Of a stretch of 51,695 nt of DNA, positions 1 to 51,695 are shown one piece after another. The translations under genes and the position numbers were made by a program. Source of the stretch: a virus. Below the pieces are notes generated by a model. The model made no database searches. It saw nothing but the letters and a program-made list of their open reading frames with translations, and had not been told where the DNA came from. Location: positions 1 to 51,695 of IMG/VR virus record IMGVR_UViG_3300009370_000043; one strand, 5' to 3'. How positions within the stretch are numbered: the stretch's first letter is position 1; every line of letters begins with the position of its first letter.

Positions 1-2
1 GA

Positions 3-3000
3 CAGCAAGAAGACGGCGGTTTCATGTCCAAGTTTGTGGCAGAAATTCCTGCCAAAGCAAACCCCGACTCTCCAGCCGGCGCATCCCCAGCGGGACAAAC
101 CGAAGCAAGAAAAGTCGCCGTCTCAAAAGAAAAAGCTTACATTATGGAAATTGGATTAAAACAATCTGATAGACACATGATGTATAGCAACCCTGCTGCT
201 TTTGGTAATGCTACTGCAACAGGGTCATCTGACTGGAACGAGATGAAAAGTACCAATGTGAAGGGTGTCGGCGCTTATGGAGTCGGAGCAACTGCAAGTA
301 TGGAAAATCTTCCAAGTGATCCAAACATAGTTAAGAGCAGCAGTTTTGCATTGACTGGCGGCTTGAATCCGACCACAGGCAGAGATATAAGTGGAAATTC
401 AGGATCGAACATCTGGGGACAATCATTTTTCAATACCGCAAGTCAAGGATCCTCTGTGATTATATTCAAGTATAGCGCCGACGAAACCACACCATCAAGA
501 CTTCAGGGTTTGACTGAAGGTGGAAGTGGTACTTACGAGATTGGATATAAAGAAGCTGACACATTAGCAGCGGTGAGTCACCGTATTGGTAGGATTACCG
601 CCTCCATCAACTTAGCGTATGCTAATGGCGATACTGACATATACGCCACTATTGGTTCTGATGACACACTTATTCTTACTCATGATATTCTGACAAGTGC
701 TTCAAACGGAAATATTATAACAAGAGTCGGCTCCCCCGACGATTCTGTTGGTGTTCCGCAAGGACCGTTCTTTGGCGGTCAAACAAAACCATTTTATCAA
801 GAAGCTTCTCTTGAATTGGGAACCACAGGAAGCATACCAGCAGGACGCCGTTGGCCATATACTCGTGCTGAATTTGCTCCATTTACACCTGCATATTATT
901 ATGGACCTGCAATATGTCGAATAACTTATGTGCCGAAAGAAAATAAAGAAGTGTCTCTTGAGGAAATTCTCTCTGGCGAAGATTTGTATATAGAGTTTGT
1001 TAACGAGAACGGGCATTACTATGATTTTGATTCTGGGTCTTTTATGGGCGACGATGGTCGAGTTAAGAGCATTGATGGGATGCCGGCTTATGGTTGGAAT
1101 CGTGCTTGGCAAAACAGACAGGATATTGATGCGTCAATTGTTATTGACAACTTGTTCCCAACGGATGGAGCAAACATATCCCCCAGAGACAAAAACAAGT
1201 GGGTGATTATGCCCAAGTGGGAATGTCCAATTTTGGATTTTCCGACCAATGCTACAGAAAAACCAGTTGTTGCGGGCGCTAGCGCAGTTACTCGTGTTTA
1301 TGACAGATACGACTTTTCTACTTCTACCGGGTCCGGCGATCACGACCCATTCGTAACGGGTATGTGGCACCAATACGGAGTGATGCCGTCATCTTCAGCC
1401 GAAGGTGTCTTTATGTATATCTCGGATGTTTCTGTAGACACCACAGAATTTAGACTTCTCGGGAACCCGACTGGAACTGTCGCTCACAAGAATGGAACTC
1501 CAAGCAGTTTTGCTCAAGGTGTCAACATGACAGGATCTGGCGAGGTAGTTGCTGTGAGAAAAGTTCCTAAGTTTGTGTTTGATTCTGGTAGGACTGTTGA
1601 TTCACTAGCTAGATTAGTAGGCTTTAAGGAAGAGGATATCCAGCCGCCTGGAGCTTTCATATCCGAAAGAGCGAGAAAGCTCGGACAAATTGCGGAAGAC
1701 AATGAAAAAACAATATCAGAAGCTATCGTGGCGATGCCTTATTATATGGACAAAACCACGCAATCTATGAAGGTTATGACTCTAAAAGCCAACCCAAGTG
1801 CTTTGGGGCCTAAGCTCAAAGAATTTAGAAAAGCGTTTATAAAATACTCGCTGCCGCCAGCCTTGAAGAAATCTTTAGAAAATTTGCTACCACCGAATTA
1901 TCCAAAGGTGCCTTCTTTCATTAACCCTTTCGGTGGAGATGAGTATGATGAAGTACTCCCATCGAAGGAAGAGATCAGTATTCCCATTGTATATTTGATG
2001 GAGCATAGCGTAGCACTTTCACGTCAAGATTTGGCTGATATATGGCAAGGCATTATGCCAGATATTGCCGCCACCATGAAGACCAGTGTTTCAGCTATTG
2101 ATCACTATATGCCCGGTGAAGCAGTCGAGACAAAAAATGGCAAAACAGTATTCCCAGAATTAATTCTCAAGGAATTAGAGTTGGGTATTCCAAGAAACGG
2201 TCACCCACGAGTTGACATGTTGGATATTGCAGCCCTGGGTTCTCAAGATGGCTTTAAGCCCGACATAAAATGGATGGTATTTAAAGTCAAAGAGCGTGGG
2301 ATAGATAAATTTTCAAAACTGATCCTAGAAGAGTTAAACGGTGGTCCTGGGTCCCTGTCTTATAACAGTATATTTGGGTATATTTCAGAAGATTTACCAC
2401 AAGAACAAAAAGAATTCTTAAAGAATAAAAAAGTGGAATATACCAAGCGCCTTTGGTCTAGTGAAAAGCTTGGCGAAGCCGGAAACACCTATAACTGGCC
2501 TTATGATTACTGTTCTCTTATAGAGCTTGGAAAACTGACAATGAAAACAGGCTTCCGCCCAGAACTTGCCCGAGAGATGGAAGATATTTCAGAAGGTCAA
2601 GAAAAAGACGCCCGAAGTCGAGGCGAGCGGGCTGTAAAAGAACAACAAGCACTACAACAGGAGCAGCTAGTGGCAGCACAAGCCAAAGCTACTCAGCTAC
2701 CTCCTGGCATGGCACCACCTCCTGGCATGGCACCACCTCCTGGGATGACACCACCTCCTGGGATGACACCACCTCCTGGGATGACACCACCTCCTGGGAT
2801 GCCGGCTTCACCACAGGAAATGGCAAACAACCCAACATTGCGTGCTCAGATGGAATTTTCTATGGTACAACCTCCTCCCCCAGTCTTCAGAACAAGCCAG
2901 GTTCTTCCGCCAGAGTTTACAAATCAACAACCGCCAATGAGTCCGGCAGAGTATGTCAGACAAAATCCAAATATGAGAACTCCTGAAGGGCTGCCGCCAG

Positions 3001-3089
3001 AGCAACCGCCCATACCACTCATGCCGGCAAATGGACGCCGAGGCGGTGCAGGTTCCGGCGACGGCGGTGGTACTGGGGGCGGATATTGA
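3..3089 (+). CDS. Large virion structural protein, 5' end outside window
   Basis: The frame is open from base 3 to the stop at 3087-3089, and the first ATG (24) has no Shine-Dalgarno sequence, so the true start probably lies left of the window. At least 1021 residues are encoded. I do not recognise the family. The N-terminal two thirds are Gly/Ser/Asn-rich and beta-like, as in virion proteins. Residues about 650-880 are more helical and charged. Residues about 890-935 are a Pro-Gly-Met hexapeptide repeat, and the tail ends in a Gly-rich stretch (GSGDGGGTGGGY). It heads a run of large virion-type genes, so a tail, baseplate or fibre role is inferred from position and composition only. Confidence 0.75.
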   Translation, partial: QQEDGGFMSKFVAEIPAKANPDSPAGASPAGQTEARKVAVSKEKAYIMEIGLKQSDRHMMYSNPAAFGNATATGSSDWNEMKSTNVKGVGAYGVGATASMENLPSDPNIVKSSSFALTGGLNPTTGRDISGNSGSNIWGQSFFNTASQGSSVIIFKYSADETTPSRLQGLTEGGSGTYEIGYKEADTLAAVSHRIGRITASINLAYANGDTDIYATIGSDDTLILTHDILTSASNGNIITRVGSPDDSVGVPQGPFFGGQTKPFYQEASLELGTTGSIPAGRRWPYTRAEFAPFTPAYYYGPAICRITYVPKENKEVSLEEILSGEDLYIEFVNENGHYYDFDSGSFMGDDGRVKSIDGMPAYGWNRAWQNRQDIDASIVIDNLFPTDGANISPRDKNKWVIMPKWECPILDFPTNATEKPVVAGASAVTRVYDRYDFSTSTGSGDHDPFVTGMWHQYGVMPSSSAEGVFMYISDVSVDTTEFRLLGNPTGTVAHKNGTPSSFAQGVNMTGSGEVVAVRKVPKFVFDSGRTVDSLARLVGFKEEDIQPPGAFISERARKLGQIAEDNEKTISEAIVAMPYYMDKTTQSMKVMTLKANPSALGPKLKEFRKAFIKYSLPPALKKSLENLLPPNYPKVPSFINPFGGDEYDEVLPSKEEISIPIVYLMEHSVALSRQDLADIWQGIMPDIAATMKTSVSAIDHYMPGEAVETKNGKTVFPELILKELELGIPRNGHPRVDMLDIAALGSQDGFKPDIKWMVFKVKERGIDKFSKLILEELNGGPGSLSYNSIFGYISEDLPQEQKEFLKNKKVEYTKRLWSSEKLGEAGNTYNWPYDYCSLIELGKLTMKTGFRPELAREMEDISEGQEKDARSRGERAVKEQQALQQEQLVAAQAKATQLPPGMAPPPGMAPPPGMTPPPGMTPPPGMTPPPGMPASPQEMANNPTLRAQMEFSMVQPPPPVFRTSQVLPPEFTNQQPPMSPAEYVRQNPNMRTPEGLPPEQPPIPLMPANGRRGGAGSGDGGGTGGGY
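2697..2804 (+). repeat. 18-bp coding tandem repeat (PPPGMx)
   Basis: Six consecutive copies of an 18-base unit, ccacctcctggNatgNca, encode LPPGMA then PPPGMA, three PPPGMT and PPPGMP. The three central units are identical, which suggests recent slippage or unequal recombination. It forms a flexible proline-rich linker near the C-terminus of the first protein. Confidence 0.9.
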
Positions 3090-3126
3090 AATGTTGCATT
3101 TAAATTATAAAAAAGATATTTAGTTT

Positions 3127-4149
3127 ATGGCAAAGTTTATAAATAGACAAGAAGAGGTTATTCAAATAGAGCTTACTCCTCACGGAAAAAAAGTATTTTC
3201 CCAAGGGAAATTTGCGCCTCAATATTACGCTTTCTATGATGATGATATTTTATATGATCAAGAATTTGGACCAAGCGGAAGTATTCAGTATGCTAATCCA
3301 AAAGTTTCAGAAGAGAAACAAAATGATATCGTTGATCGTATAAAAGAAACCCCTCGATTGGAAATATTCAGCGACACAGGGTGGGCAAAAAACTACAAAT
3401 CCTGGGAAGCCTCTGGGGAAACCCCCGCACAAATAGCCAATATTGCCGATCCAAACCCTAACCAATCCACGCCCTCAACTAGCAAATTTCTAAGAACCCT
3501 GGGGATCAGTGATCCTTCTAAGGTGTACGCCCCTTCTTGGCGAATAAAAACTATGGACGGCAGCGAACCTTTGAGAGTTTCAGGCACAGAAGAATTTCCG
3601 CATCGTACCGGGGCGTCTGGCTCAGAGGTGATTGTTCCTTGTATTTCGGCTAGTTTGCCTTTAAAGTATGATAAATTTACAGTCAGAGTTCGTGTAAACG
3701 AAGACGGTCAAGTGGTCCAACAAGGTGGCGTGATAACACCAGGGTTTGTGTGGGAACTCACAGAAGATGCAAGACTTTTATTAGACGTAGAGGAAACGAA
3801 TACCTATTTTAAGGGAAATGGGAATTTTGATATTGAAGTGTTTAAGGCACCCACCAGCGAAGAGGGAAACCAAAAAACAATGACTAAGCTAATGTTTATC
3901 AATGACGAGTACAAACACTCTGATAATCTAAAAGTTCAAACAAATCCGGATGATTATTACCACTTACTCGCAGGTAACGAAAAATTGTACGACAGAGCCG
4001 TTCCCTTCATAGATGAAACTTATGTAGAATATTATTTGTCTATTAGGACTGATGATGAGATTGATGATCTTGGCAGACGAACTGAACGAACTCCTTTGTA
4101 TTCTGGTGATGAACCTGCTGATCTAATCGACCCGTGCGAGGAACCATAA
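3127..4149 (+). CDS. Virion structural protein with 'LTxxGK...DDxI.Y' N-terminal domain
   Basis: 340 residues. Residues about 15-45 carry LTPHGKKVFSQGKFAPQYYAF followed by YDDDILYDQ. This resembles the N-terminus of the 348-residue protein at 11475 (LTDTGRKRLAAGDGSF, then FGDDEIDY), so the two appear to be paralogues over that domain. The rest is acidic, beta-like and unrecognised. There is no Shine-Dalgarno before the ATG; the start sits in TATTTAGTTTATG (see findings). The stop (4147-4149) directly abuts the ATG of the next gene. Role: tail, baseplate or fibre component by context. Confidence 0.8.
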   Translation: MAKFINRQEEVIQIELTPHGKKVFSQGKFAPQYYAFYDDDILYDQEFGPSGSIQYANPKVSEEKQNDIVDRIKETPRLEIFSDTGWAKNYKSWEASGETPAQIANIADPNPNQSTPSTSKFLRTLGISDPSKVYAPSWRIKTMDGSEPLRVSGTEEFPHRTGASGSEVIVPCISASLPLKYDKFTVRVRVNEDGQVVQQGGVITPGFVWELTEDARLLLDVEETNTYFKGNGNFDIEVFKAPTSEEGNQKTMTKLMFINDEYKHSDNLKVQTNPDDYYHLLAGNEKLYDRAVPFIDETYVEYYLSIRTDDEIDDLGRRTERTPLYSGDEPADLIDPCEEP

Positions 4150-7100
4150 ATGCCGCAAGAGATAACACCAGACAGAACAAATTTTTTCCCCGTTAACAAC
4201 AGGGCACTACAAACACAATCAGGTTTGGTTTACTTGTCATCACCATACCCGTCAGTTCAGTATGAATCTTTGGATATTGCTACAGACCTAGAAAATTCCG
4301 GTGACGCTCAAAGTGAAACTATTTCGGTCACGCTCAATATCACACTGAACGAAGCCATTAGAAGAGAATTGGCAGCAGATCAAGAGTTTACTCGATGGTA
4401 CAACACCCCAGATTACTTCTCGAACATAAGGATCCGTGTCATAGGATGTTTCAGCAATAGAAACTCGTTCGACTTGGATTTTATTTCCCAGAGAATGAAC
4501 GAATACCAAGCCGGATTAGCAAGCTATAATGACGAAAATGCAGAGGTTGATTTTTATTCTAATTTGAGAACAAGCCTTGGTGACGACTCTAATTTGTTGT
4601 CACCAATTGGTCCTTTTGGTGCAGAAGAGTTGCTGGATTCATTTAAGAACAACTCGGACAGGGTTTTCTATAGCCCCAATTCGTTTAGCCCTTTATCTGA
4701 TATTGTGGTTTATGATGTACCAATTGGTGATGTTCTTAGGAGAAATTCAGCCGGAGCAGTCCTCTTAGGAGAGAGATTATCACCAGTAGCCAAAAACAAC
4801 TCTGCTAATGGTGCGGAAGATTTTCCTAGATTTTTTAATCAAAAGATATTATTAAACCCGATAACTTTTAGCTTTGGAAAGAATGAAACTTACTCTGACA
4901 CCCGTCTTGAAAATATAAGATTTTATGCGTTCACTTATATGGATTATGGTGCCTTCATGGAGAGTAGAGGAATGAGGGCAAACTCTGGCACAGCCAGAAT
5001 AGAGAAACCTTTAATTTCTACAGGAGTTGGATTTATTTCGCCTGGTATCTTTAAAGGAGAACAAAACATTTTTAAGAAACAAGAGGCGGCACCATTAGTC
5101 ACACCCCCGAGGGTTCTTAGAGTTGCTCGCACGGCACCGCTTGAAAAAAATGTACGGGACAGAAGACAATATGGAAACCTTAAACTTGTTGATGTAAAGG
5201 AGCAATTGTACAAAGATTACAGCAAAGTTTTAAGGCGTCTTGGTGGCGAAGCTAGGGTTGGAGATATTATAAAGGATGAAAATTACTTTTCCAATTTTTG
5301 GGTAACAAAGTGCGAAAATGATAATGCCAGGTACGGGTTTGTTTTTGATAAACTGGGGTTTTTAATAAAAAATAGTAGATTTCCCTGGCTCTATTCGAAT
5401 CCTTTAATTGTTAATGAAATGTTTAACGGCGGCGGTATGCTGGAAATATCCTCTGGAGAAACCGCAAAGGTATTAAATGTTTCAATGACAAAAAGACAAA
5501 TAAAAGAACATCGTACAATAGCTGTCAACGATCTTACGTTTGGGCGGTCTGATCACGACGAAAGCACATATTATAGACCAGAAGAAGTTGTTGATCCACC
5601 GCAGTTTGTCTCGAATATGCAATTCCCACAAAATACTCAGGACACTTCTCGGCTAAACTTTTACGAAGGATACGACACTTATGCGGATGACGCAAAGACA
5701 CAAACTCAAGGAACTTACCAATATGGTGTTTCTGTTGATGTTTTAGATCCAAGCATTCTTTATCTTAGGAAAATGTCACTAAGATTAAGAAAGGTGCAGA
5801 GAAATGCCATGGAGATACACGACATGATCATAAATTCTCCACCAAGCGATCCCGACCTTCCTCGCCCCAAGGGACAAATAAAGGATGGCGTTGGATTATA
5901 TGATAGATTAAATGATAAGGTGCTGGTTCCTTTAAACAAGATTGCTATAGCCGGATCAACAGCAGAAACAATCTTAGAGCAGGACATACAGACTTTTATC
6001 TCTCTATATGCAAGAGTAATAACCGTCACAAGTCTTAGTTATGATGCTATAGGGACTATGTTATCGGGGCTAGTTGGTGATAAAGATCCCGACGGAATAA
6101 AAAGTTTTTCAGAGATAGTGGCACTCTTTAAACAGAGTATAGACAGAGTTTTGGATTCGTGGATGCCAAAAGACCCCTTTGGGGAGGGCACAACATTACC
6201 TGCCAAAATTGATGAACATCCTGTTGGAAAAGACCTCCCTGTTTTAAGTACTAAAAAATACTTTAGTCAATTGTTTGAATTTGGTCAAGATTATGAGGTG
6301 GGGTATTTATATCTTTCTAGACAGGCACAGGGAGATATAGAAAACAGATTCGGGCTGCCAACCTATTCGAGACAATTTTTTAGTAACAGAGTACAGGAAG
6401 AATTTAACAAATATTTTTCTCCTTATACGGAAGGGAATTCAGTATCTAATGAAGTGGACCCCCAAGGAACAACGTTCCAAGACTCTAGCTATCAATATTT
6501 TTCTCCCAAAGCAATAAAAATATTTGGAAAGGAACCGCTTGTACAGACAGATTATAAAGCAATTGGACAGAACATCGCCGCCTACGACTTAAATCGTTAC
6601 GGAGAGTTGTTTTCAGACCTCGTGAAAAGAAAAAATATTTCTGTAAAACAGAATCTCCCCTTTTACAGTATTCAAGCAAAAACACAAACAACGAGACAGC
6701 TTTTTAATTCACTAGGCGAGTCCTTACAATTTCATGCGTGCCAAATAACAGAAGGTATAAAGTCTCCTTTCGGGGTTCCCTCCCCAAGTAATGTCAAGGG
6801 AAGGGTTATTAAAGTAGGGCAAGAAGGACATGATAAAGATCTAATGAAGGGTGACGGCTTAGTTGGAGCTATCCTGGGGGGAAATTCTGACCCCGAAGAA
6901 TCAGTGAAGGCTTTCTTAAAAAATACCGACTCAGAACTTAATCCGTCCGCCACAGGGTCTTATGGGTCTGTTGTTGATCCATCATTTAAAGACAAGGACA
7001 TTGATATTCAATTTGATGATGTTGGTTTACCTCCCATAAAACTTACGTTTGGAATTATTGGAGAGTTGGAACTAAATCCAATAATAGATCAAGTGACCTA

Positions 7101-7779
7101 TCAAAAGGAAATGTTTAACTCTATGGTTAACAATATAAATTCTCTGGGACTTGATGACCAGAGTGTTGCCGCCTCTGTGCAAAATTTATATAGACAAATG
7201 CCAAATCAACTAAAGTCGATGTTCGTGGTTGCTGCTTCACAAGCCAAGAAACAGCTTACAGGAAATCTTGACGCAGTTAGGTTTCAGCTTGAAGATGTAG
7301 ACAAAGCTCCCTTTGCCGAGTCGATCTCATATATTTCAGAAGACGACGAATTCCCGCCATATAAAACAACCCGTGATCCTATGAAGATATACTCTAAGTT
7401 TTTAGCCTTTTGGATGAACTACAAACAACTAGGGGTCATTGAATATTTATCAGGATTTAATAATCTTGAGGTGAGACCCTTTGCTGATCGTGGCGTAGAT
7501 ATAGATGAAAATAACCCCGTTTTTACCGCCAAACCCCTCCTGCCTGTTTGGAGAAAATTCACATTACAAGATTACCAAAATACCTCCGGAGGAAGTTTGT
7601 TGTGCAGGGTTAGGACGTTTGTCAAAGATGATGTCCCTGTGTTGGTACAAGATGAAGCAGGATCCGATGAAACTCCTGCTGCCGGAAAGGCAAATAATAT
7701 CAATAGCGGGGTAGACGTAGCTTACAAAGATTTATTTGATTTACCTATATACAATAGATATTTTGTACTGAGAGGATAA
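4150..7779 (+). CDS. Large virion structural protein (1209 aa)
   Basis: 1209 residues starting MPQEITPDRTNFF, immediately after the preceding stop. No signal peptide or clear membrane segment is visible and I do not recognise a catalytic motif. It is rich in Asn, Asp, Tyr and Phe, as is usual for phage tail and baseplate proteins. Arg is mostly AGA/AGG, unlike the capsid and sheath genes, consistent with lower expression (inference). It sits between other large virion genes. A baseplate or tail-fibre hub role is possible but unproven. Confidence 0.75.
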   Translation: MPQEITPDRTNFFPVNNRALQTQSGLVYLSSPYPSVQYESLDIATDLENSGDAQSETISVTLNITLNEAIRRELAADQEFTRWYNTPDYFSNIRIRVIGCFSNRNSFDLDFISQRMNEYQAGLASYNDENAEVDFYSNLRTSLGDDSNLLSPIGPFGAEELLDSFKNNSDRVFYSPNSFSPLSDIVVYDVPIGDVLRRNSAGAVLLGERLSPVAKNNSANGAEDFPRFFNQKILLNPITFSFGKNETYSDTRLENIRFYAFTYMDYGAFMESRGMRANSGTARIEKPLISTGVGFISPGIFKGEQNIFKKQEAAPLVTPPRVLRVARTAPLEKNVRDRRQYGNLKLVDVKEQLYKDYSKVLRRLGGEARVGDIIKDENYFSNFWVTKCENDNARYGFVFDKLGFLIKNSRFPWLYSNPLIVNEMFNGGGMLEISSGETAKVLNVSMTKRQIKEHRTIAVNDLTFGRSDHDESTYYRPEEVVDPPQFVSNMQFPQNTQDTSRLNFYEGYDTYADDAKTQTQGTYQYGVSVDVLDPSILYLRKMSLRLRKVQRNAMEIHDMIINSPPSDPDLPRPKGQIKDGVGLYDRLNDKVLVPLNKIAIAGSTAETILEQDIQTFISLYARVITVTSLSYDAIGTMLSGLVGDKDPDGIKSFSEIVALFKQSIDRVLDSWMPKDPFGEGTTLPAKIDEHPVGKDLPVLSTKKYFSQLFEFGQDYEVGYLYLSRQAQGDIENRFGLPTYSRQFFSNRVQEEFNKYFSPYTEGNSVSNEVDPQGTTFQDSSYQYFSPKAIKIFGKEPLVQTDYKAIGQNIAAYDLNRYGELFSDLVKRKNISVKQNLPFYSIQAKTQTTRQLFNSLGESLQFHACQITEGIKSPFGVPSPSNVKGRVIKVGQEGHDKDLMKGDGLVGAILGGNSDPEESVKAFLKNTDSELNPSATGSYGSVVDPSFKDKDIDIQFDDVGLPPIKLTFGIIGELELNPIIDQVTYQKEMFNSMVNNINSLGLDDQSVAASVQNLYRQMPNQLKSMFVVAASQAKKQLTGNLDAVRFQLEDVDKAPFAESISYISEDDEFPPYKTTRDPMKIYSKFLAFWMNYKQLGVIEYLSGFNNLEVRPFADRGVDIDENNPVFTAKPLLPVWRKFTLQDYQNTSGGSLLCRVRTFVKDDVPVLVQDEAGSDETPAAGKANNINSGVDVAYKDLFDLPIYNRYFVLRG

Positions 7780-7783
7780 ACAG

Positions 7784-10700
7784 TTGGCAGCAGGTGATAA
7801 CAACAGGAACGAACGACAATATCGACGACCAAACCAACGAGGTGAAGTAGTTGTAAATCCGGCAACTTTAGCGGATAGGCGAAAGGATTTTGTTAACGAC
7901 CTAACATTAGCAGCAGATGAAACTGGATCTTATGTTGGAAGTAACCGATACTTTTATGAAATTGATAGGGAGGATTACACCCCGGCTCAGGGCGCAAAGA
8001 AATTTAATTCATTTGATGTTTTGTATGGTGACCGAAGCCCAAACTTTGAAGCGAGAGATATAGTTGTACAAAGAGATGTCAAGTATTTAGACCCTTTAAA
8101 TCGTTTCTATTCTATGGGTATGGATAAGAATTTTAAACTGCTTTCTGACACCCCTCTGGAAACAGATGATGATGCTCCGGGCACTCTTCGAAGGTTGACT
8201 CTCGAAAGACAAACATCTGTTAATATAAACTTTAACCTTGGGGGGTACATGAGACAAGCGGCCACATATAAGCCTCGTGGCATCTCCGTAAAACAGGCAG
8301 AAGAGTGGCGGGACGCTTTCCATGCCGGAAAGAAACCACCAGCAGGAGAAGAAGATTCACGAGTGTACGACCAAAACCCTGCGGCAACCCCTCGCAACAT
8401 TGGAGATGCCAAAGGGGCTCACAAAAGTCTCGTATTTGCAGCAGGGTACCCAAGTGGGTCAACAGACTCTAACCCATTTAACTTTGCCAAAGAGTTGGTT
8501 CGCTTGGCAAAACAAGGGCAACTGCGAGCTTTCGAAGATCTTGACGAGGTTCTTGATTTTTTTGCACGGGACACAGATCAATCAACAGGTAATGACATAA
8601 CGCAGGGCGACTGGCACAAGACAATGTTAATCCAAAAGTATCGCCAAAACTTTGTTTCGTGGAACACCCCAGGACAACAAGGGACAATCTGGAGGCCAGG
8701 TATGCGAGGAGGATATACCAGAATCTCAGAACCATCTGCTAGGATGAAAATTATTCTTAATGAGCTTGACGTAGAGGGTGGCACTCCGTGGACACAGTTT
8801 ACTAATTTTTATAATGATCATGAAAATTTCCTAATGGAAAGAGGGGGCGGGAATACGGATCCCGACAAAGTTATGCATCCTCGACGGGGCAGAAATAACA
8901 ATTACCTTGACGACAATGACCGCCCAGTTGGAACTCCTTATGTGGGCTATAATCACACTCTTCATGCAGTATTTAAGGAACTGGCTGAAGAACTAGAGTT
9001 AGATGAAATTTTAGACATAGCAGAAAAGTGTTTGTTGCCATCTGAAAGAATTGCCTTGGTTACAGGGAAGCCGCCCATAACGTATGAATTTTACGATTTT
9101 CAAACAACAACAAAGTTTGTGAACGATCCATATACAAGAGTTCTTAACGAGCTTCCAGGGACCCGCCAATCTTTTGAGGCCAGTGTACAAAGAGGAGCCT
9201 ATGTTACATCGGAGTATAATTATGCAGTCCGAGGATATCAAAATGCATTAGCACAATTTATTATACCCGAAGCGGCGTTGCCCAACATGTATGTTTATCA
9301 GCTAGCTGCGGGCAGACAAGTTCGTCAACTAGAGCAGCGCATAGGCGGCCGTGGGTGGGATGATTCCCCTAACGGCAGAGAACTTCAGGGAAATTATGAT
9401 CGCTTGATTAGGTTAGGAGAATTTATAACAGGCTCGCTACCAAGAATTAATGAGGGTGGTATGAGAGCATATTTCACGCAATACGGAAGAGTTATGCAAA
9501 ACAAAAACTTAACCGTTGACCTAACCTCTGAACTCGCTCGTCGTTATTACAACATAGCAACTGATGCGGGATCTATGGATTTATATTCTGAACTGAACCA
9601 CAAGAAATATGATTTTCCATGGTACGTTGAGCTTGGTATACCCATGATAACAACAGGAACTTTTGGAGATTTAGTGAGCAACACTTTGACTACAACAGGT
9701 CTCGTTAATTCTGTGACCAATATGAACCCTAATGCAAAAAGTTTTAAAATAACATCTTATGGAATAATTGCGCCCCAAGGCACTGACCGTATTGGCGAAG
9801 AAGAGGATGACACAAGACAAAGACAACCAGAGGTCGTTAGACAGCGAGCAAATCTAAAAATATTTAATTTTGACCGCTGGAGTGAAAGCGTTCTAAGAAA
9901 TATAAACAACAACGGCGGACTCACAGATATTACTACGAGGGGACCAGTTCTTGATCAGAACGGCGGCCCCACTACTGCCACAGCATGGTTTAACATCACA
10001 AAAAGAGCCATCTTGAGTCACGCAAGAGACAGGATGGTAACATACAAAGAACTACTCAGAGGGCAAAAAGTTTTTAGCGATTCAGAAACTATCTTGTTTA
10101 AATTGGTAAAATACGAAATGGTTCCCGTAAACAGAGCCCGCCCACAAGGACCCTTTAGGAAAACCATATTACAAAACTATTTTTTCGCCAACATCTCGAC
10201 GGTCGATATGATTGATTTTGTAGACACCCAGGTTAAATACGATAAGTACTATCATTATGAATTGTACGCCTATGATGTAGTTTATGGTTCGAAATTTGAG
10301 TTTAGGACTCGGGTTGGGGTTTATCCGCCCGTTCGACCTCGACCTCGTGGCGGCCGCCCCGAAGCCCCAGAGCCAAATAAGCAGGCTTGCTTTTTCTCTT
10401 TTAATGTTGACACAAAACCAAATGTGAAAATAATTGAATACCCTATTAACTCGGACAGGTGGAAAGTCAGCACAGCCACGGGTCGGGGCGGGACGTATGC
10501 AAGTAACCAAGCAAGCCCGCTTCCGGGCGGACGTCCGGACGAAATCGTTGGAGGAGTTAATTACCCGAGAGTCAGGGTCCAAGCGTATCCTCCGCTGCCC
10601 CCGCAAGTCACCTTGTTTTCCTATAAAGGGCGAGACGATAAGCTGCTTATAAATCTTGCACCCACGCCAGGAGAGTATCTTGATGCAGATGCCTTAAACT

Positions 10701-11398
10701 ATACAGCCTTTAGTAACGCAGAGAGGGCTTATTTTAGGAGCATCTCAGAAGATCAAAGAACTGGCAACTCACTGGTGCCACCAAACAAAGTGCAGTTTAG
10801 AGAAACCCCGACGAATGACGTCATCATGATGATCTACAGGACTGACAAAATAAACCCAAATGTTGCCAACTATAAACAACTGTACGAGAGTTTTGCTGGT
10901 CCACCACATAAGCTTTTAGATCCAGACCCTCACGCTCCTATGATCCGCCGAGCAAAAGCTTACGACTTTATAGACGATTTGCAGCCGAACAAAAAGTATT
11001 ATTATACATTTAGAACAATGAACTTTGCAAAACAAATGTCAAACCCTTCTCCGATATACGAAGTAGAGCTTCAGTCGGACGAAGGATTTAAAACAGCAGT
11101 AATTCAAGAGTATGTTCCGCCGATATCAACTGCTAAAGCACCCTCTAAAAAGATGGTGAAAAAGGTAGAGATAAAGGCAGCAGATATACAATCACTGCCC
11201 TATCAAGAAACAAGTCAAGCACTTGGGGCTATAGATACTCGTACTGGGTATTTTTCATCTTTTAAGAGTTTGATCAACCAAGCGGGAACCAACGGAATAC
11301 TGAACAACAAGTTTGTTGTCAGGCTCACTTCCCGTGATACAGGAAGGAAAATTGATATTGCAATTGAGTTTGAGAGCAGCGAAAAAACCAGAAACTAA
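7784..11398 (+). CDS. Large virion structural protein (1204 aa), TTG start
   Basis: 1204 residues. The start is TTG at 7784 (MAAGDNNRNERQYRR), supported by a good Shine-Dalgarno (gagagga, about 7770-7776) and by being four bases after the preceding stop. A segment near residues 1060-1110 (PNKKYYYTFRTMN...SNPSPIYEVEL) looks like a fibronectin type III strand pattern. Such domains are common on exposed phage tail proteins. Residues about 845-860 are Arg/Pro-rich. Otherwise unrecognised. A tail or baseplate role is inferred from neighbours. Confidence 0.8.
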   Translation: MAAGDNNRNERQYRRPNQRGEVVVNPATLADRRKDFVNDLTLAADETGSYVGSNRYFYEIDREDYTPAQGAKKFNSFDVLYGDRSPNFEARDIVVQRDVKYLDPLNRFYSMGMDKNFKLLSDTPLETDDDAPGTLRRLTLERQTSVNINFNLGGYMRQAATYKPRGISVKQAEEWRDAFHAGKKPPAGEEDSRVYDQNPAATPRNIGDAKGAHKSLVFAAGYPSGSTDSNPFNFAKELVRLAKQGQLRAFEDLDEVLDFFARDTDQSTGNDITQGDWHKTMLIQKYRQNFVSWNTPGQQGTIWRPGMRGGYTRISEPSARMKIILNELDVEGGTPWTQFTNFYNDHENFLMERGGGNTDPDKVMHPRRGRNNNYLDDNDRPVGTPYVGYNHTLHAVFKELAEELELDEILDIAEKCLLPSERIALVTGKPPITYEFYDFQTTTKFVNDPYTRVLNELPGTRQSFEASVQRGAYVTSEYNYAVRGYQNALAQFIIPEAALPNMYVYQLAAGRQVRQLEQRIGGRGWDDSPNGRELQGNYDRLIRLGEFITGSLPRINEGGMRAYFTQYGRVMQNKNLTVDLTSELARRYYNIATDAGSMDLYSELNHKKYDFPWYVELGIPMITTGTFGDLVSNTLTTTGLVNSVTNMNPNAKSFKITSYGIIAPQGTDRIGEEEDDTRQRQPEVVRQRANLKIFNFDRWSESVLRNINNNGGLTDITTRGPVLDQNGGPTTATAWFNITKRAILSHARDRMVTYKELLRGQKVFSDSETILFKLVKYEMVPVNRARPQGPFRKTILQNYFFANISTVDMIDFVDTQVKYDKYYHYELYAYDVVYGSKFEFRTRVGVYPPVRPRPRGGRPEAPEPNKQACFFSFNVDTKPNVKIIEYPINSDRWKVSTATGRGGTYASNQASPLPGGRPDEIVGGVNYPRVRVQAYPPLPPQVTLFSYKGRDDKLLINLAPTPGEYLDADALNYTAFSNAERAYFRSISEDQRTGNSLVPPNKVQFRETPTNDVIMMIYRTDKINPNVANYKQLYESFAGPPHKLLDPDPHAPMIRRAKAYDFIDDLQPNKKYYYTFRTMNFAKQMSNPSPIYEVELQSDEGFKTAVIQEYVPPISTAKAPSKKMVKKVEIKAADIQSLPYQETSQALGAIDTRTGYFSSFKSLINQAGTNGILNNKFVVRLTSRDTGRKIDIAIEFESSEKTRN

Positions 11399-11416
11399 CA
11401 AAAACAATAAAATGCG

Positions 11417-11424
11417 ACTATTTA
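11417..11424 (+). promoter_or_regulatory. ACTATTTA motif (putative late promoter element)
   Basis: ACTATTTA in the 76-base gap between the 1204-aa gene and the next gene, whose ATG is at 11475. This is one of about a dozen copies that sit ahead of + strand genes in this window. No -35 hexamer is evident. Confidence 0.5.
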
Positions 11425-11474
11425 CTAAGAGCCAAAAAATCTCAAAACAATAGTTACACAAAGAGGAAGATAAC

Positions 11475-12521
11475 ATGGCATTTTTAGACAACAGCGGTGA
11501 CATTATTTTGGACGCAGTTTTGACGGATACTGGACGCAAGCGTCTTGCTGCCGGCGACGGCAGTTTTCGTATAGCAAAATTTGCTTTTGGTGATGACGAA
11601 ATAGACTACAGTTTATATAGAAACAGTAATGCGTCCGAAGGTGCTCACCCTAGCGGTTCAGCATATTATGATATAAACATCTTACAGACACCAGTCTTAG
11701 AGGCTTTTACAAATAATACTTCGATCTTGAACCACAAACTTGTTTCGTATACCCGTGAAGATCTTTTGTATCTTCCTGTTCTCAAGATAAATGATACAGT
11801 GTCGCAGACTGTTGATAAAAACACAACGCCATTTACCGATATCCCTACTGGAGGGTATTTGATAGCAGCCGATTACACGACGGCTAATCCTGATACTTAT
11901 AAAACGAGCGCAGCAACAACGTCCCCATTTAGAACATTTATTGGACTACTGCGTGGAAACAGAACATTTGCTACGGCAGGACAATTCGTTTGTATTGATC
12001 AAGGGATTGACAATACGGACCTGTCAATTGAAAAATTAGATGCTGCGGACCCTCTTAGAGAAACACAATATTTGATAGAGATGGACAACCGCCTTGGGCA
12101 GATTCTCTCAATGGACGGAACTACCGTAGCTAGACCGTCATTTGTCGATGATGATAACATTGCAAGTTATTACTTCTCTCTGAACTCAAATGCAAACTAT
12201 TTTTCTGCCCCTGATGGAAATGCTCCAGGGGTAGCAGAATTTAATGTTTCAACTAACAAGGACAATCCAGCAGATACATTCTCTGTTATCGGAAACACAA
12301 ACGGCGGTCGATATGGAACTCGTCTGTCGTTCAGAATACTGGCCGCAGAAAACCTACAAACAAGCAACGTATTATTTACCAAGCTTGGCGGTACAACTGC
12401 CGCAAGTTATGTAAACGCTACGGGAACCACATTTAGATATATTGACTCCACAATTAGAGTCACAGGCTTCACGACAGGATACCGAGTAGATATTCCTGTT
12501 CGGTATTTGAAGCAGACTTGA
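11475..12521 (+). CDS. Virion structural protein with 'LTDTGRKRLAxG..FAFGDDEIDY' N-terminus
   Basis: 348 residues, Shine-Dalgarno agagga before the ATG. Residues 1-50 hold the LTDTGRKRLAAGDGSF and FGDDEIDY motifs, shared in pattern with the 340-residue protein at 3127. The remainder is Thr/Asn/Ser-rich and beta-like with no catalytic signature. It is followed closely by two more virion genes (12534 and 13686) with which it probably forms one transcription unit downstream of the ACTATTTA motif at 11417. Likely a tail or fibre-associated component; the exact role is unknown. Confidence 0.8.
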   Translation: MAFLDNSGDIILDAVLTDTGRKRLAAGDGSFRIAKFAFGDDEIDYSLYRNSNASEGAHPSGSAYYDINILQTPVLEAFTNNTSILNHKLVSYTREDLLYLPVLKINDTVSQTVDKNTTPFTDIPTGGYLIAADYTTANPDTYKTSAATTSPFRTFIGLLRGNRTFATAGQFVCIDQGIDNTDLSIEKLDAADPLRETQYLIEMDNRLGQILSMDGTTVARPSFVDDDNIASYYFSLNSNANYFSAPDGNAPGVAEFNVSTNKDNPADTFSVIGNTNGGRYGTRLSFRILAAENLQTSNVLFTKLGGTTAASYVNATGTTFRYIDSTIRVTGFTTGYRVDIPVRYLKQT

Positions 12522-12533
12522 TAAGGAATAACC

Positions 12534-13673
12534 ATGGCTACTTCTTTTAAAACACTACAAACATCGGACATTCAGTCAACAAGGACAAAGCTTCACGAGG
12601 CGATTCCGATTACTGGTACAATCGTTTCTGGAACTTACTTACCAACACTGAATATCAAAAATTACACTCATGGTATGTTCCAGAGTGTTTATGATTATCC
12701 GTACCTCAGTTCTTCTGCTAACCATATTTTTGACATAACTTTGGGTCTTAGTGCCAACTCGGCTCTTTCTGGTTCCGGAGTAGTCCAGGGGAAGCAAAAA
12801 TTACAAATATATAATCAAATGGCACAAATACTTGCCGGTCATGATGCGACTGGTAGTATTAGGCAGTTTGATAAAGATGGAGACCTGACAGGTGGTGATA
12901 AATTCGATGATGCTATCTTCTTTAACTTCTCTCGCCTGCTGACCAAAGACGAGTTCCAAAAAGGAACTTTCCGAATGAACTTTAGCGTTAATCCTACAAG
13001 CTCTTATTCCCAGGCTGCCTTAACAACCAACGTAATTAAGGTCCAAGATTCAAGCGGCTCAACTTCCTTTAAGACAAATTCTCCCGCTGGAGAATATAAT
13101 ATTCTTTATGCCACTTCCTCTAATAGTGGAACCTTTGAGACTATACTAACAGACAACCAAGGACTTCCTTGCGGACTGATTTATTACCAAGCAGGTATTG
13201 TTGTCTTGACTTCATCGTTATTCAAGACTGTTGCTAGTGGTGGTCTTCTTAGTCGAGGACTTTATGGTTGGGGCGAAAACCTTGCTGCAAATACTGGCGG
13301 CAAGATGACTATGAACAGTGCATCAAACTTTGGAGTCGATGATGATATTGTAAGTGCATCTATTAGTGGCACTTGCGACGATCTTAGAAACAGACTACAG
13401 GATATTTACTTTACCAACACCACAGAACTAAATTCTACAATTTATTTCTGCCGTGGTAATGCCGGAGAGTTTAATTACTCCAGCAACCCAACATATTTAT
13501 CCAAGAGTCAAATTAGGGTTAAGGAAACAAGAGAGGATAGTCCTGTTTCTTACATTACCACTGTTGGGCTCTATGGGGCAAACAATGAGCTTTTAGCCGT
13601 TGCCAAACTCAGCGAACCTCTCAAGAAAACCCCATCAAACGAGTTTACATTGCGGGTTAGATTAGACTATTAG
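12534..13673 (+). CDS. Virion structural protein with C-terminal 'VGLYxxxNELLAVAKLSEPLKK' domain
   Basis: 379 residues, start at ATG after aagga. The last 50 residues contain SYITTVGLYGANNELLAVAK, then LSEPLKK and a terminal TLRVRLDY. The following gene (13686) ends with the same pattern, so the C-terminal domains are paralogous. Such a shared end suggests that both proteins dock to the same partner or oligomerise by the same module (inference). The rest is Ser/Thr/Asn-rich. Probably part of the baseplate or tail-fibre assembly. Confidence 0.8.
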   Translation: MATSFKTLQTSDIQSTRTKLHEAIPITGTIVSGTYLPTLNIKNYTHGMFQSVYDYPYLSSSANHIFDITLGLSANSALSGSGVVQGKQKLQIYNQMAQILAGHDATGSIRQFDKDGDLTGGDKFDDAIFFNFSRLLTKDEFQKGTFRMNFSVNPTSSYSQAALTTNVIKVQDSSGSTSFKTNSPAGEYNILYATSSNSGTFETILTDNQGLPCGLIYYQAGIVVLTSSLFKTVASGGLLSRGLYGWGENLAANTGGKMTMNSASNFGVDDDIVSASISGTCDDLRNRLQDIYFTNTTELNSTIYFCRGNAGEFNYSSNPTYLSKSQIRVKETREDSPVSYITTVGLYGANNELLAVAKLSEPLKKTPSNEFTLRVRLDY

Positions 13674-13685
13674 TGGAGGTGGAAA

Positions 13686-15581
13686 ATGCCATTCCTCCAC
13701 GAGTTTGGTCCAGACGACATATTCATTAATCGCCTTGAGACGGCTCCGCAGTATGAGTTTGTCGGATATAGCGGAAGCCTGTATTTTAACAACGGAAAAC
13801 CTACCGCAAACAATCTTGTAACCGGCACTGTAAATTTAAATGAATTAAATATTGATCGCACTCCTATCTCTGGTGCCGATGAAAACAGATCAGCCACGGG
13901 GTCATTGACTCTGTTAGATATTTCAGCAGCTTCCGTGCTCAGTGGAACTATTGTATTAGAGGATGGAGGTGGGCGCAAAGTAATCTTTCAATATGATGAG
14001 AATTATACCGCAGCCAAACCAACTAAATATCTTGGGGACGAAACAATATCATCTTCTAATTTTGTCAAGGGATATGGGGCTATTGCCTGGTATAAGATAG
14101 GCTGCCAAGGCGGATATTCTACCGATGCGGACCATGCCATTGCTGTATTTAACGCCATTTCGCTAGCTAACGGAACCAGAAGAGCCCCCGCCATCGACTA
14201 CTCTGTGGGTGCCGGGCAGCTTATCCCAGACCTTGCAATTGATGTACATAGGAACGGAAATGTTTTAAGCCTAACACAGTCCAGGGGCAAATACACAATG
14301 CAAAACGCTGTTCCTTCCAACCCTGGAATTTTGGGCAACACCCCTATCTTAATTGCAAACAGCAGCAGTGGGTGCCACTTAACTTTGAGCGCAAGTTCTG
14401 TCGGTTTTGGCGGCGGTGCAGCCAAAAATAGTATTCACACATATGTTGTGAAAGATGGCAACATGTCGTCTTTTAAGAGTATTGCAACAGGAACTTATAA
14501 TGAAGCAGATTACGGCACACTTTTAACGGGAGCATACCCTCTAACATCGAGCATTGATAGAAACTATATTTACGGCGGTCGTGTGCTGCCTTATAGGAAG
14601 TTTGCTCCAAACAACAAAGGAGCTACAGATCCTGCCGACCCAGGGTTCCACTCAACTGATACATATTTTAGTCAAAGTAGACCTGTGCTCGCCCTAAGAA
14701 ATATAATAGACAAGTATAGGATTCAAAGTCCAGCGTTTACTTTTTCGGGGAGTAAAACAGCCGACCCGACAATTCCCCCTTATCTTACGGGAGCTATTAA
14801 TCTTATTAGCGTTCCAGCCATATTTTATGGATCTCAAATTGAAAAGGGTAGTGTTGATTTAAAATTCTATTATACAGGATCTCTGCTGGATCAAGCAAAA
14901 GACGAAAAAAGAAATGGAGAACTTATCTCTACTAAATCGGGGTCATCAGTTAGTGGGTCAACAGTTGGGGTTGTTCTTTATGACGAAGGGTTTATATTAT
15001 TATACAACGAGAGAACCATCGATAGCGGTGCTATTGATTCCTATACAGGAACAGGTTCAGCCGGTGCAGGCAAAGGGTTTCAGGCTAACTGGACTTATTT
15101 CATGTCTCATCTCACAGGATCATCGGGTAGCCAAGGAATTGCAACCGGGTCTGGTGACCACTCCCCAGGCGGCGCAGTTAGAACAGATGCAAACTATGGA
15201 TACTTCCCAAGCGCCAGCCATTTTTCTTTATCCTTTAGAGGAAAAAATATTGTTCCAACAATTACTATGTTTGCAAATGCGCCTTTCGGTTCGCTAAACA
15301 ATTCACAAAACCCAACATGGATATCTTCCTCTAATTCATCTTGGAAAGAACAAATACATTTCGATAGCTCTTCTTATATTGAGCCTCACCTTATGAAAAT
15401 CAAGAACACAGTCAAGAGCGATTACAGCAACCACGAAGGCAATTTTCAGAAACAAACTTTCATTAGTAAAGTTGGAATTTATGACAAAGACAAAAACCTT
15501 CTTGGAATAGCAAAATTAGCTACCCCTGTCTTGAAAAGAGAAACAGACTCCTATACACTTAAACTTAAACTTGATTTGTAG
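13686..15581 (+). CDS. Virion structural / fibre-like protein with shared C-terminal domain
   Basis: 631 residues, strong Shine-Dalgarno (ggaggt, 13676-13681) before ATG 13686. It is Gly/Ser/Thr-rich throughout, as fibre and baseplate proteins are. The C-terminus (FISKVGIYDKDKNLLGIAKL, then TPVLKRETDSYTLKLKLDL) matches the pattern at the end of the 379-residue neighbour. No enzyme motif was seen. It is the last gene of the left-hand virion block; the next gene is a nuclease. Confidence 0.8.
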   Translation: MPFLHEFGPDDIFINRLETAPQYEFVGYSGSLYFNNGKPTANNLVTGTVNLNELNIDRTPISGADENRSATGSLTLLDISAASVLSGTIVLEDGGGRKVIFQYDENYTAAKPTKYLGDETISSSNFVKGYGAIAWYKIGCQGGYSTDADHAIAVFNAISLANGTRRAPAIDYSVGAGQLIPDLAIDVHRNGNVLSLTQSRGKYTMQNAVPSNPGILGNTPILIANSSSGCHLTLSASSVGFGGGAAKNSIHTYVVKDGNMSSFKSIATGTYNEADYGTLLTGAYPLTSSIDRNYIYGGRVLPYRKFAPNNKGATDPADPGFHSTDTYFSQSRPVLALRNIIDKYRIQSPAFTFSGSKTADPTIPPYLTGAINLISVPAIFYGSQIEKGSVDLKFYYTGSLLDQAKDEKRNGELISTKSGSSVSGSTVGVVLYDEGFILLYNERTIDSGAIDSYTGTGSAGAGKGFQANWTYFMSHLTGSSGSQGIATGSGDHSPGGAVRTDANYGYFPSASHFSLSFRGKNIVPTITMFANAPFGSLNNSQNPTWISSSNSSWKEQIHFDSSSYIEPHLMKIKNTVKSDYSNHEGNFQKQTFISKVGIYDKDKNLLGIAKLATPVLKRETDSYTLKLKLDL

Positions 15582-15592
15582 TAAACTAAATT

Positions 15593-16162
15593 ATGATTTT
15601 AGGTTTGGACATATCAACAACCATGGTTGGGTGTGCGGTCTTGGACCCTAAGCTGATAAAATCTGAGAACTGGGATCTGTCCAAATGCGAGACAACTTTC
15701 GACAAGGCAGAGCTTATTGGAGCAGAACTCTATTCTCTCCGGTCAGAATATAATATAGAGCACGTCTTTATCGAGACAGCTTTGAAGAGGTTTCTTCCCG
15801 GCAAGTCTCGTGCGGACACTATTATCAAGCTAGCCAAGTTCAATGGTATTATTTCTTGGATTTGTTACGAATGTTTTGATTTTTCTCCCACCTACATCAA
15901 TGTCAATACCGCCCGCTCTCTTTATGGTCTTTCTTTTCCTAGAGGGACAAAGGGACCAAAAAGAAAAAAGATGGTAATCGAAGCAGTTATCGAGAAAGAG
16001 AAGACAGCGTTTAAGTATGAGATGGCTCGTGGCGGGAGAAACTACAAAAAGGGAACCGATGATCGAGCGGATGCAGTGGTGATTGCCAGGGCTGGTGAGT
16101 TTCTTTTGCGGAACAAAGACAATAAGGGATTCTTAACAGAAAAGATAGTTTTAGTTGATTGA
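15593..16162 (+). CDS. RuvC-like Holliday junction resolvase
   Basis: 189 residues with the RNase H/RuvC fold signature. It has GLDIS at the N-terminus (Asp6), IETA with Glu61 after a beta strand, and a C-terminal TDDRADAVVIA helix supplying Asp157 and Asp160. These acidic residues bind the metals that cut DNA branches. In T4-like phages debranching before packaging is done by an unrelated enzyme (endonuclease VII), so a RuvC-type enzyme may fill that role here (inference). The start lacks a Shine-Dalgarno and lies in TAAATTATG. The gene follows virion genes and precedes replication genes. Confidence 0.8.
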   Translation: MILGLDISTTMVGCAVLDPKLIKSENWDLSKCETTFDKAELIGAELYSLRSEYNIEHVFIETALKRFLPGKSRADTIIKLAKFNGIISWICYECFDFSPTYINVNTARSLYGLSFPRGTKGPKRKKMVIEAVIEKEKTAFKYEMARGGRNYKKGTDDRADAVVIARAGEFLLRNKDNKGFLTEKIVLVD

Positions 16163-16177
16163 TGTCATATTTATTAT

Positions 16178-16363
16178 ATGAAGATTACAATGAGTCAGCT
16201 TCGTCAAATGGTACAAGAAGTTATTAACGAAGTAGAATCAGAAAAACAACGCCGATGGGCGTGTGCTCAAGCGGGCAAATCCCGCAAGAACTTTAAAGGA
16301 AAGCCAAAACTATCTAAAGCCGAAGCTGAAGAAATGTGCAAGGCAGACGTAAAAAAGAAGTAA
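16178..16363 (+). CDS. Small MKIT-tagged basic protein
   Basis: 61 residues. The first 19 (MKITMSQLRQMVQEVINEV) are an MKIT-type leader with a candidate (I/L)-x-E site at VINE. The remainder is Lys-rich (QRRWACAQAGKSRKNFKGK, then LSKAEAEEMCK) with two Cys. There is no Shine-Dalgarno; the ATG lies in TATTATATG. It is physically separated from the main cluster of tagged genes. Function unknown; a small DNA-binding internal head protein would fit its charge, but this is speculation. Confidence 0.7.
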   Translation: MKITMSQLRQMVQEVINEVESEKQRRWACAQAGKSRKNFKGKPKLSKAEAEEMCKADVKKK

Positions 16364-16370
16364 AAACTTC

Positions 16371-16401
16371 TTGACTTCTTAAAAACAAATGGTATTATAC
16401 T
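16371..16401 (+). promoter_or_regulatory. Sigma70-like promoter
   Basis: TTGACT at 16371-16376, a 16-base spacer and TATTAT at 16393-16398 (or TATACT at 16396-16401 with 19 bases). This is a near-consensus host-type promoter directly upstream of the HAD-family gene, unlike the ACTATTTA sites elsewhere. It suggests the nucleotidase/primase unit can be transcribed by unmodified host RNA polymerase. Confidence 0.65.
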
Positions 16402-16420
16402 CATGGAGGGAGGTGCTCCT

Positions 16421-17062
16421 ATGAGTTACCAAGTCTTTAGTGATATGGATGGCGTCCTCGTCAACTTTGAGGGCGGCGTTCTAAAATATATGAACGAAAA
16501 GTTCCAAGAGATTGCGAGCAATCAGGAAGAGTACAAAGCCCTGCGTGGCTCTGGTAGTCCTGATTACAAGCTCTACAAGCTTGCCCGCTCGGCAGCCAAA
16601 GAGCTTGGCGGCTGGGACGTAGAAATCAACAGGTGGCACATCGCCCGCTCTGACCAAGAGGGAAGCCTTGGACGCAACAAGCGAATCCGAGACTTCATGT
16701 ACCGACTGGTAGAGGACAACGTTGAGTTGTGGGCTAACCTTGGTTGGGAACGTGGTGGCAAAGAACTGTGGGATTATATCAAAGACATCCCAGGGTTGGA
16801 GATTCTGTCTGCCCCGATGGCTGAAGGTTCTAAGGTCGGCAAGCGGATGTGGGTTGAACGGGAACTGGGTGTTCCGCTGGAAAAAGTCAACTTGGCTGAC
16901 AGCAAGAAGCCCTACGGAGTCTGGAACGGAAAACAAGGTCTTCTGATTGACGACCGAGACAAGTACGTCAACGAGTTCCGAGAGGGTGGCGGCATCGCTA
17001 TCAAGCACGACCCTGACAATGTTGCGGCAACGATTGAACAACTCAAAGAACTTGGACTCTGA
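16421..17062 (+). CDS. HAD-superfamily 5'(3')-deoxyribonucleotidase-like phosphatase
   Basis: 213 residues from ATG 16421. An upstream in-frame ATG at 16403 overlaps the Shine-Dalgarno (gggaggtg, 16408-16415), so I prefer 16421. Motif I is DMDGVLVNF (Asp8 nucleophile, Asp10), and motif IV is LLIDDRDKYVNEFREGG near residue 180. This arrangement is typical of HAD phosphatases that dephosphorylate nucleotides. Such enzymes adjust nucleotide pools in phages. The Shine-Dalgarno lies within a short GGAG...CTCC inverted repeat just before the start. The stop overlaps the next gene's TTG by abutment (TGATTG). Confidence 0.75.
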   Translation: MSYQVFSDMDGVLVNFEGGVLKYMNEKFQEIASNQEEYKALRGSGSPDYKLYKLARSAAKELGGWDVEINRWHIARSDQEGSLGRNKRIRDFMYRLVEDNVELWANLGWERGGKELWDYIKDIPGLEILSAPMAEGSKVGKRMWVERELGVPLEKVNLADSKKPYGVWNGKQGLLIDDRDKYVNEFREGGGIAIKHDPDNVAATIEQLKELGL

Positions 17063-18010
17063 TTGTTTAGTGATCCCAACTCAGTAAAGAAAAAGAAAAT
17101 CCTTGACGAGATCCTGGGAAGACCATCTCGTCAGGGTAAGGAGTATCTGTACGAATCCAGATGTTGCTCACATCATAAGCCAAAACTATCAGTCAACTTT
17201 GACAAAAATGTGGCTAAATGTTGGGCATGTGATTGGCGAACAAAAAACTTACGACGACTTGTACGTCGCTGGGGGGATATAAGTCACATCCATAGATGGA
17301 AGGACTTTGACGCCGATGTTGAGCTAGGCGACCTAGACAACCTATTCGCCAAGGAAGAAGATTCTCCGCAGAGAATTGACCTTCCAAATGAGTTTCAAAC
17401 ACTAACTGGTCGCTCTCATTCGACCACTGCAAGATTAGCCCTAAACTATCTCCGCAAACGTGACGTTGTAGGGAAAGACATTCTGTTTTGGAAGATAGGC
17501 TACTGTGCTTCCGGCGAATACAAAAACAGAATAATCCTCCCATCATTTGACGAAGACGGTTATTGTAACTTTTTTACATCCCGCACATATGACCCCAACA
17601 TTTGGCCTCCGTATTTGAACGGACCCGGAAACAAAGACATTATATTTAACGAACTGTTGATTGATTGGGAACGAGAGGTCACTCTGGTTGAGGGCGTCTT
17701 TGATGCTATCGTTGCTGGTGAGAACAGCATCCCGCTCCTCGGCTCAACCCTACGAGAAGACAGCAGACTTTTCAGGAAGATCGTAAAAAACGACACACCA
17801 GTTCTGCTGGGGTTAGACAACGACGCACACAAAAAAGCCATGAAACTTGTGAAGGCTTTGCTGGCTTATGATATAGAAGTTCGATTGATGGACACGTCAG
17901 GCTATAAAGATATTGGAGAAATGCCACCAGATGTATTCCAAGAGCGGAAAGACAAAGCGCCGTTTATTGATTCTGATGCCTATTTATTCAAGATTGCTTT
18001 GATGGCATGA
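17063..18010 (+). CDS. DnaG-like DNA primase (CHC2 zinc finger + Toprim)
   Basis: 315 residues. The N-terminal zinc site is C35-x2-H38 ... C53-x2-C56. The catalytic Toprim domain has VEGVFDAIVAGE (Glu210) and GLDNDAHKK (Asp252, Asp254). This is the domain order of bacterial-type and T4 gp61-type primases, which make RNA primers for lagging-strand synthesis. It is shorter than DnaG (about 580 aa), as phage primases are. The start is TTG at 17063, immediately after the previous stop, with only a weak Shine-Dalgarno, which suggests translational coupling. No helicase gene is adjacent in this window. Confidence 0.85.
   Translation: MFSDPNSVKKKKILDEILGRPSRQGKEYLYESRCCSHHKPKLSVNFDKNVAKCWACDWRTKNLRRLVRRWGDISHIHRWKDFDADVELGDLDNLFAKEEDSPQRIDLPNEFQTLTGRSHSTTARLALNYLRKRDVVGKDILFWKIGYCASGEYKNRIILPSFDEDGYCNFFTSRTYDPNIWPPYLNGPGNKDIIFNELLIDWEREVTLVEGVFDAIVAGENSIPLLGSTLREDSRLFRKIVKNDTPVLLGLDNDAHKKAMKLVKALLAYDIEVRLMDTSGYKDIGEMPPDVFQERKDKAPFIDSDAYLFKIALMA
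17980..17986 (+). promoter_or_regulatory. CTATTTA motif inside primase 3' end
   Basis: CTATTTA (preceded by C rather than A) lies 34 bases before ATG 18020, within the last codons of the primase gene. It is at the same distance from a gene start as the intergenic copies and could start transcription of the tagged-gene cluster. Confidence 0.35.
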
Positions 18011-18019
18011 GGAGCATTA

Positions 18020-18631
18020 ATGAAACTATTAATGGAACAGTGGCGGAAATACCTGAATGAAGACAAAAGTCTAGTAGGAAAAATAGTAAAACTTCCTCGT
18101 GGATTATTTGCCGCCAACAAAGGCAAAGTCCTATCATTTGATGGCGAGTCTTATAAGGTAGAAGTAACCGATAAGAGAGATAGAACAAGCGTTATTACAG
18201 TTGGACGAGCAGCCATCAAAGAAGATAAAATGTCTGACATAAATGCAGACCAAGCCTACAGTACCAAAGTCAAAGGCATCAACGTCATTATCAATCTTAA
18301 AGATACTGACCTTGAGGGAACCCGACACAGCAAGGAACGCCAGTTCCGCCACGACGAAAAGATTTCCAACCAAGCCATCATCCAAGCAATTGAGATGGCC
18401 ATCGGCAAAATCATTCAAGACTTTGCGAACGGCGAACTTGCGAACGATGAGCCTTTCCATATTCGTATGGTGGGCAGAGGTAAAGTTCCAGCCCTCAACG
18501 TCATAGCCGTTTTGGATATGCGAAAAGGTCCGGACACCATAAAAGTAATTACAGTAATGAGGAAAGATGATTTCCGTACAGATAATTTTGGAGGCGGTGA
18601 GCAAAAAACTTACACCGTACAATCACGATGA
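18020..18631 (+). CDS. W-tagged protein with KOW-like and possible toxin-fold region
   Basis: 203 residues. The leader MKLLMEQWRKYLNED has a candidate prohead protease site YLNE|D. Residues about 18-50 (LVGKIVKLPRGLFAANKGKV) resemble a KOW/SH3-like barrel. Residues about 95-203 contain RHSKERQFRHDEKISNQAI followed by beta strands ending VITVMRKDDF. This layout loosely recalls small RNase-fold (RelE/BrnT/BECR) domains found as phage-delivered or toxin domains; I cannot confirm it. Shine-Dalgarno gagga precedes the ATG, and the stop overlaps the next ATG (ATGA). Confidence 0.75.
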   Translation: MKLLMEQWRKYLNEDKSLVGKIVKLPRGLFAANKGKVLSFDGESYKVEVTDKRDRTSVITVGRAAIKEDKMSDINADQAYSTKVKGINVIINLKDTDLEGTRHSKERQFRHDEKISNQAIIQAIEMAIGKIIQDFANGELANDEPFHIRMVGRGKVPALNVIAVLDMRKGPDTIKVITVMRKDDFRTDNFGGGEQKTYTVQSR

Positions 18632-19494
18632 AAAAATTAATGACAGAATGGCGAAATTTTTTGAAAGAGGCAGAGTATGATAAAAGTAAAAGAAAAGTTT
18701 TATTAGACTTAATTGATGCTCCTTATGAAGAGTTTGTTGGCAAATTGGCAAACAGCATCAAAGATCCCAAATTTCAAGAATTCTTAAATATGGGCATTGA
18801 AGATCAAGCAGCACAAGATGATGTGGTGGCAGTAGAAGAGGCGGATATACCCGTGAAAGACCTTCAGCCAACTCAAAGCCAGATTGGACTAGCGGATTCT
18901 CTTGGTTACCTTTCAACTCAAGCGCCTCAAGGCGGCTCCGCCATCGCCAAAGGATCAGTAAAGCCAGCCAATGTAGGTGGGCGAATTATTACGGCAAACG
19001 GAAAATATATAGTAGATGGTCACCACAGATGGTCCCAGGTATATTTGATCAATCCTGATGCCACCATCCCAGTCTATAACTTTCAAGTTGGCGGAAAATT
19101 AGATAGCCCTAAAGGCGTTTTGAAGCTAGCTCATTTGGCCATCGCTGCGGTAGATAAAGCAGTTCCCCTTGTTCCAGCCGATGCCGCTACGGATATATTT
19201 CAAACAAATGGGGACCGAGAGGCAATTGTAAAAATATTAAGTAACCCCAAGGTAGTCTCAGAAGAGCTTGCGGCAGTTCTGGCTCCCCATTATCAGGTAA
19301 AGACCCGAGAGGAGGTTATTAACAAAATTGCTGATAACGCCGAGTCTTTATTTGCTGCTACTCAGGTGGCGGCCGCTGCTGGACCTGAACGTGGGCTCAT
19401 GCCACAGACCGCAGCTAAAGGAAAATCAAAAGAGACAGCAAAAATGGCGGCGATGAAAGCTGGCGAAGTAAACTGGAACCCAAAAGACAAGTAA
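18628..19494 (+). CDS. W-tagged ParB/sulfiredoxin-fold protein
   Basis: 288 residues. The leader MKKLMTEWRNFLKEAE has a FLKE|A site. The core (residues about 74-150) reads IPVKDLQPTQSQI, then GKYIVDGHHRWSQVYLI, with the DGHHRW motif at 130-135 as in ParB-like nuclease/CTPase and sulfiredoxin folds. The tagged protein at 29223 has the same TQxQ and VLDGHHRW blocks, so the two are paralogues. ParB-fold phage proteins can be nucleases or nucleotide-binding enzymes; the activity here is unknown. It overlaps the upstream gene by 4 bases (ATGA) and forms part of the W-tag cluster. Confidence 0.8.
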   Translation: MKKLMTEWRNFLKEAEYDKSKRKVLLDLIDAPYEEFVGKLANSIKDPKFQEFLNMGIEDQAAQDDVVAVEEADIPVKDLQPTQSQIGLADSLGYLSTQAPQGGSAIAKGSVKPANVGGRIITANGKYIVDGHHRWSQVYLINPDATIPVYNFQVGGKLDSPKGVLKLAHLAIAAVDKAVPLVPADAATDIFQTNGDREAIVKILSNPKVVSEELAAVLAPHYQVKTREEVINKIADNAESLFAATQVAAAAGPERGLMPQTAAKGKSKETAKMAAMKAGEVNWNPKDK

Positions 19495-19495
19495 T

Positions 19496-20317
19496 ATGAA
19501 GTTGATTATGGAACAGTGGCGAGGCTTTCTCCAAGAGGGAAGGTACGAAGCAGCCACAACAGAATTGACCCGCAAGGTGATACCTCACGTCAAATATATT
19601 ATTGACGAGGTTATTCCCAGTGAGAATGTTCAGAACTCACGCAAGGATTTAATTCTTGTTGTTGGTAAAACATTTTCAGCAGGCAAAACCCTCCCAAAAG
19701 AACTTGAAGATAAAATGTACAAAGCAGAGTTTACTTTCCATATTGATAAAAAACTAGCGGAAGAAACAGGCGACAAGTTTCAAATAGGCGGAATGCACAT
19801 GAGTGACCCCTCTGACCGCCGAGACGACTACATAAAAATCAACAGCTACTTAGATATCGGATTTAACGAGCAAGACCTCAACGCTTACCTCGGCGAACTC
19901 AAAGCAATCACTATCCACGAAATTCAGCACGGCGGCCAAACCACTGATGTATTGGGCACCGCTCACCCACCCAAAGGACCTCTCAATCCACTTAATTGGG
20001 ACTACAATAAAATAGATGGCATTCGTGGATATTATGCTTCGGACTCTGAAACGGACACCTACACCAAAGAGGTCTACAAAAGAGCAAAGTATTACAAGGT
20101 GCCCTACACAGAAGCGTTGGACATGCGTATCAAGCAATTCTTTGATATGTTCCGCCGCCGCCGAGACAAGATAAACGCCGAAGACGAGAAAGAAACTCCC
20201 GGCGAATATAGAGTAAAATACACAGAAGAAGAACTGAAAGACTTCTTTTACAATGAACTGCGTGATAAATATATTGCGTTCGCTAAAACAAAATACCCAG
20301 AGGCTGTAGGGATATGA
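19496..20317 (+). CDS. W-tagged HExxH metalloprotease-like protein
   Basis: 273 residues. The leader MKLIMEQWRGFLQEG has a FLQE|G site. A zinc-binding HExxH lies at 141-145 (ITIHEIQHGGQ). A later YYASDSETDTYTKE places Glu185 as a plausible third ligand, the layout seen in several gluzincin-type phage proteins. The C-terminal third is highly charged. If the leader directs it into the head, it would be a packaged protease acting on host or internal virion proteins after entry (inference). Shine-Dalgarno is weak; the start follows the previous stop by one base. Confidence 0.78.
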   Translation: MKLIMEQWRGFLQEGRYEAATTELTRKVIPHVKYIIDEVIPSENVQNSRKDLILVVGKTFSAGKTLPKELEDKMYKAEFTFHIDKKLAEETGDKFQIGGMHMSDPSDRRDDYIKINSYLDIGFNEQDLNAYLGELKAITIHEIQHGGQTTDVLGTAHPPKGPLNPLNWDYNKIDGIRGYYASDSETDTYTKEVYKRAKYYKVPYTEALDMRIKQFFDMFRRRRDKINAEDEKETPGEYRVKYTEEELKDFFYNELRDKYIAFAKTKYPEAVGI

Positions 20318-20907
20318 AAAAACTCCTAACAGAGTGGCGGAAGTTTTTGAAAGAAAATACAGGTGGAACATTCTACCACCTCTCGCCCGCCAAATTTGAT
20401 AGGTTCCAGCAGCAGATGGCCGCCGACCCAGCCATATCTTCGGATGTTGGTTTTCACTTTGGGACAAAAGAGACGGCTCTGACCGTCGCTGATAAATTAC
20501 AAAAAGACGGAAAAATAAACTCCGGTGACTCCGTTTACCTCTACACAGTTAATTTAGACAGCGGCAAGACGATGGAGTTACCAGAAAACAGGTCAGGAAC
20601 TTGGTCAGTCAATTCAATATTACAGGCTATGTTTGAAGGCTTTGGCGGCGAACCCCACCCAGCAATTCCAGACGAGATGGTGAATGATTATTATGATGAT
20701 GTGGTGACTTCTCCGTCTGGGGAAAATATTAAAGATTTATCATTTCAGCCCGTAGAAGAGATGGAAGAGTTTATAGAATGGTTTTCCTCCTTGGGATTTG
20801 ATTCCATAAAATATGAAAACACCTTTGAGGGTGGTGGCGATTCCTATATCGTGTTTAAATCTGATCAAATAGATATTGTTGATACAAAAGAGTATCAGGT
20901 GCCGTAA
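20314..20907 (+). CDS. W-tagged ADP-ribosyltransferase-like (polyvalent-type) protein
   Basis: 197 residues. The leader MKKLLTEWRKFLKEN has a FLKE|N site. The body follows the pattern of ART-fold domains found in phage polyvalent proteins: FYHLSPAKFDRF (His22), GFHFGTKETAL at 46-55, and a C-terminal GFDSIKYENTF...GGDSYIVFKSDQIDIV. T4 packages and injects the ADP-ribosyltransferase Alt, which modifies host RNA polymerase, so a tagged ART fits the same logic. The triad is not certain from sequence alone. It overlaps its neighbours (ATGA upstream, TAAATG downstream). Confidence 0.72.
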   Translation: MKKLLTEWRKFLKENTGGTFYHLSPAKFDRFQQQMAADPAISSDVGFHFGTKETALTVADKLQKDGKINSGDSVYLYTVNLDSGKTMELPENRSGTWSVNSILQAMFEGFGGEPHPAIPDEMVNDYYDDVVTSPSGENIKDLSFQPVEEMEEFIEWFSSLGFDSIKYENTFEGGGDSYIVFKSDQIDIVDTKEYQVP

Positions 20908-21150
20908 ATGAAAAAACTACTAACAGAGTGGCGGAAGTATTTAAACGAAATGAAATTAGATATCAAAGTTGGAGATGTTCTTTTGGGCGGAAGATTCAAG
21001 AACAAAAGAATAATCGTAAAAGAAATCGGAACTGACGAACTCGGACAACCAACCATCAACGGCAAGCCATTACTTAATTTTAGAATTGAGAAACATTTGC
21101 CGGATAGTAAAAAGAGCAAGAAAACGCTGGACGACGAGAAAAAGAAATAA
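20908..21150 (+). CDS. Small W-tagged protein
   Basis: 80 residues. The leader MKKLLTEWRKYLNEM is nearly identical at DNA level to that of the preceding gene and has a YLNE|M site. The body (IKVGDVLLGGRFKNKRIIVKE, read as two short beta blocks, then GQPTINGKPLLNFRI) looks like a small SH3-like barrel with a Lys-rich tail. No known function. It is the last gene of this tagged run before the membrane protein/protease pair. Confidence 0.75.
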   Translation: MKKLLTEWRKYLNEMKLDIKVGDVLLGGRFKNKRIIVKEIGTDELGQPTINGKPLLNFRIEKHLPDSKKSKKTLDDEKKK

Positions 21151-21162
21151 CCCCTTTCGCAA

Positions 21163-21170
21163 ACTATTTA
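21163..21170 (+). promoter_or_regulatory. ACTATTTA motif next to a start codon
   Basis: ACTATTTA ends 4 bases before ATG 21175 in the 24-base gap after the W-tag cluster. If it is a -10 element, transcription would begin at or near the start codon (leaderless). The 9 bases ending in ATG read TACTTTATG. Confidence 0.45.
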
Positions 21171-21174
21171 CTTT

Positions 21175-21645
21175 ATGAGTAGGGAAAGGGATTTCTACAG
21201 AAAAATGGAACAAGACGCTCGTAATTCTATGTACGAGCCTGAGATTATTGATGTCTCCCCACCCGCCAAGAAAGTAAAAACCAACTACCTTTCAGCAGTC
21301 GTTTGGACTTCGGTTGTCGCAACTGTGGTCTGTACGATTTTCATGGGTCTCCTTTTATATGTTGTAAATGAGAGCCGAATTGAGGAGCGACTCGAAACGG
21401 CTGCGAGCCACGCTCTTTACAATTTGGAAAGCGTCATCAAACGGCAGAATATAGAGATACAGCAATTGAAGGCAGAAAATAAAAAGATATACAATCACAT
21501 AAAATTCTGGGCTCCCATAGAACACAGGCTACCACCAGGCGTGATAGAAAAATGGGACATCAAAGGATATGGTGTTCCCAAATATGAACTCCACTCCCAG
21601 AATGTGTGTGAAGAGGATATGTTATGCTTACCTTTCTTGGAATAA
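21175..21645 (+). CDS. Single-pass membrane protein with coiled coil, partner of adjacent S2P-like protease
   Basis: 156 residues. The N-terminal 40 residues are charged (cytoplasmic), residues about 41-64 are a hydrophobic segment (AVVWTSVVATVVCTIFMGLL) and residues 65-110 form a probable coiled coil (ESRIEERLETAASH, VIKRQNIEIQQLKAE). The likely orientation is N-in, C-out. The gene overlaps the following RseP-like protease by 22 bases. A bitopic protein coupled to a site-2 protease could be its substrate or adaptor, as RseA is to RseP (inference). There is no Shine-Dalgarno; an internal ATG at 21205 is an alternative start. Confidence 0.7.
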   Translation: MSRERDFYRKMEQDARNSMYEPEIIDVSPPAKKVKTNYLSAVVWTSVVATVVCTIFMGLLLYVVNESRIEERLETAASHALYNLESVIKRQNIEIQQLKAENKKIYNHIKFWAPIEHRLPPGVIEKWDIKGYGVPKYELHSQNVCEEDMLCLPFLE

Positions 21646-22427
21646 TCGTTTTAGTAATTTTTGTCCATGAACTTGGACACTATGTCGCTGCCCGTGCTGT
21701 TGGCGTCGCCGTTGATAGTTTTTCAATAGGCTTCGGCAAAGTCCTCCTCAAGAAGAAAATATGGGGAACTGAATGGCGACTTTCTTTATTACCGCTGGGC
21801 GGATATATCAAACCACGAGGCGAACAAGATTATCATAATGTTGAGAACGACCCCGAGTCCTTTTGGGCGGTGTCGGCATGGAAGCGAGCCTTTATAGCGG
21901 TGATGGGTCCGGTATTTAATTTGTTGTTGCCGTGGCCATTATATTTTATGCTGCTTGTTGGGCAGCCATATCCTGATGTTTATATACCAGAAGGGGCGAC
22001 TCCCCACCGCATAGGTGTGATGGAAGCGGCTGGTTATTCACATCAGGTTTCCCTAAAAATGTATAAGAGTATATGGGAGGCAGTAACGGTGCCTCGACAA
22101 GAGCCTATGTCTGTCAAAGAAATTGGTGGACCTGTTGCAGTTTACGAGTTCACAGAGCAAGCCAGAAAGCGGAGCGCAGAAACAGGAGACTGGGGATTTC
22201 TAATCGACTGGATAGCCTTTTTCTCCATCAATCTCGGCGTCATTAATCTACTACCAATTCCAGTATTAGATGGTGGACATATCGGTATCTCTGTGGTGGA
22301 AGGTATAAGACGTAAAAAATTGGCAGTAAAGACACGAAACGTACTAAATATTATTGGTGCGGTTCTAGTGCTCGGAATTTTTGTTTTGGCAATAACTTCT
22401 GATGTGCTACGACTTACTGGAATCTAG
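21624..22427 (+). CDS. M50 site-2 protease (RseP-like) lacking PDZ insertion
   Basis: 267 residues. The catalytic zinc motif HELGH is at 15-19 in the first membrane segment, and the second motif, NLLPIPVLDGGH, is at about 217-228. Other RseP-like blocks are present: FSIGFG, WRLSLLPLGGYIKPRGE, SAWKRAFIAVMGPVFN and IGGPVAVYE. At 267 residues it lacks the two PDZ domains that regulate E. coli RseP (450 aa). Such enzymes cut transmembrane segments within the inner membrane. A phage copy is unusual and its substrate is unknown, although the overlapping bitopic protein is the obvious candidate. Shine-Dalgarno gaggat precedes the ATG. Confidence 0.88.
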   Translation: MLTFLGIIVLVIFVHELGHYVAARAVGVAVDSFSIGFGKVLLKKKIWGTEWRLSLLPLGGYIKPRGEQDYHNVENDPESFWAVSAWKRAFIAVMGPVFNLLLPWPLYFMLLVGQPYPDVYIPEGATPHRIGVMEAAGYSHQVSLKMYKSIWEAVTVPRQEPMSVKEIGGPVAVYEFTEQARKRSAETGDWGFLIDWIAFFSINLGVINLLPIPVLDGGHIGISVVEGIRRKKLAVKTRNVLNIIGAVLVLGIFVLAITSDVLRLTGI

Positions 22428-22429
22428 GA

Positions 22430-22437
22430 ACTATTTA
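22430..22437 (+). promoter_or_regulatory. ACTATTTA motif (putative late promoter element)
   Basis: ACTATTTA directly after the protease gene, 23 bases before ATG 22461. It is followed by a strong Shine-Dalgarno (run of G at about 22449-22454) for the Cys-rich peptide gene. Confidence 0.55.
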
Positions 22438-22460
22438 TAACAACCCTCGGGGGGAACAAA

Positions 22461-22565
22461 ATGAAACTCGTACTTCACAAGTTGGTTAATCTTTTTAATG
22501 ATAAGCACTGTTGCTGTTGCTGCGGATGCTGCTCCTGCTCGGGGTGCAAAGGAGAATGCAAGTGA
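22461..22565 (+). CDS. 34-residue cysteine-rich peptide
   Basis: ATG 22461 to TGA 22563-22565 encodes 34 residues. The N-terminal half is MKLVLHKLVNLFNDKH and the C-terminal half contains CCCCCGCCSCSGC followed by KGEC: ten Cys in 18 residues. A strong G-rich Shine-Dalgarno and an ACTATTTA motif lie just upstream, and its stop overlaps the GTG of the next gene (GTGA), so it looks translated and coupled. Dense Cys suggests metal binding (metallothionein-like) or redox/disulfide chemistry; neither is proven. The TGC-rich DNA may have expanded by slippage. Confidence 0.65.
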   Translation: MKLVLHKLVNLFNDKHCCCCCGCCSCSGCKGECK

Positions 22566-23026
22566 AAATTAAAGAATCTAAGCTAAGAGAAATTATAAAA
22601 CAAACGATCTATACAGAGGTTGGTAGGCGGGCTATTAACGAAGGCCGCATTGATGAACTTTTTGGTTTATTTGGTGGCGGCAAGAAAGGGAAGAAGGGTA
22701 ATGTTGTTACTTTAGATAATCCCGATAAACACACCGGACAGCTTCAGAAAGCTTTTAATGAAATTGGTGGAGCAATGTCAGGCATGGGTGCAAAAGCTAT
22801 TCCACAATTATTTTCAAATTTGGCAAAGGCTTTTGCTAAAGGTGGGACAGCCCCTCACGACGAAAACCTTCTTGCTAAAGCTATGATTGAATTTAAAGAC
22901 CTGAAAGCAAAAGGTTCGATGCGTGGCTTTGATGGCGTTGAAGAGATGTTGCTTAGTCTAAAGAACAAGCAAATAGGTGACCAGTCCGTTGATAAATTTA
23001 TGAATGCAATGCTGAAGCTAACCTAA
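22562..23026 (+). CDS. EVGR-tagged protein (paralogue of 29960)
   Basis: 154 residues from GTG 22562. I prefer GTG because Shine-Dalgarno aaaggag (22548-22554) is 7 bases away and the protein then begins MKIKESKLREIIKQTIYTEV, matching the start of the protein at 29960. ATG 22556 would be too close to the Shine-Dalgarno. The leader continues GRRAINEGRIDELFG with a perfect AINE|G prohead-protease-type site, then a Gly/Lys stretch (FGGGKKGKKGN). The rest is helical and unrecognised. The start overlaps the stop of the Cys-rich peptide gene. Confidence 0.75.
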   Translation: MKIKESKLREIIKQTIYTEVGRRAINEGRIDELFGLFGGGKKGKKGNVVTLDNPDKHTGQLQKAFNEIGGAMSGMGAKAIPQLFSNLAKAFAKGGTAPHDENLLAKAMIEFKDLKAKGSMRGFDGVEEMLLSLKNKQIGDQSVDKFMNAMLKLT

Positions 23027-23038
23027 TTGGGATAAAAA

Positions 23039-24226
23039 ATGAATCTCAAAGATCACTTAATAGAACTTATTAACGAAGTCACTCAAGGTGAGATGGAGTT
23101 TGCTGAATTAGAAGCAGCCCGTCAAAACTACAAAGAAAATTTTAGAGACGACGAGGCACGCCACCAGTTTGGAATGATGGTAGAAAAACTCGTAGAACCT
23201 ATTATGAGTGAGATGGGACTTTTTTTGGAGGCTGAAGCATTTTATAATCGTGGCGAGATTGTGTTTACCAACTATAAGAACATAGATGTAACGATTGACC
23301 CGCTTGGGATGATGGGAAGATATGATGTTCAGGTGACACCACTCGCTGGCTCGGAAGGCGAAATCAACCCAATGGAGATAAGCCTTGATAGCATGAAAGG
23401 CGTCGCCCAATTTATCAAAGATGAATACCGGGATCAACTATCCCGAGGCGGAACATATGAACAACCACCAAGAGGAATGGTCGGCGAACCAGAAGGACAA
23501 ATGGAATTGCCCTTACCCAGGGAGAGTAAAATGAGAATTACAAAATCACAACTACAACAAATTATTCGGGAAGAAACCAAAAACCTCAAAGAAGCCGCTT
23601 CTCGGGAACAGATTGAAAACTATCTCAGAGACATAGCCGACGGCATGGCTGCCGACGGGCTGAACCCCATGGCAATCAAAATGGGTCTCAACGATGAGTT
23701 CATGGATAACTTTGCCGGAATGGGCGTTCCCTATGGTGCGTTTGAGGAATTTATAGAAGAACTAGCAATGGACGCCGGAGGTGGCATTCGTGTGGAGAAC
23801 AAAACGAAAATCACGAAGACTCAACTACAGCAAATCATCAAAGAAGAGATGGAAGCTGAACTTAGCGAAGATAAGTACGCCACCGAGGATGACCGCCCTC
23901 TGGGAACAGGTCGCTCTTTGATGAGTGCCGAAGACGCAAAAAAAGCATCCAGAATGGCTGACAGGTTATATAGCATTCTCGGACCAGACAGTAGCGTTGA
24001 CTCAGCAGCCAGAATTTTGGTTCGGCGACTCTCTTACCTCCTGAAGAGGGGTATCGCTGGTGGGCGTCCCGAACCCGAAGGACTGGGAGGACCCTCTTCT
24101 GCGGCAGAAATGGAAGATTACGAAAGCGATTATCGTGACCCGCCAAGCAAGCCACTCAAAACGGGCAAAGGTCGCCGAGGACCAAGCAAGGCTCAACTTG
24201 ATATGATGAAGGACTACGACATATGA
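23039..24226 (+). CDS. Composite protein with two internal MKIT-type tags (fused tagged genes)
   Basis: 395 residues that look like three tagged proteins joined in frame. Part 1 starts MNLKDHLIELINEV (a LINE|V leader). At residue 165 (ATG 23531) a full leader appears, MRITKSQLQQIIREETKNLK, with NLKE|A and its own Shine-Dalgarno (agggagag). At residue 256 another leader begins, TKITKTQLQQIIKEE, where the expected ATG is ACG (23804-23806). Cleavage at each (I/L)-x-E site could release separate peptides, and the ATG at 23531 could also be an internal start. Function of the segments is unknown; the first is acidic. Confidence 0.75.
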   Translation: MNLKDHLIELINEVTQGEMEFAELEAARQNYKENFRDDEARHQFGMMVEKLVEPIMSEMGLFLEAEAFYNRGEIVFTNYKNIDVTIDPLGMMGRYDVQVTPLAGSEGEINPMEISLDSMKGVAQFIKDEYRDQLSRGGTYEQPPRGMVGEPEGQMELPLPRESKMRITKSQLQQIIREETKNLKEAASREQIENYLRDIADGMAADGLNPMAIKMGLNDEFMDNFAGMGVPYGAFEEFIEELAMDAGGGIRVENKTKITKTQLQQIIKEEMEAELSEDKYATEDDRPLGTGRSLMSAEDAKKASRMADRLYSILGPDSSVDSAARILVRRLSYLLKRGIAGGRPEPEGLGGPSSAAEMEDYESDYRDPPSKPLKTGKGRRGPSKAQLDMMKDYDI

Positions 24227-24552
24227 AAATCACAAAATCACAACTACGAAAGATTATCAAAGAGGAACTCAAAGAAGCCGGACTCCCACACAGTATGCGG
24301 TCAGGAAGATCTATGGGCGACTTAGACAGGGAAGCAAAAATGAGAGAAACAGATTTCCTCGCTAAGAAGTCAACAGAACTTGACCTCGCCAGAGACGCCG
24401 CCCGACCTGCTGACCCGATTGGACCAGATGATGCCTATGCAATTGCCGAGGTACTTACGGACTTGGGCTTTACTCTTACACGAGGCGGAATGAACAAGTT
24501 TGCTGATTTCCTTATTGACCTAGAAGCCTCCGAAGATTTACGGAGAACATAA
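24223..24552 (+). CDS. MKIT-tagged small protein
   Basis: 109 residues. The leader MKITKSQLRKIIKEELKEAG contains IIKE|E and ELKE|A. The body is acidic and helical (DLDREAKMRETDFLAKKS, DDAYAIAEVLTDLGFTL). It overlaps the upstream gene by 4 bases (ATGA) and the next gene by 1 base (TAATG). The first 45 or so bases are nearly identical to those of the next two genes. No known function. Confidence 0.75.
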   Translation: MKITKSQLRKIIKEELKEAGLPHSMRSGRSMGDLDREAKMRETDFLAKKSTELDLARDAARPADPIGPDDAYAIAEVLTDLGFTLTRGGMNKFADFLIDLEASEDLRRT

Positions 24553-24815
24553 TGAAAATCACCAAGTCTCAACTACGAAAGATCATTAAAGAAGAACTCC
24601 AAGCGGAAGCAGCCGAAGACCCTCGTGCCCCATCGCCCAAGTCTTATGAATATCCCGATGCTGGCAGCAGCTTCCGAAGAGCGGTAATGAACATGGTCCT
24701 TCAAAATGTTGACCTATCGGTGCCCCCCGGAAAAAGAGAACAACTCATCAACGACATTCAGTTGGCGTTTGATGCCGCCGGCATCGGCGGACCTATTAGC
24801 AGGATGGAACAATAA
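24552..24815 (+). CDS. MKIT-tagged small protein
   Basis: 87 residues. The leader MKITKSQLRKIIKEEL is identical at protein level to that of the preceding gene, although the DNA differs at synonymous sites. The body (RAVMNMVLQNVDLSVPPG, EQLINDIQLAFDAAGIGG) is a probable small helical domain. It starts on the last base of the preceding stop (TAATG), and the same overlap joins it to the next gene. Function unknown. Confidence 0.72.
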   Translation: MKITKSQLRKIIKEELQAEAAEDPRAPSPKSYEYPDAGSSFRRAVMNMVLQNVDLSVPPGKREQLINDIQLAFDAAGIGGPISRMEQ

Positions 24816-25105
24816 TGAAAATCACAAAGACCCAACTACGAAAGATTATCAAAGAAGCCATCGGCGAAGAGAACGCTTTGATGAAGACTATTAATCGCTG
24901 GTCCGAAGAAGGAAAAGATGTTCCTGTCGGAAAAACGGTAGGAAGAGCAGAGCGCAGCGACCAACTAGACGCAATTCTACAACACATGAGCACGGACCTC
25001 GGAAAAGCCATGGATGTTGTTTCTTACTTGGTAATGAACACTGACCAAGCCGTCCTTGATAAGTGGTTTGAAGGACGAGGCTTGCTCGGAGACCCAGGAG
25101 CATAA
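24815..25105 (+). CDS. MKIT-tagged small protein
   Basis: 96 residues. The leader MKITKTQLRKIIKEAIGEE contains IIKE|A and AIGE|E. The body (TVGRAERSDQLDAILQHM, DVVSYLVMNTDQAVLDKW) is helical. It has a TAATG overlap with the gene before and lies one base from the gene after. Function unknown; a short packaged effector is possible if the leader targets the capsid. Confidence 0.72.
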   Translation: MKITKTQLRKIIKEAIGEENALMKTINRWSEEGKDVPVGKTVGRAERSDQLDAILQHMSTDLGKAMDVVSYLVMNTDQAVLDKWFEGRGLLGDPGA

Positions 25106-25106
25106 A

Positions 25107-25364
25107 ATGAAAATAACAAAACAACAACTACAAAAAGTTATTAGAGAAGAAGTCACAAAGGCTCTGCGTGAAGACGCCAGCGACGACACCTTTGAAATGG
25201 TGGATGTAATCGTCCAGGCACTAGGACCACAACAAGCCCTTGAAGAACTAGTCCAAGCTATGGAACGCTCCAACGCCCAAGACCTTCTTGGTTATGTTAT
25301 GCAAATGCACGACATGCGTATGCCGGGCGACGAAGTTGAAGACTACAAGCCCAGCGATTTTTAG
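25107..25364 (+). CDS. MKIT-tagged small protein
   Basis: 85 residues from ATG 25107, preceded by Shine-Dalgarno caggag (25095-25100). Extending upstream would lose the leader alignment. The leader is MKITKQQLQKVIREEVTKAL with an ALRE|D site. The body is acidic and helical (DTFEMVDVIVQALGPQQAL, AMERSNAQDLLGYVMQM). No recognised domain. Confidence 0.72.
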   Translation: MKITKQQLQKVIREEVTKALREDASDDTFEMVDVIVQALGPQQALEELVQAMERSNAQDLLGYVMQMHDMRMPGDEVEDYKPSDF

Positions 25365-25373
25365 GCAAACAAA

Positions 25374-25583
25374 ATGAAAATCACAAAATCTTTACTTCAA
25401 CAGATTATCAAAGAAGAACTCCTCAAAGAGCGAGTTTCTTCTGGGGTTGAAGAGATTGACGAGAAGATACAAGAAGTAGAGGATTTCATCAGAGAAAGAA
25501 TAGATTCTCTAGACATGATTGATTTTGCCGCACTACTTGGCGCTTTGAAGGTAAGAATAAAAAATAAGCTCGGACAAGAATAG
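25374..25583 (+). CDS. MKIT-tagged small coiled protein
   Basis: 69 residues. The leader MKITKSLLQQIIKEELLKER contains IIKE|E and LLKE|R. The remainder (GVEEIDEKIQEVEDFIRER) is a strongly charged heptad-like helix. It is the last gene of the MKIT run. A 64-base gap holding a promoter-like sequence separates it from the SbcDC fusion gene. Confidence 0.7.
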   Translation: MKITKSLLQQIIKEELLKERVSSGVEEIDEKIQEVEDFIRERIDSLDMIDFAALLGALKVRIKNKLGQE

Positions 25584-25590
25584 CCCAGCC

Positions 25591-25619
25591 TAAACACCCC
25601 AAACATCATCTGATACAAT
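25591..25619 (+). promoter_or_regulatory. Sigma70-like extended -10 promoter
   Basis: TAAACA at 25591-25596 (4 of 6 matches to a -35), a 17-base spacer and TACAAT at 25614-25619 preceded by TGA (extended -10). It lies 29 bases before ATG 25648 of the SbcDC fusion, whose Shine-Dalgarno is gaaggag. This is a host-type rather than ACTATTTA-type promoter, consistent with pre-late expression of a recombination gene. Confidence 0.55.
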
Positions 25620-25647
25620 AAGACACACTGACAGAAGGAGTGCGCCT

Positions 25648-28600
25648 ATGGTGCGGATAGCACATTTTGGGGATACCCATATCAAAAACCTGAAATATCA
25701 TTATGAATATCGTAAGGCATTTGAGCATATCTACGAGACCCTGCGGAGGGAGAACGTAGATTACATTGTTCATTGTGGCGACTTGGCTCACACAAAAACA
25801 CAACTCTCACCAGAGTATTTTGAGCTAGCCACAGATTTCCTAAAGAACTTGGCTGACATCGCCGAGACCCATATCATCCTCGGCAATCACGACGGCAACC
25901 TACGGAACAGCAGCCGCCAAGATGCTATCACTCCAATTGTGGAAGCACTTAACCACCCAAGTCTAATTCTACACAAGTATTCCGGGGAAATGTTTCTGGA
26001 GGATAATCTCTCCTTAAATATAATGTCCATTTTTGACGAAACCAATTGGCTCGACCCCGCCGACCCAGACGCAATCAACATCGCTCTTTATCACGGAGCA
26101 ATTAATAATAGCCAAACAGACCTCGGCTGGGTGATGGACCACGGCGACCACGACATTTCGGTGTTTGACAAGTTTGACTATGCCATGTTGGGCGACATCC
26201 ACAAGACCAATCAGGTTCTCAACGAGAGCGGGACTATCCGCTATTGTGGCTCTACTATCCAGCAAAATCACGGCGAGACAAACGACAAGGGCTTTTTGAT
26301 TTGGGACATCAAAAGCAAAACCCACTATGATGTGAAGCATCACCTCGTCAAAAATGTCAAACCCTTTATGACGATTGAACTCACAGAGAAGGGCAACATC
26401 CCACGCAAGTTGGATATCCCAGAAGGTGCCCGACTGCGTGTGGTGACGCACCACAAAGTCTCACTAGACAAAATCCGCCGTGTGATGGATATTGTCAAAA
26501 CCCGTTTCAAGCCTGAGAGCCTCTCTTTTGTAAATAAAGCGGGACTAAAACGAGACAGCGTAAATGTTGACGACCTTGGCAATACGGAGAACCTACGAGA
26601 CCCCGCAGTCCAAGAGCGATTAATTCGGGAATACCTAAAAGAATATGAACCCGATACCAAGACATTAGAAAAGGTTTTCCAACTAAATTCCAAGTACGAC
26701 AGCTATGTCAACGGCGATGAGGCTGGGCTACGAAATGTAGAGTGGTCGCTGAAAAAGATGGAGTGGGACAACCTATTCAATTACGGAGAAGGCAACACCG
26801 TCAATTTTGAGAAACTCAACGGCGTTGTCGGCATCTTCGGTAAAAACTATTCAGGCAAGAGTTCTGTTGTTGACAGTATGCTTTACACGGTGTATAATTC
26901 AATTAGCAAGAACAACCGCAAGAACCTAAACATCATTAACCAGAATAAGCCCTCTGGCTGCGGACGAGTCGAGATTGATGTATCAGGCAAGACCTACATC
27001 ATTGAGCGGAAGTCCGAGAAGTACACTCGCAAACTTCACGGAGAAGAAACCGAAGAAGCCAAGACCGATGTAGAGTTCACGGTGATTGACCCAGCCACCA
27101 ACGAGGAAACTAGCCTCAACTCGCTGGATCGCAACGGCACAGACAAAGCAATTCGGCGAATCTTTGGAACAATTGACGACTTTTTGCTAACAAGTATGTC
27201 CAGCCAGATGGGTGCGATGACCTTCATCAACGAGGGTTCAACCAAGCGCAAGGAAATCCTCGCCAAATTTTTAGACCTTGACCAGTTTGAGAAGAAGTTT
27301 AGGCGCTCTAAGGAGGACAGCATAGAAACCCGAGCCCTGCTCAGAAAATTGGAAGATAATACTTTTGATGAAGATATTACGCAACTCCTCGGAGAACTGA
27401 CCGATAATGAAAAAGCAAGGGAAAAGCAGGAAAGGAAATGCGAGAAACTAACCACCGAGTTAGAGACCATTTCCGAGCGAGTCAAAGAGATTGATGGACT
27501 TTTCGCATCTGCCCCTGTTGAACTTATCAACATCGGAAAAGAGACAGCAAGACTTGCGACAGCAGGACAAGAGCGGTCTGATTACAATCTCAAAATTGCC
27601 CAGACTAAAAACCAAAAGAAAGATGTTTTGGAACAAGCGAAAGTCCTCAAAGGACTGCTAGACAAAACAGATGTGTCAGCACTCAAAGAAAAGATTACAG
27701 AGTGCGAAGGCATCCAAAAAGAACTCACCAGCTTAGAAGCAGAGATAAATCTGCGGGAAACCCAAAAAGAAAACTACGAGAAGAAGGTTAGTATTCTCGG
27801 CGAAGTGCCCTGCGGACCCGAGTTCTCCCATTGTAAATTTATCAAGGACGCCTATGAGTCCAAGTCTCTGCTGGGTGACTGCCGCAAAAGTCTGATGGCT
27901 CTCCGCCGCCGCCACAACCAGTTGACAACCAAACTGGAAGGTATGGATGTAGAGACACTAGAATCAGAGCGGAACCTCTACAACGACAGGGACAAGGAAT
28001 ATGCTGACCTCTGCACCGAGGCAACCAACCTTGACCTATCTTTGGCGCAGATAAAAAATAAACTCCACCTCCTCACCAACGAGATGGCAAGCATCAAAAC
28101 AAAAATTGAGGTTTATGAATTAAACAAGGAAGCAATTGAGAACCGAGAGGAACTCATCAAAGAGCAAGATGACCTCAAAGAAAAGTCCATCAAAATGGAA
28201 AGCGACATTGTTATCTGCGAAACCAAGGTGCTTGACCTTGTAAAACAGCACGGCGGCATTGAAACCCAGATTGAAAACATCAAAGACAAACAACAAGAAC
28301 TGGAAGACCTGCGGACTGACTACGCTGCCTACGATTTGTTCATGCGCTGCACTCATCCTAATGGCATCAGTTATGATGTGGTGAAGCGGATGCTACCTCT
28401 TATCAACGAGGAGATCAGCACGGTGCTTGCCAACGTCACCGACTTCGACATCTTTTTCGAGGCAGAAAAGAATAAATTAGACATCTTCATCAAACATCCA
28501 AAGTACGAAGCACGACCTTTAGAGATGGCTTCTGGAGCAGAAAAAACGCTCGCAGCCATCGCCATCCGCATCGCCCTAACCAATGTGTCAACCCTACCAA

Positions 28601-28800
28601 AATCTGACATTATGATTATGGATGAACCGGGCACAGCCTTGGACGCCGAAAACCTTGAAGGCTTTATGCGAGTGATGGAAATGATCAAGGGCTACTACAA
28701 AACTGTGCTTTTGATTACTCACTTGGATAGTCTCAAAGATATTGCGGATATGACTATTGACATTGAGCGTCAAGATGGGTATGCTTTCGTATCTCAATAA
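25648..28800 (+). CDS. SbcD-SbcC (T4 gp47-gp46) single-chain recombination nuclease
   Basis: 1050 residues. Residues 1-370 are a calcineurin-like nuclease: FGDTHI (Asp9, His11), HCGDLAHT (Asp45), LGNHDGN (Asn80, His81). From about 370 an SMC-type ATPase follows: Walker A GKNYSGKSS (398-406), long coiled coils, a zinc-hook apex CGPEFSHC (Cys722, Cys729), signature SGAEKTLAAIA (near 960) and Walker B IMIMDEPG (Asp992, Glu993). T4 and bacteria encode these as two proteins that process DNA ends for recombination-dependent replication. Here they are fused, and the hook is C-x6-C rather than C-x2-C. Confidence 0.9.
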   Translation: MVRIAHFGDTHIKNLKYHYEYRKAFEHIYETLRRENVDYIVHCGDLAHTKTQLSPEYFELATDFLKNLADIAETHIILGNHDGNLRNSSRQDAITPIVEALNHPSLILHKYSGEMFLEDNLSLNIMSIFDETNWLDPADPDAINIALYHGAINNSQTDLGWVMDHGDHDISVFDKFDYAMLGDIHKTNQVLNESGTIRYCGSTIQQNHGETNDKGFLIWDIKSKTHYDVKHHLVKNVKPFMTIELTEKGNIPRKLDIPEGARLRVVTHHKVSLDKIRRVMDIVKTRFKPESLSFVNKAGLKRDSVNVDDLGNTENLRDPAVQERLIREYLKEYEPDTKTLEKVFQLNSKYDSYVNGDEAGLRNVEWSLKKMEWDNLFNYGEGNTVNFEKLNGVVGIFGKNYSGKSSVVDSMLYTVYNSISKNNRKNLNIINQNKPSGCGRVEIDVSGKTYIIERKSEKYTRKLHGEETEEAKTDVEFTVIDPATNEETSLNSLDRNGTDKAIRRIFGTIDDFLLTSMSSQMGAMTFINEGSTKRKEILAKFLDLDQFEKKFRRSKEDSIETRALLRKLEDNTFDEDITQLLGELTDNEKAREKQERKCEKLTTELETISERVKEIDGLFASAPVELINIGKETARLATAGQERSDYNLKIAQTKNQKKDVLEQAKVLKGLLDKTDVSALKEKITECEGIQKELTSLEAEINLRETQKENYEKKVSILGEVPCGPEFSHCKFIKDAYESKSLLGDCRKSLMALRRRHNQLTTKLEGMDVETLESERNLYNDRDKEYADLCTEATNLDLSLAQIKNKLHLLTNEMASIKTKIEVYELNKEAIENREELIKEQDDLKEKSIKMESDIVICETKVLDLVKQHGGIETQIENIKDKQQELEDLRTDYAAYDLFMRCTHPNGISYDVVKRMLPLINEEISTVLANVTDFDIFFEAEKNKLDIFIKHPKYEARPLEMASGAEKTLAAIAIRIALTNVSTLPKSDIMIMDEPGTALDAENLEGFMRVMEMIKGYYKTVLLITHLDSLKDIADMTIDIERQDGYAFVSQ

Positions 28801-29005
28801 AATAAAATACCACTGGGAGTGTGGACGACATTCCAATATACCTCGGTGTTGTATCCTGTGGTTTATTGGTCCGTGGAGAATAGCATTGAGAGTTCCCAGA
28901 CTTTGGGCTATGTTTTATGAAAATGATTCACACTATATTCGGTGCCCCTTGTGCAGGGTTAGAAATCGCCGGAACAAAATAAAAGAGTGCGACTGTGAGA
29001 TATGA
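28775..29005 (+). CDS. Small Cys-rich protein, possible zinc binder
   Basis: 76 residues from ATG 28775 (ATG 28781 is an alternative). The start lies inside the 3' end of the previous gene. Cys/His pairs recur: WECGRHSNIPRCCILWFI near the N-terminus and YIRCPLCRVRNRRNKIKECDC at the C-terminus, suggesting two zinc sites. The stop (TGA 29003-29005) overlaps the ATG of the next gene (ATGA), which supports translation of both. Function unknown. Confidence 0.55.
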   Translation: MGMLSYLNKIKYHWECGRHSNIPRCCILWFIGPWRIALRVPRLWAMFYENDSHYIRCPLCRVRNRRNKIKECDCEI

Positions 29006-29181
29006 GAGCAGGTGATCTTGTTAGATTTAAATACTCGGGTGGAGATGCCGAGGGGTGGAAAGTTGGGCTACTCAAAGAATACCACACTTGGGAGAAAGTA
29101 GCAACCATTATTTATGAGGGAAAAGACATCCGAGTAATGGCGGGTCTTGTTCAAATACATAAAAGAGCAAAACGTCTATAG
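29002..29181 (+). CDS. Small SH3-like protein (59 aa)
   Basis: 59 residues, MRAGDLVRFKYSGGDAEG then WKVGLLKEYHTWEKVATIIY, an all-beta pattern like short SH3/KOW-type barrels common in T4-like phages. It overlaps the upstream stop by ATGA and ends 6 bases before the next ACTATTTA motif. No catalytic residues seen. Confidence 0.55.
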   Translation: MRAGDLVRFKYSGGDAEGWKVGLLKEYHTWEKVATIIYEGKDIRVMAGLVQIHKRAKRL

Positions 29182-29185
29182 AGAG

Positions 29186-29193
29186 ACTATTTA
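29186..29193 (+). promoter_or_regulatory. ACTATTTA motif (putative late promoter element)
   Basis: ACTATTTA followed by an AT-rich run, 29 bases before ATG 29223. The downstream Shine-Dalgarno is agaggag (29208-29214). Confidence 0.55.
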
Positions 29194-29222
29194 TTTTATA
29201 TTATATCAGAGGAGCGGCTCAA

Positions 29223-29888
29223 ATGAAAAACATGAAGCTTATTATGGAGTCATGGAGAACCTATGTTACAGAACAAGGTATGCTCGACGACCCAGGTTTA
29301 GCACCTTCCGGTGGAAAAGTCACAGGAAATCCCCAAATAGACCAAAAAATGTTTGATTATTTTAAGGAGTTTTTGCCTGGTGGTTCTCGCCACGGAGAAG
29401 ATCCTGAACTTTGCGAACTGGATATTGAGGGCACGAAACTTATGTGTCAAGATAACAAGGGTCTTGCAAGAAGCGTAATGCCTCAACTTAAAACAGCAGA
29501 CGATCAAGATTTGGCAGAAGCGTTTGCCGACTATCTTGAGAGCCAAGGACACTCAGTATCAGAGACAACAGAACTTGCTTCGAACCTGAAAGCCACACAA
29601 AACCAATTAAAAGGAGCAAAGGTCAACGGCATGAACTCAGCCCTTGTGTCCACCGATGGAAAACATGATAAAATTCGAGCCCCAATTATTGTTAGCAGTG
29701 ATAACTATGTTCTCGACGGACACCACCGTTGGGCGTCTCAGGTAGTTTACGACTTTATGAATGGCACGCCAGGCGTTGAAGTTGCCGTCAGAAAGGTAAG
29801 TCTTCCCATCGATGAACTGCTGGAGCTATCTAAGTATGATGGAGAGTTTTGCCAGACTAATGGGTGTGTTCCCCCCCAAGGGAGATAA
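29223..29888 (+). CDS. W-tagged ParB/sulfiredoxin-fold protein (paralogue of 18628)
   Basis: 221 residues. The leader is MKNMKLIMESWRTYVTEQ; its site YVTE|Q departs from (I/L)-x-E, the weakest match of the W-tag group. The core carries KATQNQLKGAKVNGM, then NYVLDGHHRWASQVVYDFMN (DGHHRW at 165-170), paralleling the tagged protein at 18628. It has four further Cys (64, 75 and two near the C-terminus). Activity unknown: ParB-fold proteins include nucleases and nucleotide-hydrolysing enzymes. It heads a unit behind an ACTATTTA motif with a clear Shine-Dalgarno. Confidence 0.78.
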   Translation: MKNMKLIMESWRTYVTEQGMLDDPGLAPSGGKVTGNPQIDQKMFDYFKEFLPGGSRHGEDPELCELDIEGTKLMCQDNKGLARSVMPQLKTADDQDLAEAFADYLESQGHSVSETTELASNLKATQNQLKGAKVNGMNSALVSTDGKHDKIRAPIIVSSDNYVLDGHHRWASQVVYDFMNGTPGVEVAVRKVSLPIDELLELSKYDGEFCQTNGCVPPQGR

Positions 29889-29921
29889 ATGTAACAAACG
29901 GGGGAGAAAGCAAGAAAGTAA

Positions 29922-29929
29922 ACTATTTA
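29922..29929 (+). promoter_or_regulatory. ACTATTTA motif (putative late promoter element)
   Basis: ACTATTTA in the 71-base gap upstream of ATG 29960, followed by taggagggg as a strong Shine-Dalgarno region. Confidence 0.55.
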
Positions 29930-29959
29930 TTATTAGTTCTCCTAGGAGGGGCTCACAAA

Positions 29960-30412
29960 ATGAAAATTAAAAAGTCTAATTTAGAAAAACTAGTTCGAGA
30001 AGCCATTTACGCAGAGGTGGGTCGAAAGGTCCTCGCTGAAGGTCGTGTTGATGAATTTCTTGGCGGACTTTTCGGCGGCGGCGACATCGACCTTGGAGAA
30101 AAGAGTGCCGCAGCGCAGGAGCTAATGTATTACAAACCAGAAAGCGGCGGCGTTGGAAAAAAGATCCAAGATGCGATTGATGCGGGGTTGGATGATTACG
30201 TGACAATTCAACAAGTTTGGAACAAATTGGGCGAAGCCGTAGTCAATGGTCATTTTTTGGACGGCAAGGACCCAATGGTCAAAAAGATTAAGAAAAGCTG
30301 GGCTAATAAACAAGAGGAGCCCCGCCGATCCATGTATGAGATGATCTTCGAAAAAGGCTCGTCACTCGACGTACAGAAAGCCATTGAAGCGCAAATTGGA
30401 AGGGCAAAATAA
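29960..30412 (+). CDS. EVGR-tagged protein (paralogue of 22562)
   Basis: 150 residues from ATG 29960; longer upstream extensions would pass the promoter-like motif and Shine-Dalgarno. The leader MKIKKSNLEKLVREAIYAEV continues GRKVLAEGRVDEFLGGLFGGG and contains a perfect VLAE|G site. The same layout is seen in the protein at 22562. The rest (KIQDAIDAGLDDYVTIQQV, MYEMIFEKGSSLDVQKAI) is helical and unrecognised. Confidence 0.78.
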   Translation: MKIKKSNLEKLVREAIYAEVGRKVLAEGRVDEFLGGLFGGGDIDLGEKSAAAQELMYYKPESGGVGKKIQDAIDAGLDDYVTIQQVWNKLGEAVVNGHFLDGKDPMVKKIKKSWANKQEEPRRSMYEMIFEKGSSLDVQKAIEAQIGRAK

Positions 30413-30413
30413 A

Positions 30414-30737
30414 ATGAAAATAACAAAAACATACCTGAGAAAAGTTATTAAAGAAGAACTAAGCAATCTTAAAGAAGCGGAAGACCCTAAAGAATTGGTG
30501 GGACTTATGGTGAGTAAGTTGGCCCCTCTAAAGGGAAAAATTGAAGCTGCCTCAAAAACAGTAGACCTCAAACTAGCCCTCGTAAAGGCTTTGTTATCTC
30601 ACCCAGAAACATTTGCAATGGACGAAGGCGAACTAGACAAAGCATTTGCAATGCTCAAGAGATCTGTCCAAAAAGGACAAGAAACTGCCAAACAGCAAGC
30701 AAAAGCCCCCGCCCCCGCAACAGGCCGGCCTGAATAA
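30414..30737 (+). CDS. MKIT-tagged small protein
   Basis: 107 residues from ATG 30414, one base after the previous stop. The leader MKITKTYLRKVIKEELSNL is followed by NLKE|AED. The body is helical (ELVGLMVSKLAPLKGKIEAA, ELDKAFAMLKRSVQKG) and ends in an Ala/Pro-rich tail. Function unknown. It shows that tagged genes also occur outside the main 18-25.6 kb cluster. Confidence 0.72.
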   Translation: MKITKTYLRKVIKEELSNLKEAEDPKELVGLMVSKLAPLKGKIEAASKTVDLKLALVKALLSHPETFAMDEGELDKAFAMLKRSVQKGQETAKQQAKAPAPATGRPE

Positions 30738-30747
30738 TCATTAACTG

Positions 30748-30755
30748 ACTATTTA
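30748..30755 (+). promoter_or_regulatory. ACTATTTA motif (putative late promoter element)
   Basis: ACTATTTA just upstream of the hairpin that encloses the Shine-Dalgarno of the gene at 30781. A start site 6-8 bases downstream would place the hairpin at the very 5' end of the mRNA. Confidence 0.55.
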
Positions 30756-30756
30756 T

Positions 30757-30780
30757 ATCTACAGAGGAGGTGCTGTAGAT
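30757..30780 (+). promoter_or_regulatory. Hairpin with Shine-Dalgarno in its loop
   Basis: ATCTACAG (30757-30764) and CTGTAGAT (30773-30780) form a perfect 8-bp stem. The 8-base loop aggaggtg is the Shine-Dalgarno, and the ATG at 30781 follows directly. The structure could present or control the ribosome site, or protect the 5' end. Confidence 0.65.
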
Positions 30781-30963
30781 ATGCACGAAAAACTAGACAA
30801 ATGGCTCGGTAAGTGGGCTTCACGAAAATTAATAGTATGGGGAACTTCCACCGCTTTCTTGGCGGCTGGTCATCTTACGAGCAGCGACTGGGTTGCTGTA
30901 TCTCTCGCATACATTGGACTACAAGGAGCAGCCGACATTGCTGCTAAGTGGAAGCACGGCTGA
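30781..30963 (+). CDS. Small two-helix membrane protein, holin-like
   Basis: 60 residues. After a charged N-terminus (HEKLDKWLGKWASRK) come two hydrophobic stretches, LIVWGTSTAFLAAGHL and WVAVSLAYIGLQGAADIAA, and a Lys-rich end. This size and layout are typical of small phage holins, which time lysis by permeabilising the inner membrane, but no lysozyme gene is nearby, so the role is an inference. The stop overlaps the next ATG (TGATG), coupling it to a second membrane protein. Confidence 0.65.
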   Translation: MHEKLDKWLGKWASRKLIVWGTSTAFLAAGHLTSSDWVAVSLAYIGLQGAADIAAKWKHG

Positions 30964-31277
30964 TGAAATGGTTATGGTACAAACTGAAGTCAGGCTGGTG
31001 GAAGCTTGTACTGGGGATCGTCGTCTTGGCGAGCCTGCTCATTTACTTTTATCGTCTGTTAAAACCCACAGACGACAAGATAGAGTATTTAGAAGCAATA
31101 AAAACAGAAGCAACATTCGCCTTAAAGGAATCAGAGTTGCGTGGTAGACTGGAAAAAGATAAGATTGGAGCAGTCAAGAGCGTCTTTGAAAATCGTCTGC
31201 GGGACACCGAAAAAATAGACGACAGAGAAGAGCGATTGAAGGCTTTGATCAGATTACATAAAGAACTAGATATCTAA
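30963..31277 (+). CDS. Membrane-anchored coiled-coil protein, possible i-spanin
   Basis: 104 residues from ATG 30963, overlapping the upstream TGA. A basic N-terminus (MKWLWYKLKSGWWK) precedes one transmembrane helix (LVLGIVVLASLLIYFYRLL). A charged coiled coil follows (KIEYLEAIKTEATFALKESE onward). N-in/C-out topology with a periplasmic coiled coil is the layout of Rz-type inner-membrane spanins. No outer-membrane lipoprotein partner with a lipobox is visible nearby, so other membrane roles remain possible. Confidence 0.6.
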   Translation: MKWLWYKLKSGWWKLVLGIVVLASLLIYFYRLLKPTDDKIEYLEAIKTEATFALKESELRGRLEKDKIGAVKSVFENRLRDTEKIDDREERLKALIRLHKELDI

Positions 31278-31289
31278 GGAGATAAAAAA

Positions 31290-32426
31290 ATGGTAGATAT
31301 TCCTACACTTGACATCGAGGATTACGATCCCGACCTAAACGAAGAAGAGGAGGCTGTTGAGGACAAGGCCGGCGGCGCTCTTACTTATGCTATTGTAGGC
31401 GCTGGCCAAGGCGGCGGACGTATGGCTAAAGCGTTTTATGATATGGGTTATACCAAGACGGTTGCTGTAAATACAGCCCGTTCTGATTTAAATGGGCTTG
31501 ATATACCTGACAATCAAAAATTCCTTGTTGACGAACACGGCGAGCAAGGTGCCGGCAAAGACCAAAAAAAGGCTCAAGCCGCAATCGAACGAAAGGAGCA
31601 AGAAGTATTCAATTTGTTCCGTGAAGTTTTCGGTAGCAACGTTGACCGTATCTTGATTTGCTTAGGTGTCTCCGGCGGCTCTGGCGGTGGAACAGTTAAC
31701 ACTCTTATTAAGGTTGCCAAGAAGTATTTCACTTATATTGGCGTAGAGGATGTTGATAAGCGTGTTGGTGTTGTGGCATCTCTGCCCACAGCAGGTGAGT
31801 CCGCATCCCCCACCGTTGCCAAGAATGCTCATGCTCGGATCACTGATCTTTGCGTGCAAGCAGAAAAAGGAAAGATTGCCCCTCTTATTATGGTGGATAA
31901 CGAAAAGATTAAAAAGCTTTACCCCAAACTTACAGTGAAGAAGTTTTGGAAGACCATCAACAACACAGTTGCAGGTTTGTTCCATGTATTTAACGTCCTT
32001 GCCAATAAGGATTCAGAGTACACCACGTTTGATGCCACGGATTATGATAGCGTTATGCGCCAGTCTGGGTGTATGATTATGGGCGTGACAACTGTTAAAG
32101 ATGTTGAGAATGAAACCGCTGTCTCAACTGCGCTTAAAAAGAATCTTGAGAAAACACTTCTCGCCGAAGGTTTTGACCTGACTACGGCAACGGGCGCTGC
32201 TTGTATTGTGGTGGGTGGAGAAGTCATTTTTGAGGAGACTGCTGGACTGATGGACAACATTGAGTTCGGGTTTGACACTTTGGCTGCTCTAACAGGTGGA
32301 GCCATTATTCATCGTGGCATCTATGAAGATGATAAGCGTGATAAGCTGGTTGCCTATACTTTGGTTAGCGGTCTCCTGCGTCCTGCCAAACGTATCGAGG
32401 GGCTCAAAAAGTTCCTGAAGAAATAA
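31290..32426 (+). CDS. Tubulin/FtsZ-superfamily GTPase
   Basis: 378 residues, Shine-Dalgarno aaggag. An acidic N-terminal extension (1-30) precedes a Rossmann start, YAIVGAGQGGGRMAKAFYD (G37-G43 region). The tubulin signature loop appears as LGVSGGSGGGTVNTL (126-134), a variant of GGGTGSG. The C-terminal half (CIVVGGEVIFEETAGLMDNI, TGGAIIHRGIYEDD) matches the FtsZ activation domain pattern. Tubulin-like phage proteins (PhuZ, TubZ) form filaments that position DNA. One in a T4-type genome is unusual. Arg is largely CGT, as in the capsid gene, suggesting high expression. Confidence 0.8.
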   Translation: MVDIPTLDIEDYDPDLNEEEEAVEDKAGGALTYAIVGAGQGGGRMAKAFYDMGYTKTVAVNTARSDLNGLDIPDNQKFLVDEHGEQGAGKDQKKAQAAIERKEQEVFNLFREVFGSNVDRILICLGVSGGSGGGTVNTLIKVAKKYFTYIGVEDVDKRVGVVASLPTAGESASPTVAKNAHARITDLCVQAEKGKIAPLIMVDNEKIKKLYPKLTVKKFWKTINNTVAGLFHVFNVLANKDSEYTTFDATDYDSVMRQSGCMIMGVTTVKDVENETAVSTALKKNLEKTLLAEGFDLTTATGAACIVVGGEVIFEETAGLMDNIEFGFDTLAALTGGAIIHRGIYEDDKRDKLVAYTLVSGLLRPAKRIEGLKKFLKK

Positions 32427-32427
32427 A

Positions 32428-32808
32428 ATGAAAAAAGTAGTTGCACTCATACTGCTCTTTTCGCTTAACGCCGCTGCGGCAGAGGTTACGAAGTTCGAGC
32501 CTCGCCCAGCGGCTGTTGAGCAAGAGGGCAACACCTATGTTGGAATTCTGTTGAGCGAAGAAGACTTTCGCAAAATACTGGAAAAGAAAATTGACACCAA
32601 CGCCAAACTGGCAGACTGCTCTGTGGATAAAAAGGTATGCACCCAAATGCAAGAGACGTACAAATTATCCATCACAAAACTAGAAGACCAACTCAAGAAA
32701 AACAACTCATGGTTTGACAGAAATCGGGGAACCCTCGGTCTTCTCACGGGTTTGGTGATAGGAACTGGCGTTTCTATCGGCATTGTTCATGCTGTATATC
32801 AAAAGTGA
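32428..32808 (+). CDS. Exported/membrane protein with signal peptide and C-terminal TM
   Basis: 126 residues. The N-terminus MKKVVALILLFSLNAAAAEV is a classic Sec signal with a probable cut after AAA. The middle (LSEEDFRKILEKKIDTNAK, KLSITKLEDQLKKNN) is coiled-coil-like with two Cys (DCSVDKKVC). Residues about 106-123 (LGLLTGLVIGTGVSIGIV) form a membrane helix. No lipobox is present, so it is not a standard o-spanin, but a lysis or envelope role is plausible given neighbours at 30781 and 30963. The gene starts two bases after the tubulin-like gene. Confidence 0.65.
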   Translation: MKKVVALILLFSLNAAAAEVTKFEPRPAAVEQEGNTYVGILLSEEDFRKILEKKIDTNAKLADCSVDKKVCTQMQETYKLSITKLEDQLKKNNSWFDRNRGTLGLLTGLVIGTGVSIGIVHAVYQK

Positions 32809-33284
32809 AGAACGTGGATTACGACTATATTGCAGCGGTCGAGAAAGCCGTCGCAGAAAAATACGGAAAAGAGACAGTACAAGACTTCAGGTCTCTGTGG
32901 CAGGTAGAAAAAGAAAAAGACTACCTCCAGCAGTTAAAAAAGAGAAGAGTTCGCAACAGAAACAAAAGAAACTTAAAACAAAATTTAGAGATCGGTGACA
33001 TTGTTATCAGAAAAAGCCGGACCAATAAAGAAAAGTGCCGATCCTGCCCGGTATGCAAAACATATTCATTTTCAGCGGGTGACGACCTATATATGAATAG
33101 GTTTGACTGTTGTCAACAATGTTATATTGAGTATGTGGAGTTTCGTGAAGAAAGGTGGGTTGTCGATGGCTGGAGACCTTCTCACGGAGAATACAAACCA
33201 CCCAGACTCAGAAGTTTCATTCGGGCAGTTAAACAATACGTTGGTAAATTTTTAAGGAGAATAAAAAAATGGCTACCATTCTAG
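32805..33284 (+). CDS. Zinc-ribbon protein
   Basis: 159 residues from GTG 32805, overlapping the preceding stop (GTGA). Two CxxC pairs, CRSCPVC (near 78-84) and FDCCQQC (near 100-106), with YIEYVEFREERW, define a probable zinc ribbon. The N-terminal half is basic and helical, and the C-terminus is very basic (VGKFLRRIKKWLPF). The charge suggests nucleic-acid binding. The end overlaps the next gene by 16 bases. It lies two genes before the large terminase. Function unknown. Confidence 0.72.
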   Translation: MKNVDYDYIAAVEKAVAEKYGKETVQDFRSLWQVEKEKDYLQQLKKRRVRNRNKRNLKQNLEIGDIVIRKSRTNKEKCRSCPVCKTYSFSAGDDLYMNRFDCCQQCYIEYVEFREERWVVDGWRPSHGEYKPPRLRSFIRAVKQYVGKFLRRIKKWLPF

Positions 33285-33808
33285 ATGTAATTAAAGGGTT
33301 GAATCAGGCGGCAGCAAATGCTTACGACGGATACCAGATGGACGAAACAGTCGGTCTTCGGCGTGAAGAGGGTCATCCTATTGTTGACAGCAGGGTGATG
33401 GACGGTTTTTCTGTGAAGTTTGCCGCAGATAAATTAATCATCGGATACCAGAGTGAAGTGCTTATGAAAGAGGTTCACCCCCGAAATCAATTTGAAAACG
33501 AAATTGAGCGCCGCTTTAAGGATATTGTTAAATACCTCAAGAAAGAATACAAAAATATAACAAACTCCAGCGTTAATCTCACAGAGGTTGACGCTGCTGA
33601 TATTTTGGTCCAAAGCACTTCTAGGGTTAGAAATTGGGTGCAAGCAACCAAGCAATATAAGATTGGCGGCGCTGGGGAAACAGAATCTCTCAAGCAACCA
33701 TCCAGCGACAAGATGGAAGACGGTATTAAAAAGTTCATGGAACTTTCGACCACCAAGCGCCCCAAGAATGATAAGGCTCCGAAGAACCCAGATACACCGA
33801 AGGCATAA
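33269..33808 (+). CDS. Unknown protein directly upstream of large terminase
   Basis: 179 residues, Shine-Dalgarno aaggag. It begins MATILDVIKGLNQAAANAYD and ends in a Lys/Pro-rich tail (TKRPKNDKAPKNPDTPKA). The middle (FENEIERRFKDIVKYLKKEY) is helical. By position immediately before terL it could be the small terminase subunit, but no DNA-binding motif is evident and T4 gp16 is not recognisable here. It could equally be a virion protein. Its stop directly abuts the terL ATG. Confidence 0.65.
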   Translation: MATILDVIKGLNQAAANAYDGYQMDETVGLRREEGHPIVDSRVMDGFSVKFAADKLIIGYQSEVLMKEVHPRNQFENEIERRFKDIVKYLKKEYKNITNSSVNLTEVDAADILVQSTSRVRNWVQATKQYKIGGAGETESLKQPSSDKMEDGIKKFMELSTTKRPKNDKAPKNPDTPKA

Positions 33809-35389
33809 ATGAGCCTCAACAAAAAGGAAATGATGACAGAGATCGTGCGCTCCGGCAAGGATCCTGTCTATTTCTCTAATAAGTACGCAAAAATATCTCA
33901 CCCGATGCATGGGCTTATTCCCTTTGATATGTACAGGTTCCAAGAGGACGCCCTGAGAGATTTCAAGAAGCATCGGTTTAATATAATCCTAAAAGCAAGA
34001 CAGTTGGGTATTTCTACCACTGTTGCTGCTTATGTTTGTTGGCTTATGCTTTTCCACCGTGACAAAAATATATTGGTTGTTGCGACAAAATTAGGAACCG
34101 CAGCCAATTTGGTTAAAAAGGCAAAGGCGATATATAAAAATCTTCCTGCTTGGCTAAGAATTGCAACAATTGAAATTGATAATAGAAACTCTTTTGAGTT
34201 GTCTAATGGCTCTCAAGTAAAAGCCTCCTCTACCTCGGGCGATGCAGGTCGTTCGGAAGCTTTATCCCTTCTTGTCGTCGATGAGGCTGCGATTGTGGAA
34301 GGTCTTGATGAAATGTGGGCAGGGCTTTACCCCACTCTGTCAACGGGTGGGACCTGCATTGCTCTGAGTACGCCCTATGGCGTTGGCAACTGGTTTCACA
34401 AAAACTACATTGAGGCAGAAGAGGGTAAAAACGACTTTAATCCAATTAAGCTACCGTGGAACGTACATCCAGAACGAGACCAAACTTGGTTCGCTAAAGA
34501 AACCCGCAACATGTCGAAGAGAGAAATTGCCCAAGAGCTTGAGTGTAACTTTAACGCTTCAGGGGAGACAGTTGTTCATGGTGACGATCTGAGGAGAATA
34601 TTAGACAGCGTATCTGAGCCAAAATATAAAACAGGGTTTGACAGAAATTATTGGATTTGGGAACCCCCAGAGCCAGGAAGAGAGTATCTGGCTATTGCCG
34701 ATGTGGCTCGTGGCGACGGGTCAGACTATAGCGTTTGTCAGGTTATTGATTTGCAGACGATGAACCAAGTTGCAGAATATCAAGGAAAAATAACTCCTGA
34801 TATGTTTGCTCCTCTTTTGTCAAGTATGGCTACTGAATACAACGGTGCGTTATTGGTTATCGAAAACAACTCTTTGGGGATAGGCGTCCTCAGTCGCTTA
34901 GAAGAAATTGGTTATGAAAACCTTTATTACAGTATCCGATCAACGCACGAATATGTGGATCAAGCTACCGCTGAAGCAATTGGTGGTGTTGCGGGCTTTA
35001 CCATGTCTATGAAGACCCGCCCCTTGGTTATCTCTAAGTTTGAGGAATTCGTAAGAAACAAACTAATTACTATTAACTCAATGCGGTTAGCCAATGAGAT
35101 AAAAACATTTATCTGGCACAATGGACGACCACAGGCAATGAGGGGTTATAATGATGATCTTGTTATAGCGACATGTATTGGGTGCTGGGTAAGAGATACG
35201 GCTTTAACAGTGAACAAAAGGGAAATAGAGTACAAAAAGGCAATGATCGGCGGAATATCAGTGAGCAGTAAGACTTTTAACACTAAAATAGAAGGAATGC
35301 AGGGGTATAAAAAACCTGTAAAATCAAAAAATACATTTCAAGGCAACGATGGCAAAAATTATGATTTGTCTTGGATAATTAAGGGATAA
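33809..35389 (+). CDS. terL: Terminase large subunit (T4 gp17-like)
   Basis: 526 residues. ATPase domain: adenine region FDMYRFQEDALRDF, a deviant Walker A ILKARQLGISTT (61-71) in place of RQxGKTT, Walker B LLVVDEAA (Asp157, Glu158), and coupling motif ALSTPYG. Nuclease domain: IADVARGDGSDYS (Asp297), LVIENNSLG (Glu351), GYNDDLVIA (Asp448/449). The motor packages DNA through the portal and cuts concatemers. The length is slightly shorter than T4 gp17 (610 aa). Next gene: portal. Confidence 0.93.
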   Translation: MSLNKKEMMTEIVRSGKDPVYFSNKYAKISHPMHGLIPFDMYRFQEDALRDFKKHRFNIILKARQLGISTTVAAYVCWLMLFHRDKNILVVATKLGTAANLVKKAKAIYKNLPAWLRIATIEIDNRNSFELSNGSQVKASSTSGDAGRSEALSLLVVDEAAIVEGLDEMWAGLYPTLSTGGTCIALSTPYGVGNWFHKNYIEAEEGKNDFNPIKLPWNVHPERDQTWFAKETRNMSKREIAQELECNFNASGETVVHGDDLRRILDSVSEPKYKTGFDRNYWIWEPPEPGREYLAIADVARGDGSDYSVCQVIDLQTMNQVAEYQGKITPDMFAPLLSSMATEYNGALLVIENNSLGIGVLSRLEEIGYENLYYSIRSTHEYVDQATAEAIGGVAGFTMSMKTRPLVISKFEEFVRNKLITINSMRLANEIKTFIWHNGRPQAMRGYNDDLVIATCIGCWVRDTALTVNKREIEYKKAMIGGISVSSKTFNTKIEGMQGYKKPVKSKNTFQGNDGKNYDLSWIIKG

Positions 35390-35391
35390 AA

Positions 35392-37290
35392 ATGGCTGAC
35401 CAAAGCAATCAACAAAACGAAAACAACCCACGCAACCAAGAATCTTCTTTGTTTAAGAGGCTGACACGGCTGTTTAGTGGTCCCATCGTAAATTACAATC
35501 AACCGTCTGTAACTCGGACTACTGCTCGAACAGCAAAAAAATATACTTTTAAAACAAGTACGGGCAAAGAGTTCAAAAAGAAAGAATATTACAACCCCTT
35601 CTCCGGACTCCAAAGTAAAGTATTGTTGAATCGTGATAAACAGATGCGATACACTGATTTTGATCAGATGGAATATACTCCGGAAATCGCCTCAGCTATG
35701 GACGTATATGCTGATGAAATTACCACGTCTTCTGAGCTAACTAATTTGGTTCATATTGATTGTCATAACCGAGAAATAAAAGACATTGTTCATACCTTGT
35801 TATATACTGTTTTGAATGTGGAGTCAAATCTTTTTGGCTGGGCACGAAGTATGTGCAAATATGGTGACTATTATCTCTATCTGGATATCGACGATGAACT
35901 CGGGGTTACCAACGTTGTTCCTCTTCCCGTTAGAGAAGTTGAGAGAATAGAGGGCAAAGATCCAACAAATCCAAACTATATTCAATATTACTGGTCTGGC
36001 GATTCGCAGCCTGGAGTTACTTTTGAAAATTGGCAATTAGCCCACTTCCGTGTTCTGGGAGACGACAAGTATGTTCCATATGGTACGTCTGTTCTTGAGT
36101 CTGCTCGTCGTATATGGAGACAACTAACTCTCCTAGAAGATGCCATGATGGCTTATCGTATTGTCCGCTCCCCTGAACGACGGGTATTTTACATTGACGT
36201 TGGGAATATCGCCGTAGAAGATGTGGAACAATATATCGAACAAGTAAAAACTCAGATGAAGCGCAACCAAGTGGTGGATGCAGACACTGGACGGGTAGAC
36301 CTTCGTTACAATCCCATGAGTATTGACGAAGATTATTATATTCCTGTCCGTGCGGGGCAATCGTCGAGAATAGAGACCCTAGCCGGCGGAGCATTCACAG
36401 GAGATATTGACGATGTTAACTATCTGAGGGACAAACTCTTTTCAGCACTGAAGATTCCGAAGGCTTATTTGGCGCAAGCGGATACAGTGGAGGACAAGAC
36501 GACTCTAGCCCAAAAGGATATCCGCTTTGCTAGAACCATTCAAAGACTCCAAAGGGTTGTCCTTGCGGAGTTGGAGAAAATATGCATTATCCACTTATTC
36601 ACCCTGGGGTATCGTGATAATGATTTGACCAATTTTAGATTGAGCCTAAACAACCCGTCTAAGATTGCAGAACTACAAGAATTAGAGCACTTGAGAACCA
36701 AATTTGATATTGCGGGCACTGCTACGGAAGGTTACTTCTCTAGGCGCTGGGTCTATAAGAACATCTTTAAGCTTGACGATGATGAAATTGAGCGCATGAT
36801 GTTCGAGCAATATACCGACTCCAAACATGCAGCAATGGTTGAGTCTGCTGGCGGCGCAGTTGGCGAGGCAGCAGGTGCAGCTATGACCGCTGGTCTCGGC
36901 GGAGGCGAAGAAGACCTAGGAGGGGAAGACCTAGGAGGGGAAGACCTAGGAGGAGAGGACCTAGAAGGAGAAGGTGGCGAGGAGGCCGGAGAAGAGGGAC
37001 CACTCTTAGCAGAGCCAGGTCAAAGAGATGATTGGTATGTTCCAGTGGCTTCGGACCAGCGCCGCTCAGGAGCTAGAAAAAGAAGCTATCTGGCTAGTGC
37101 GGGAGAAAAGGCTGCCTATCCCGGTCGTGAGAGACTATTTAAGGGTGTAGCCGATGGTTTGGGTCCATTGTCTCGGGGCATAACTGGCGAATCGATGGAA
37201 AGAGAAGAGAATCTAATTACAGAAACTAATTTTGAGATTAAAAAACTAATATCAGATCTGGAAAAGAAATATGAAGGCGAAACACAATAA
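35392..37290 (+). CDS. gp20: Portal protein (T4 gp20-like)
   Basis: 632 residues (T4 gp20 is 524). Typical gp20 blocks are present: MEYTPEIASAMDVYADEIT, LEDAMMAYRIVRSPERRVFY, YIEQVKTQMKRNQV, then FSALKIPKAYLAQ and KTTLAQKDIRFARTIQR. It forms the dodecameric vertex channel for DNA entry, binding terminase and later the neck. The C-terminal region has an acidic repeat (GGEDL units, near 505-530) and about 100 further residues not expected from T4. The 3' end overlaps the next gene by 20 bases. Confidence 0.93.
   Translation: MADQSNQQNENNPRNQESSLFKRLTRLFSGPIVNYNQPSVTRTTARTAKKYTFKTSTGKEFKKKEYYNPFSGLQSKVLLNRDKQMRYTDFDQMEYTPEIASAMDVYADEITTSSELTNLVHIDCHNREIKDIVHTLLYTVLNVESNLFGWARSMCKYGDYYLYLDIDDELGVTNVVPLPVREVERIEGKDPTNPNYIQYYWSGDSQPGVTFENWQLAHFRVLGDDKYVPYGTSVLESARRIWRQLTLLEDAMMAYRIVRSPERRVFYIDVGNIAVEDVEQYIEQVKTQMKRNQVVDADTGRVDLRYNPMSIDEDYYIPVRAGQSSRIETLAGGAFTGDIDDVNYLRDKLFSALKIPKAYLAQADTVEDKTTLAQKDIRFARTIQRLQRVVLAELEKICIIHLFTLGYRDNDLTNFRLSLNNPSKIAELQELEHLRTKFDIAGTATEGYFSRRWVYKNIFKLDDDEIERMMFEQYTDSKHAAMVESAGGAVGEAAGAAMTAGLGGGEEDLGGEDLGGEDLGGEDLEGEGGEEAGEEGPLLAEPGQRDDWYVPVASDQRRSGARKRSYLASAGEKAAYPGRERLFKGVADGLGPLSRGITGESMEREENLITETNFEIKKLISDLEKKYEGETQ
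36908..36970 (+). repeat. 15-bp coding tandem repeat (GGEDL) in portal gene
   Basis: Four near-identical units of gaagacctaggaggg encode EDLGG repeats, the last diverged (EDLEG). Each unit holds CCTAGG. The acidic low-complexity stretch is in the portal C-terminus. Confidence 0.85.
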
Positions 37291-38104
37291 AAAAAGAAAC
37301 ACAGCTTTTGTCTACGAAGCTCTCATAAGGGAGATGTCAAAAGCGGTTTTAGTGGGAGATAGATCTCGCCAAAATAAAGTGCTAGAAATCTTAAAAAAGC
37401 ATTTTAACGAAACGAGCCTGCTAGGAAAAGAACTGAGTTGTTATAAAGCCTTGACAGAATCAAAAGATCTTGATAAGTACACTGCTGAAAAAATGGTATA
37501 TCGTGCCCGGCGTGAATATGAAGACTTAGACAGCGTACAAATTTTTAAAGAACAGTCTCAAGTAATTAAAGCAATCAACAAAGAGGTTTCTTCTGAGGTA
37601 TTTTCCAACTTTGTTCCGAACTATAGATCTTATGCAACGATAGCTCAAATATTTAACAACAAAACGCCTGTTAAGAAAAAAGTTATTTTAGAACAAGAAG
37701 TAATAAAAAACATTACATCCAAAAAAGGAACCGAGGATCACACCCTAAAGCCCATTGATTCTCTGGTAGTGAAAACTTTCACCAAAAATTTCAATGATAA
37801 ATATAAAGAACTTCTACCTGAGCAGAAAAAGCTTTTAGGAAAGTATATTTTCTCTTTTGGGCAGAACGAGGCAGACTTCAGGTTATTTATGGCTGAAGAA
37901 TTGACCAGAATAAAAGAAGAGATACAGAATTCTCTAACTCTAGAAGAAGTTAGGTCTGATGACGAAATGGTGAAAAATACCAACCGAGTTCTTAAAGATA
38001 TAGAACAATATAATGTTTCTATGATTAGAGAAGCGGATATTAAAAAAGTCCTTAAACTACAAAAACTTGTAAGCGAGTATTCGTCCGATGCCCCTGAAGA
38101 TTAA
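37271..38104 (+). CDS. Head-module protein of unknown function (277 aa)
   Basis: 277 residues beginning MKAKHNKKRNTAFVYEALIR. It is Lys/Glu-rich and almost entirely helical (KQSQVIKAINKEV-type segments, ELTRIKEEIQNSLTLEEV). It overlaps both the portal gene and the next gene. T4 has small prohead core genes (67, 68) between portal and protease; this gene occupies that position but is larger and I see no sequence match. A prohead core or assembly role is inferred. Confidence 0.75.
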   Translation: MKAKHNKKRNTAFVYEALIREMSKAVLVGDRSRQNKVLEILKKHFNETSLLGKELSCYKALTESKDLDKYTAEKMVYRARREYEDLDSVQIFKEQSQVIKAINKEVSSEVFSNFVPNYRSYATIAQIFNNKTPVKKKVILEQEVIKNITSKKGTEDHTLKPIDSLVVKTFTKNFNDKYKELLPEQKKLLGKYIFSFGQNEADFRLFMAEELTRIKEEIQNSLTLEEVRSDDEMVKNTNRVLKDIEQYNVSMIREADIKKVLKLQKLVSEYSSDAPED

Positions 38105-38627
38105 ACTCGGACAAGCTGCCATACCACCCCAGGCAACAGTAGAGCTTCAGGTCAGTAAAACCATGGGGGGGAATTTATTGATTAGTGACCACGAAAAGAT
38201 GGATATAATCATCGTCCCTGCTCAGAATAAAATATCGACCTTACCAAAACTTTATGCTGGCGATAATATTTATGAGTACCAAAGGGATTTAATTGATTCT
38301 TTATATCGTGGAGGGGTAATTGACCCAGAAGGTATCCAAGGGGGCGTAAGGTTTGGAGTTTTGGAGGCGTTTATGGCTGCGCCGGTTGATGATATCGATC
38401 CTGTCCAAGTCGCCCTTCTTGAAATTGAAAAATATATTAAGAAAACTATGGGCGAAGAAGTTAAAGCCCGAGAATACGATAAAAACATTGAGGACCGATT
38501 CACTGATCCTAACGCAGAAGAAAGCACAGAATACGGTGAAATAAAACCAGAAGAAGAAGAGGCTTATCGCCAATCGCAAGTCCAAGATCCAGCCTACACC
38601 TTTGTGGGGCAAGGTTATCTTTACTAG
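38088..38627 (+). CDS. Head-module protein of unknown function (179 aa)
   Basis: 179 residues, MPLKIKLGQAAIPPQATVEL at the start, with a beta-rich N-terminal half and an acidic C-terminal half (EEEEAYRQSQVQDPAYTFVG). It overlaps the previous gene by 17 bases. Located between portal and protease, it is probably involved in prohead assembly or is a minor head component. No domain recognised. Confidence 0.72.
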   Translation: MPLKIKLGQAAIPPQATVELQVSKTMGGNLLISDHEKMDIIIVPAQNKISTLPKLYAGDNIYEYQRDLIDSLYRGGVIDPEGIQGGVRFGVLEAFMAAPVDDIDPVQVALLEIEKYIKKTMGEEVKAREYDKNIEDRFTDPNAEESTEYGEIKPEEEEAYRQSQVQDPAYTFVGQGYLY

Positions 38628-38635
38628 GAAAAGCA

Positions 38636-38977
38636 GTGCTGGTCTATTTTATACTTTGTACCTATGGTTTAACTCAAATTTTAGTTTTTTCAACTCTGTT
38701 TGACAAAATCCGCCCAAGTCATCATTTTTTTCATTGCCCCATGTGCGTCGGCTTCTGGTCAGGTGTATTTCTTCTGCTCCTAAACCCGTTTACAGAACTA
38801 TTTACATTTGATGTTTCGTTGATAAATGCTTTTTTGTTAGGGTGCTTGTCTTCTGGAACATCGTATGCGTTATGTATGCTCATATCGGACGGAGGATTTC
38901 AACATGAATACCGAACTAAAGGGAATGTGGACGCAAAAGTGGAGACTAAGACCAGTCGCCAGGTGTTGCAGGGGTAG
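38636..38977 (+). CDS. Small membrane protein with CPxCxGFW motif (DUF1360-like)
   Basis: 113 residues from GTG 38636 (Shine-Dalgarno aggaaaa). Hydrophobic helices are at about 1-22 and 38-55 and near 66-90, with HFFHCPMCVGFWSGVFLLL between the first two. The C-x2-C-x-GFW pattern recalls small integral membrane proteins of the DUF1360 type. Its presence inside the prohead gene cluster is odd; T4 prohead assembly initiates at the inner membrane, so a membrane anchor for assembly is conceivable (speculation). Confidence 0.6.
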   Translation: MLVYFILCTYGLTQILVFSTLFDKIRPSHHFFHCPMCVGFWSGVFLLLLNPFTELFTFDVSLINAFLLGCLSSGTSYALCMLISDGGFQHEYRTKGNVDAKVETKTSRQVLQG

Positions 38978-39008
38978 TAGTATCGTGCGGGTAGCGCCCG
39001 CACTCTAA
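38904..39008 (+). CDS. Possible 34-residue basic peptide
   Basis: ATG 38904 to TAA 39006-39008, MNTELKGMWTQKWRLRPVAR then CCRGSSIVRVAPAL, preceded by a good Shine-Dalgarno (ggagga, 38891-38896). It overlaps the 3' part of the membrane-protein gene in another frame and runs through the hairpin at 38985. It may be chance; translation through the hairpin could couple to the protease gene. Confidence 0.3.
   Translation: MNTELKGMWTQKWRLRPVARCCRGSSIVRVAPAL
38985..39003 (+). promoter_or_regulatory. Stem-loop just upstream of prohead protease
   Basis: GTGCGGG (38985-38991) and CCCGCAC (38997-39003) form a perfect 7-bp GC-rich stem with loop tagcg. No U-run follows, so it is not a standard terminator. 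The protease Shine-Dalgarno (aaggag) starts a few bases later. It may be an RNA processing or translation-control element. Confidence 0.55.
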
Positions 39009-39018
39009 GGAGAAAACA

Positions 39019-39612
39019 ATGACTAAGAAATATGTCTTACAAGAGTTTATGAATCTGGATTATAGCGATGAACTTCTTACGGAAGAAGAGCGTGAAGGCA
39101 ACAAGAGTGGTATCCACCTCGTTTTGGCAGGCAAAATTCAAGCCGCTGGTAAAAAGAACGGAAATGGACGTATTTACCCCCGACCCATTTTGGAACGGGA
39201 AATGAAAAACTATGAAAAGCTTGTCAAAGAAGGTCGAGCCATCGGCGAACTCGACCACCCTGACAGTTCCGTAGTAGAATTAAAAAATGCTAGCCACCTT
39301 GTCACAGAAGTGTGGTGGAAGGGCGACGATGTGATGGGAAAAATGAAAATTCTTAACACGCCCGCCGGTAAAATAGCCAAAGATCTCGTAAAGGGCGGCG
39401 TCCAGCTTGGTATTTCCAGTCGTGGACTGGGGTCTACCCGCCAAGAGGGCAGCACCACTATGGTTGAGGACGATTTTCAGCTTCTTTGCTTTGACTTGGT
39501 TTCGGAACCAAGCACTAGCGGGGCTTATTTGGTTGCCGAAGGCAAAGTGAACACCCACCTCACCAAGGCAGACCGTATCAACCGTGCCCTGAACGACGTT
39601 TTAGGGGATTAA
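39019..39612 (+). CDS. gp21: Prohead protease (T4 gp21-like, S77)
   Basis: 197 residues. Family blocks: GKKNGNGRIYPRPILEREM, AIGELDHPDS with His80, and GVQLGISSRGLGS with the candidate Ser133/134, followed by FDLVSEPSTSGAYL. In T4 the enzyme sits in the prohead core and trims the capsid, scaffold and internal proteins after (I/L)-x-E. The same consensus ends the N-terminal tags described in this window and the capsid propeptide (LLKE, residues 55-58). Slightly shorter than T4 gp21 (212 aa). Shine-Dalgarno aaggag. Confidence 0.92.
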   Translation: MTKKYVLQEFMNLDYSDELLTEEEREGNKSGIHLVLAGKIQAAGKKNGNGRIYPRPILEREMKNYEKLVKEGRAIGELDHPDSSVVELKNASHLVTEVWWKGDDVMGKMKILNTPAGKIAKDLVKGGVQLGISSRGLGSTRQEGSTTMVEDDFQLLCFDLVSEPSTSGAYLVAEGKVNTHLTKADRINRALNDVLGD

Positions 39613-39614
39613 TA

Positions 39615-40736
39615 ATGTCAGCCGGTTTTGGTGCCAGTGGTAGTGGCGGGCAAGGATTTGCCATTAAACTTGAGGCTGACGGTGATACAAAGCTAGGAAA
39701 TAGCGATGGTGACTTGCATCAAGTTACGGGCACCCTCCACTTAAACGACAATGTATTTTTCTTGGCGAACGGAAGGCTCGGCATCGGCACTGACTCCCCC
39801 GACTATACTTTGGATGTAGCTGGAAATATAGGGGTTGACGAAAGGATTTACCACAACGGAGATGCCGACACCTACATGATATTCACTGATAACAGGGTTC
39901 AATTTGAAGTAGGCAATCTCAAGATGCTTGGGATGCATAAGAAAGCGTCGGCCCCTCATCAAGTAACTGTCAATAGTAATAACAACAACGTTGACTTTGT
40001 TGTTAACAGCAACAATAGTAGTACATCTCCAATACTGAGGGCTGACGCATCTACCGCCAGAGTGGGAATCGGAACATCTTCCCCAGACGGACTCCTGCAT
40101 CTCGACAACGGAACTTCCAACACAGAGTTGATTATTGAAAAAGATGCTGGAACATCTGGGAGTATTGTGTTTCATAATGCGGGCACCCGAGAAGCAGAAA
40201 TAGCTTATTCTACTGGCGAGGAAATTGAGGTACGCCATCATGTTGCGGATAAAGACATTACACTTAATGTTGTTTCCGGAAGTTCAGGTATGACGCTAGC
40301 CACAGCAGATGCGAGCACTAACGCATTTGTGGTAAATGGACAATTTGCACGAGGCACAGCAACAGCCAACCTTGGGTCAGGGACAACCTCTACGCTTGAG
40401 CCATTTGATGCCGAGGCTGGGGTCATTCTTTTAACGGTGTCCAGTGTCACGGTAAATCCAGCCGTAGGAGGGCATGTTTGTACCATCGCCGACGGCAAGG
40501 TCGCAGGACAGATATTAACAGTTGTTTTGGTCACAACTGCTCTTGATGGGTCTGGGGGAGAGACTGATATGGGAGTAATTATCTTTCAGCCCGCCAACCA
40601 GTTAAACTCATCGGAAACATCCACAGTCATGGGTGCGGCCCTCGGAGGGGAACCGCTGGGGGCTTCTTTTCAGTATATTTGGACAGGCAGCGCCTGGTGC
40701 CGTCTATCCACCAACCGAGCCGGCGGGAACGTATAA
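39615..40736 (+). CDS. Fibre-like head protein with 'RxGIGTxSPDxxLxxDN' repeats
   Basis: 373 residues, Gly/Ser/Thr/Asn-rich. Two copies of a fibre-type motif occur: GRLGIGTDSPDYTLDVAGNI near 55 and ARVGIGTSSPDGLLHLDNG near 150. These are beta-helix repeats typical of phage tail fibres and tailspike stems. The C-terminal 110 residues (VILLTVSSVTVNPAVGG through FQYIWTGSAWCRLS) resemble a compact beta domain. Its location between protease and scaffold suggests a head-attached fibre or decoration protein rather than a tail fibre (inference). Confidence 0.75.
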   Translation: MSAGFGASGSGGQGFAIKLEADGDTKLGNSDGDLHQVTGTLHLNDNVFFLANGRLGIGTDSPDYTLDVAGNIGVDERIYHNGDADTYMIFTDNRVQFEVGNLKMLGMHKKASAPHQVTVNSNNNNVDFVVNSNNSSTSPILRADASTARVGIGTSSPDGLLHLDNGTSNTELIIEKDAGTSGSIVFHNAGTREAEIAYSTGEEIEVRHHVADKDITLNVVSGSSGMTLATADASTNAFVVNGQFARGTATANLGSGTTSTLEPFDAEAGVILLTVSSVTVNPAVGGHVCTIADGKVAGQILTVVLVTTALDGSGGETDMGVIIFQPANQLNSSETSTVMGAALGGEPLGASFQYIWTGSAWCRLSTNRAGGNV

Positions 40737-40747
40737 CACGGGAGTGT

Positions 40748-40755
40748 ACTATATA
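40748..40755 (+). promoter_or_regulatory. ACTATATA motif (variant of putative late promoter element)
   Basis: ACTATATA 32 bases before ATG 40788. It differs from ACTATTTA at one position and matches the copy at 41960. Confidence 0.45.
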
Positions 40756-40787
40756 CTAAGTGCGTGGAAAACGCAAGAAAGAAATCT

Positions 40788-41174
40788 ATGAAAAAATCGG
40801 AACTTAAAAATATTATTAAAGAATGCGTCAAAGAAGTGATCTTTGAGGAAGGCGTCCTCTCGGGCATCATCTCGGAAGTAGCCCAGGGATTACAGGGTGC
40901 ATCCTTGGTCCAAGAATCCACACCACCGCCCAAGCCACAACGGCAAAATGTGTCGGAAGCCAAAAAGCAAGTTTTGTCAGCCATTGGGAACAATGGATAT
41001 GACCATGTAAAACAGAAGTTTTCTAACCCTGAGCTTTTTGAAGGAACGACCCCGATACCTGGCGATAGCAAGGGTCCTTTAGCGGGAGTTGCCGGAGGTG
41101 ACCCTGGAGTAGATATTAGTAACCTGCCTGGAATGGGCAAATGGGGAGCAGTTGCTTCCGGAATAAGAAAGTGA
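40788..41174 (+). CDS. Tagged protein in head module
   Basis: 128 residues from ATG 40788 (a GTG at 40764 would add eight residues). The leader MKKSELKNIIKECVKEVI is a variant of the MKIT tag with IIKE|C and VIFE|E sites. The body is Pro/Gly-rich with low-complexity segments and ends KWGAVASGIRK. Lying between protease and scaffold genes, it is a good candidate for an internal prohead protein, which supports the packaging interpretation of the tag. Stop overlaps the next gene's possible GTG. Confidence 0.7.
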   Translation: MKKSELKNIIKECVKEVIFEEGVLSGIISEVAQGLQGASLVQESTPPPKPQRQNVSEAKKQVLSAIGNNGYDHVKQKFSNPELFEGTTPIPGDSKGPLAGVAGGDPGVDISNLPGMGKWGAVASGIRK

Positions 41175-41179
41175 AAGAA

Positions 41180-41485
41180 ATGAAAAGAAACAAATCATTC
41201 AAACGTAGTAGAAAACCACGCATTAGAGGCTGTATTGTAGTTGAGGCTGATGAGTGCCGAGGTGACGCAGAAAAGATGGTGAGGAAATTTATAAAGAAGG
41301 TAAAGAGAGATGGAATTATTGATGAGTTCAAAGACAGAACATATTATAAGAAGCCTTCTGTGCTTAAAGGAATCAGAAAAGCCACCAGACAAAGATTGAT
41401 TGATAAGGTAAATAAGAAAAGACTAGAACTATTTACTCCGACTAATAAAAAAAGGTCGAACCCTAAAAGTGGGAGAAGAAAATAA
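41180..41485 (+). CDS. Probable ribosomal protein S21 (bS21) homologue
   Basis: 101 residues from ATG 41180 (GTG 41171, overlapping the previous stop, is possible). The core GCIVVEADECRGDAEKMVRK then FIKKVKRDGIIDEFKDRTYY, KKPSVLKGIRKATRQR follows the bS21 layout: acidic start, RxFxxxVxKxGIIxExRxxxxYxKPS, basic helix. It is very Lys/Arg-rich throughout. bS21 sits near the anti-Shine-Dalgarno on the 30S subunit, and phage copies are known. It could bias host ribosomes toward phage mRNA. Its place inside the head module is odd; a basic virion protein is the alternative. Confidence 0.6.
   Translation: MKRNKSFKRSRKPRIRGCIVVEADECRGDAEKMVRKFIKKVKRDGIIDEFKDRTYYKKPSVLKGIRKATRQRLIDKVNKKRLELFTPTNKKRSNPKSGRRK
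41428..41435 (+). promoter_or_regulatory. ACTATTTA motif inside upstream gene
   Basis: ACTATTTA lies within the 3' end of the S21-like gene, 49 bases before ATG 41485. It is placed like the intergenic copies relative to the next start. Confidence 0.4.
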
Positions 41486-41919
41486 TGGGAAGAAACTATT
41501 CATATGGCACTCCGGGTGTTTTAAATGTGGGTTCATATCAGGTGGCGGGACTACCCTACCTTTCTGGGTCAGAGGCGCTAGCGGCAAGTAACGAAGATAG
41601 ACACACTTTTGACCCTCTTGCTAAGTCCGTTACAGTTGTTAATCATGGAGCGCACGCACTGAGAGTTCACTTTGTGCCAACTGGTGCAATGAACACTCCT
41701 GCAACAACTCATCACTATATAACCGTATCAGGTGCAGCAGGGTTAGCCGCAGGTCATGCCTCCTCTGGAAGCAACTCAATTGTCCTAAATGGCAGAATGA
41801 AAGATTTATATATTTCACAACCAGGCGGCGGGACAACTCAATACGACATTTATGCTGAGTTGACAAATATTTCATCGGGTGAAATGACAACCGTTACTGG
41901 CTCAGGAATATCTGATTAA
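41485..41919 (+). CDS. Probable head decoration/structural protein
   Basis: 144 residues, small, beta-rich and Gly/Ser/Ala-rich (SVTVVNHGAHALRVHFVP, LYISQPGGGTTQYDIYAEL). It starts on the last base of the preceding stop (TAATG). Small beta proteins next to scaffold and capsid genes are often capsid-decorating proteins; that role is inferred from size, fold pattern and context. An ACTATTTA motif 49 bases upstream may drive it separately. Confidence 0.65.
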   Translation: MGRNYSYGTPGVLNVGSYQVAGLPYLSGSEALAASNEDRHTFDPLAKSVTVVNHGAHALRVHFVPTGAMNTPATTHHYITVSGAAGLAAGHASSGSNSIVLNGRMKDLYISQPGGGTTQYDIYAELTNISSGEMTTVTGSGISD

Positions 41920-41959
41920 CTTTACTTGAGAAACACTTGGTCGATTGAACACACAAATA

Positions 41960-41967
41960 ACTATATA
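41960..41967 (+). promoter_or_regulatory. ACTATATA motif (putative late promoter element)
   Basis: ACTATATA in the 84-base gap before the scaffold gene, 36 bases ahead of ATG 42004. Followed by AT-rich sequence and Shine-Dalgarno agggggaa. Confidence 0.5.
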
Positions 41968-42003
41968 TTTTGATGTATTTTCATTTTTAAAGGGGGAACT
42001 TTA

Positions 42004-43008
42004 ATGTCAAATATGCTGGATCAGGCAATCGTTGACGCCCAAGCACTTCGAGAAGCAGCTATCAAGAGTGCTGAAAAAGCGGTGGTTGAAAAATATGCCC
42101 CCGAAGTAAAACAAGCGATTCAGCAGCTTTTGGAACAGGATCCAGGCGAAGAGGAAATGGGTCTAGACCCCCTGGCAGGAGAAGAGGAAGAGGAAAGTCC
42201 GATCATGGCTGACGTCCCTATGTCCCACGACCCTGACCAAGCAGAAGAAGAAATAGTCGTTGTGGATCTTGATCAGATTATTGCTGCTGCCGAAGACGAC
42301 GCTGACGCAGGCGAAGAAGAATTTGAGCTTGGGCGGGATGATCTAGCTGCCGAGGTGGGTATTGACTTAGAAGAGCCCATCGCCGCAGCAAATAGAGATG
42401 ATGAAATCGAAATCAACGAAAATGAGTTGATGGATATGTTTAAAGAAATGCTTGTTGTTGACGTAGACGAGCAAGATATAAAAGTTGCCGAAGAGGCTGT
42501 TGAGGCTGAAAAGGAAGAAGAGGCTGAAGAAGAAGTTTTTGTAGCATCTGTCGCCGATGACGGAATGGATAAAAAAGACATAGAAGATGCAAGCAGAGAA
42601 ACAGCCCGCCTTCAGATGAAGAATGAGCAACTGACGAAACAAAACAAAGAATTAAAGAGCCTTATCATTAAGGTTAAAGATAGATTAGAAGAAGTTAACC
42701 TATCAAATGCTAGGTTACTATATGCGAATCGTGTTCTACAAGACACCTCCTTGAATGAGCAGCAAAAAACTAAAATTGCTGAGTTGGTCGGTGGCGCACG
42801 GTCGGTGGAAGAAGCGAAGATGGTCTTTGAGACCCTTCAAAAGACAATGGCGGGTAATTCTGGAAAGAAATCCACACAATCGTTGTCTGAAGCAGTATCA
42901 AGAAGATCTTCAGTTATTCTTAGTGGACGCCGCACGGAAGAAAACACCGACGGTAATCCGGTAGTAAATCGCTGGGCTACGCTCGCAGGTATAAACAATA
43001 AAAAATAA
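42004..43008 (+). CDS. gp22: Prohead core scaffolding protein (T4 gp22-like)
   Basis: 334 residues, extremely acidic between 45 and 185 (runs of Glu/Asp with Ala), then a coiled coil (ARLQMKNEQLTKQNKELKSL) and a basic C-terminus (SEAVSRRSSVILSGRR). A hydrophobic-acidic scaffold between protease and capsid genes is the T4 gp22 position and composition. T4 gp22 is cut into small peptides by gp21; several (I/L)-x-E sites are present here. Slightly longer than T4 gp22 (269 aa). Shine-Dalgarno agggggaa. Confidence 0.85.
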   Translation: MSNMLDQAIVDAQALREAAIKSAEKAVVEKYAPEVKQAIQQLLEQDPGEEEMGLDPLAGEEEEESPIMADVPMSHDPDQAEEEIVVVDLDQIIAAAEDDADAGEEEFELGRDDLAAEVGIDLEEPIAAANRDDEIEINENELMDMFKEMLVVDVDEQDIKVAEEAVEAEKEEEAEEEVFVASVADDGMDKKDIEDASRETARLQMKNEQLTKQNKELKSLIIKVKDRLEEVNLSNARLLYANRVLQDTSLNEQQKTKIAELVGGARSVEEAKMVFETLQKTMAGNSGKKSTQSLSEAVSRRSSVILSGRRTEENTDGNPVVNRWATLAGINNKK

Positions 43009-43025
43009 AAGGAGATTTTTTTATT

Positions 43026-44801
43026 ATGTCTATGATTGACACACTAACAGAAGGCATCAGACAACGCTCTCTTGCCAATGAAGGTGAAGCTCTACTCTCC
43101 AAGTGGGAGAAGACTGGTCTTCTTGAGGGACTTAGTGACCACAGCCGTGGTTACATGGCTCGCCTCTTGGAAAACCAGGCTGCTCAATTGCTCAAGGAGC
43201 AAACCACGATGCAAGCAGGAGATGTTGAAGGCTTTGCCTCAGTTGCTTTCCCAATCGTTCGCCGTGTTTTCGGTGGATTGTTGGCTCAGGACCTTGTTTC
43301 GGTCCAACCCATGAGTCTACCCAGTGGACTCATTTTCTTTATGGACTTCGTGTACAGTCCCGATAGCGCCACAGGCGACGCTGACCAAAGTGGTAGTGTC
43401 CACCGCCTCGGTGCTACTGGCGACGAATCCATTTACGGTCAAGGACGAGTCGGTCGTCAGATCATGAGCGGTGCCAATTTGGCTGACGCTGCTGGTCAGA
43501 AGAGCTTCTACGACCTTGGTAACGGATTTTCGAGCCCCACAGGTTCGATCACGGGTATTACCATCATTGCTTCGGGTACGTTCGGTGCGAACGAATCTTC
43601 GGCTGATGTTAAGACCCTTCGTCGTGACCCAGATCTGATCTCGGGTACTTCGACGTTCGTTATTGGTGAGTTCGACATTGCTAACAGCGATGGTGTGAAC
43701 ACTGACAACCTTGCTGCTCTCGTGGTTTCGGGTACCAATGGTGCTGGTAACCTTGGTGTCAAGGCTGTTGCAGATACTAACGGTGGCGGATACCACGCCC
43801 GCCGCTTGACCCAATTCTCGGGAACAAGAACCGACAGAATTCTTGTTGTGGGCGTTAGCCGCAACGCTTCGCTTTCATCGGTTCAGCTTTCTGAGTCCAT
43901 GGGTGGATTTACTGCTGGCGGTGCCTCCGTCGGTGGTATTGTGTACTTCCCGAAGACTGACGAATTTGTCGCCGCAGGCGATCCTTTCGGCGCTCTTGCA
44001 GGTAGTAACAGCAACCAAAGCTGGGGACTTGAAGCTAATCAGCAGATCCCAGAGATCGACATCAAGGTGGACAGCACCGCTGTCACAGCGGTCACCAAGA
44101 AGCTCAAGGCTAAATGGAGCCCCGAGCTTGCTCAGGACTTGAACGCTTATCACAACCTCGACGCTGAAGTTGAGTTGACAAGCATTCTTTCCGAGCAGAT
44201 CGCTCTTGAAATCGATCAAGAGATCCTTTCGGATCTGGTCGCTGGTGCATCCGCTGACACGCTTTACTGGAGCCGTCGCCCTGGTAAGTTCCTTAGCCGC
44301 AATGACGGTAGCGACCTTACCAACAGCTTGGCTCCGACCTTCACAGGTACGGTGAGCGAGTGGTACGAGACTCTTCTTGAGACCATTAATGATCTCAGTG
44401 CTCGTATGCACCGCAAGACGCTTCGTGGCGGCGCAAACTTCTTGGTTTGCTCTCCTGAAGTGGCTTCCCTCCTTGAGTTCACCAGTGGATTCAAGGCGAG
44501 CGTCAAGGCTGACGAAGACAAGGGCTCTTGGGGCGCTGTCAACGTTGGTAGCTTGAGTCGCAAGATGGATATCTATGTTGATCCTTACTTCATCCGGAAC
44601 GTGGTTCTGGTCGGACGTAAGGGAAGTAGCTTCCTTGAAAGCGGCTATGTGTACGCTCCGTATGTTCCGCTGCAAGTCACGCCGACCATTTTTGGTACAG
44701 AAGATTTCGTGCCCCGCAAGGGTGTCATGACTCGCTATGCCAAGAAGATGGTGCGTCCTGATATGTACGGGCTTGTTGTTGTCTATGATCTTAACGGTTA
44801 A
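43026..44801 (+). CDS. gp23: Major capsid protein precursor (T4 gp23-like)
   Basis: 591 residues (T4 gp23 is 521). The N-terminal propeptide ends in a probable cleavage site QLLKE|QTT (after Glu58). The mature start region VEGFASVAFPIVRRVFGGLL and the C-terminal block VTPTIFGTEDFVPRKGVMTR then YAKKMVRPDMYGLVVV are gp23 hallmarks. It builds the icosahedral shell. Codon choice (GGT, GCT, AAC, GAC, TTC, CGT/CGC) is strongly biased compared with flanking genes, as expected for the most abundant protein. A terminator follows the gene, as in T4. Confidence 0.95.
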   Translation: MSMIDTLTEGIRQRSLANEGEALLSKWEKTGLLEGLSDHSRGYMARLLENQAAQLLKEQTTMQAGDVEGFASVAFPIVRRVFGGLLAQDLVSVQPMSLPSGLIFFMDFVYSPDSATGDADQSGSVHRLGATGDESIYGQGRVGRQIMSGANLADAAGQKSFYDLGNGFSSPTGSITGITIIASGTFGANESSADVKTLRRDPDLISGTSTFVIGEFDIANSDGVNTDNLAALVVSGTNGAGNLGVKAVADTNGGGYHARRLTQFSGTRTDRILVVGVSRNASLSSVQLSESMGGFTAGGASVGGIVYFPKTDEFVAAGDPFGALAGSNSNQSWGLEANQQIPEIDIKVDSTAVTAVTKKLKAKWSPELAQDLNAYHNLDAEVELTSILSEQIALEIDQEILSDLVAGASADTLYWSRRPGKFLSRNDGSDLTNSLAPTFTGTVSEWYETLLETINDLSARMHRKTLRGGANFLVCSPEVASLLEFTSGFKASVKADEDKGSWGAVNVGSLSRKMDIYVDPYFIRNVVLVGRKGSSFLESGYVYAPYVPLQVTPTIFGTEDFVPRKGVMTRYAKKMVRPDMYGLVVVYDLNG

Positions 44802-44836
44802 TGTAAATTAACTAAAGACTGAATAACAGCGCAGTT

Positions 44837-44869
44837 AACCTCGTCCTTGTGGCGGGGTTTTCTGTTTTT
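44837..44869 (+). terminator. Intrinsic terminator after major capsid gene
   Basis: AACCTCG (44837-44843) pairs with CGGGGTT (44853-44859) as a 7-bp stem with one G-U pair and a 9-base loop, followed by a U-rich run (tttctgttttt). It isolates the capsid gene from the neck/tail unit, which has its own ACTATTTA motif at 44893. Confidence 0.75.
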
Positions 44870-44892
44870 ATATGCTAACTACATTGGACAAA

Positions 44893-44900
44893 ACTATTTA
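44893..44900 (+). promoter_or_regulatory. ACTATTTA motif (putative late promoter element)
   Basis: ACTATTTA between the capsid terminator and the neck gene (ATG 44942). Its position directly after a terminator makes a promoter role likely, since otherwise the neck genes would depend on read-through. Confidence 0.6.
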
Positions 44901-44941
44901 TTAAGACCAAGTGTCTTCATTTAAATTAAGAGGATTTTTTA

Positions 44942-46186
44942 ATGCCCGTTAATTTGTCGCCTAAGAGCCAAACGAGTGCCCTAATATTGACTTCGACAGG
45001 GAGTGCTACGCAGGTCGCAAGTGCTTTAGCTTACGGTATTTATAGTGGCAGCGCACACTTTGTTAGTGGTGCTGTAGATCAAGTTGCATATGTTTATAAT
45101 AAACTAGGCGGTAACATCCTTGACTTAGAAATTACAACAGACAATGTTTACAACGCTTACGAAGAAGCCTGCCTAGAATATTCGTATCTTATAAACACAC
45201 ATCAGGCAAAAAATGTATTATCAGACTTGATGGGTAACACCACAGGAACTTTCGACCAAGATGGTGAATTCACAGGGTCGTTTAGTACAAACGCCAACCT
45301 AAAATTCCCCAGGTTCCAGTTGGGGTATGCTACTCACATTGGCAGAGGGGCAAGTCTGCACGCAGGCGTGGGAGCAAGTCAAGCATTGTATTCAGCTTCC
45401 TTTTCTGCCTCAAGAGATGTTCAGGATTATGATTTGCAGGCTATTATTTATAGCGCATCTCTCACCTCAAGTCAACCCTTTTATAACAAAGTTGGTTCTG
45501 GGTCAGTAACGATTCACGAAGTTTATTATAAAACCCCGAGGGCAGCCTGGAGGTTTTTTGGTGGAACATCTGTTGGTACTGTCGGAAACCTGTCAACATA
45601 TGGAATGTATGCTGATGATGCAAACTTCCAAGTTGTCCCAGCATGGCAAAATGTTCTTCAAGCATATGCATATGAACAAGATATGAAAGTGAGAGCCTCT
45701 CATTATTCATTTGAGATTAACAATAATAGGCTTAGGATATTCCCAACGCCTGACGGCTTAAATCCGAGCAGTTTTTGGGTTAAGTTTAGGGTTGCCGAGG
45801 ACGCTTATGAAGAAGAGGCTGACAGGACTTATGGTGCCGATGGTGTGAATAATATGAACGCCTTGCCGTTTCCGAATATTCCTTATGAAAATATTAATAG
45901 CATTGGGAAACAGTGGATTAGAAGGTTTGCACTATCCCTATGTAAAGAAACTTTAGGACAAGTAAGGTCAAAACTTGCATCAATCCCCATACCGGGCAAT
46001 GACATAACCTTGAACGGAGCAGCCCTTATTTCGGAGGCAAAAGAAGAACAAAACGCATTGCGTGATGAGCTTAAAACTGTATTAGATGAATTGGTGTATG
46101 GTAAGTTAGCCGAGGGAGATGCGGCAATGCAAGATAGTATTAACAATGTATTTAAGAATATTCCTCACGGCATTTATGTGGGCTAG
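44942..46186 (+). CDS. gp13: Neck protein (T4 gp13-like)
   Basis: 414 residues. The C-terminal third carries a gp13-type pattern: IRRFALSLCKETLGQVRSKL then IPIPGNDITLNGAALISEAK and a helical tail (LRDELKTVLDELVYGKLAEG). The middle (VYYKTPRAAWRFFGGTSVGT) is beta-rich. In T4 gp13 and gp14 seal the filled head at the portal and accept the tail. It is longer than T4 gp13 (309 aa). In T4 these genes lie far upstream of gene 23; here they follow it. Confidence 0.75.
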   Translation: MPVNLSPKSQTSALILTSTGSATQVASALAYGIYSGSAHFVSGAVDQVAYVYNKLGGNILDLEITTDNVYNAYEEACLEYSYLINTHQAKNVLSDLMGNTTGTFDQDGEFTGSFSTNANLKFPRFQLGYATHIGRGASLHAGVGASQALYSASFSASRDVQDYDLQAIIYSASLTSSQPFYNKVGSGSVTIHEVYYKTPRAAWRFFGGTSVGTVGNLSTYGMYADDANFQVVPAWQNVLQAYAYEQDMKVRASHYSFEINNNRLRIFPTPDGLNPSSFWVKFRVAEDAYEEEADRTYGADGVNNMNALPFPNIPYENINSIGKQWIRRFALSLCKETLGQVRSKLASIPIPGNDITLNGAALISEAKEEQNALRDELKTVLDELVYGKLAEGDAAMQDSINNVFKNIPHGIYVG

Positions 46187-46190
46187 TTAG

Positions 46191-46704
46191 ATGTCTGATC
46201 GATCAAACAGGTGGACACAGCCAAGCACCCCACCACCGCCGCTTTTTGTTGGGCAGGCGGAAAGAAACTTTGTCAAACAAATCAGTGATGAGGTCATTGA
46301 AAAGATTGTTGGACAACAGGGTTTTGTACTATCCAATTGATATGGAAAGAACAAACTACCACCCCCTTTATGGAGAGGCAATTAATAAAACTTTCTTGCC
46401 CCCGGTTAGGGTATATGCATTGGTAGAGTATGTGGGCTCAGAAAGAGTCCAGCAAAAGTTTGGGTTCGACAATTTGTATAATATAAATGTTCACATGCAC
46501 AAGCGCCGATTAGCAGAAGATCAAGATTTGTTTGTGCGCCTTGGGGATTTTATGCAGTACGATGAGATGTATTTTGAAATTGTTGACGTATTTGAGCCTC
46601 GTTATATATTTGGTCAAGATAGTGCGTTTACTTCCACAGAGACTTCTGTTGAGGTAACTGCGGTTGGAAAGCAAGCAAGAAGGGGACTGTTTAATGCCAG
46701 TTAG
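46191..46704 (+). CDS. gp14: Neck protein (T4 gp14-like), requires +1 frameshift
   Basis: Two overlapping frames encode one protein. From ATG 46191, 49 residues (MSDRSNRWTQPSTPPPPLFV, ERNFVKQISDEVIEKIVGQQ) end at TGA 46338-46340. The family then continues in the +1 frame with VLYYPIDMERTNYHPLYGEA, FLPPVRVYALVEYVGS and FVRLGDFMQYDEMYFEIV to the stop at 46702-46704. The junction is at the GGGTTTT run (46319-46325), where one extra base breaks the frame. It could be programmed frameshifting, a real mutation, or a sequencing/assembly error. The product joins the head-closure complex. Confidence 0.7.
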
Positions 46705-47593
46705 AACTCAGCCACAGCAGGCGCAACTGTCTGCTTCGTACACCATAAAGTCTTCTACGATTGAGACAATTGATTATGCTTTGTATAATTTCATAAATGA
46801 TGAATTGAATATTTACGTCACAAGCAATAAAGGTTTCGAGAAGGTTCCGATTATATTTTCTATCCCCGAAAGAGCCCATCAAGTGAAAAACCTTAGAACA
46901 ACAAACGACCAAGAATTGCGACCAAACGGCAGAACATTAAACTACCCTATAATTTCAATTGCAAAGACCTCTGTGATGCAAAACCCAGCAAACAAGGCAA
47001 AATACGGAGTTCATATACCCCCTTATTTTGATTATTATAAGCGCAAAGCATCGATCCCGATTGCCAGACGCATAAAGCAGGATAAAACTGCAAATTTTGC
47101 TAATGCGAATGCTATCAGGAAGTCAGACGGAGGCATGAATGCAAACAGGCAGACTTTTCCTGGGGAAAATAAGAACATTGTTTACGAAACACTGATGATC
47201 CCGATGCCGACTTTCATAGAATGCACCTACACTGTGAGTGTTATAACAGAATACCAGCAACAGATGAATGAAGTGCTTTCCACTTTTCATACTTTGACTG
47301 GGGATCCATCTGTTTTTAAAATAAGCCACGAAAGAAATTCTTACGAAGCGTTTGTGGACCCCACCTACAATATAGATTTTAAGCCGGACGGAATTGACGT
47401 CAATGAAAGGACTTTTACCGCAGGAATTACGATTAAGGTATTGGGATACCTCATTGGTGCCCAAGACAACCAAGATACGCCTGTTATTGTCAAGCGTCAA
47501 AGTGCTGCAAAGATAAGGTTTTCGAGAGAAAGAACAATGCTCGGCGAGGAGCCAGACTTCCACGCCGACAGAAAAGATAAATTCAGGTCATAA
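46694..47593 (+). CDS. Tail completion/sheath stabiliser-like protein (T4 gp15 position)
   Basis: 299 residues from ATG 46694, overlapping the previous gene by 11 bases. N-terminus MPVRTQPQQAQLSASYTIKS, then TIDYALYNFINDELNIYVTS, KKVPI-type strand (GFEKVPIIFSIPERAHQVK), and PIARRIKQDKTANFANANAI. The order neck proteins, this gene, tail sheath matches T4 gp15, the tail terminator that caps the sheath. Assignment rests on gene order and general pattern rather than a diagnostic motif. Confidence 0.65.
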   Translation: MPVRTQPQQAQLSASYTIKSSTIETIDYALYNFINDELNIYVTSNKGFEKVPIIFSIPERAHQVKNLRTTNDQELRPNGRTLNYPIISIAKTSVMQNPANKAKYGVHIPPYFDYYKRKASIPIARRIKQDKTANFANANAIRKSDGGMNANRQTFPGENKNIVYETLMIPMPTFIECTYTVSVITEYQQQMNEVLSTFHTLTGDPSVFKISHERNSYEAFVDPTYNIDFKPDGIDVNERTFTAGITIKVLGYLIGAQDNQDTPVIVKRQSAAKIRFSRERTMLGEEPDFHADRKDKFRS

Positions 47594-47607
47594 ACTCAAA
47601 GGAGTTT
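47592..47607 (+). other. Short stem-loop after gp15-like gene
   Basis: AAACTC (47592-47597) and GAGTTT (47602-47607) form a 6-bp stem with loop aaag, starting at the stop codon. No clear U-run follows, so termination is doubtful. Confidence 0.3.
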
Positions 47608-47620
47608 GGCAGATTATCTT

Positions 47621-47628
47621 ACTATTTA
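47621..47628 (+). promoter_or_regulatory. ACTATTTA motif (putative late promoter element)
   Basis: ACTATTTA in the 100-base gap before the tail sheath gene (ATG 47694, Shine-Dalgarno gaggag). The rest of the gap holds a weak GCAAT/ATTGC inverted repeat and nothing else I can identify. Confidence 0.55.
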
Positions 47629-47693
47629 TTATTAGCAATCGCTCACGCACATTGCTTTAACCACGAGTTAATAACGAGGAGAACAAAGTTAAA

Positions 47694-50600
47694 ATGGCGG
47701 ATAATCCCACAAGTAAGTTTAAGTTTATTTCCCCAGGCGTCTTTGTTGACGAAATAGACAATAGCCAACTTCCTGCCGAGCCAGGACAAGTTGGACCAAT
47801 GGTTATAGGTAGAGCACGGAAGGGACCTGCAATGCAGCCCGTGACAGTTAGTTCCTTTTCTGAGTTCATTGACACTTTTGGCGAGCCTATTCCTGGCAAC
47901 GACGGTGAAGATGTTTGGCGCTACGGCAATACACTTGGACCAACCTATGCCGCCTATGCCGCTCAGGCTTGGCTAAAGAGCGCAACGTCTTTGACCTATA
48001 TGCGTACTGTCGGTGTGCAAGATCCTGACGCATCTTCCGCCGGCTATGCTGGATGGAAAGCAGGAACAATTAGCAGCACTCCTTCTGCCGGTGGTGCATG
48101 GGGACTTTTCCTCTGGCCCTCGGGAACCCTTCACACGGGTGCAGGGCAAGGTGCCGCCGTAACTGGTGCGTTGGCTGCAACGTTCTACTGCGAAGCAGGG
48201 CGAGTTCTTCTTTCGGGAACAAGAGCCGATGCTCAACTTACCGCATCTGCTTGCGAATTGTATAAGACAAACACCGATGGTGATGTTGATCTTATGATTT
48301 CGAAAGACGGAACATTTGCAAACCTCCAAAAAGTAACAATTAGCTTGAACCCAGCTAAGAACAACTTCGTTAGAAACGTTCTCAACACCAACCCGACCCT
48401 TACGAACGAAAATATCACACGTCGAAGCACAGCTTCTTCAAGTCAAGGTGGTAGATTCTGGCTTGGTGAAACCTATGAAAGAAGTTTGGTAGCAAAAAGC
48501 GCAACTTCCATCGGAGAGATGGTTGGCTCTGGCTCGTCGGGTGAAAATGTCACAACGACAACCGCTTGGGCTGCGATTTTGCCGCTCAGAAACCAAGAGA
48601 CCATTACAGAAGTAGGAAATGACTTCCAGTTTGAGGCTCAGAAATCAACAACAGGTTGGTACTTCTGCCAAGATACGAATCAGGGAATCGCCTCAGCATC
48701 TTACGACGCCACCTTACAACAAAAGTTGTTTAGGTTTGAGGCTTTGACTCCTGGCGACTGGGCACAGAGAGAAATAAAGATTTCAATTCAAGATATAAAG
48801 GCACCGCAAGGTAACTTTGAAAAGTATGGAACCTTTAGTGTTATTGTTCGCAAGTTGTCCGATAACGATAACCGCCAGGTCGTTTTGGAAAGATACGACC
48901 AACTCAATCTTAATCCCGCTTCTCCAAACTATATCGCCGCACAGATTGGTGATAGGTTTAAAGAATATGATTCGACAGAGAAGCGTAATAGAGAGTACGG
49001 ACAATACGCCAACCGCTCGAAATACATTCGTGTCGTCATGGACGACGATGTTGAGGCCGGCGTTACAGATCCGCAGCTTCTGCCCTTCGGTGTTTTGGGT
49101 CCCTTGACCTACCGCTCCGTTTCGATCTTGAGTGCATCAAGCGGTCTTGTTAGCGTCTCAGGTACAGGTAACGGTGTTATTGGTACCGCCGCCCTCAGTG
49201 CCTCTCGTGGCGCAGTAGCCAGCCTGATCGATGGCGGTGACACAGACCGTTTCGGAGTCCAGGGGGGCTACCAGAAAGAATCCGGTGCCGATAGCGCAAC
49301 TGCTGGACCCGGACTTCTTGCCGGTCTCGGCGGACAGGGCGGATTAACCGCTTCGGTCGTATTCCCCACTGTCCCTCTTCGTAAGAAAGACGACTGGGGA
49401 TCTCCCAAGAACCTCAAGAAGACTTACTGGGGTGCTTGGACCGGGCGAACCAACTCGGACACTCAGTTTAATGATCAGCTTCATGACTGCTTGAGACCCC
49501 GCCTGAAAGGACTTCAGTCTTCTCCGGCCGGAACGTCTCATGATCTCAAGGATAGTCCAACTCAAAGCAGGGCATCGCAAGATCCGCTTGTGATTGCATG
49601 GCACTTTACTATTGACGATATTTCTGGCTCGGTAGCAGAAGGATATCAGTTTGTTTCGGGATCACGCCAAGCTGCACCAGGCTCTTCCAACGGGCAGAGT
49701 GTTTCGGCGGCAAGCTCTTCTTTTTCGGGCGCTTTGGACGCAGGTTTGGATAGGTTCACTACACTGCTTCATGGCGGCTTTGAAGGGTTTGACGTCACAG
49801 AAAAAGACCCCTTCCGTCAGAGTAACTTCAGTACGGCAACAAACGAAAAGACCTCTTATCCGTTGCACACGCTCAAGAGAGCGATCAACATTGTTTCCGA
49901 TTCGGAAGACTCTCAGTACAACCTTATCACGCTGCCAGGGATTGTGCAAACAAATGTGACTGACCATCTTTTGGATGTTGCTGAAGAGCGTGGTGATGCA
50001 CTTGCCATCATAGATATTGATAAGATTTATGACGCAGAAACAGAAAACACCAAGAGCGTCTCTGGTAGAAACGCTTACACGATTAAGCAAGCAACTGACG
50101 CTCTAAGTGATAGAGAGATCAACAACAGCTACGGTGCAACGTATGCTCCGTGGGTACTGGTGAGGGATACGGTCAACAATAGAAGAATCTGGATGCCGCC
50201 TTCGGTTGCAGCCCTTGGGGTTCTTGCTAATACTGATAAAACTTCTTACCCCTGGTTTGCTCCAGCAGGATTCACTCGTGGTGGATTGAGCGAGGGTGCC
50301 GCCGGCTTGCCGATCTTGGATGTGTCCAAGAAGCTGACGCAAGACGACAGAGACAGGTTGTATGAAAACAATATTAACCCAATTGCCAAGTTCCCTGCTG
50401 AAGGTATTGTAGTCTTCGGACAAAAAACACTACAGCAGACCCGCTCGGCACTTGATAGGATTAATGTTCGTCGCTTGATGATCTTCCTCAAGCGTGAAAT
50501 ATCGTTTATCGCCTCTAGGCTCTTGTTCGATGTTAATGCTCAGGTGACTTGGGATAGGTTCACGTCTCAGGCAAACGTGGTCCTCAACAATGTGAAGTCT

Positions 50601-50771
50601 GGATTTGGTATTGATGAGTTTAGGCTTGTTTTGGATGAAACCACTACAACTCCCGATCTTATCGATCAGAACATAATCTATGCGAAGCTTCTTGTGAAGC
50701 CAACTCGCTCGGTGGAGTTCTTTGCAATCGACTTCGTGGTCACAAGAAGCGGAGCAAGTTTCGAAGACTAA
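47694..50771 (+). CDS. gp18: Tail sheath protein (T4 gp18-like)
   Basis: 1025 residues (T4 gp18 is 659). The N-terminus FKFISPGVFVDEIDNSQLPA and VGPMVIGRARKGPAM is the conserved sheath start. The C-terminus (PWFAPAGFTRGGLS, ALDRINVRRLMIFLKREISF, NVKSGFGIDEFRLVLDE) is the inner sheath domain that binds the tube. The extra length lies in the middle (about 120-700), presumably surface insertions. The sheath contracts to drive the tube through the envelope. Biased codon use like the capsid gene indicates high expression. Confidence 0.93.
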   Translation: MADNPTSKFKFISPGVFVDEIDNSQLPAEPGQVGPMVIGRARKGPAMQPVTVSSFSEFIDTFGEPIPGNDGEDVWRYGNTLGPTYAAYAAQAWLKSATSLTYMRTVGVQDPDASSAGYAGWKAGTISSTPSAGGAWGLFLWPSGTLHTGAGQGAAVTGALAATFYCEAGRVLLSGTRADAQLTASACELYKTNTDGDVDLMISKDGTFANLQKVTISLNPAKNNFVRNVLNTNPTLTNENITRRSTASSSQGGRFWLGETYERSLVAKSATSIGEMVGSGSSGENVTTTTAWAAILPLRNQETITEVGNDFQFEAQKSTTGWYFCQDTNQGIASASYDATLQQKLFRFEALTPGDWAQREIKISIQDIKAPQGNFEKYGTFSVIVRKLSDNDNRQVVLERYDQLNLNPASPNYIAAQIGDRFKEYDSTEKRNREYGQYANRSKYIRVVMDDDVEAGVTDPQLLPFGVLGPLTYRSVSILSASSGLVSVSGTGNGVIGTAALSASRGAVASLIDGGDTDRFGVQGGYQKESGADSATAGPGLLAGLGGQGGLTASVVFPTVPLRKKDDWGSPKNLKKTYWGAWTGRTNSDTQFNDQLHDCLRPRLKGLQSSPAGTSHDLKDSPTQSRASQDPLVIAWHFTIDDISGSVAEGYQFVSGSRQAAPGSSNGQSVSAASSSFSGALDAGLDRFTTLLHGGFEGFDVTEKDPFRQSNFSTATNEKTSYPLHTLKRAINIVSDSEDSQYNLITLPGIVQTNVTDHLLDVAEERGDALAIIDIDKIYDAETENTKSVSGRNAYTIKQATDALSDREINNSYGATYAPWVLVRDTVNNRRIWMPPSVAALGVLANTDKTSYPWFAPAGFTRGGLSEGAAGLPILDVSKKLTQDDRDRLYENNINPIAKFPAEGIVVFGQKTLQQTRSALDRINVRRLMIFLKREISFIASRLLFDVNAQVTWDRFTSQANVVLNNVKSGFGIDEFRLVLDETTTTPDLIDQNIIYAKLLVKPTRSVEFFAIDFVVTRSGASFED

Positions 50772-50786
50772 AAAAGTTATGTTCAG

Positions 50787-50794
50787 ACTATTTA
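50787..50794 (+). promoter_or_regulatory. ACTATTTA motif (putative late promoter element)
   Basis: ACTATTTA 20 bases before ATG 50815 of the tail tube gene, followed by Shine-Dalgarno aggaga. Confidence 0.55.
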
Positions 50795-50814
50795 AACTTA
50801 GGAGATAAATTAGA

Positions 50815-51411
50815 ATGTCAGAATTATTTTGGGATAGCGCAAATGTAGACCCTAAAAGACGATTTCGCTATGAACTGGTTGTCGGCGTTGACAGGGCAGG
50901 TGGACCCAAGGGGATAAAATCTTATTACATTAAGACTGCTAATATGCCCAAGGCTAATGTTAGCACAATAGAGCACAGTTATCTGGATTATAATTTGAAG
51001 TTTCCTGGGCGTGTTACTTGGGACCCGATTAGTGTAACTTTGGTTGCTCCTGCTAGTGGTGATGACGACCCTACTGATATTCTGATGCAGATGCTGAAGG
51101 AAGCGGGGTACATTGAATTAAATGAGAACAATTCTACCGGACCTCGCAGAAGGCAAAGATCTATGAGCAAAGCCTCTTTTGCAAAATTCTTTGGAGCCGG
51201 TCCTAAAATACGCCTCCTTGACCACATGGGAAATTCAATAGAAGAGTGGACCCTTCACAACGCTTTTGTGACCTCGGCCGACTTTGGTGGTTCTTTGGAT
51301 TACACATCTGACGAAATGTTGGAACTCACCATTGAGCTTACTTTTGACTTCGCCACGCTTGCAAATATAGCCTCTCCCGCCGGACAGGCTTTGGGTGCCT
51401 TAACATCCTAA
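50815..51411 (+). CDS. gp19: Tail tube protein (T4 gp19-like)
   Basis: 198 residues (T4 gp19 is 163). RFRYELVVGVDRAGGPKGIK, YYIKTANMPKANVSTIEHSY, FPGRVTWDPISVTLVAP and LLDHMGNSIEEWTLHNAFVT follow the tube-protein pattern. The conserved end (ELTIELTFDFATL) is also typical. Hexamers stack to form the tail tube inside the sheath. Gene order sheath then tube is the same as in T4, with an independent ACTATTTA motif. Confidence 0.92.
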   Translation: MSELFWDSANVDPKRRFRYELVVGVDRAGGPKGIKSYYIKTANMPKANVSTIEHSYLDYNLKFPGRVTWDPISVTLVAPASGDDDPTDILMQMLKEAGYIELNENNSTGPRRRQRSMSKASFAKFFGAGPKIRLLDHMGNSIEEWTLHNAFVTSADFGGSLDYTSDEMLELTIELTFDFATLANIASPAGQALGALTS

Positions 51412-51467
51412 AACAATCGCAAAAAGTGTGATATAGTTTTATATCGTTCTAAAGAAAGGTTTTTACA

Positions 51468-51695
51468 ATGAGCAGAAATGAAGGACGCTTCCAGGCAGCC
51501 GAGGGTACCCCAACTCCAGAAGACGAGGGGACTTCGGCTGTTCCTGTATCTGAAGCGGTAACTAATACGCCATTTAGTTGGACAGTACCGACCGAGTTTG
51601 TTGAGCTTCCAAGTCAAGGTAGGTTCTATCCTCCCGGTCATCCCCTGCAAGGGCAAGAAACAATTGAAGTTAAATATATGACAGCCAAAGAAGAG
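51468..51695 (+). CDS. Baseplate hub-related protein, partial (right edge)
   Basis: ATG 51468 with Shine-Dalgarno aaagaaagg, open to the window end (76 codons seen). After an acidic low-complexity start come FSWTVPTEFVELPSQGRFYP and PGHPLQGQETIEVKYMTAKE. The 'PSxGxxYPxxHPLxGxxxIEVKxMTxxEE' pattern is that of T4-type baseplate hub assembly proteins (gp26-like family). The upstream gap (51412-51467) holds only a GATATA/TATATC inverted repeat (51430-51445). Confidence 0.75.
   Translation, partial: MSRNEGRFQAAEGTPTPEDEGTSAVPVSEAVTNTPFSWTVPTEFVELPSQGRFYPPGHPLQGQETIEVKYMTAKEE

Follow-up and report, generated by a model that had tools for sequence, protein, structure and literature searches.

The window, by which we mean the whole stretch of 51,695 nucleotides that was analysed (IMG/VR record IMGVR_UViG_3300009370_000043), comes from an uncultured bacterial virus, and over a dozen proteins of this virus, unrelated in other respects, appear to bear the same short, removable labels at their N-termini. 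The leader-bearing genes and the head genes are given below; a slash marks the predicted cut.

16178..16363, + strand, MKIT-type leader MKITMSQLRQMVQEVINE/VES, 61 aa
18020..18631, + strand, W-type leader MKLLMEQWRKYLNE/DKS, 203 aa, no function assigned
18628..19494, + strand, W-type leader MKKLMTEWRNFLKE/AEY, ParB/sulfiredoxin-superfamily-like protein
19496..20317, + strand, W-type leader MKLIMEQWRGFLQE/GRY, conserved HE(I/L)(Q/T)HGGQ
20314..20907, + strand, W-type leader MKKLLTEWRKFLKE/NTG, ADP-ribosyltransferase-like protein
20908..21150, + strand, W-type leader MKKLLTEWRKYLNE/MKL, 80 aa
22562..23026, + strand, EVGR-type leader, end AINE/GRI
23039..24226, + strand, probable fusion, leader LINE/VTQ, internal MKIT-type leaders at residues 166 (NLKE/A) and 257 (ELSE/D)
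24223..24552, + strand, MKIT-type leader MKITKSQLRKIIKEELKE/AGL
24552..24815, + strand, MKIT-type leader, second (I/L)xE absent
24815..25105, + strand, MKIT-type leader MKITKTQLRKIIKEAIGE/ENA
25107..25364, + strand, MKIT-type leader MKITKQQLQKVIREEVTKALRE/DAS
25374..25583, + strand, MKIT-type leader MKITKSLLQQIIKEELLKE/RVS
29223..29888, + strand, W-type leader MKNMKLIMESWRTYVTE/QGM, ParB-like protein (phrog_2859, 2.5e-23)
29960..30412, + strand, EVGR-type leader, end VLAE/GRV
30414..30737, + strand, MKIT-type leader MKITKTYLRKVIKEELSNLKE/AED
39019..39612, + strand, gp21-type prohead protease (phrog_207, E 9.9e-52)
40788..41174, + strand, MKIT-like leader MKKSELKNIIKECVKEVIFE/EGV, within the head module
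42004..43008, + strand, candidate for a gp22-like scaffold on the basis of location and conserved (I/L)xE sites
43026..44801, + strand, major capsid protein, gp23-type (phrog_138, 1.4e-71)

All 17 leader-bearing N-termini listed in the initial annotation were found where it had placed them. The starts at 25107, 29960, 30414, 40788 and 22562 are internal to longer mechanical ORFs, and the start codon at 22562 is GTG. The comparison of residues 2–18 among the 55 called genes of the window gave 44 pairs above the similarity threshold versus none for residues 36–52 of the same genes, which served as an internal control. Chance as the source of the shared leaders is ruled out by these pair counts, by shuffles and by a scan of random loci. 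Of the three leader classes originally distinguished, W and MKIT recur, and the EVGR type turned out to be an extended MKIT-like leader; the internal copies reported in 23039 are present. The (I/L)xE end ascribed to almost all leaders is strict in 15 of the 17 proteins, the exceptions being 29223, with VTE, and 24552, which has only the IIKE/E of the MKIT core. The tagged proteins had been called unrelated, which is correct save for one pair, since 18628 and 29223 have similar, ParB-like bodies (BLAST 2e-5); the motif DGHHRW is invariant in the family alignment of these bodies.

Ten window proteins were scanned with Pfam; every match, including the enzyme assignments, was under the curated cut-offs, and no convincing second domain was detected, an absent match not excluding more domains. 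Protein 18628 matches ParBc_2 (E 0.0084, under cut-off) and phrog_2859 (5e-7), its top Foldseek matches are ParB-N and sulfiredoxin (E 0.11), and its VIA rows are ParB/Srx-like (top Z 5.3); residues 1–16, the leader, have pLDDT below 50 in the predicted structure. Protein 20314 matches ART-PolyVal (E 2.8e-4, under the curated cut-off) and phrog_11632 (9e-9). The search for its relatives, in which one query peptide was the leader itself, gave 21 related loci, with one full-length match, one over residues 1–118 and 19 over only residues 1 to 14–61. Since Foldseek and VIA-align gave no clear match to the fold of 19496, a conserved HExxH-like motif is the sole basis for considering this protein a possible metallopeptidase. 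The body of 16178 resembles C-terminal parts of MKIT-tagged proteins in L043, L105 and L109. The gene at 23039 probably represents a fusion, judging by its first and last parts, each of which is a tagged ORF by itself in G042 (L004), where no ORF of its own was found for the middle part.

The presence of a gp21-type protease in this phage, claimed earlier, was confirmed by the phrog_207 match of 39019, and the capsid site LLKE/Q proved equally sound, with [IL]xE at this position in all 30 aligned gp23 sequences, the window included. It is the last of four N-terminal LxE sites of 43026, which are kept in 97–100% of the 30 sequences aligned. Eight (I/L)xE sites of 42004 each occur in 70–100% of 27 aligned sequences; no family match was found for this protein, PHROG search included. 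In the alignment of 40 sequences for 40788, 95% have [IL]xE at residues 18–20.

Both the W and MKIT classes recur in IMG/VR on at least hundreds of dissimilar proteins. The W-type consensus is MKLLxENWRKYLxE/ (about 14 residues), and the MKIT-type consensus is MKITKSQLKQIIKEEL...LxE/ (about 20 residues). Across 130 W-tagged proteins W8 alone is invariant, M1, K2 and E14 reach 90%, and the mean column identity is 5%. Most of these proteins were selected by a pattern requiring W8, M1, K2 and E14; the conservation of these residues is largely preset by the search, and the weight therefore falls on the dissimilarity of the bodies. The MKIT-tagged proteins likewise have a common leader and dissimilar bodies.

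For the analysis of the cut site, 63 W-leaders were chosen on residues 1–9 (MKLLxENWR), and the motif was scored downstream. [ILVM]xE was present within residues 10–19 in 58 of them, versus a shuffle mean of 20.4 and maximum of 32. It occupies positions 12–14 in 45 leaders; in the remaining 18 it lies one residue later in nine and two to five residues later in four. The hydrophobic-x-E motif shifts along with one-residue insertions, conservation drops past it, and [ILVM]xD is not enriched in the W-leaders. Among 235 MKIT-leaders, 59.6% have [IL]xE at residues 17–30, versus 23.8% in shuffled sequences (z 14.5), a comparison to be read beside a slight excess in untagged genes (20.9% vs 14.7%). 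No enrichment was found for [IL]xD or [IL]xQ in these leaders, or for [IL]xE at residues 61–74 of the MKIT-tagged proteins. The true MKIT cut is ambiguous because the core itself holds the common IIKE/E.

Several other candidates were discarded. The leaders are charged, and their make-up, judged by eye, is not that of secretory signal peptides. Cut sites of phiKZ type do not fit, [AGST]xE being depleted in the MKIT-leaders. No T4-type late promoters were found before the tagged blocks; TATAAATA occurs once on the + strand, at 3138.

The 130 W-tagged bodies include GNAT, protein kinase, ART, NUDIX, nucleotidyltransferase and zeta-toxin-like families (among the best 25 of 39 families), versus head-protease, primase, portal and terminase, together with NUDIX and other enzymes, in 130 untagged controls (best 25 of 90 families). 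In the MKIT bodies domains recognisable by Pfam are almost absent. The median length is 114 aa for MKIT-tagged, 200 aa for W-tagged and 115 aa for untagged proteins.

Homologous bodies do not always share a leader: some have another one and some none at all, and the switch lies at the predicted cut or close to it. In the 19496 family, the window sequence ...FLQE/GRYE corresponds to ...VLKE/AKFE in L178 and to ...TLTE/AKFE, preceded by another leader, in L233. The L149 protein (...YLQE/GGNIF) has an untagged counterpart, M/GGNVF, in Flavobacterium phage immuto, and the L053 homolog of 20908 is without the W leader, window residue 15, near the leader end, aligning to its residue 2. The homolog of 18020 in L228 has the leader MKKLMTEWRKYIKE; those in L222, L181, L156 and L004 retain the W core without E14, the next [ILVM]xE in L222 being VNE at residue 19. 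The leader of ParB-like bodies depends on the phage, being of W type in some and MKIT-like in others, and 36 alignments, many of them partial and non-independent, link W bodies to MKIT-tagged proteins. In many families there is wide scatter in the offsets to untagged homologs.

The initial annotation had proposed the co-occurrence of tags with gp21-type proteases as a check. All 16 tag-bearing contigs of at least 150 kb that were searched encode gp21, which is weak support, since two of three random contigs of that size also encode it, without the MKIT pattern; co-occurrence is not decisive because long random contigs often encode gp21, the tag contigs are not independent, and both tag scans gave minimum counts. 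Identical leader DNA is shared within the contig pairs G066/G071, G067/G042 and G087/G053. Over all sizes searched, a gp21 match was found in 30 of 50 tag-bearing contigs; 17 of the 20 fragments without one also have no portal and capsid matches, two break off some 2 kb beyond the portal match, and G069 (85 kb) has scaffold and capsid genes at its end and no gp21. Strict tags lie within roughly 10 kb in only eight of 27 longer loci selected by gp21, and no tags were found in 1,730 genes of 118 random viral loci. A bacterial origin was rejected, as the W pattern matched only twice across 84,980 prokaryote species (one genome each). One match (L569) is a phage-like contig with several tagged ORFs in a metagenome-assembled genome, and the other (L570) is internal to a longer ORF.

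In T4, the prohead protease gp21 processes the internal proteins IPI–III and Alt, which bear capsid-targeting sequences (CTS). Here, common leaders are found on dissimilar bodies, end in an (I/L)xE signature and are exchanged between homologs, in a phage with gp21 and a matching capsid site. The leaders are probably capsid-targeting propeptides that gp21 would cut from head cargo, which would then be injected with the DNA. The part of this reading that concerns protease-removed leaders of a capsid-targeting kind, suggested already by the initial annotation, held against the shuffles, the [IL]xD and [IL]xQ controls, the insertion shift, the leader exchange and the enzyme cargo. We infer that during head assembly W-type and MKIT-type helices would attach to the scaffold core, bringing the cargo with them into the prohead, where the gp21-type protease would cut past (I/L)xE, and that the released cargo would be ejected into the next host cell along with the DNA. 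The enzymes of the W class could then modify host molecules, and by analogy with T4 it is reasonable to consider this class injected effectors. The MKIT-class proteins may inhibit host defence, be associated with the DNA as internal proteins or form part of the prohead core.

The last option leads to a narrower, rather unlikely reading, in which only the W class targets cargo, and the MKIT-tagged proteins are core or scaffold parts, as gp67 and gp68 are in T4, destroyed by gp21 and not injected. Their shortness relative to W-tagged proteins and the near absence of Pfam domains agree with this, as do the location of the MKIT-like gene 40788 in the head module and the MKIT starts adjoining gp21 in G057 and G060. 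At odds with it are the ParB-like bodies that take either leader, phage by phage, the alignments of W bodies to MKIT-tagged proteins, and the up to 14 divergent MKIT-tagged copies per contig, a number that would be unexpected for gp67- or gp68-like parts.

It is very improbable that the leaders are docking peptides for the tail, a compartment or a replication complex, with an incidental (I/L)xE end. Amphipathic helices are frequent docking elements, and amphipathicity is higher than in the shuffles for two W-type leader peptides (P 0.033 and 0.011) but not for the MKIT peptide (P 0.26); however, the insertion-tracking motif, the subsequent drop in conservation and the missing [ILVM]xD suit a protease site better. 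Even less probable is an origin of the shared 5′ ends in the DNA itself, with elements for recombination or translation initiation copied from gene to gene. The fraction of identical codons exceeds the expectation from body codon usage (0.53 vs 0.41 for MKIT, 0.56 vs 0.38 for W), suggestive of a degree of recent copying or of preferred codons. Nevertheless, nearly half of the codons for identical residues still differ, the amino-acid pattern is the conserved level, and W and MKIT differ in sequence yet share the kind of end motif.

Returning to capsid-targeting propeptides, the tag system appears to be T4 CTS-like. Both systems have short N-terminal leaders on unrelated proteins, an (I/L)xE end, a gp21-type protease and an ADP-ribosyltransferase, here predicted, among the cargo. 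By eye, the leaders resemble the T4 CTS in general layout only (aromatics, then hydrophobic, x, E), length and sequence being different: T4 IPII and IPIII begin with MKTYQEFIAE/A (sequence record), and the two classes here measure about 14 and about 20 residues. T4 has three IPs and Alt, whereas the system here seems enlarged to about 14–27 tagged proteins per phage genome, predicted to be packaged, and includes a probable fusion with internal leaders, in an uncultured lineage. Tentatively, this lineage of widespread T4-like phages, recorded in metagenomes, may have a cargo platform that is open and keyed by two interchangeable leaders, possibly addressing different core parts, with 15–25 different injected proteins per phage. 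Almost any gene gaining a 14-residue W or an approximately 20-residue MKIT leader would then become head cargo, and ARTs, acetyltransferases, kinases and nucleases would be among the injected proteins; to our knowledge, such a T4-type repertoire would be larger than any other known. In T4, aspartate in the position of the cut-site glutamate inhibits processing, according to the available text of PMC9026906.

The polyvalent proteins, in the available text of Iyer et al. 2017 (PMC5512222), resemble the present ones in their ART-PolyVal-like and ParB-like domains and predicted injection with DNA, and differ in having several domains per polypeptide, versus at most one recognised here, each with its own leader. 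The available text on phiKZ and SPN3US head proteins (PMC5694885) describes propeptides cut by a prohead protease on several inner-head proteins, as is predicted here, but with AxE (SPN3US) or SxE (phiKZ) as the cut motif and mostly long propeptides. In the limited literature collection searched, no paper combined capsid targeting sequence with metagenomes, and none printed the leader peptides searched for. The leaders provide a sequence handle by which unnamed genes of uncultured phages, hundreds of them, become predicted head cargo, and what phages deliver into the cell before expression becomes testable beyond the few internal proteins of T4. W and MKIT are also new short leaders for comparison with those of T4.

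A tblastn search of cultured phages with 20-aa leaders gave nothing for the W type and one weak match (E 5), in an uncultured record. Strict tags are absent from immuto, Mel-JY01, HTVC008M, S-PM2, RM378, KVP40 and two T4 segments; the gp21 search, and it alone, also covered Prochlorococcus phage P-SSM2 and the 484-kb record LR756508. No virion proteomics of immuto was found in the literature searched, the available part of the host-strain paper (PMC7077304) making no mention of this phage. Three proteins of Flavobacterium phage immuto have another common leader, MENFDLKKFLVENKLTxNSKLLKE/-like.

The shared N-termini named in the initial annotation were all found in the window. Among its 55 called genes, comparison of residues 2–18 yielded 44 pairs above the BLOSUM62 threshold and one component of 14 genes, while residues 36–52 yielded no pairs above that threshold. 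Scanning IMG/VR for the MKIT and W leader patterns returned at least 119 stretches for each. The MKIT pattern was present on 36 and the W pattern on 38 of 50 whole contigs, and both together on 24 (counted from two tables), with per-contig maxima of 14 MKIT and 9 W matches; the reversed patterns gave no matches on these contigs. The 233 de-duplicated loci among the matches listed contained at least 307 MKIT-tagged and at least 218 W-tagged proteins, with redundancy limited to <50% identity over residues 26–60.

In an alignment of 130 W-tagged proteins, W8 was the sole invariant residue, M1, K2 and E14 reached at least 90% and column identity averaged 5%; in 130 MKIT-tagged proteins, M1 was invariant and K2, L8, I12 and E14 reached at least 90%, the conserved leader residues in both being partly imposed by the search patterns. 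The alignments' own contribution is that the bodies have nothing in common. No conserved columns were found in 130 untagged control proteins from the same loci. Components of similar N-termini, some members of which are possibly not tags, were also found in long relatives: 18 genes in G053 (171.9 kb, a near-identical relative whose overlap with the window starts at about 21.3 kb), 22 in G042, 27 in G060 and 11 + 9 in G084. Components never exceeded 4 in immuto, Mel-JY01, RM378, HTVC008M, S-PM2, KVP40 and one T4 segment; the detector is imperfect: the T4 segment contains three internal proteins, yet only 2 of its genes were linked.

Leaders are exchanged in several families. Bodies of the ParB-like type are joined to W leaders in the window and in locus L203, and to MKIT-like ones in L302, L278, L249 and L247. 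In the family of window gene 19496, differing leaders meet the body at one common junction (FLQE|GRYE, VLKE|AKFE, TLTE|AKFE; the bar marks the predicted cut). The untagged immuto N-terminus M|GGNVF aligns with YLQE|GGNIF of L149. FLNE|GIDPRIQKQ of L230 aligns with an N-terminus MKE|GLDPRIQKQ. Offsets were analysed for 133 tagged bodies having an "untagged" homolog whose match begins near the homolog's N-terminus. They peaked at −14 (21 of 133 bodies), where the printed examples bear a variant leader missed by the pattern, with a smaller cluster spanning −4 to +5 (28 of 133) and a long scatter on both sides; the leader/body boundary is thus sharp in several families, not all. A search with the ADP-ribosyltransferase-like protein, in which the leader itself was one of the search peptides, so that leader-only matches were possible by design, gave 21 loci: one matched at full length and one over residues 1–118 (28%), whereas the match in the other 19 was confined to residues 1 to 14–61. 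An untagged HAD-like protein (window 16403–17062) has likely relatives elsewhere (DMDGVLV motif) with W leaders, linked through a similar L228 protein rather than by direct alignment.

Because the first W scan had demanded the cut site, W leaders were also sampled without this requirement. W-tags met in MKIT-scan loci had E at W+6 in 30/38 cases. In a second sample, selected on MKLLxENWR alone from new loci only (63 non-redundant bodies), [ILVM]xE occurred at residues 12–14 in 45, at 13–15 in 9 further and ending at residues 16–19 in 4 further, a total of 58/63 versus a shuffle mean of 20.4 (maximum 32). In this sample [ILVM]xD was not enriched (6/63 versus 6.2), [ILVM]xxE was mildly raised (28/63, z 2.9), and residues 30–39 gave 7/63 versus 9.5. 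Residues 17–30 of 235 MKIT-leaders contained [IL]xE in 59.6% versus 23.8% of shuffled sequences (z 14.5), with no rise of [IL]xD, [IL]xQ or Ex[IL], z 1.7 for [IL]xxE and depletion of [AGST]xE; residues 61–74 of MKIT-tagged proteins had no excess (13.2% versus 14.7%). Untagged genes share a small [IL]xE excess at residues 17–30 (20.9% versus 14.7%), so part of the MKIT site signal is general. As counter-evidence, four homologs of gene 18020 have the W core without E14, and gene 24552 lacks a second (I/L)xE site. For T4 IPIII, PMC9026906 describes the first 10 residues as enough, with processing governed by residues 8 and 10 and inhibited by aspartate at residue 10. Leader residues 1–13 and 1–16 had pLDDT <50 in the two predicted models, which would fit a detachable segment but also any poorly covered N-terminus.

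The window (G000, a viral record of 51.7 kb) carries a T4-like head module:
33809, terminase
35392, portal (phrog_213)
39019, gp21-type protease (phrog_207, 9.9e-52)
43026, capsid (phrog_138)
The capsid protein has four N-terminal LxE sites, kept in 97–100% of 30 sequences. There are 65 tag-bearing contigs of about 60 kb upwards; among their 50 largest, 30 encode gp21, including 16/16 of those reaching at least 150 kb. Portal and capsid matches were both missing in 17 of the 20 contigs without gp21; G054 and G070 end about 2 kb beyond the portal match, and gp21 would fall beyond the contig end if spaced as in the window. In the 85-kb contig G069, gp21 is absent although scaffold and capsid lie at its end. 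A strict tag lay within about 10 kb of gp21 in 8 of 27 gp21-selected loci (≥14 kb). No strict tags occurred in 118 random viral loci (1,730 genes), and among 41 random contigs ≥35 kb, gp21 was found in 2 and the MKIT pattern in none. The W pattern matched twice in 84,980 prokaryote species (one genome each), once on a phage-like contig and once inside a longer ORF. The phage-like one, PBSV01000031.1 (L569), filed under an Opitutia metagenome-assembled genome, has several tagged ORFs and looks like a mis-binned phage contig.

The 130 W-tagged proteins matched 39 Pfam families at E ≤0.01 (25 listed). GNAT (4 proteins), DUF2608 (4) and protein kinase (3) were the most frequent, and NUDIX, NT5C, ART-PolyVal, zeta toxin, transglutaminase and polyA polymerase were also among them. 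The 130 untagged controls matched 90 families (25 listed), including head protease, primase, portal and terminase, which indicates that the W-tagged set differs from a random sample of phage genes; NUDIX and other enzymes are also among the control families listed, so enzymes as such are not restricted to the W-tagged set. The 130 MKIT-tagged proteins matched 14 families, with a single protein apiece and mostly weakly. Window cargo includes a ParB/Srx-like protein (best Z 5.3, modest), an ART-like protein and an HExxH-like protein for which a fold match was not found.

Judged from the sequences, the simplest account would be capsid targeting of the T4 type, using new leaders and serving a far longer list of predicted cargo. 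According to PMC12373910, the leader is the sole shared part of T4 Ip1-3, and at least 10 internal proteins are reported in related phages; this kind of system is therefore already known. Within the reach of these searches, the novelty lies in the leader classes, in how many each genome has, in how varied the predicted cargo is and in a probable fusion that contains internal leaders.

Other shared N-termini were observed. In Flavobacterium phage immuto, a leader similar to MENFDLKKFLVENKLTxNSKLLKE|, a candidate third class ending in (I/L)xE, is common to three proteins:
L495, from 1803, immuto protein
L500, immuto record 117587–118588, immuto protein
L500, immuto record 118588–118887, immuto protein
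Three paralogs of Microcystis phage Mel-JY01 (L506, record about 60276–62718) start with a MIKLKSLLQE-like sequence followed by SDRVWH, and by eye seem ART-like. M(K)xGDLV, which lacks (I/L)xE, is a further N-terminus common to numerous short genes of relatives (L466–L484, L551–L559); such genes account for the bulk of a second component of 8 in G060.

The window also encodes an M50 site-2 protease (21624–22427, 2.9e-57), flanked by two blocks of tagged genes, and a Tubulin/FtsZ-family protein whose C-terminal domain is TubZ-like (31290–32426, Pfam 1.8e-9 and 1.6e-7), here in a T4-like phage. A GroEL-like ORF, judged by eye from its N-terminus, is present in relatives (L469, 71844–73430 in G053 coordinates).
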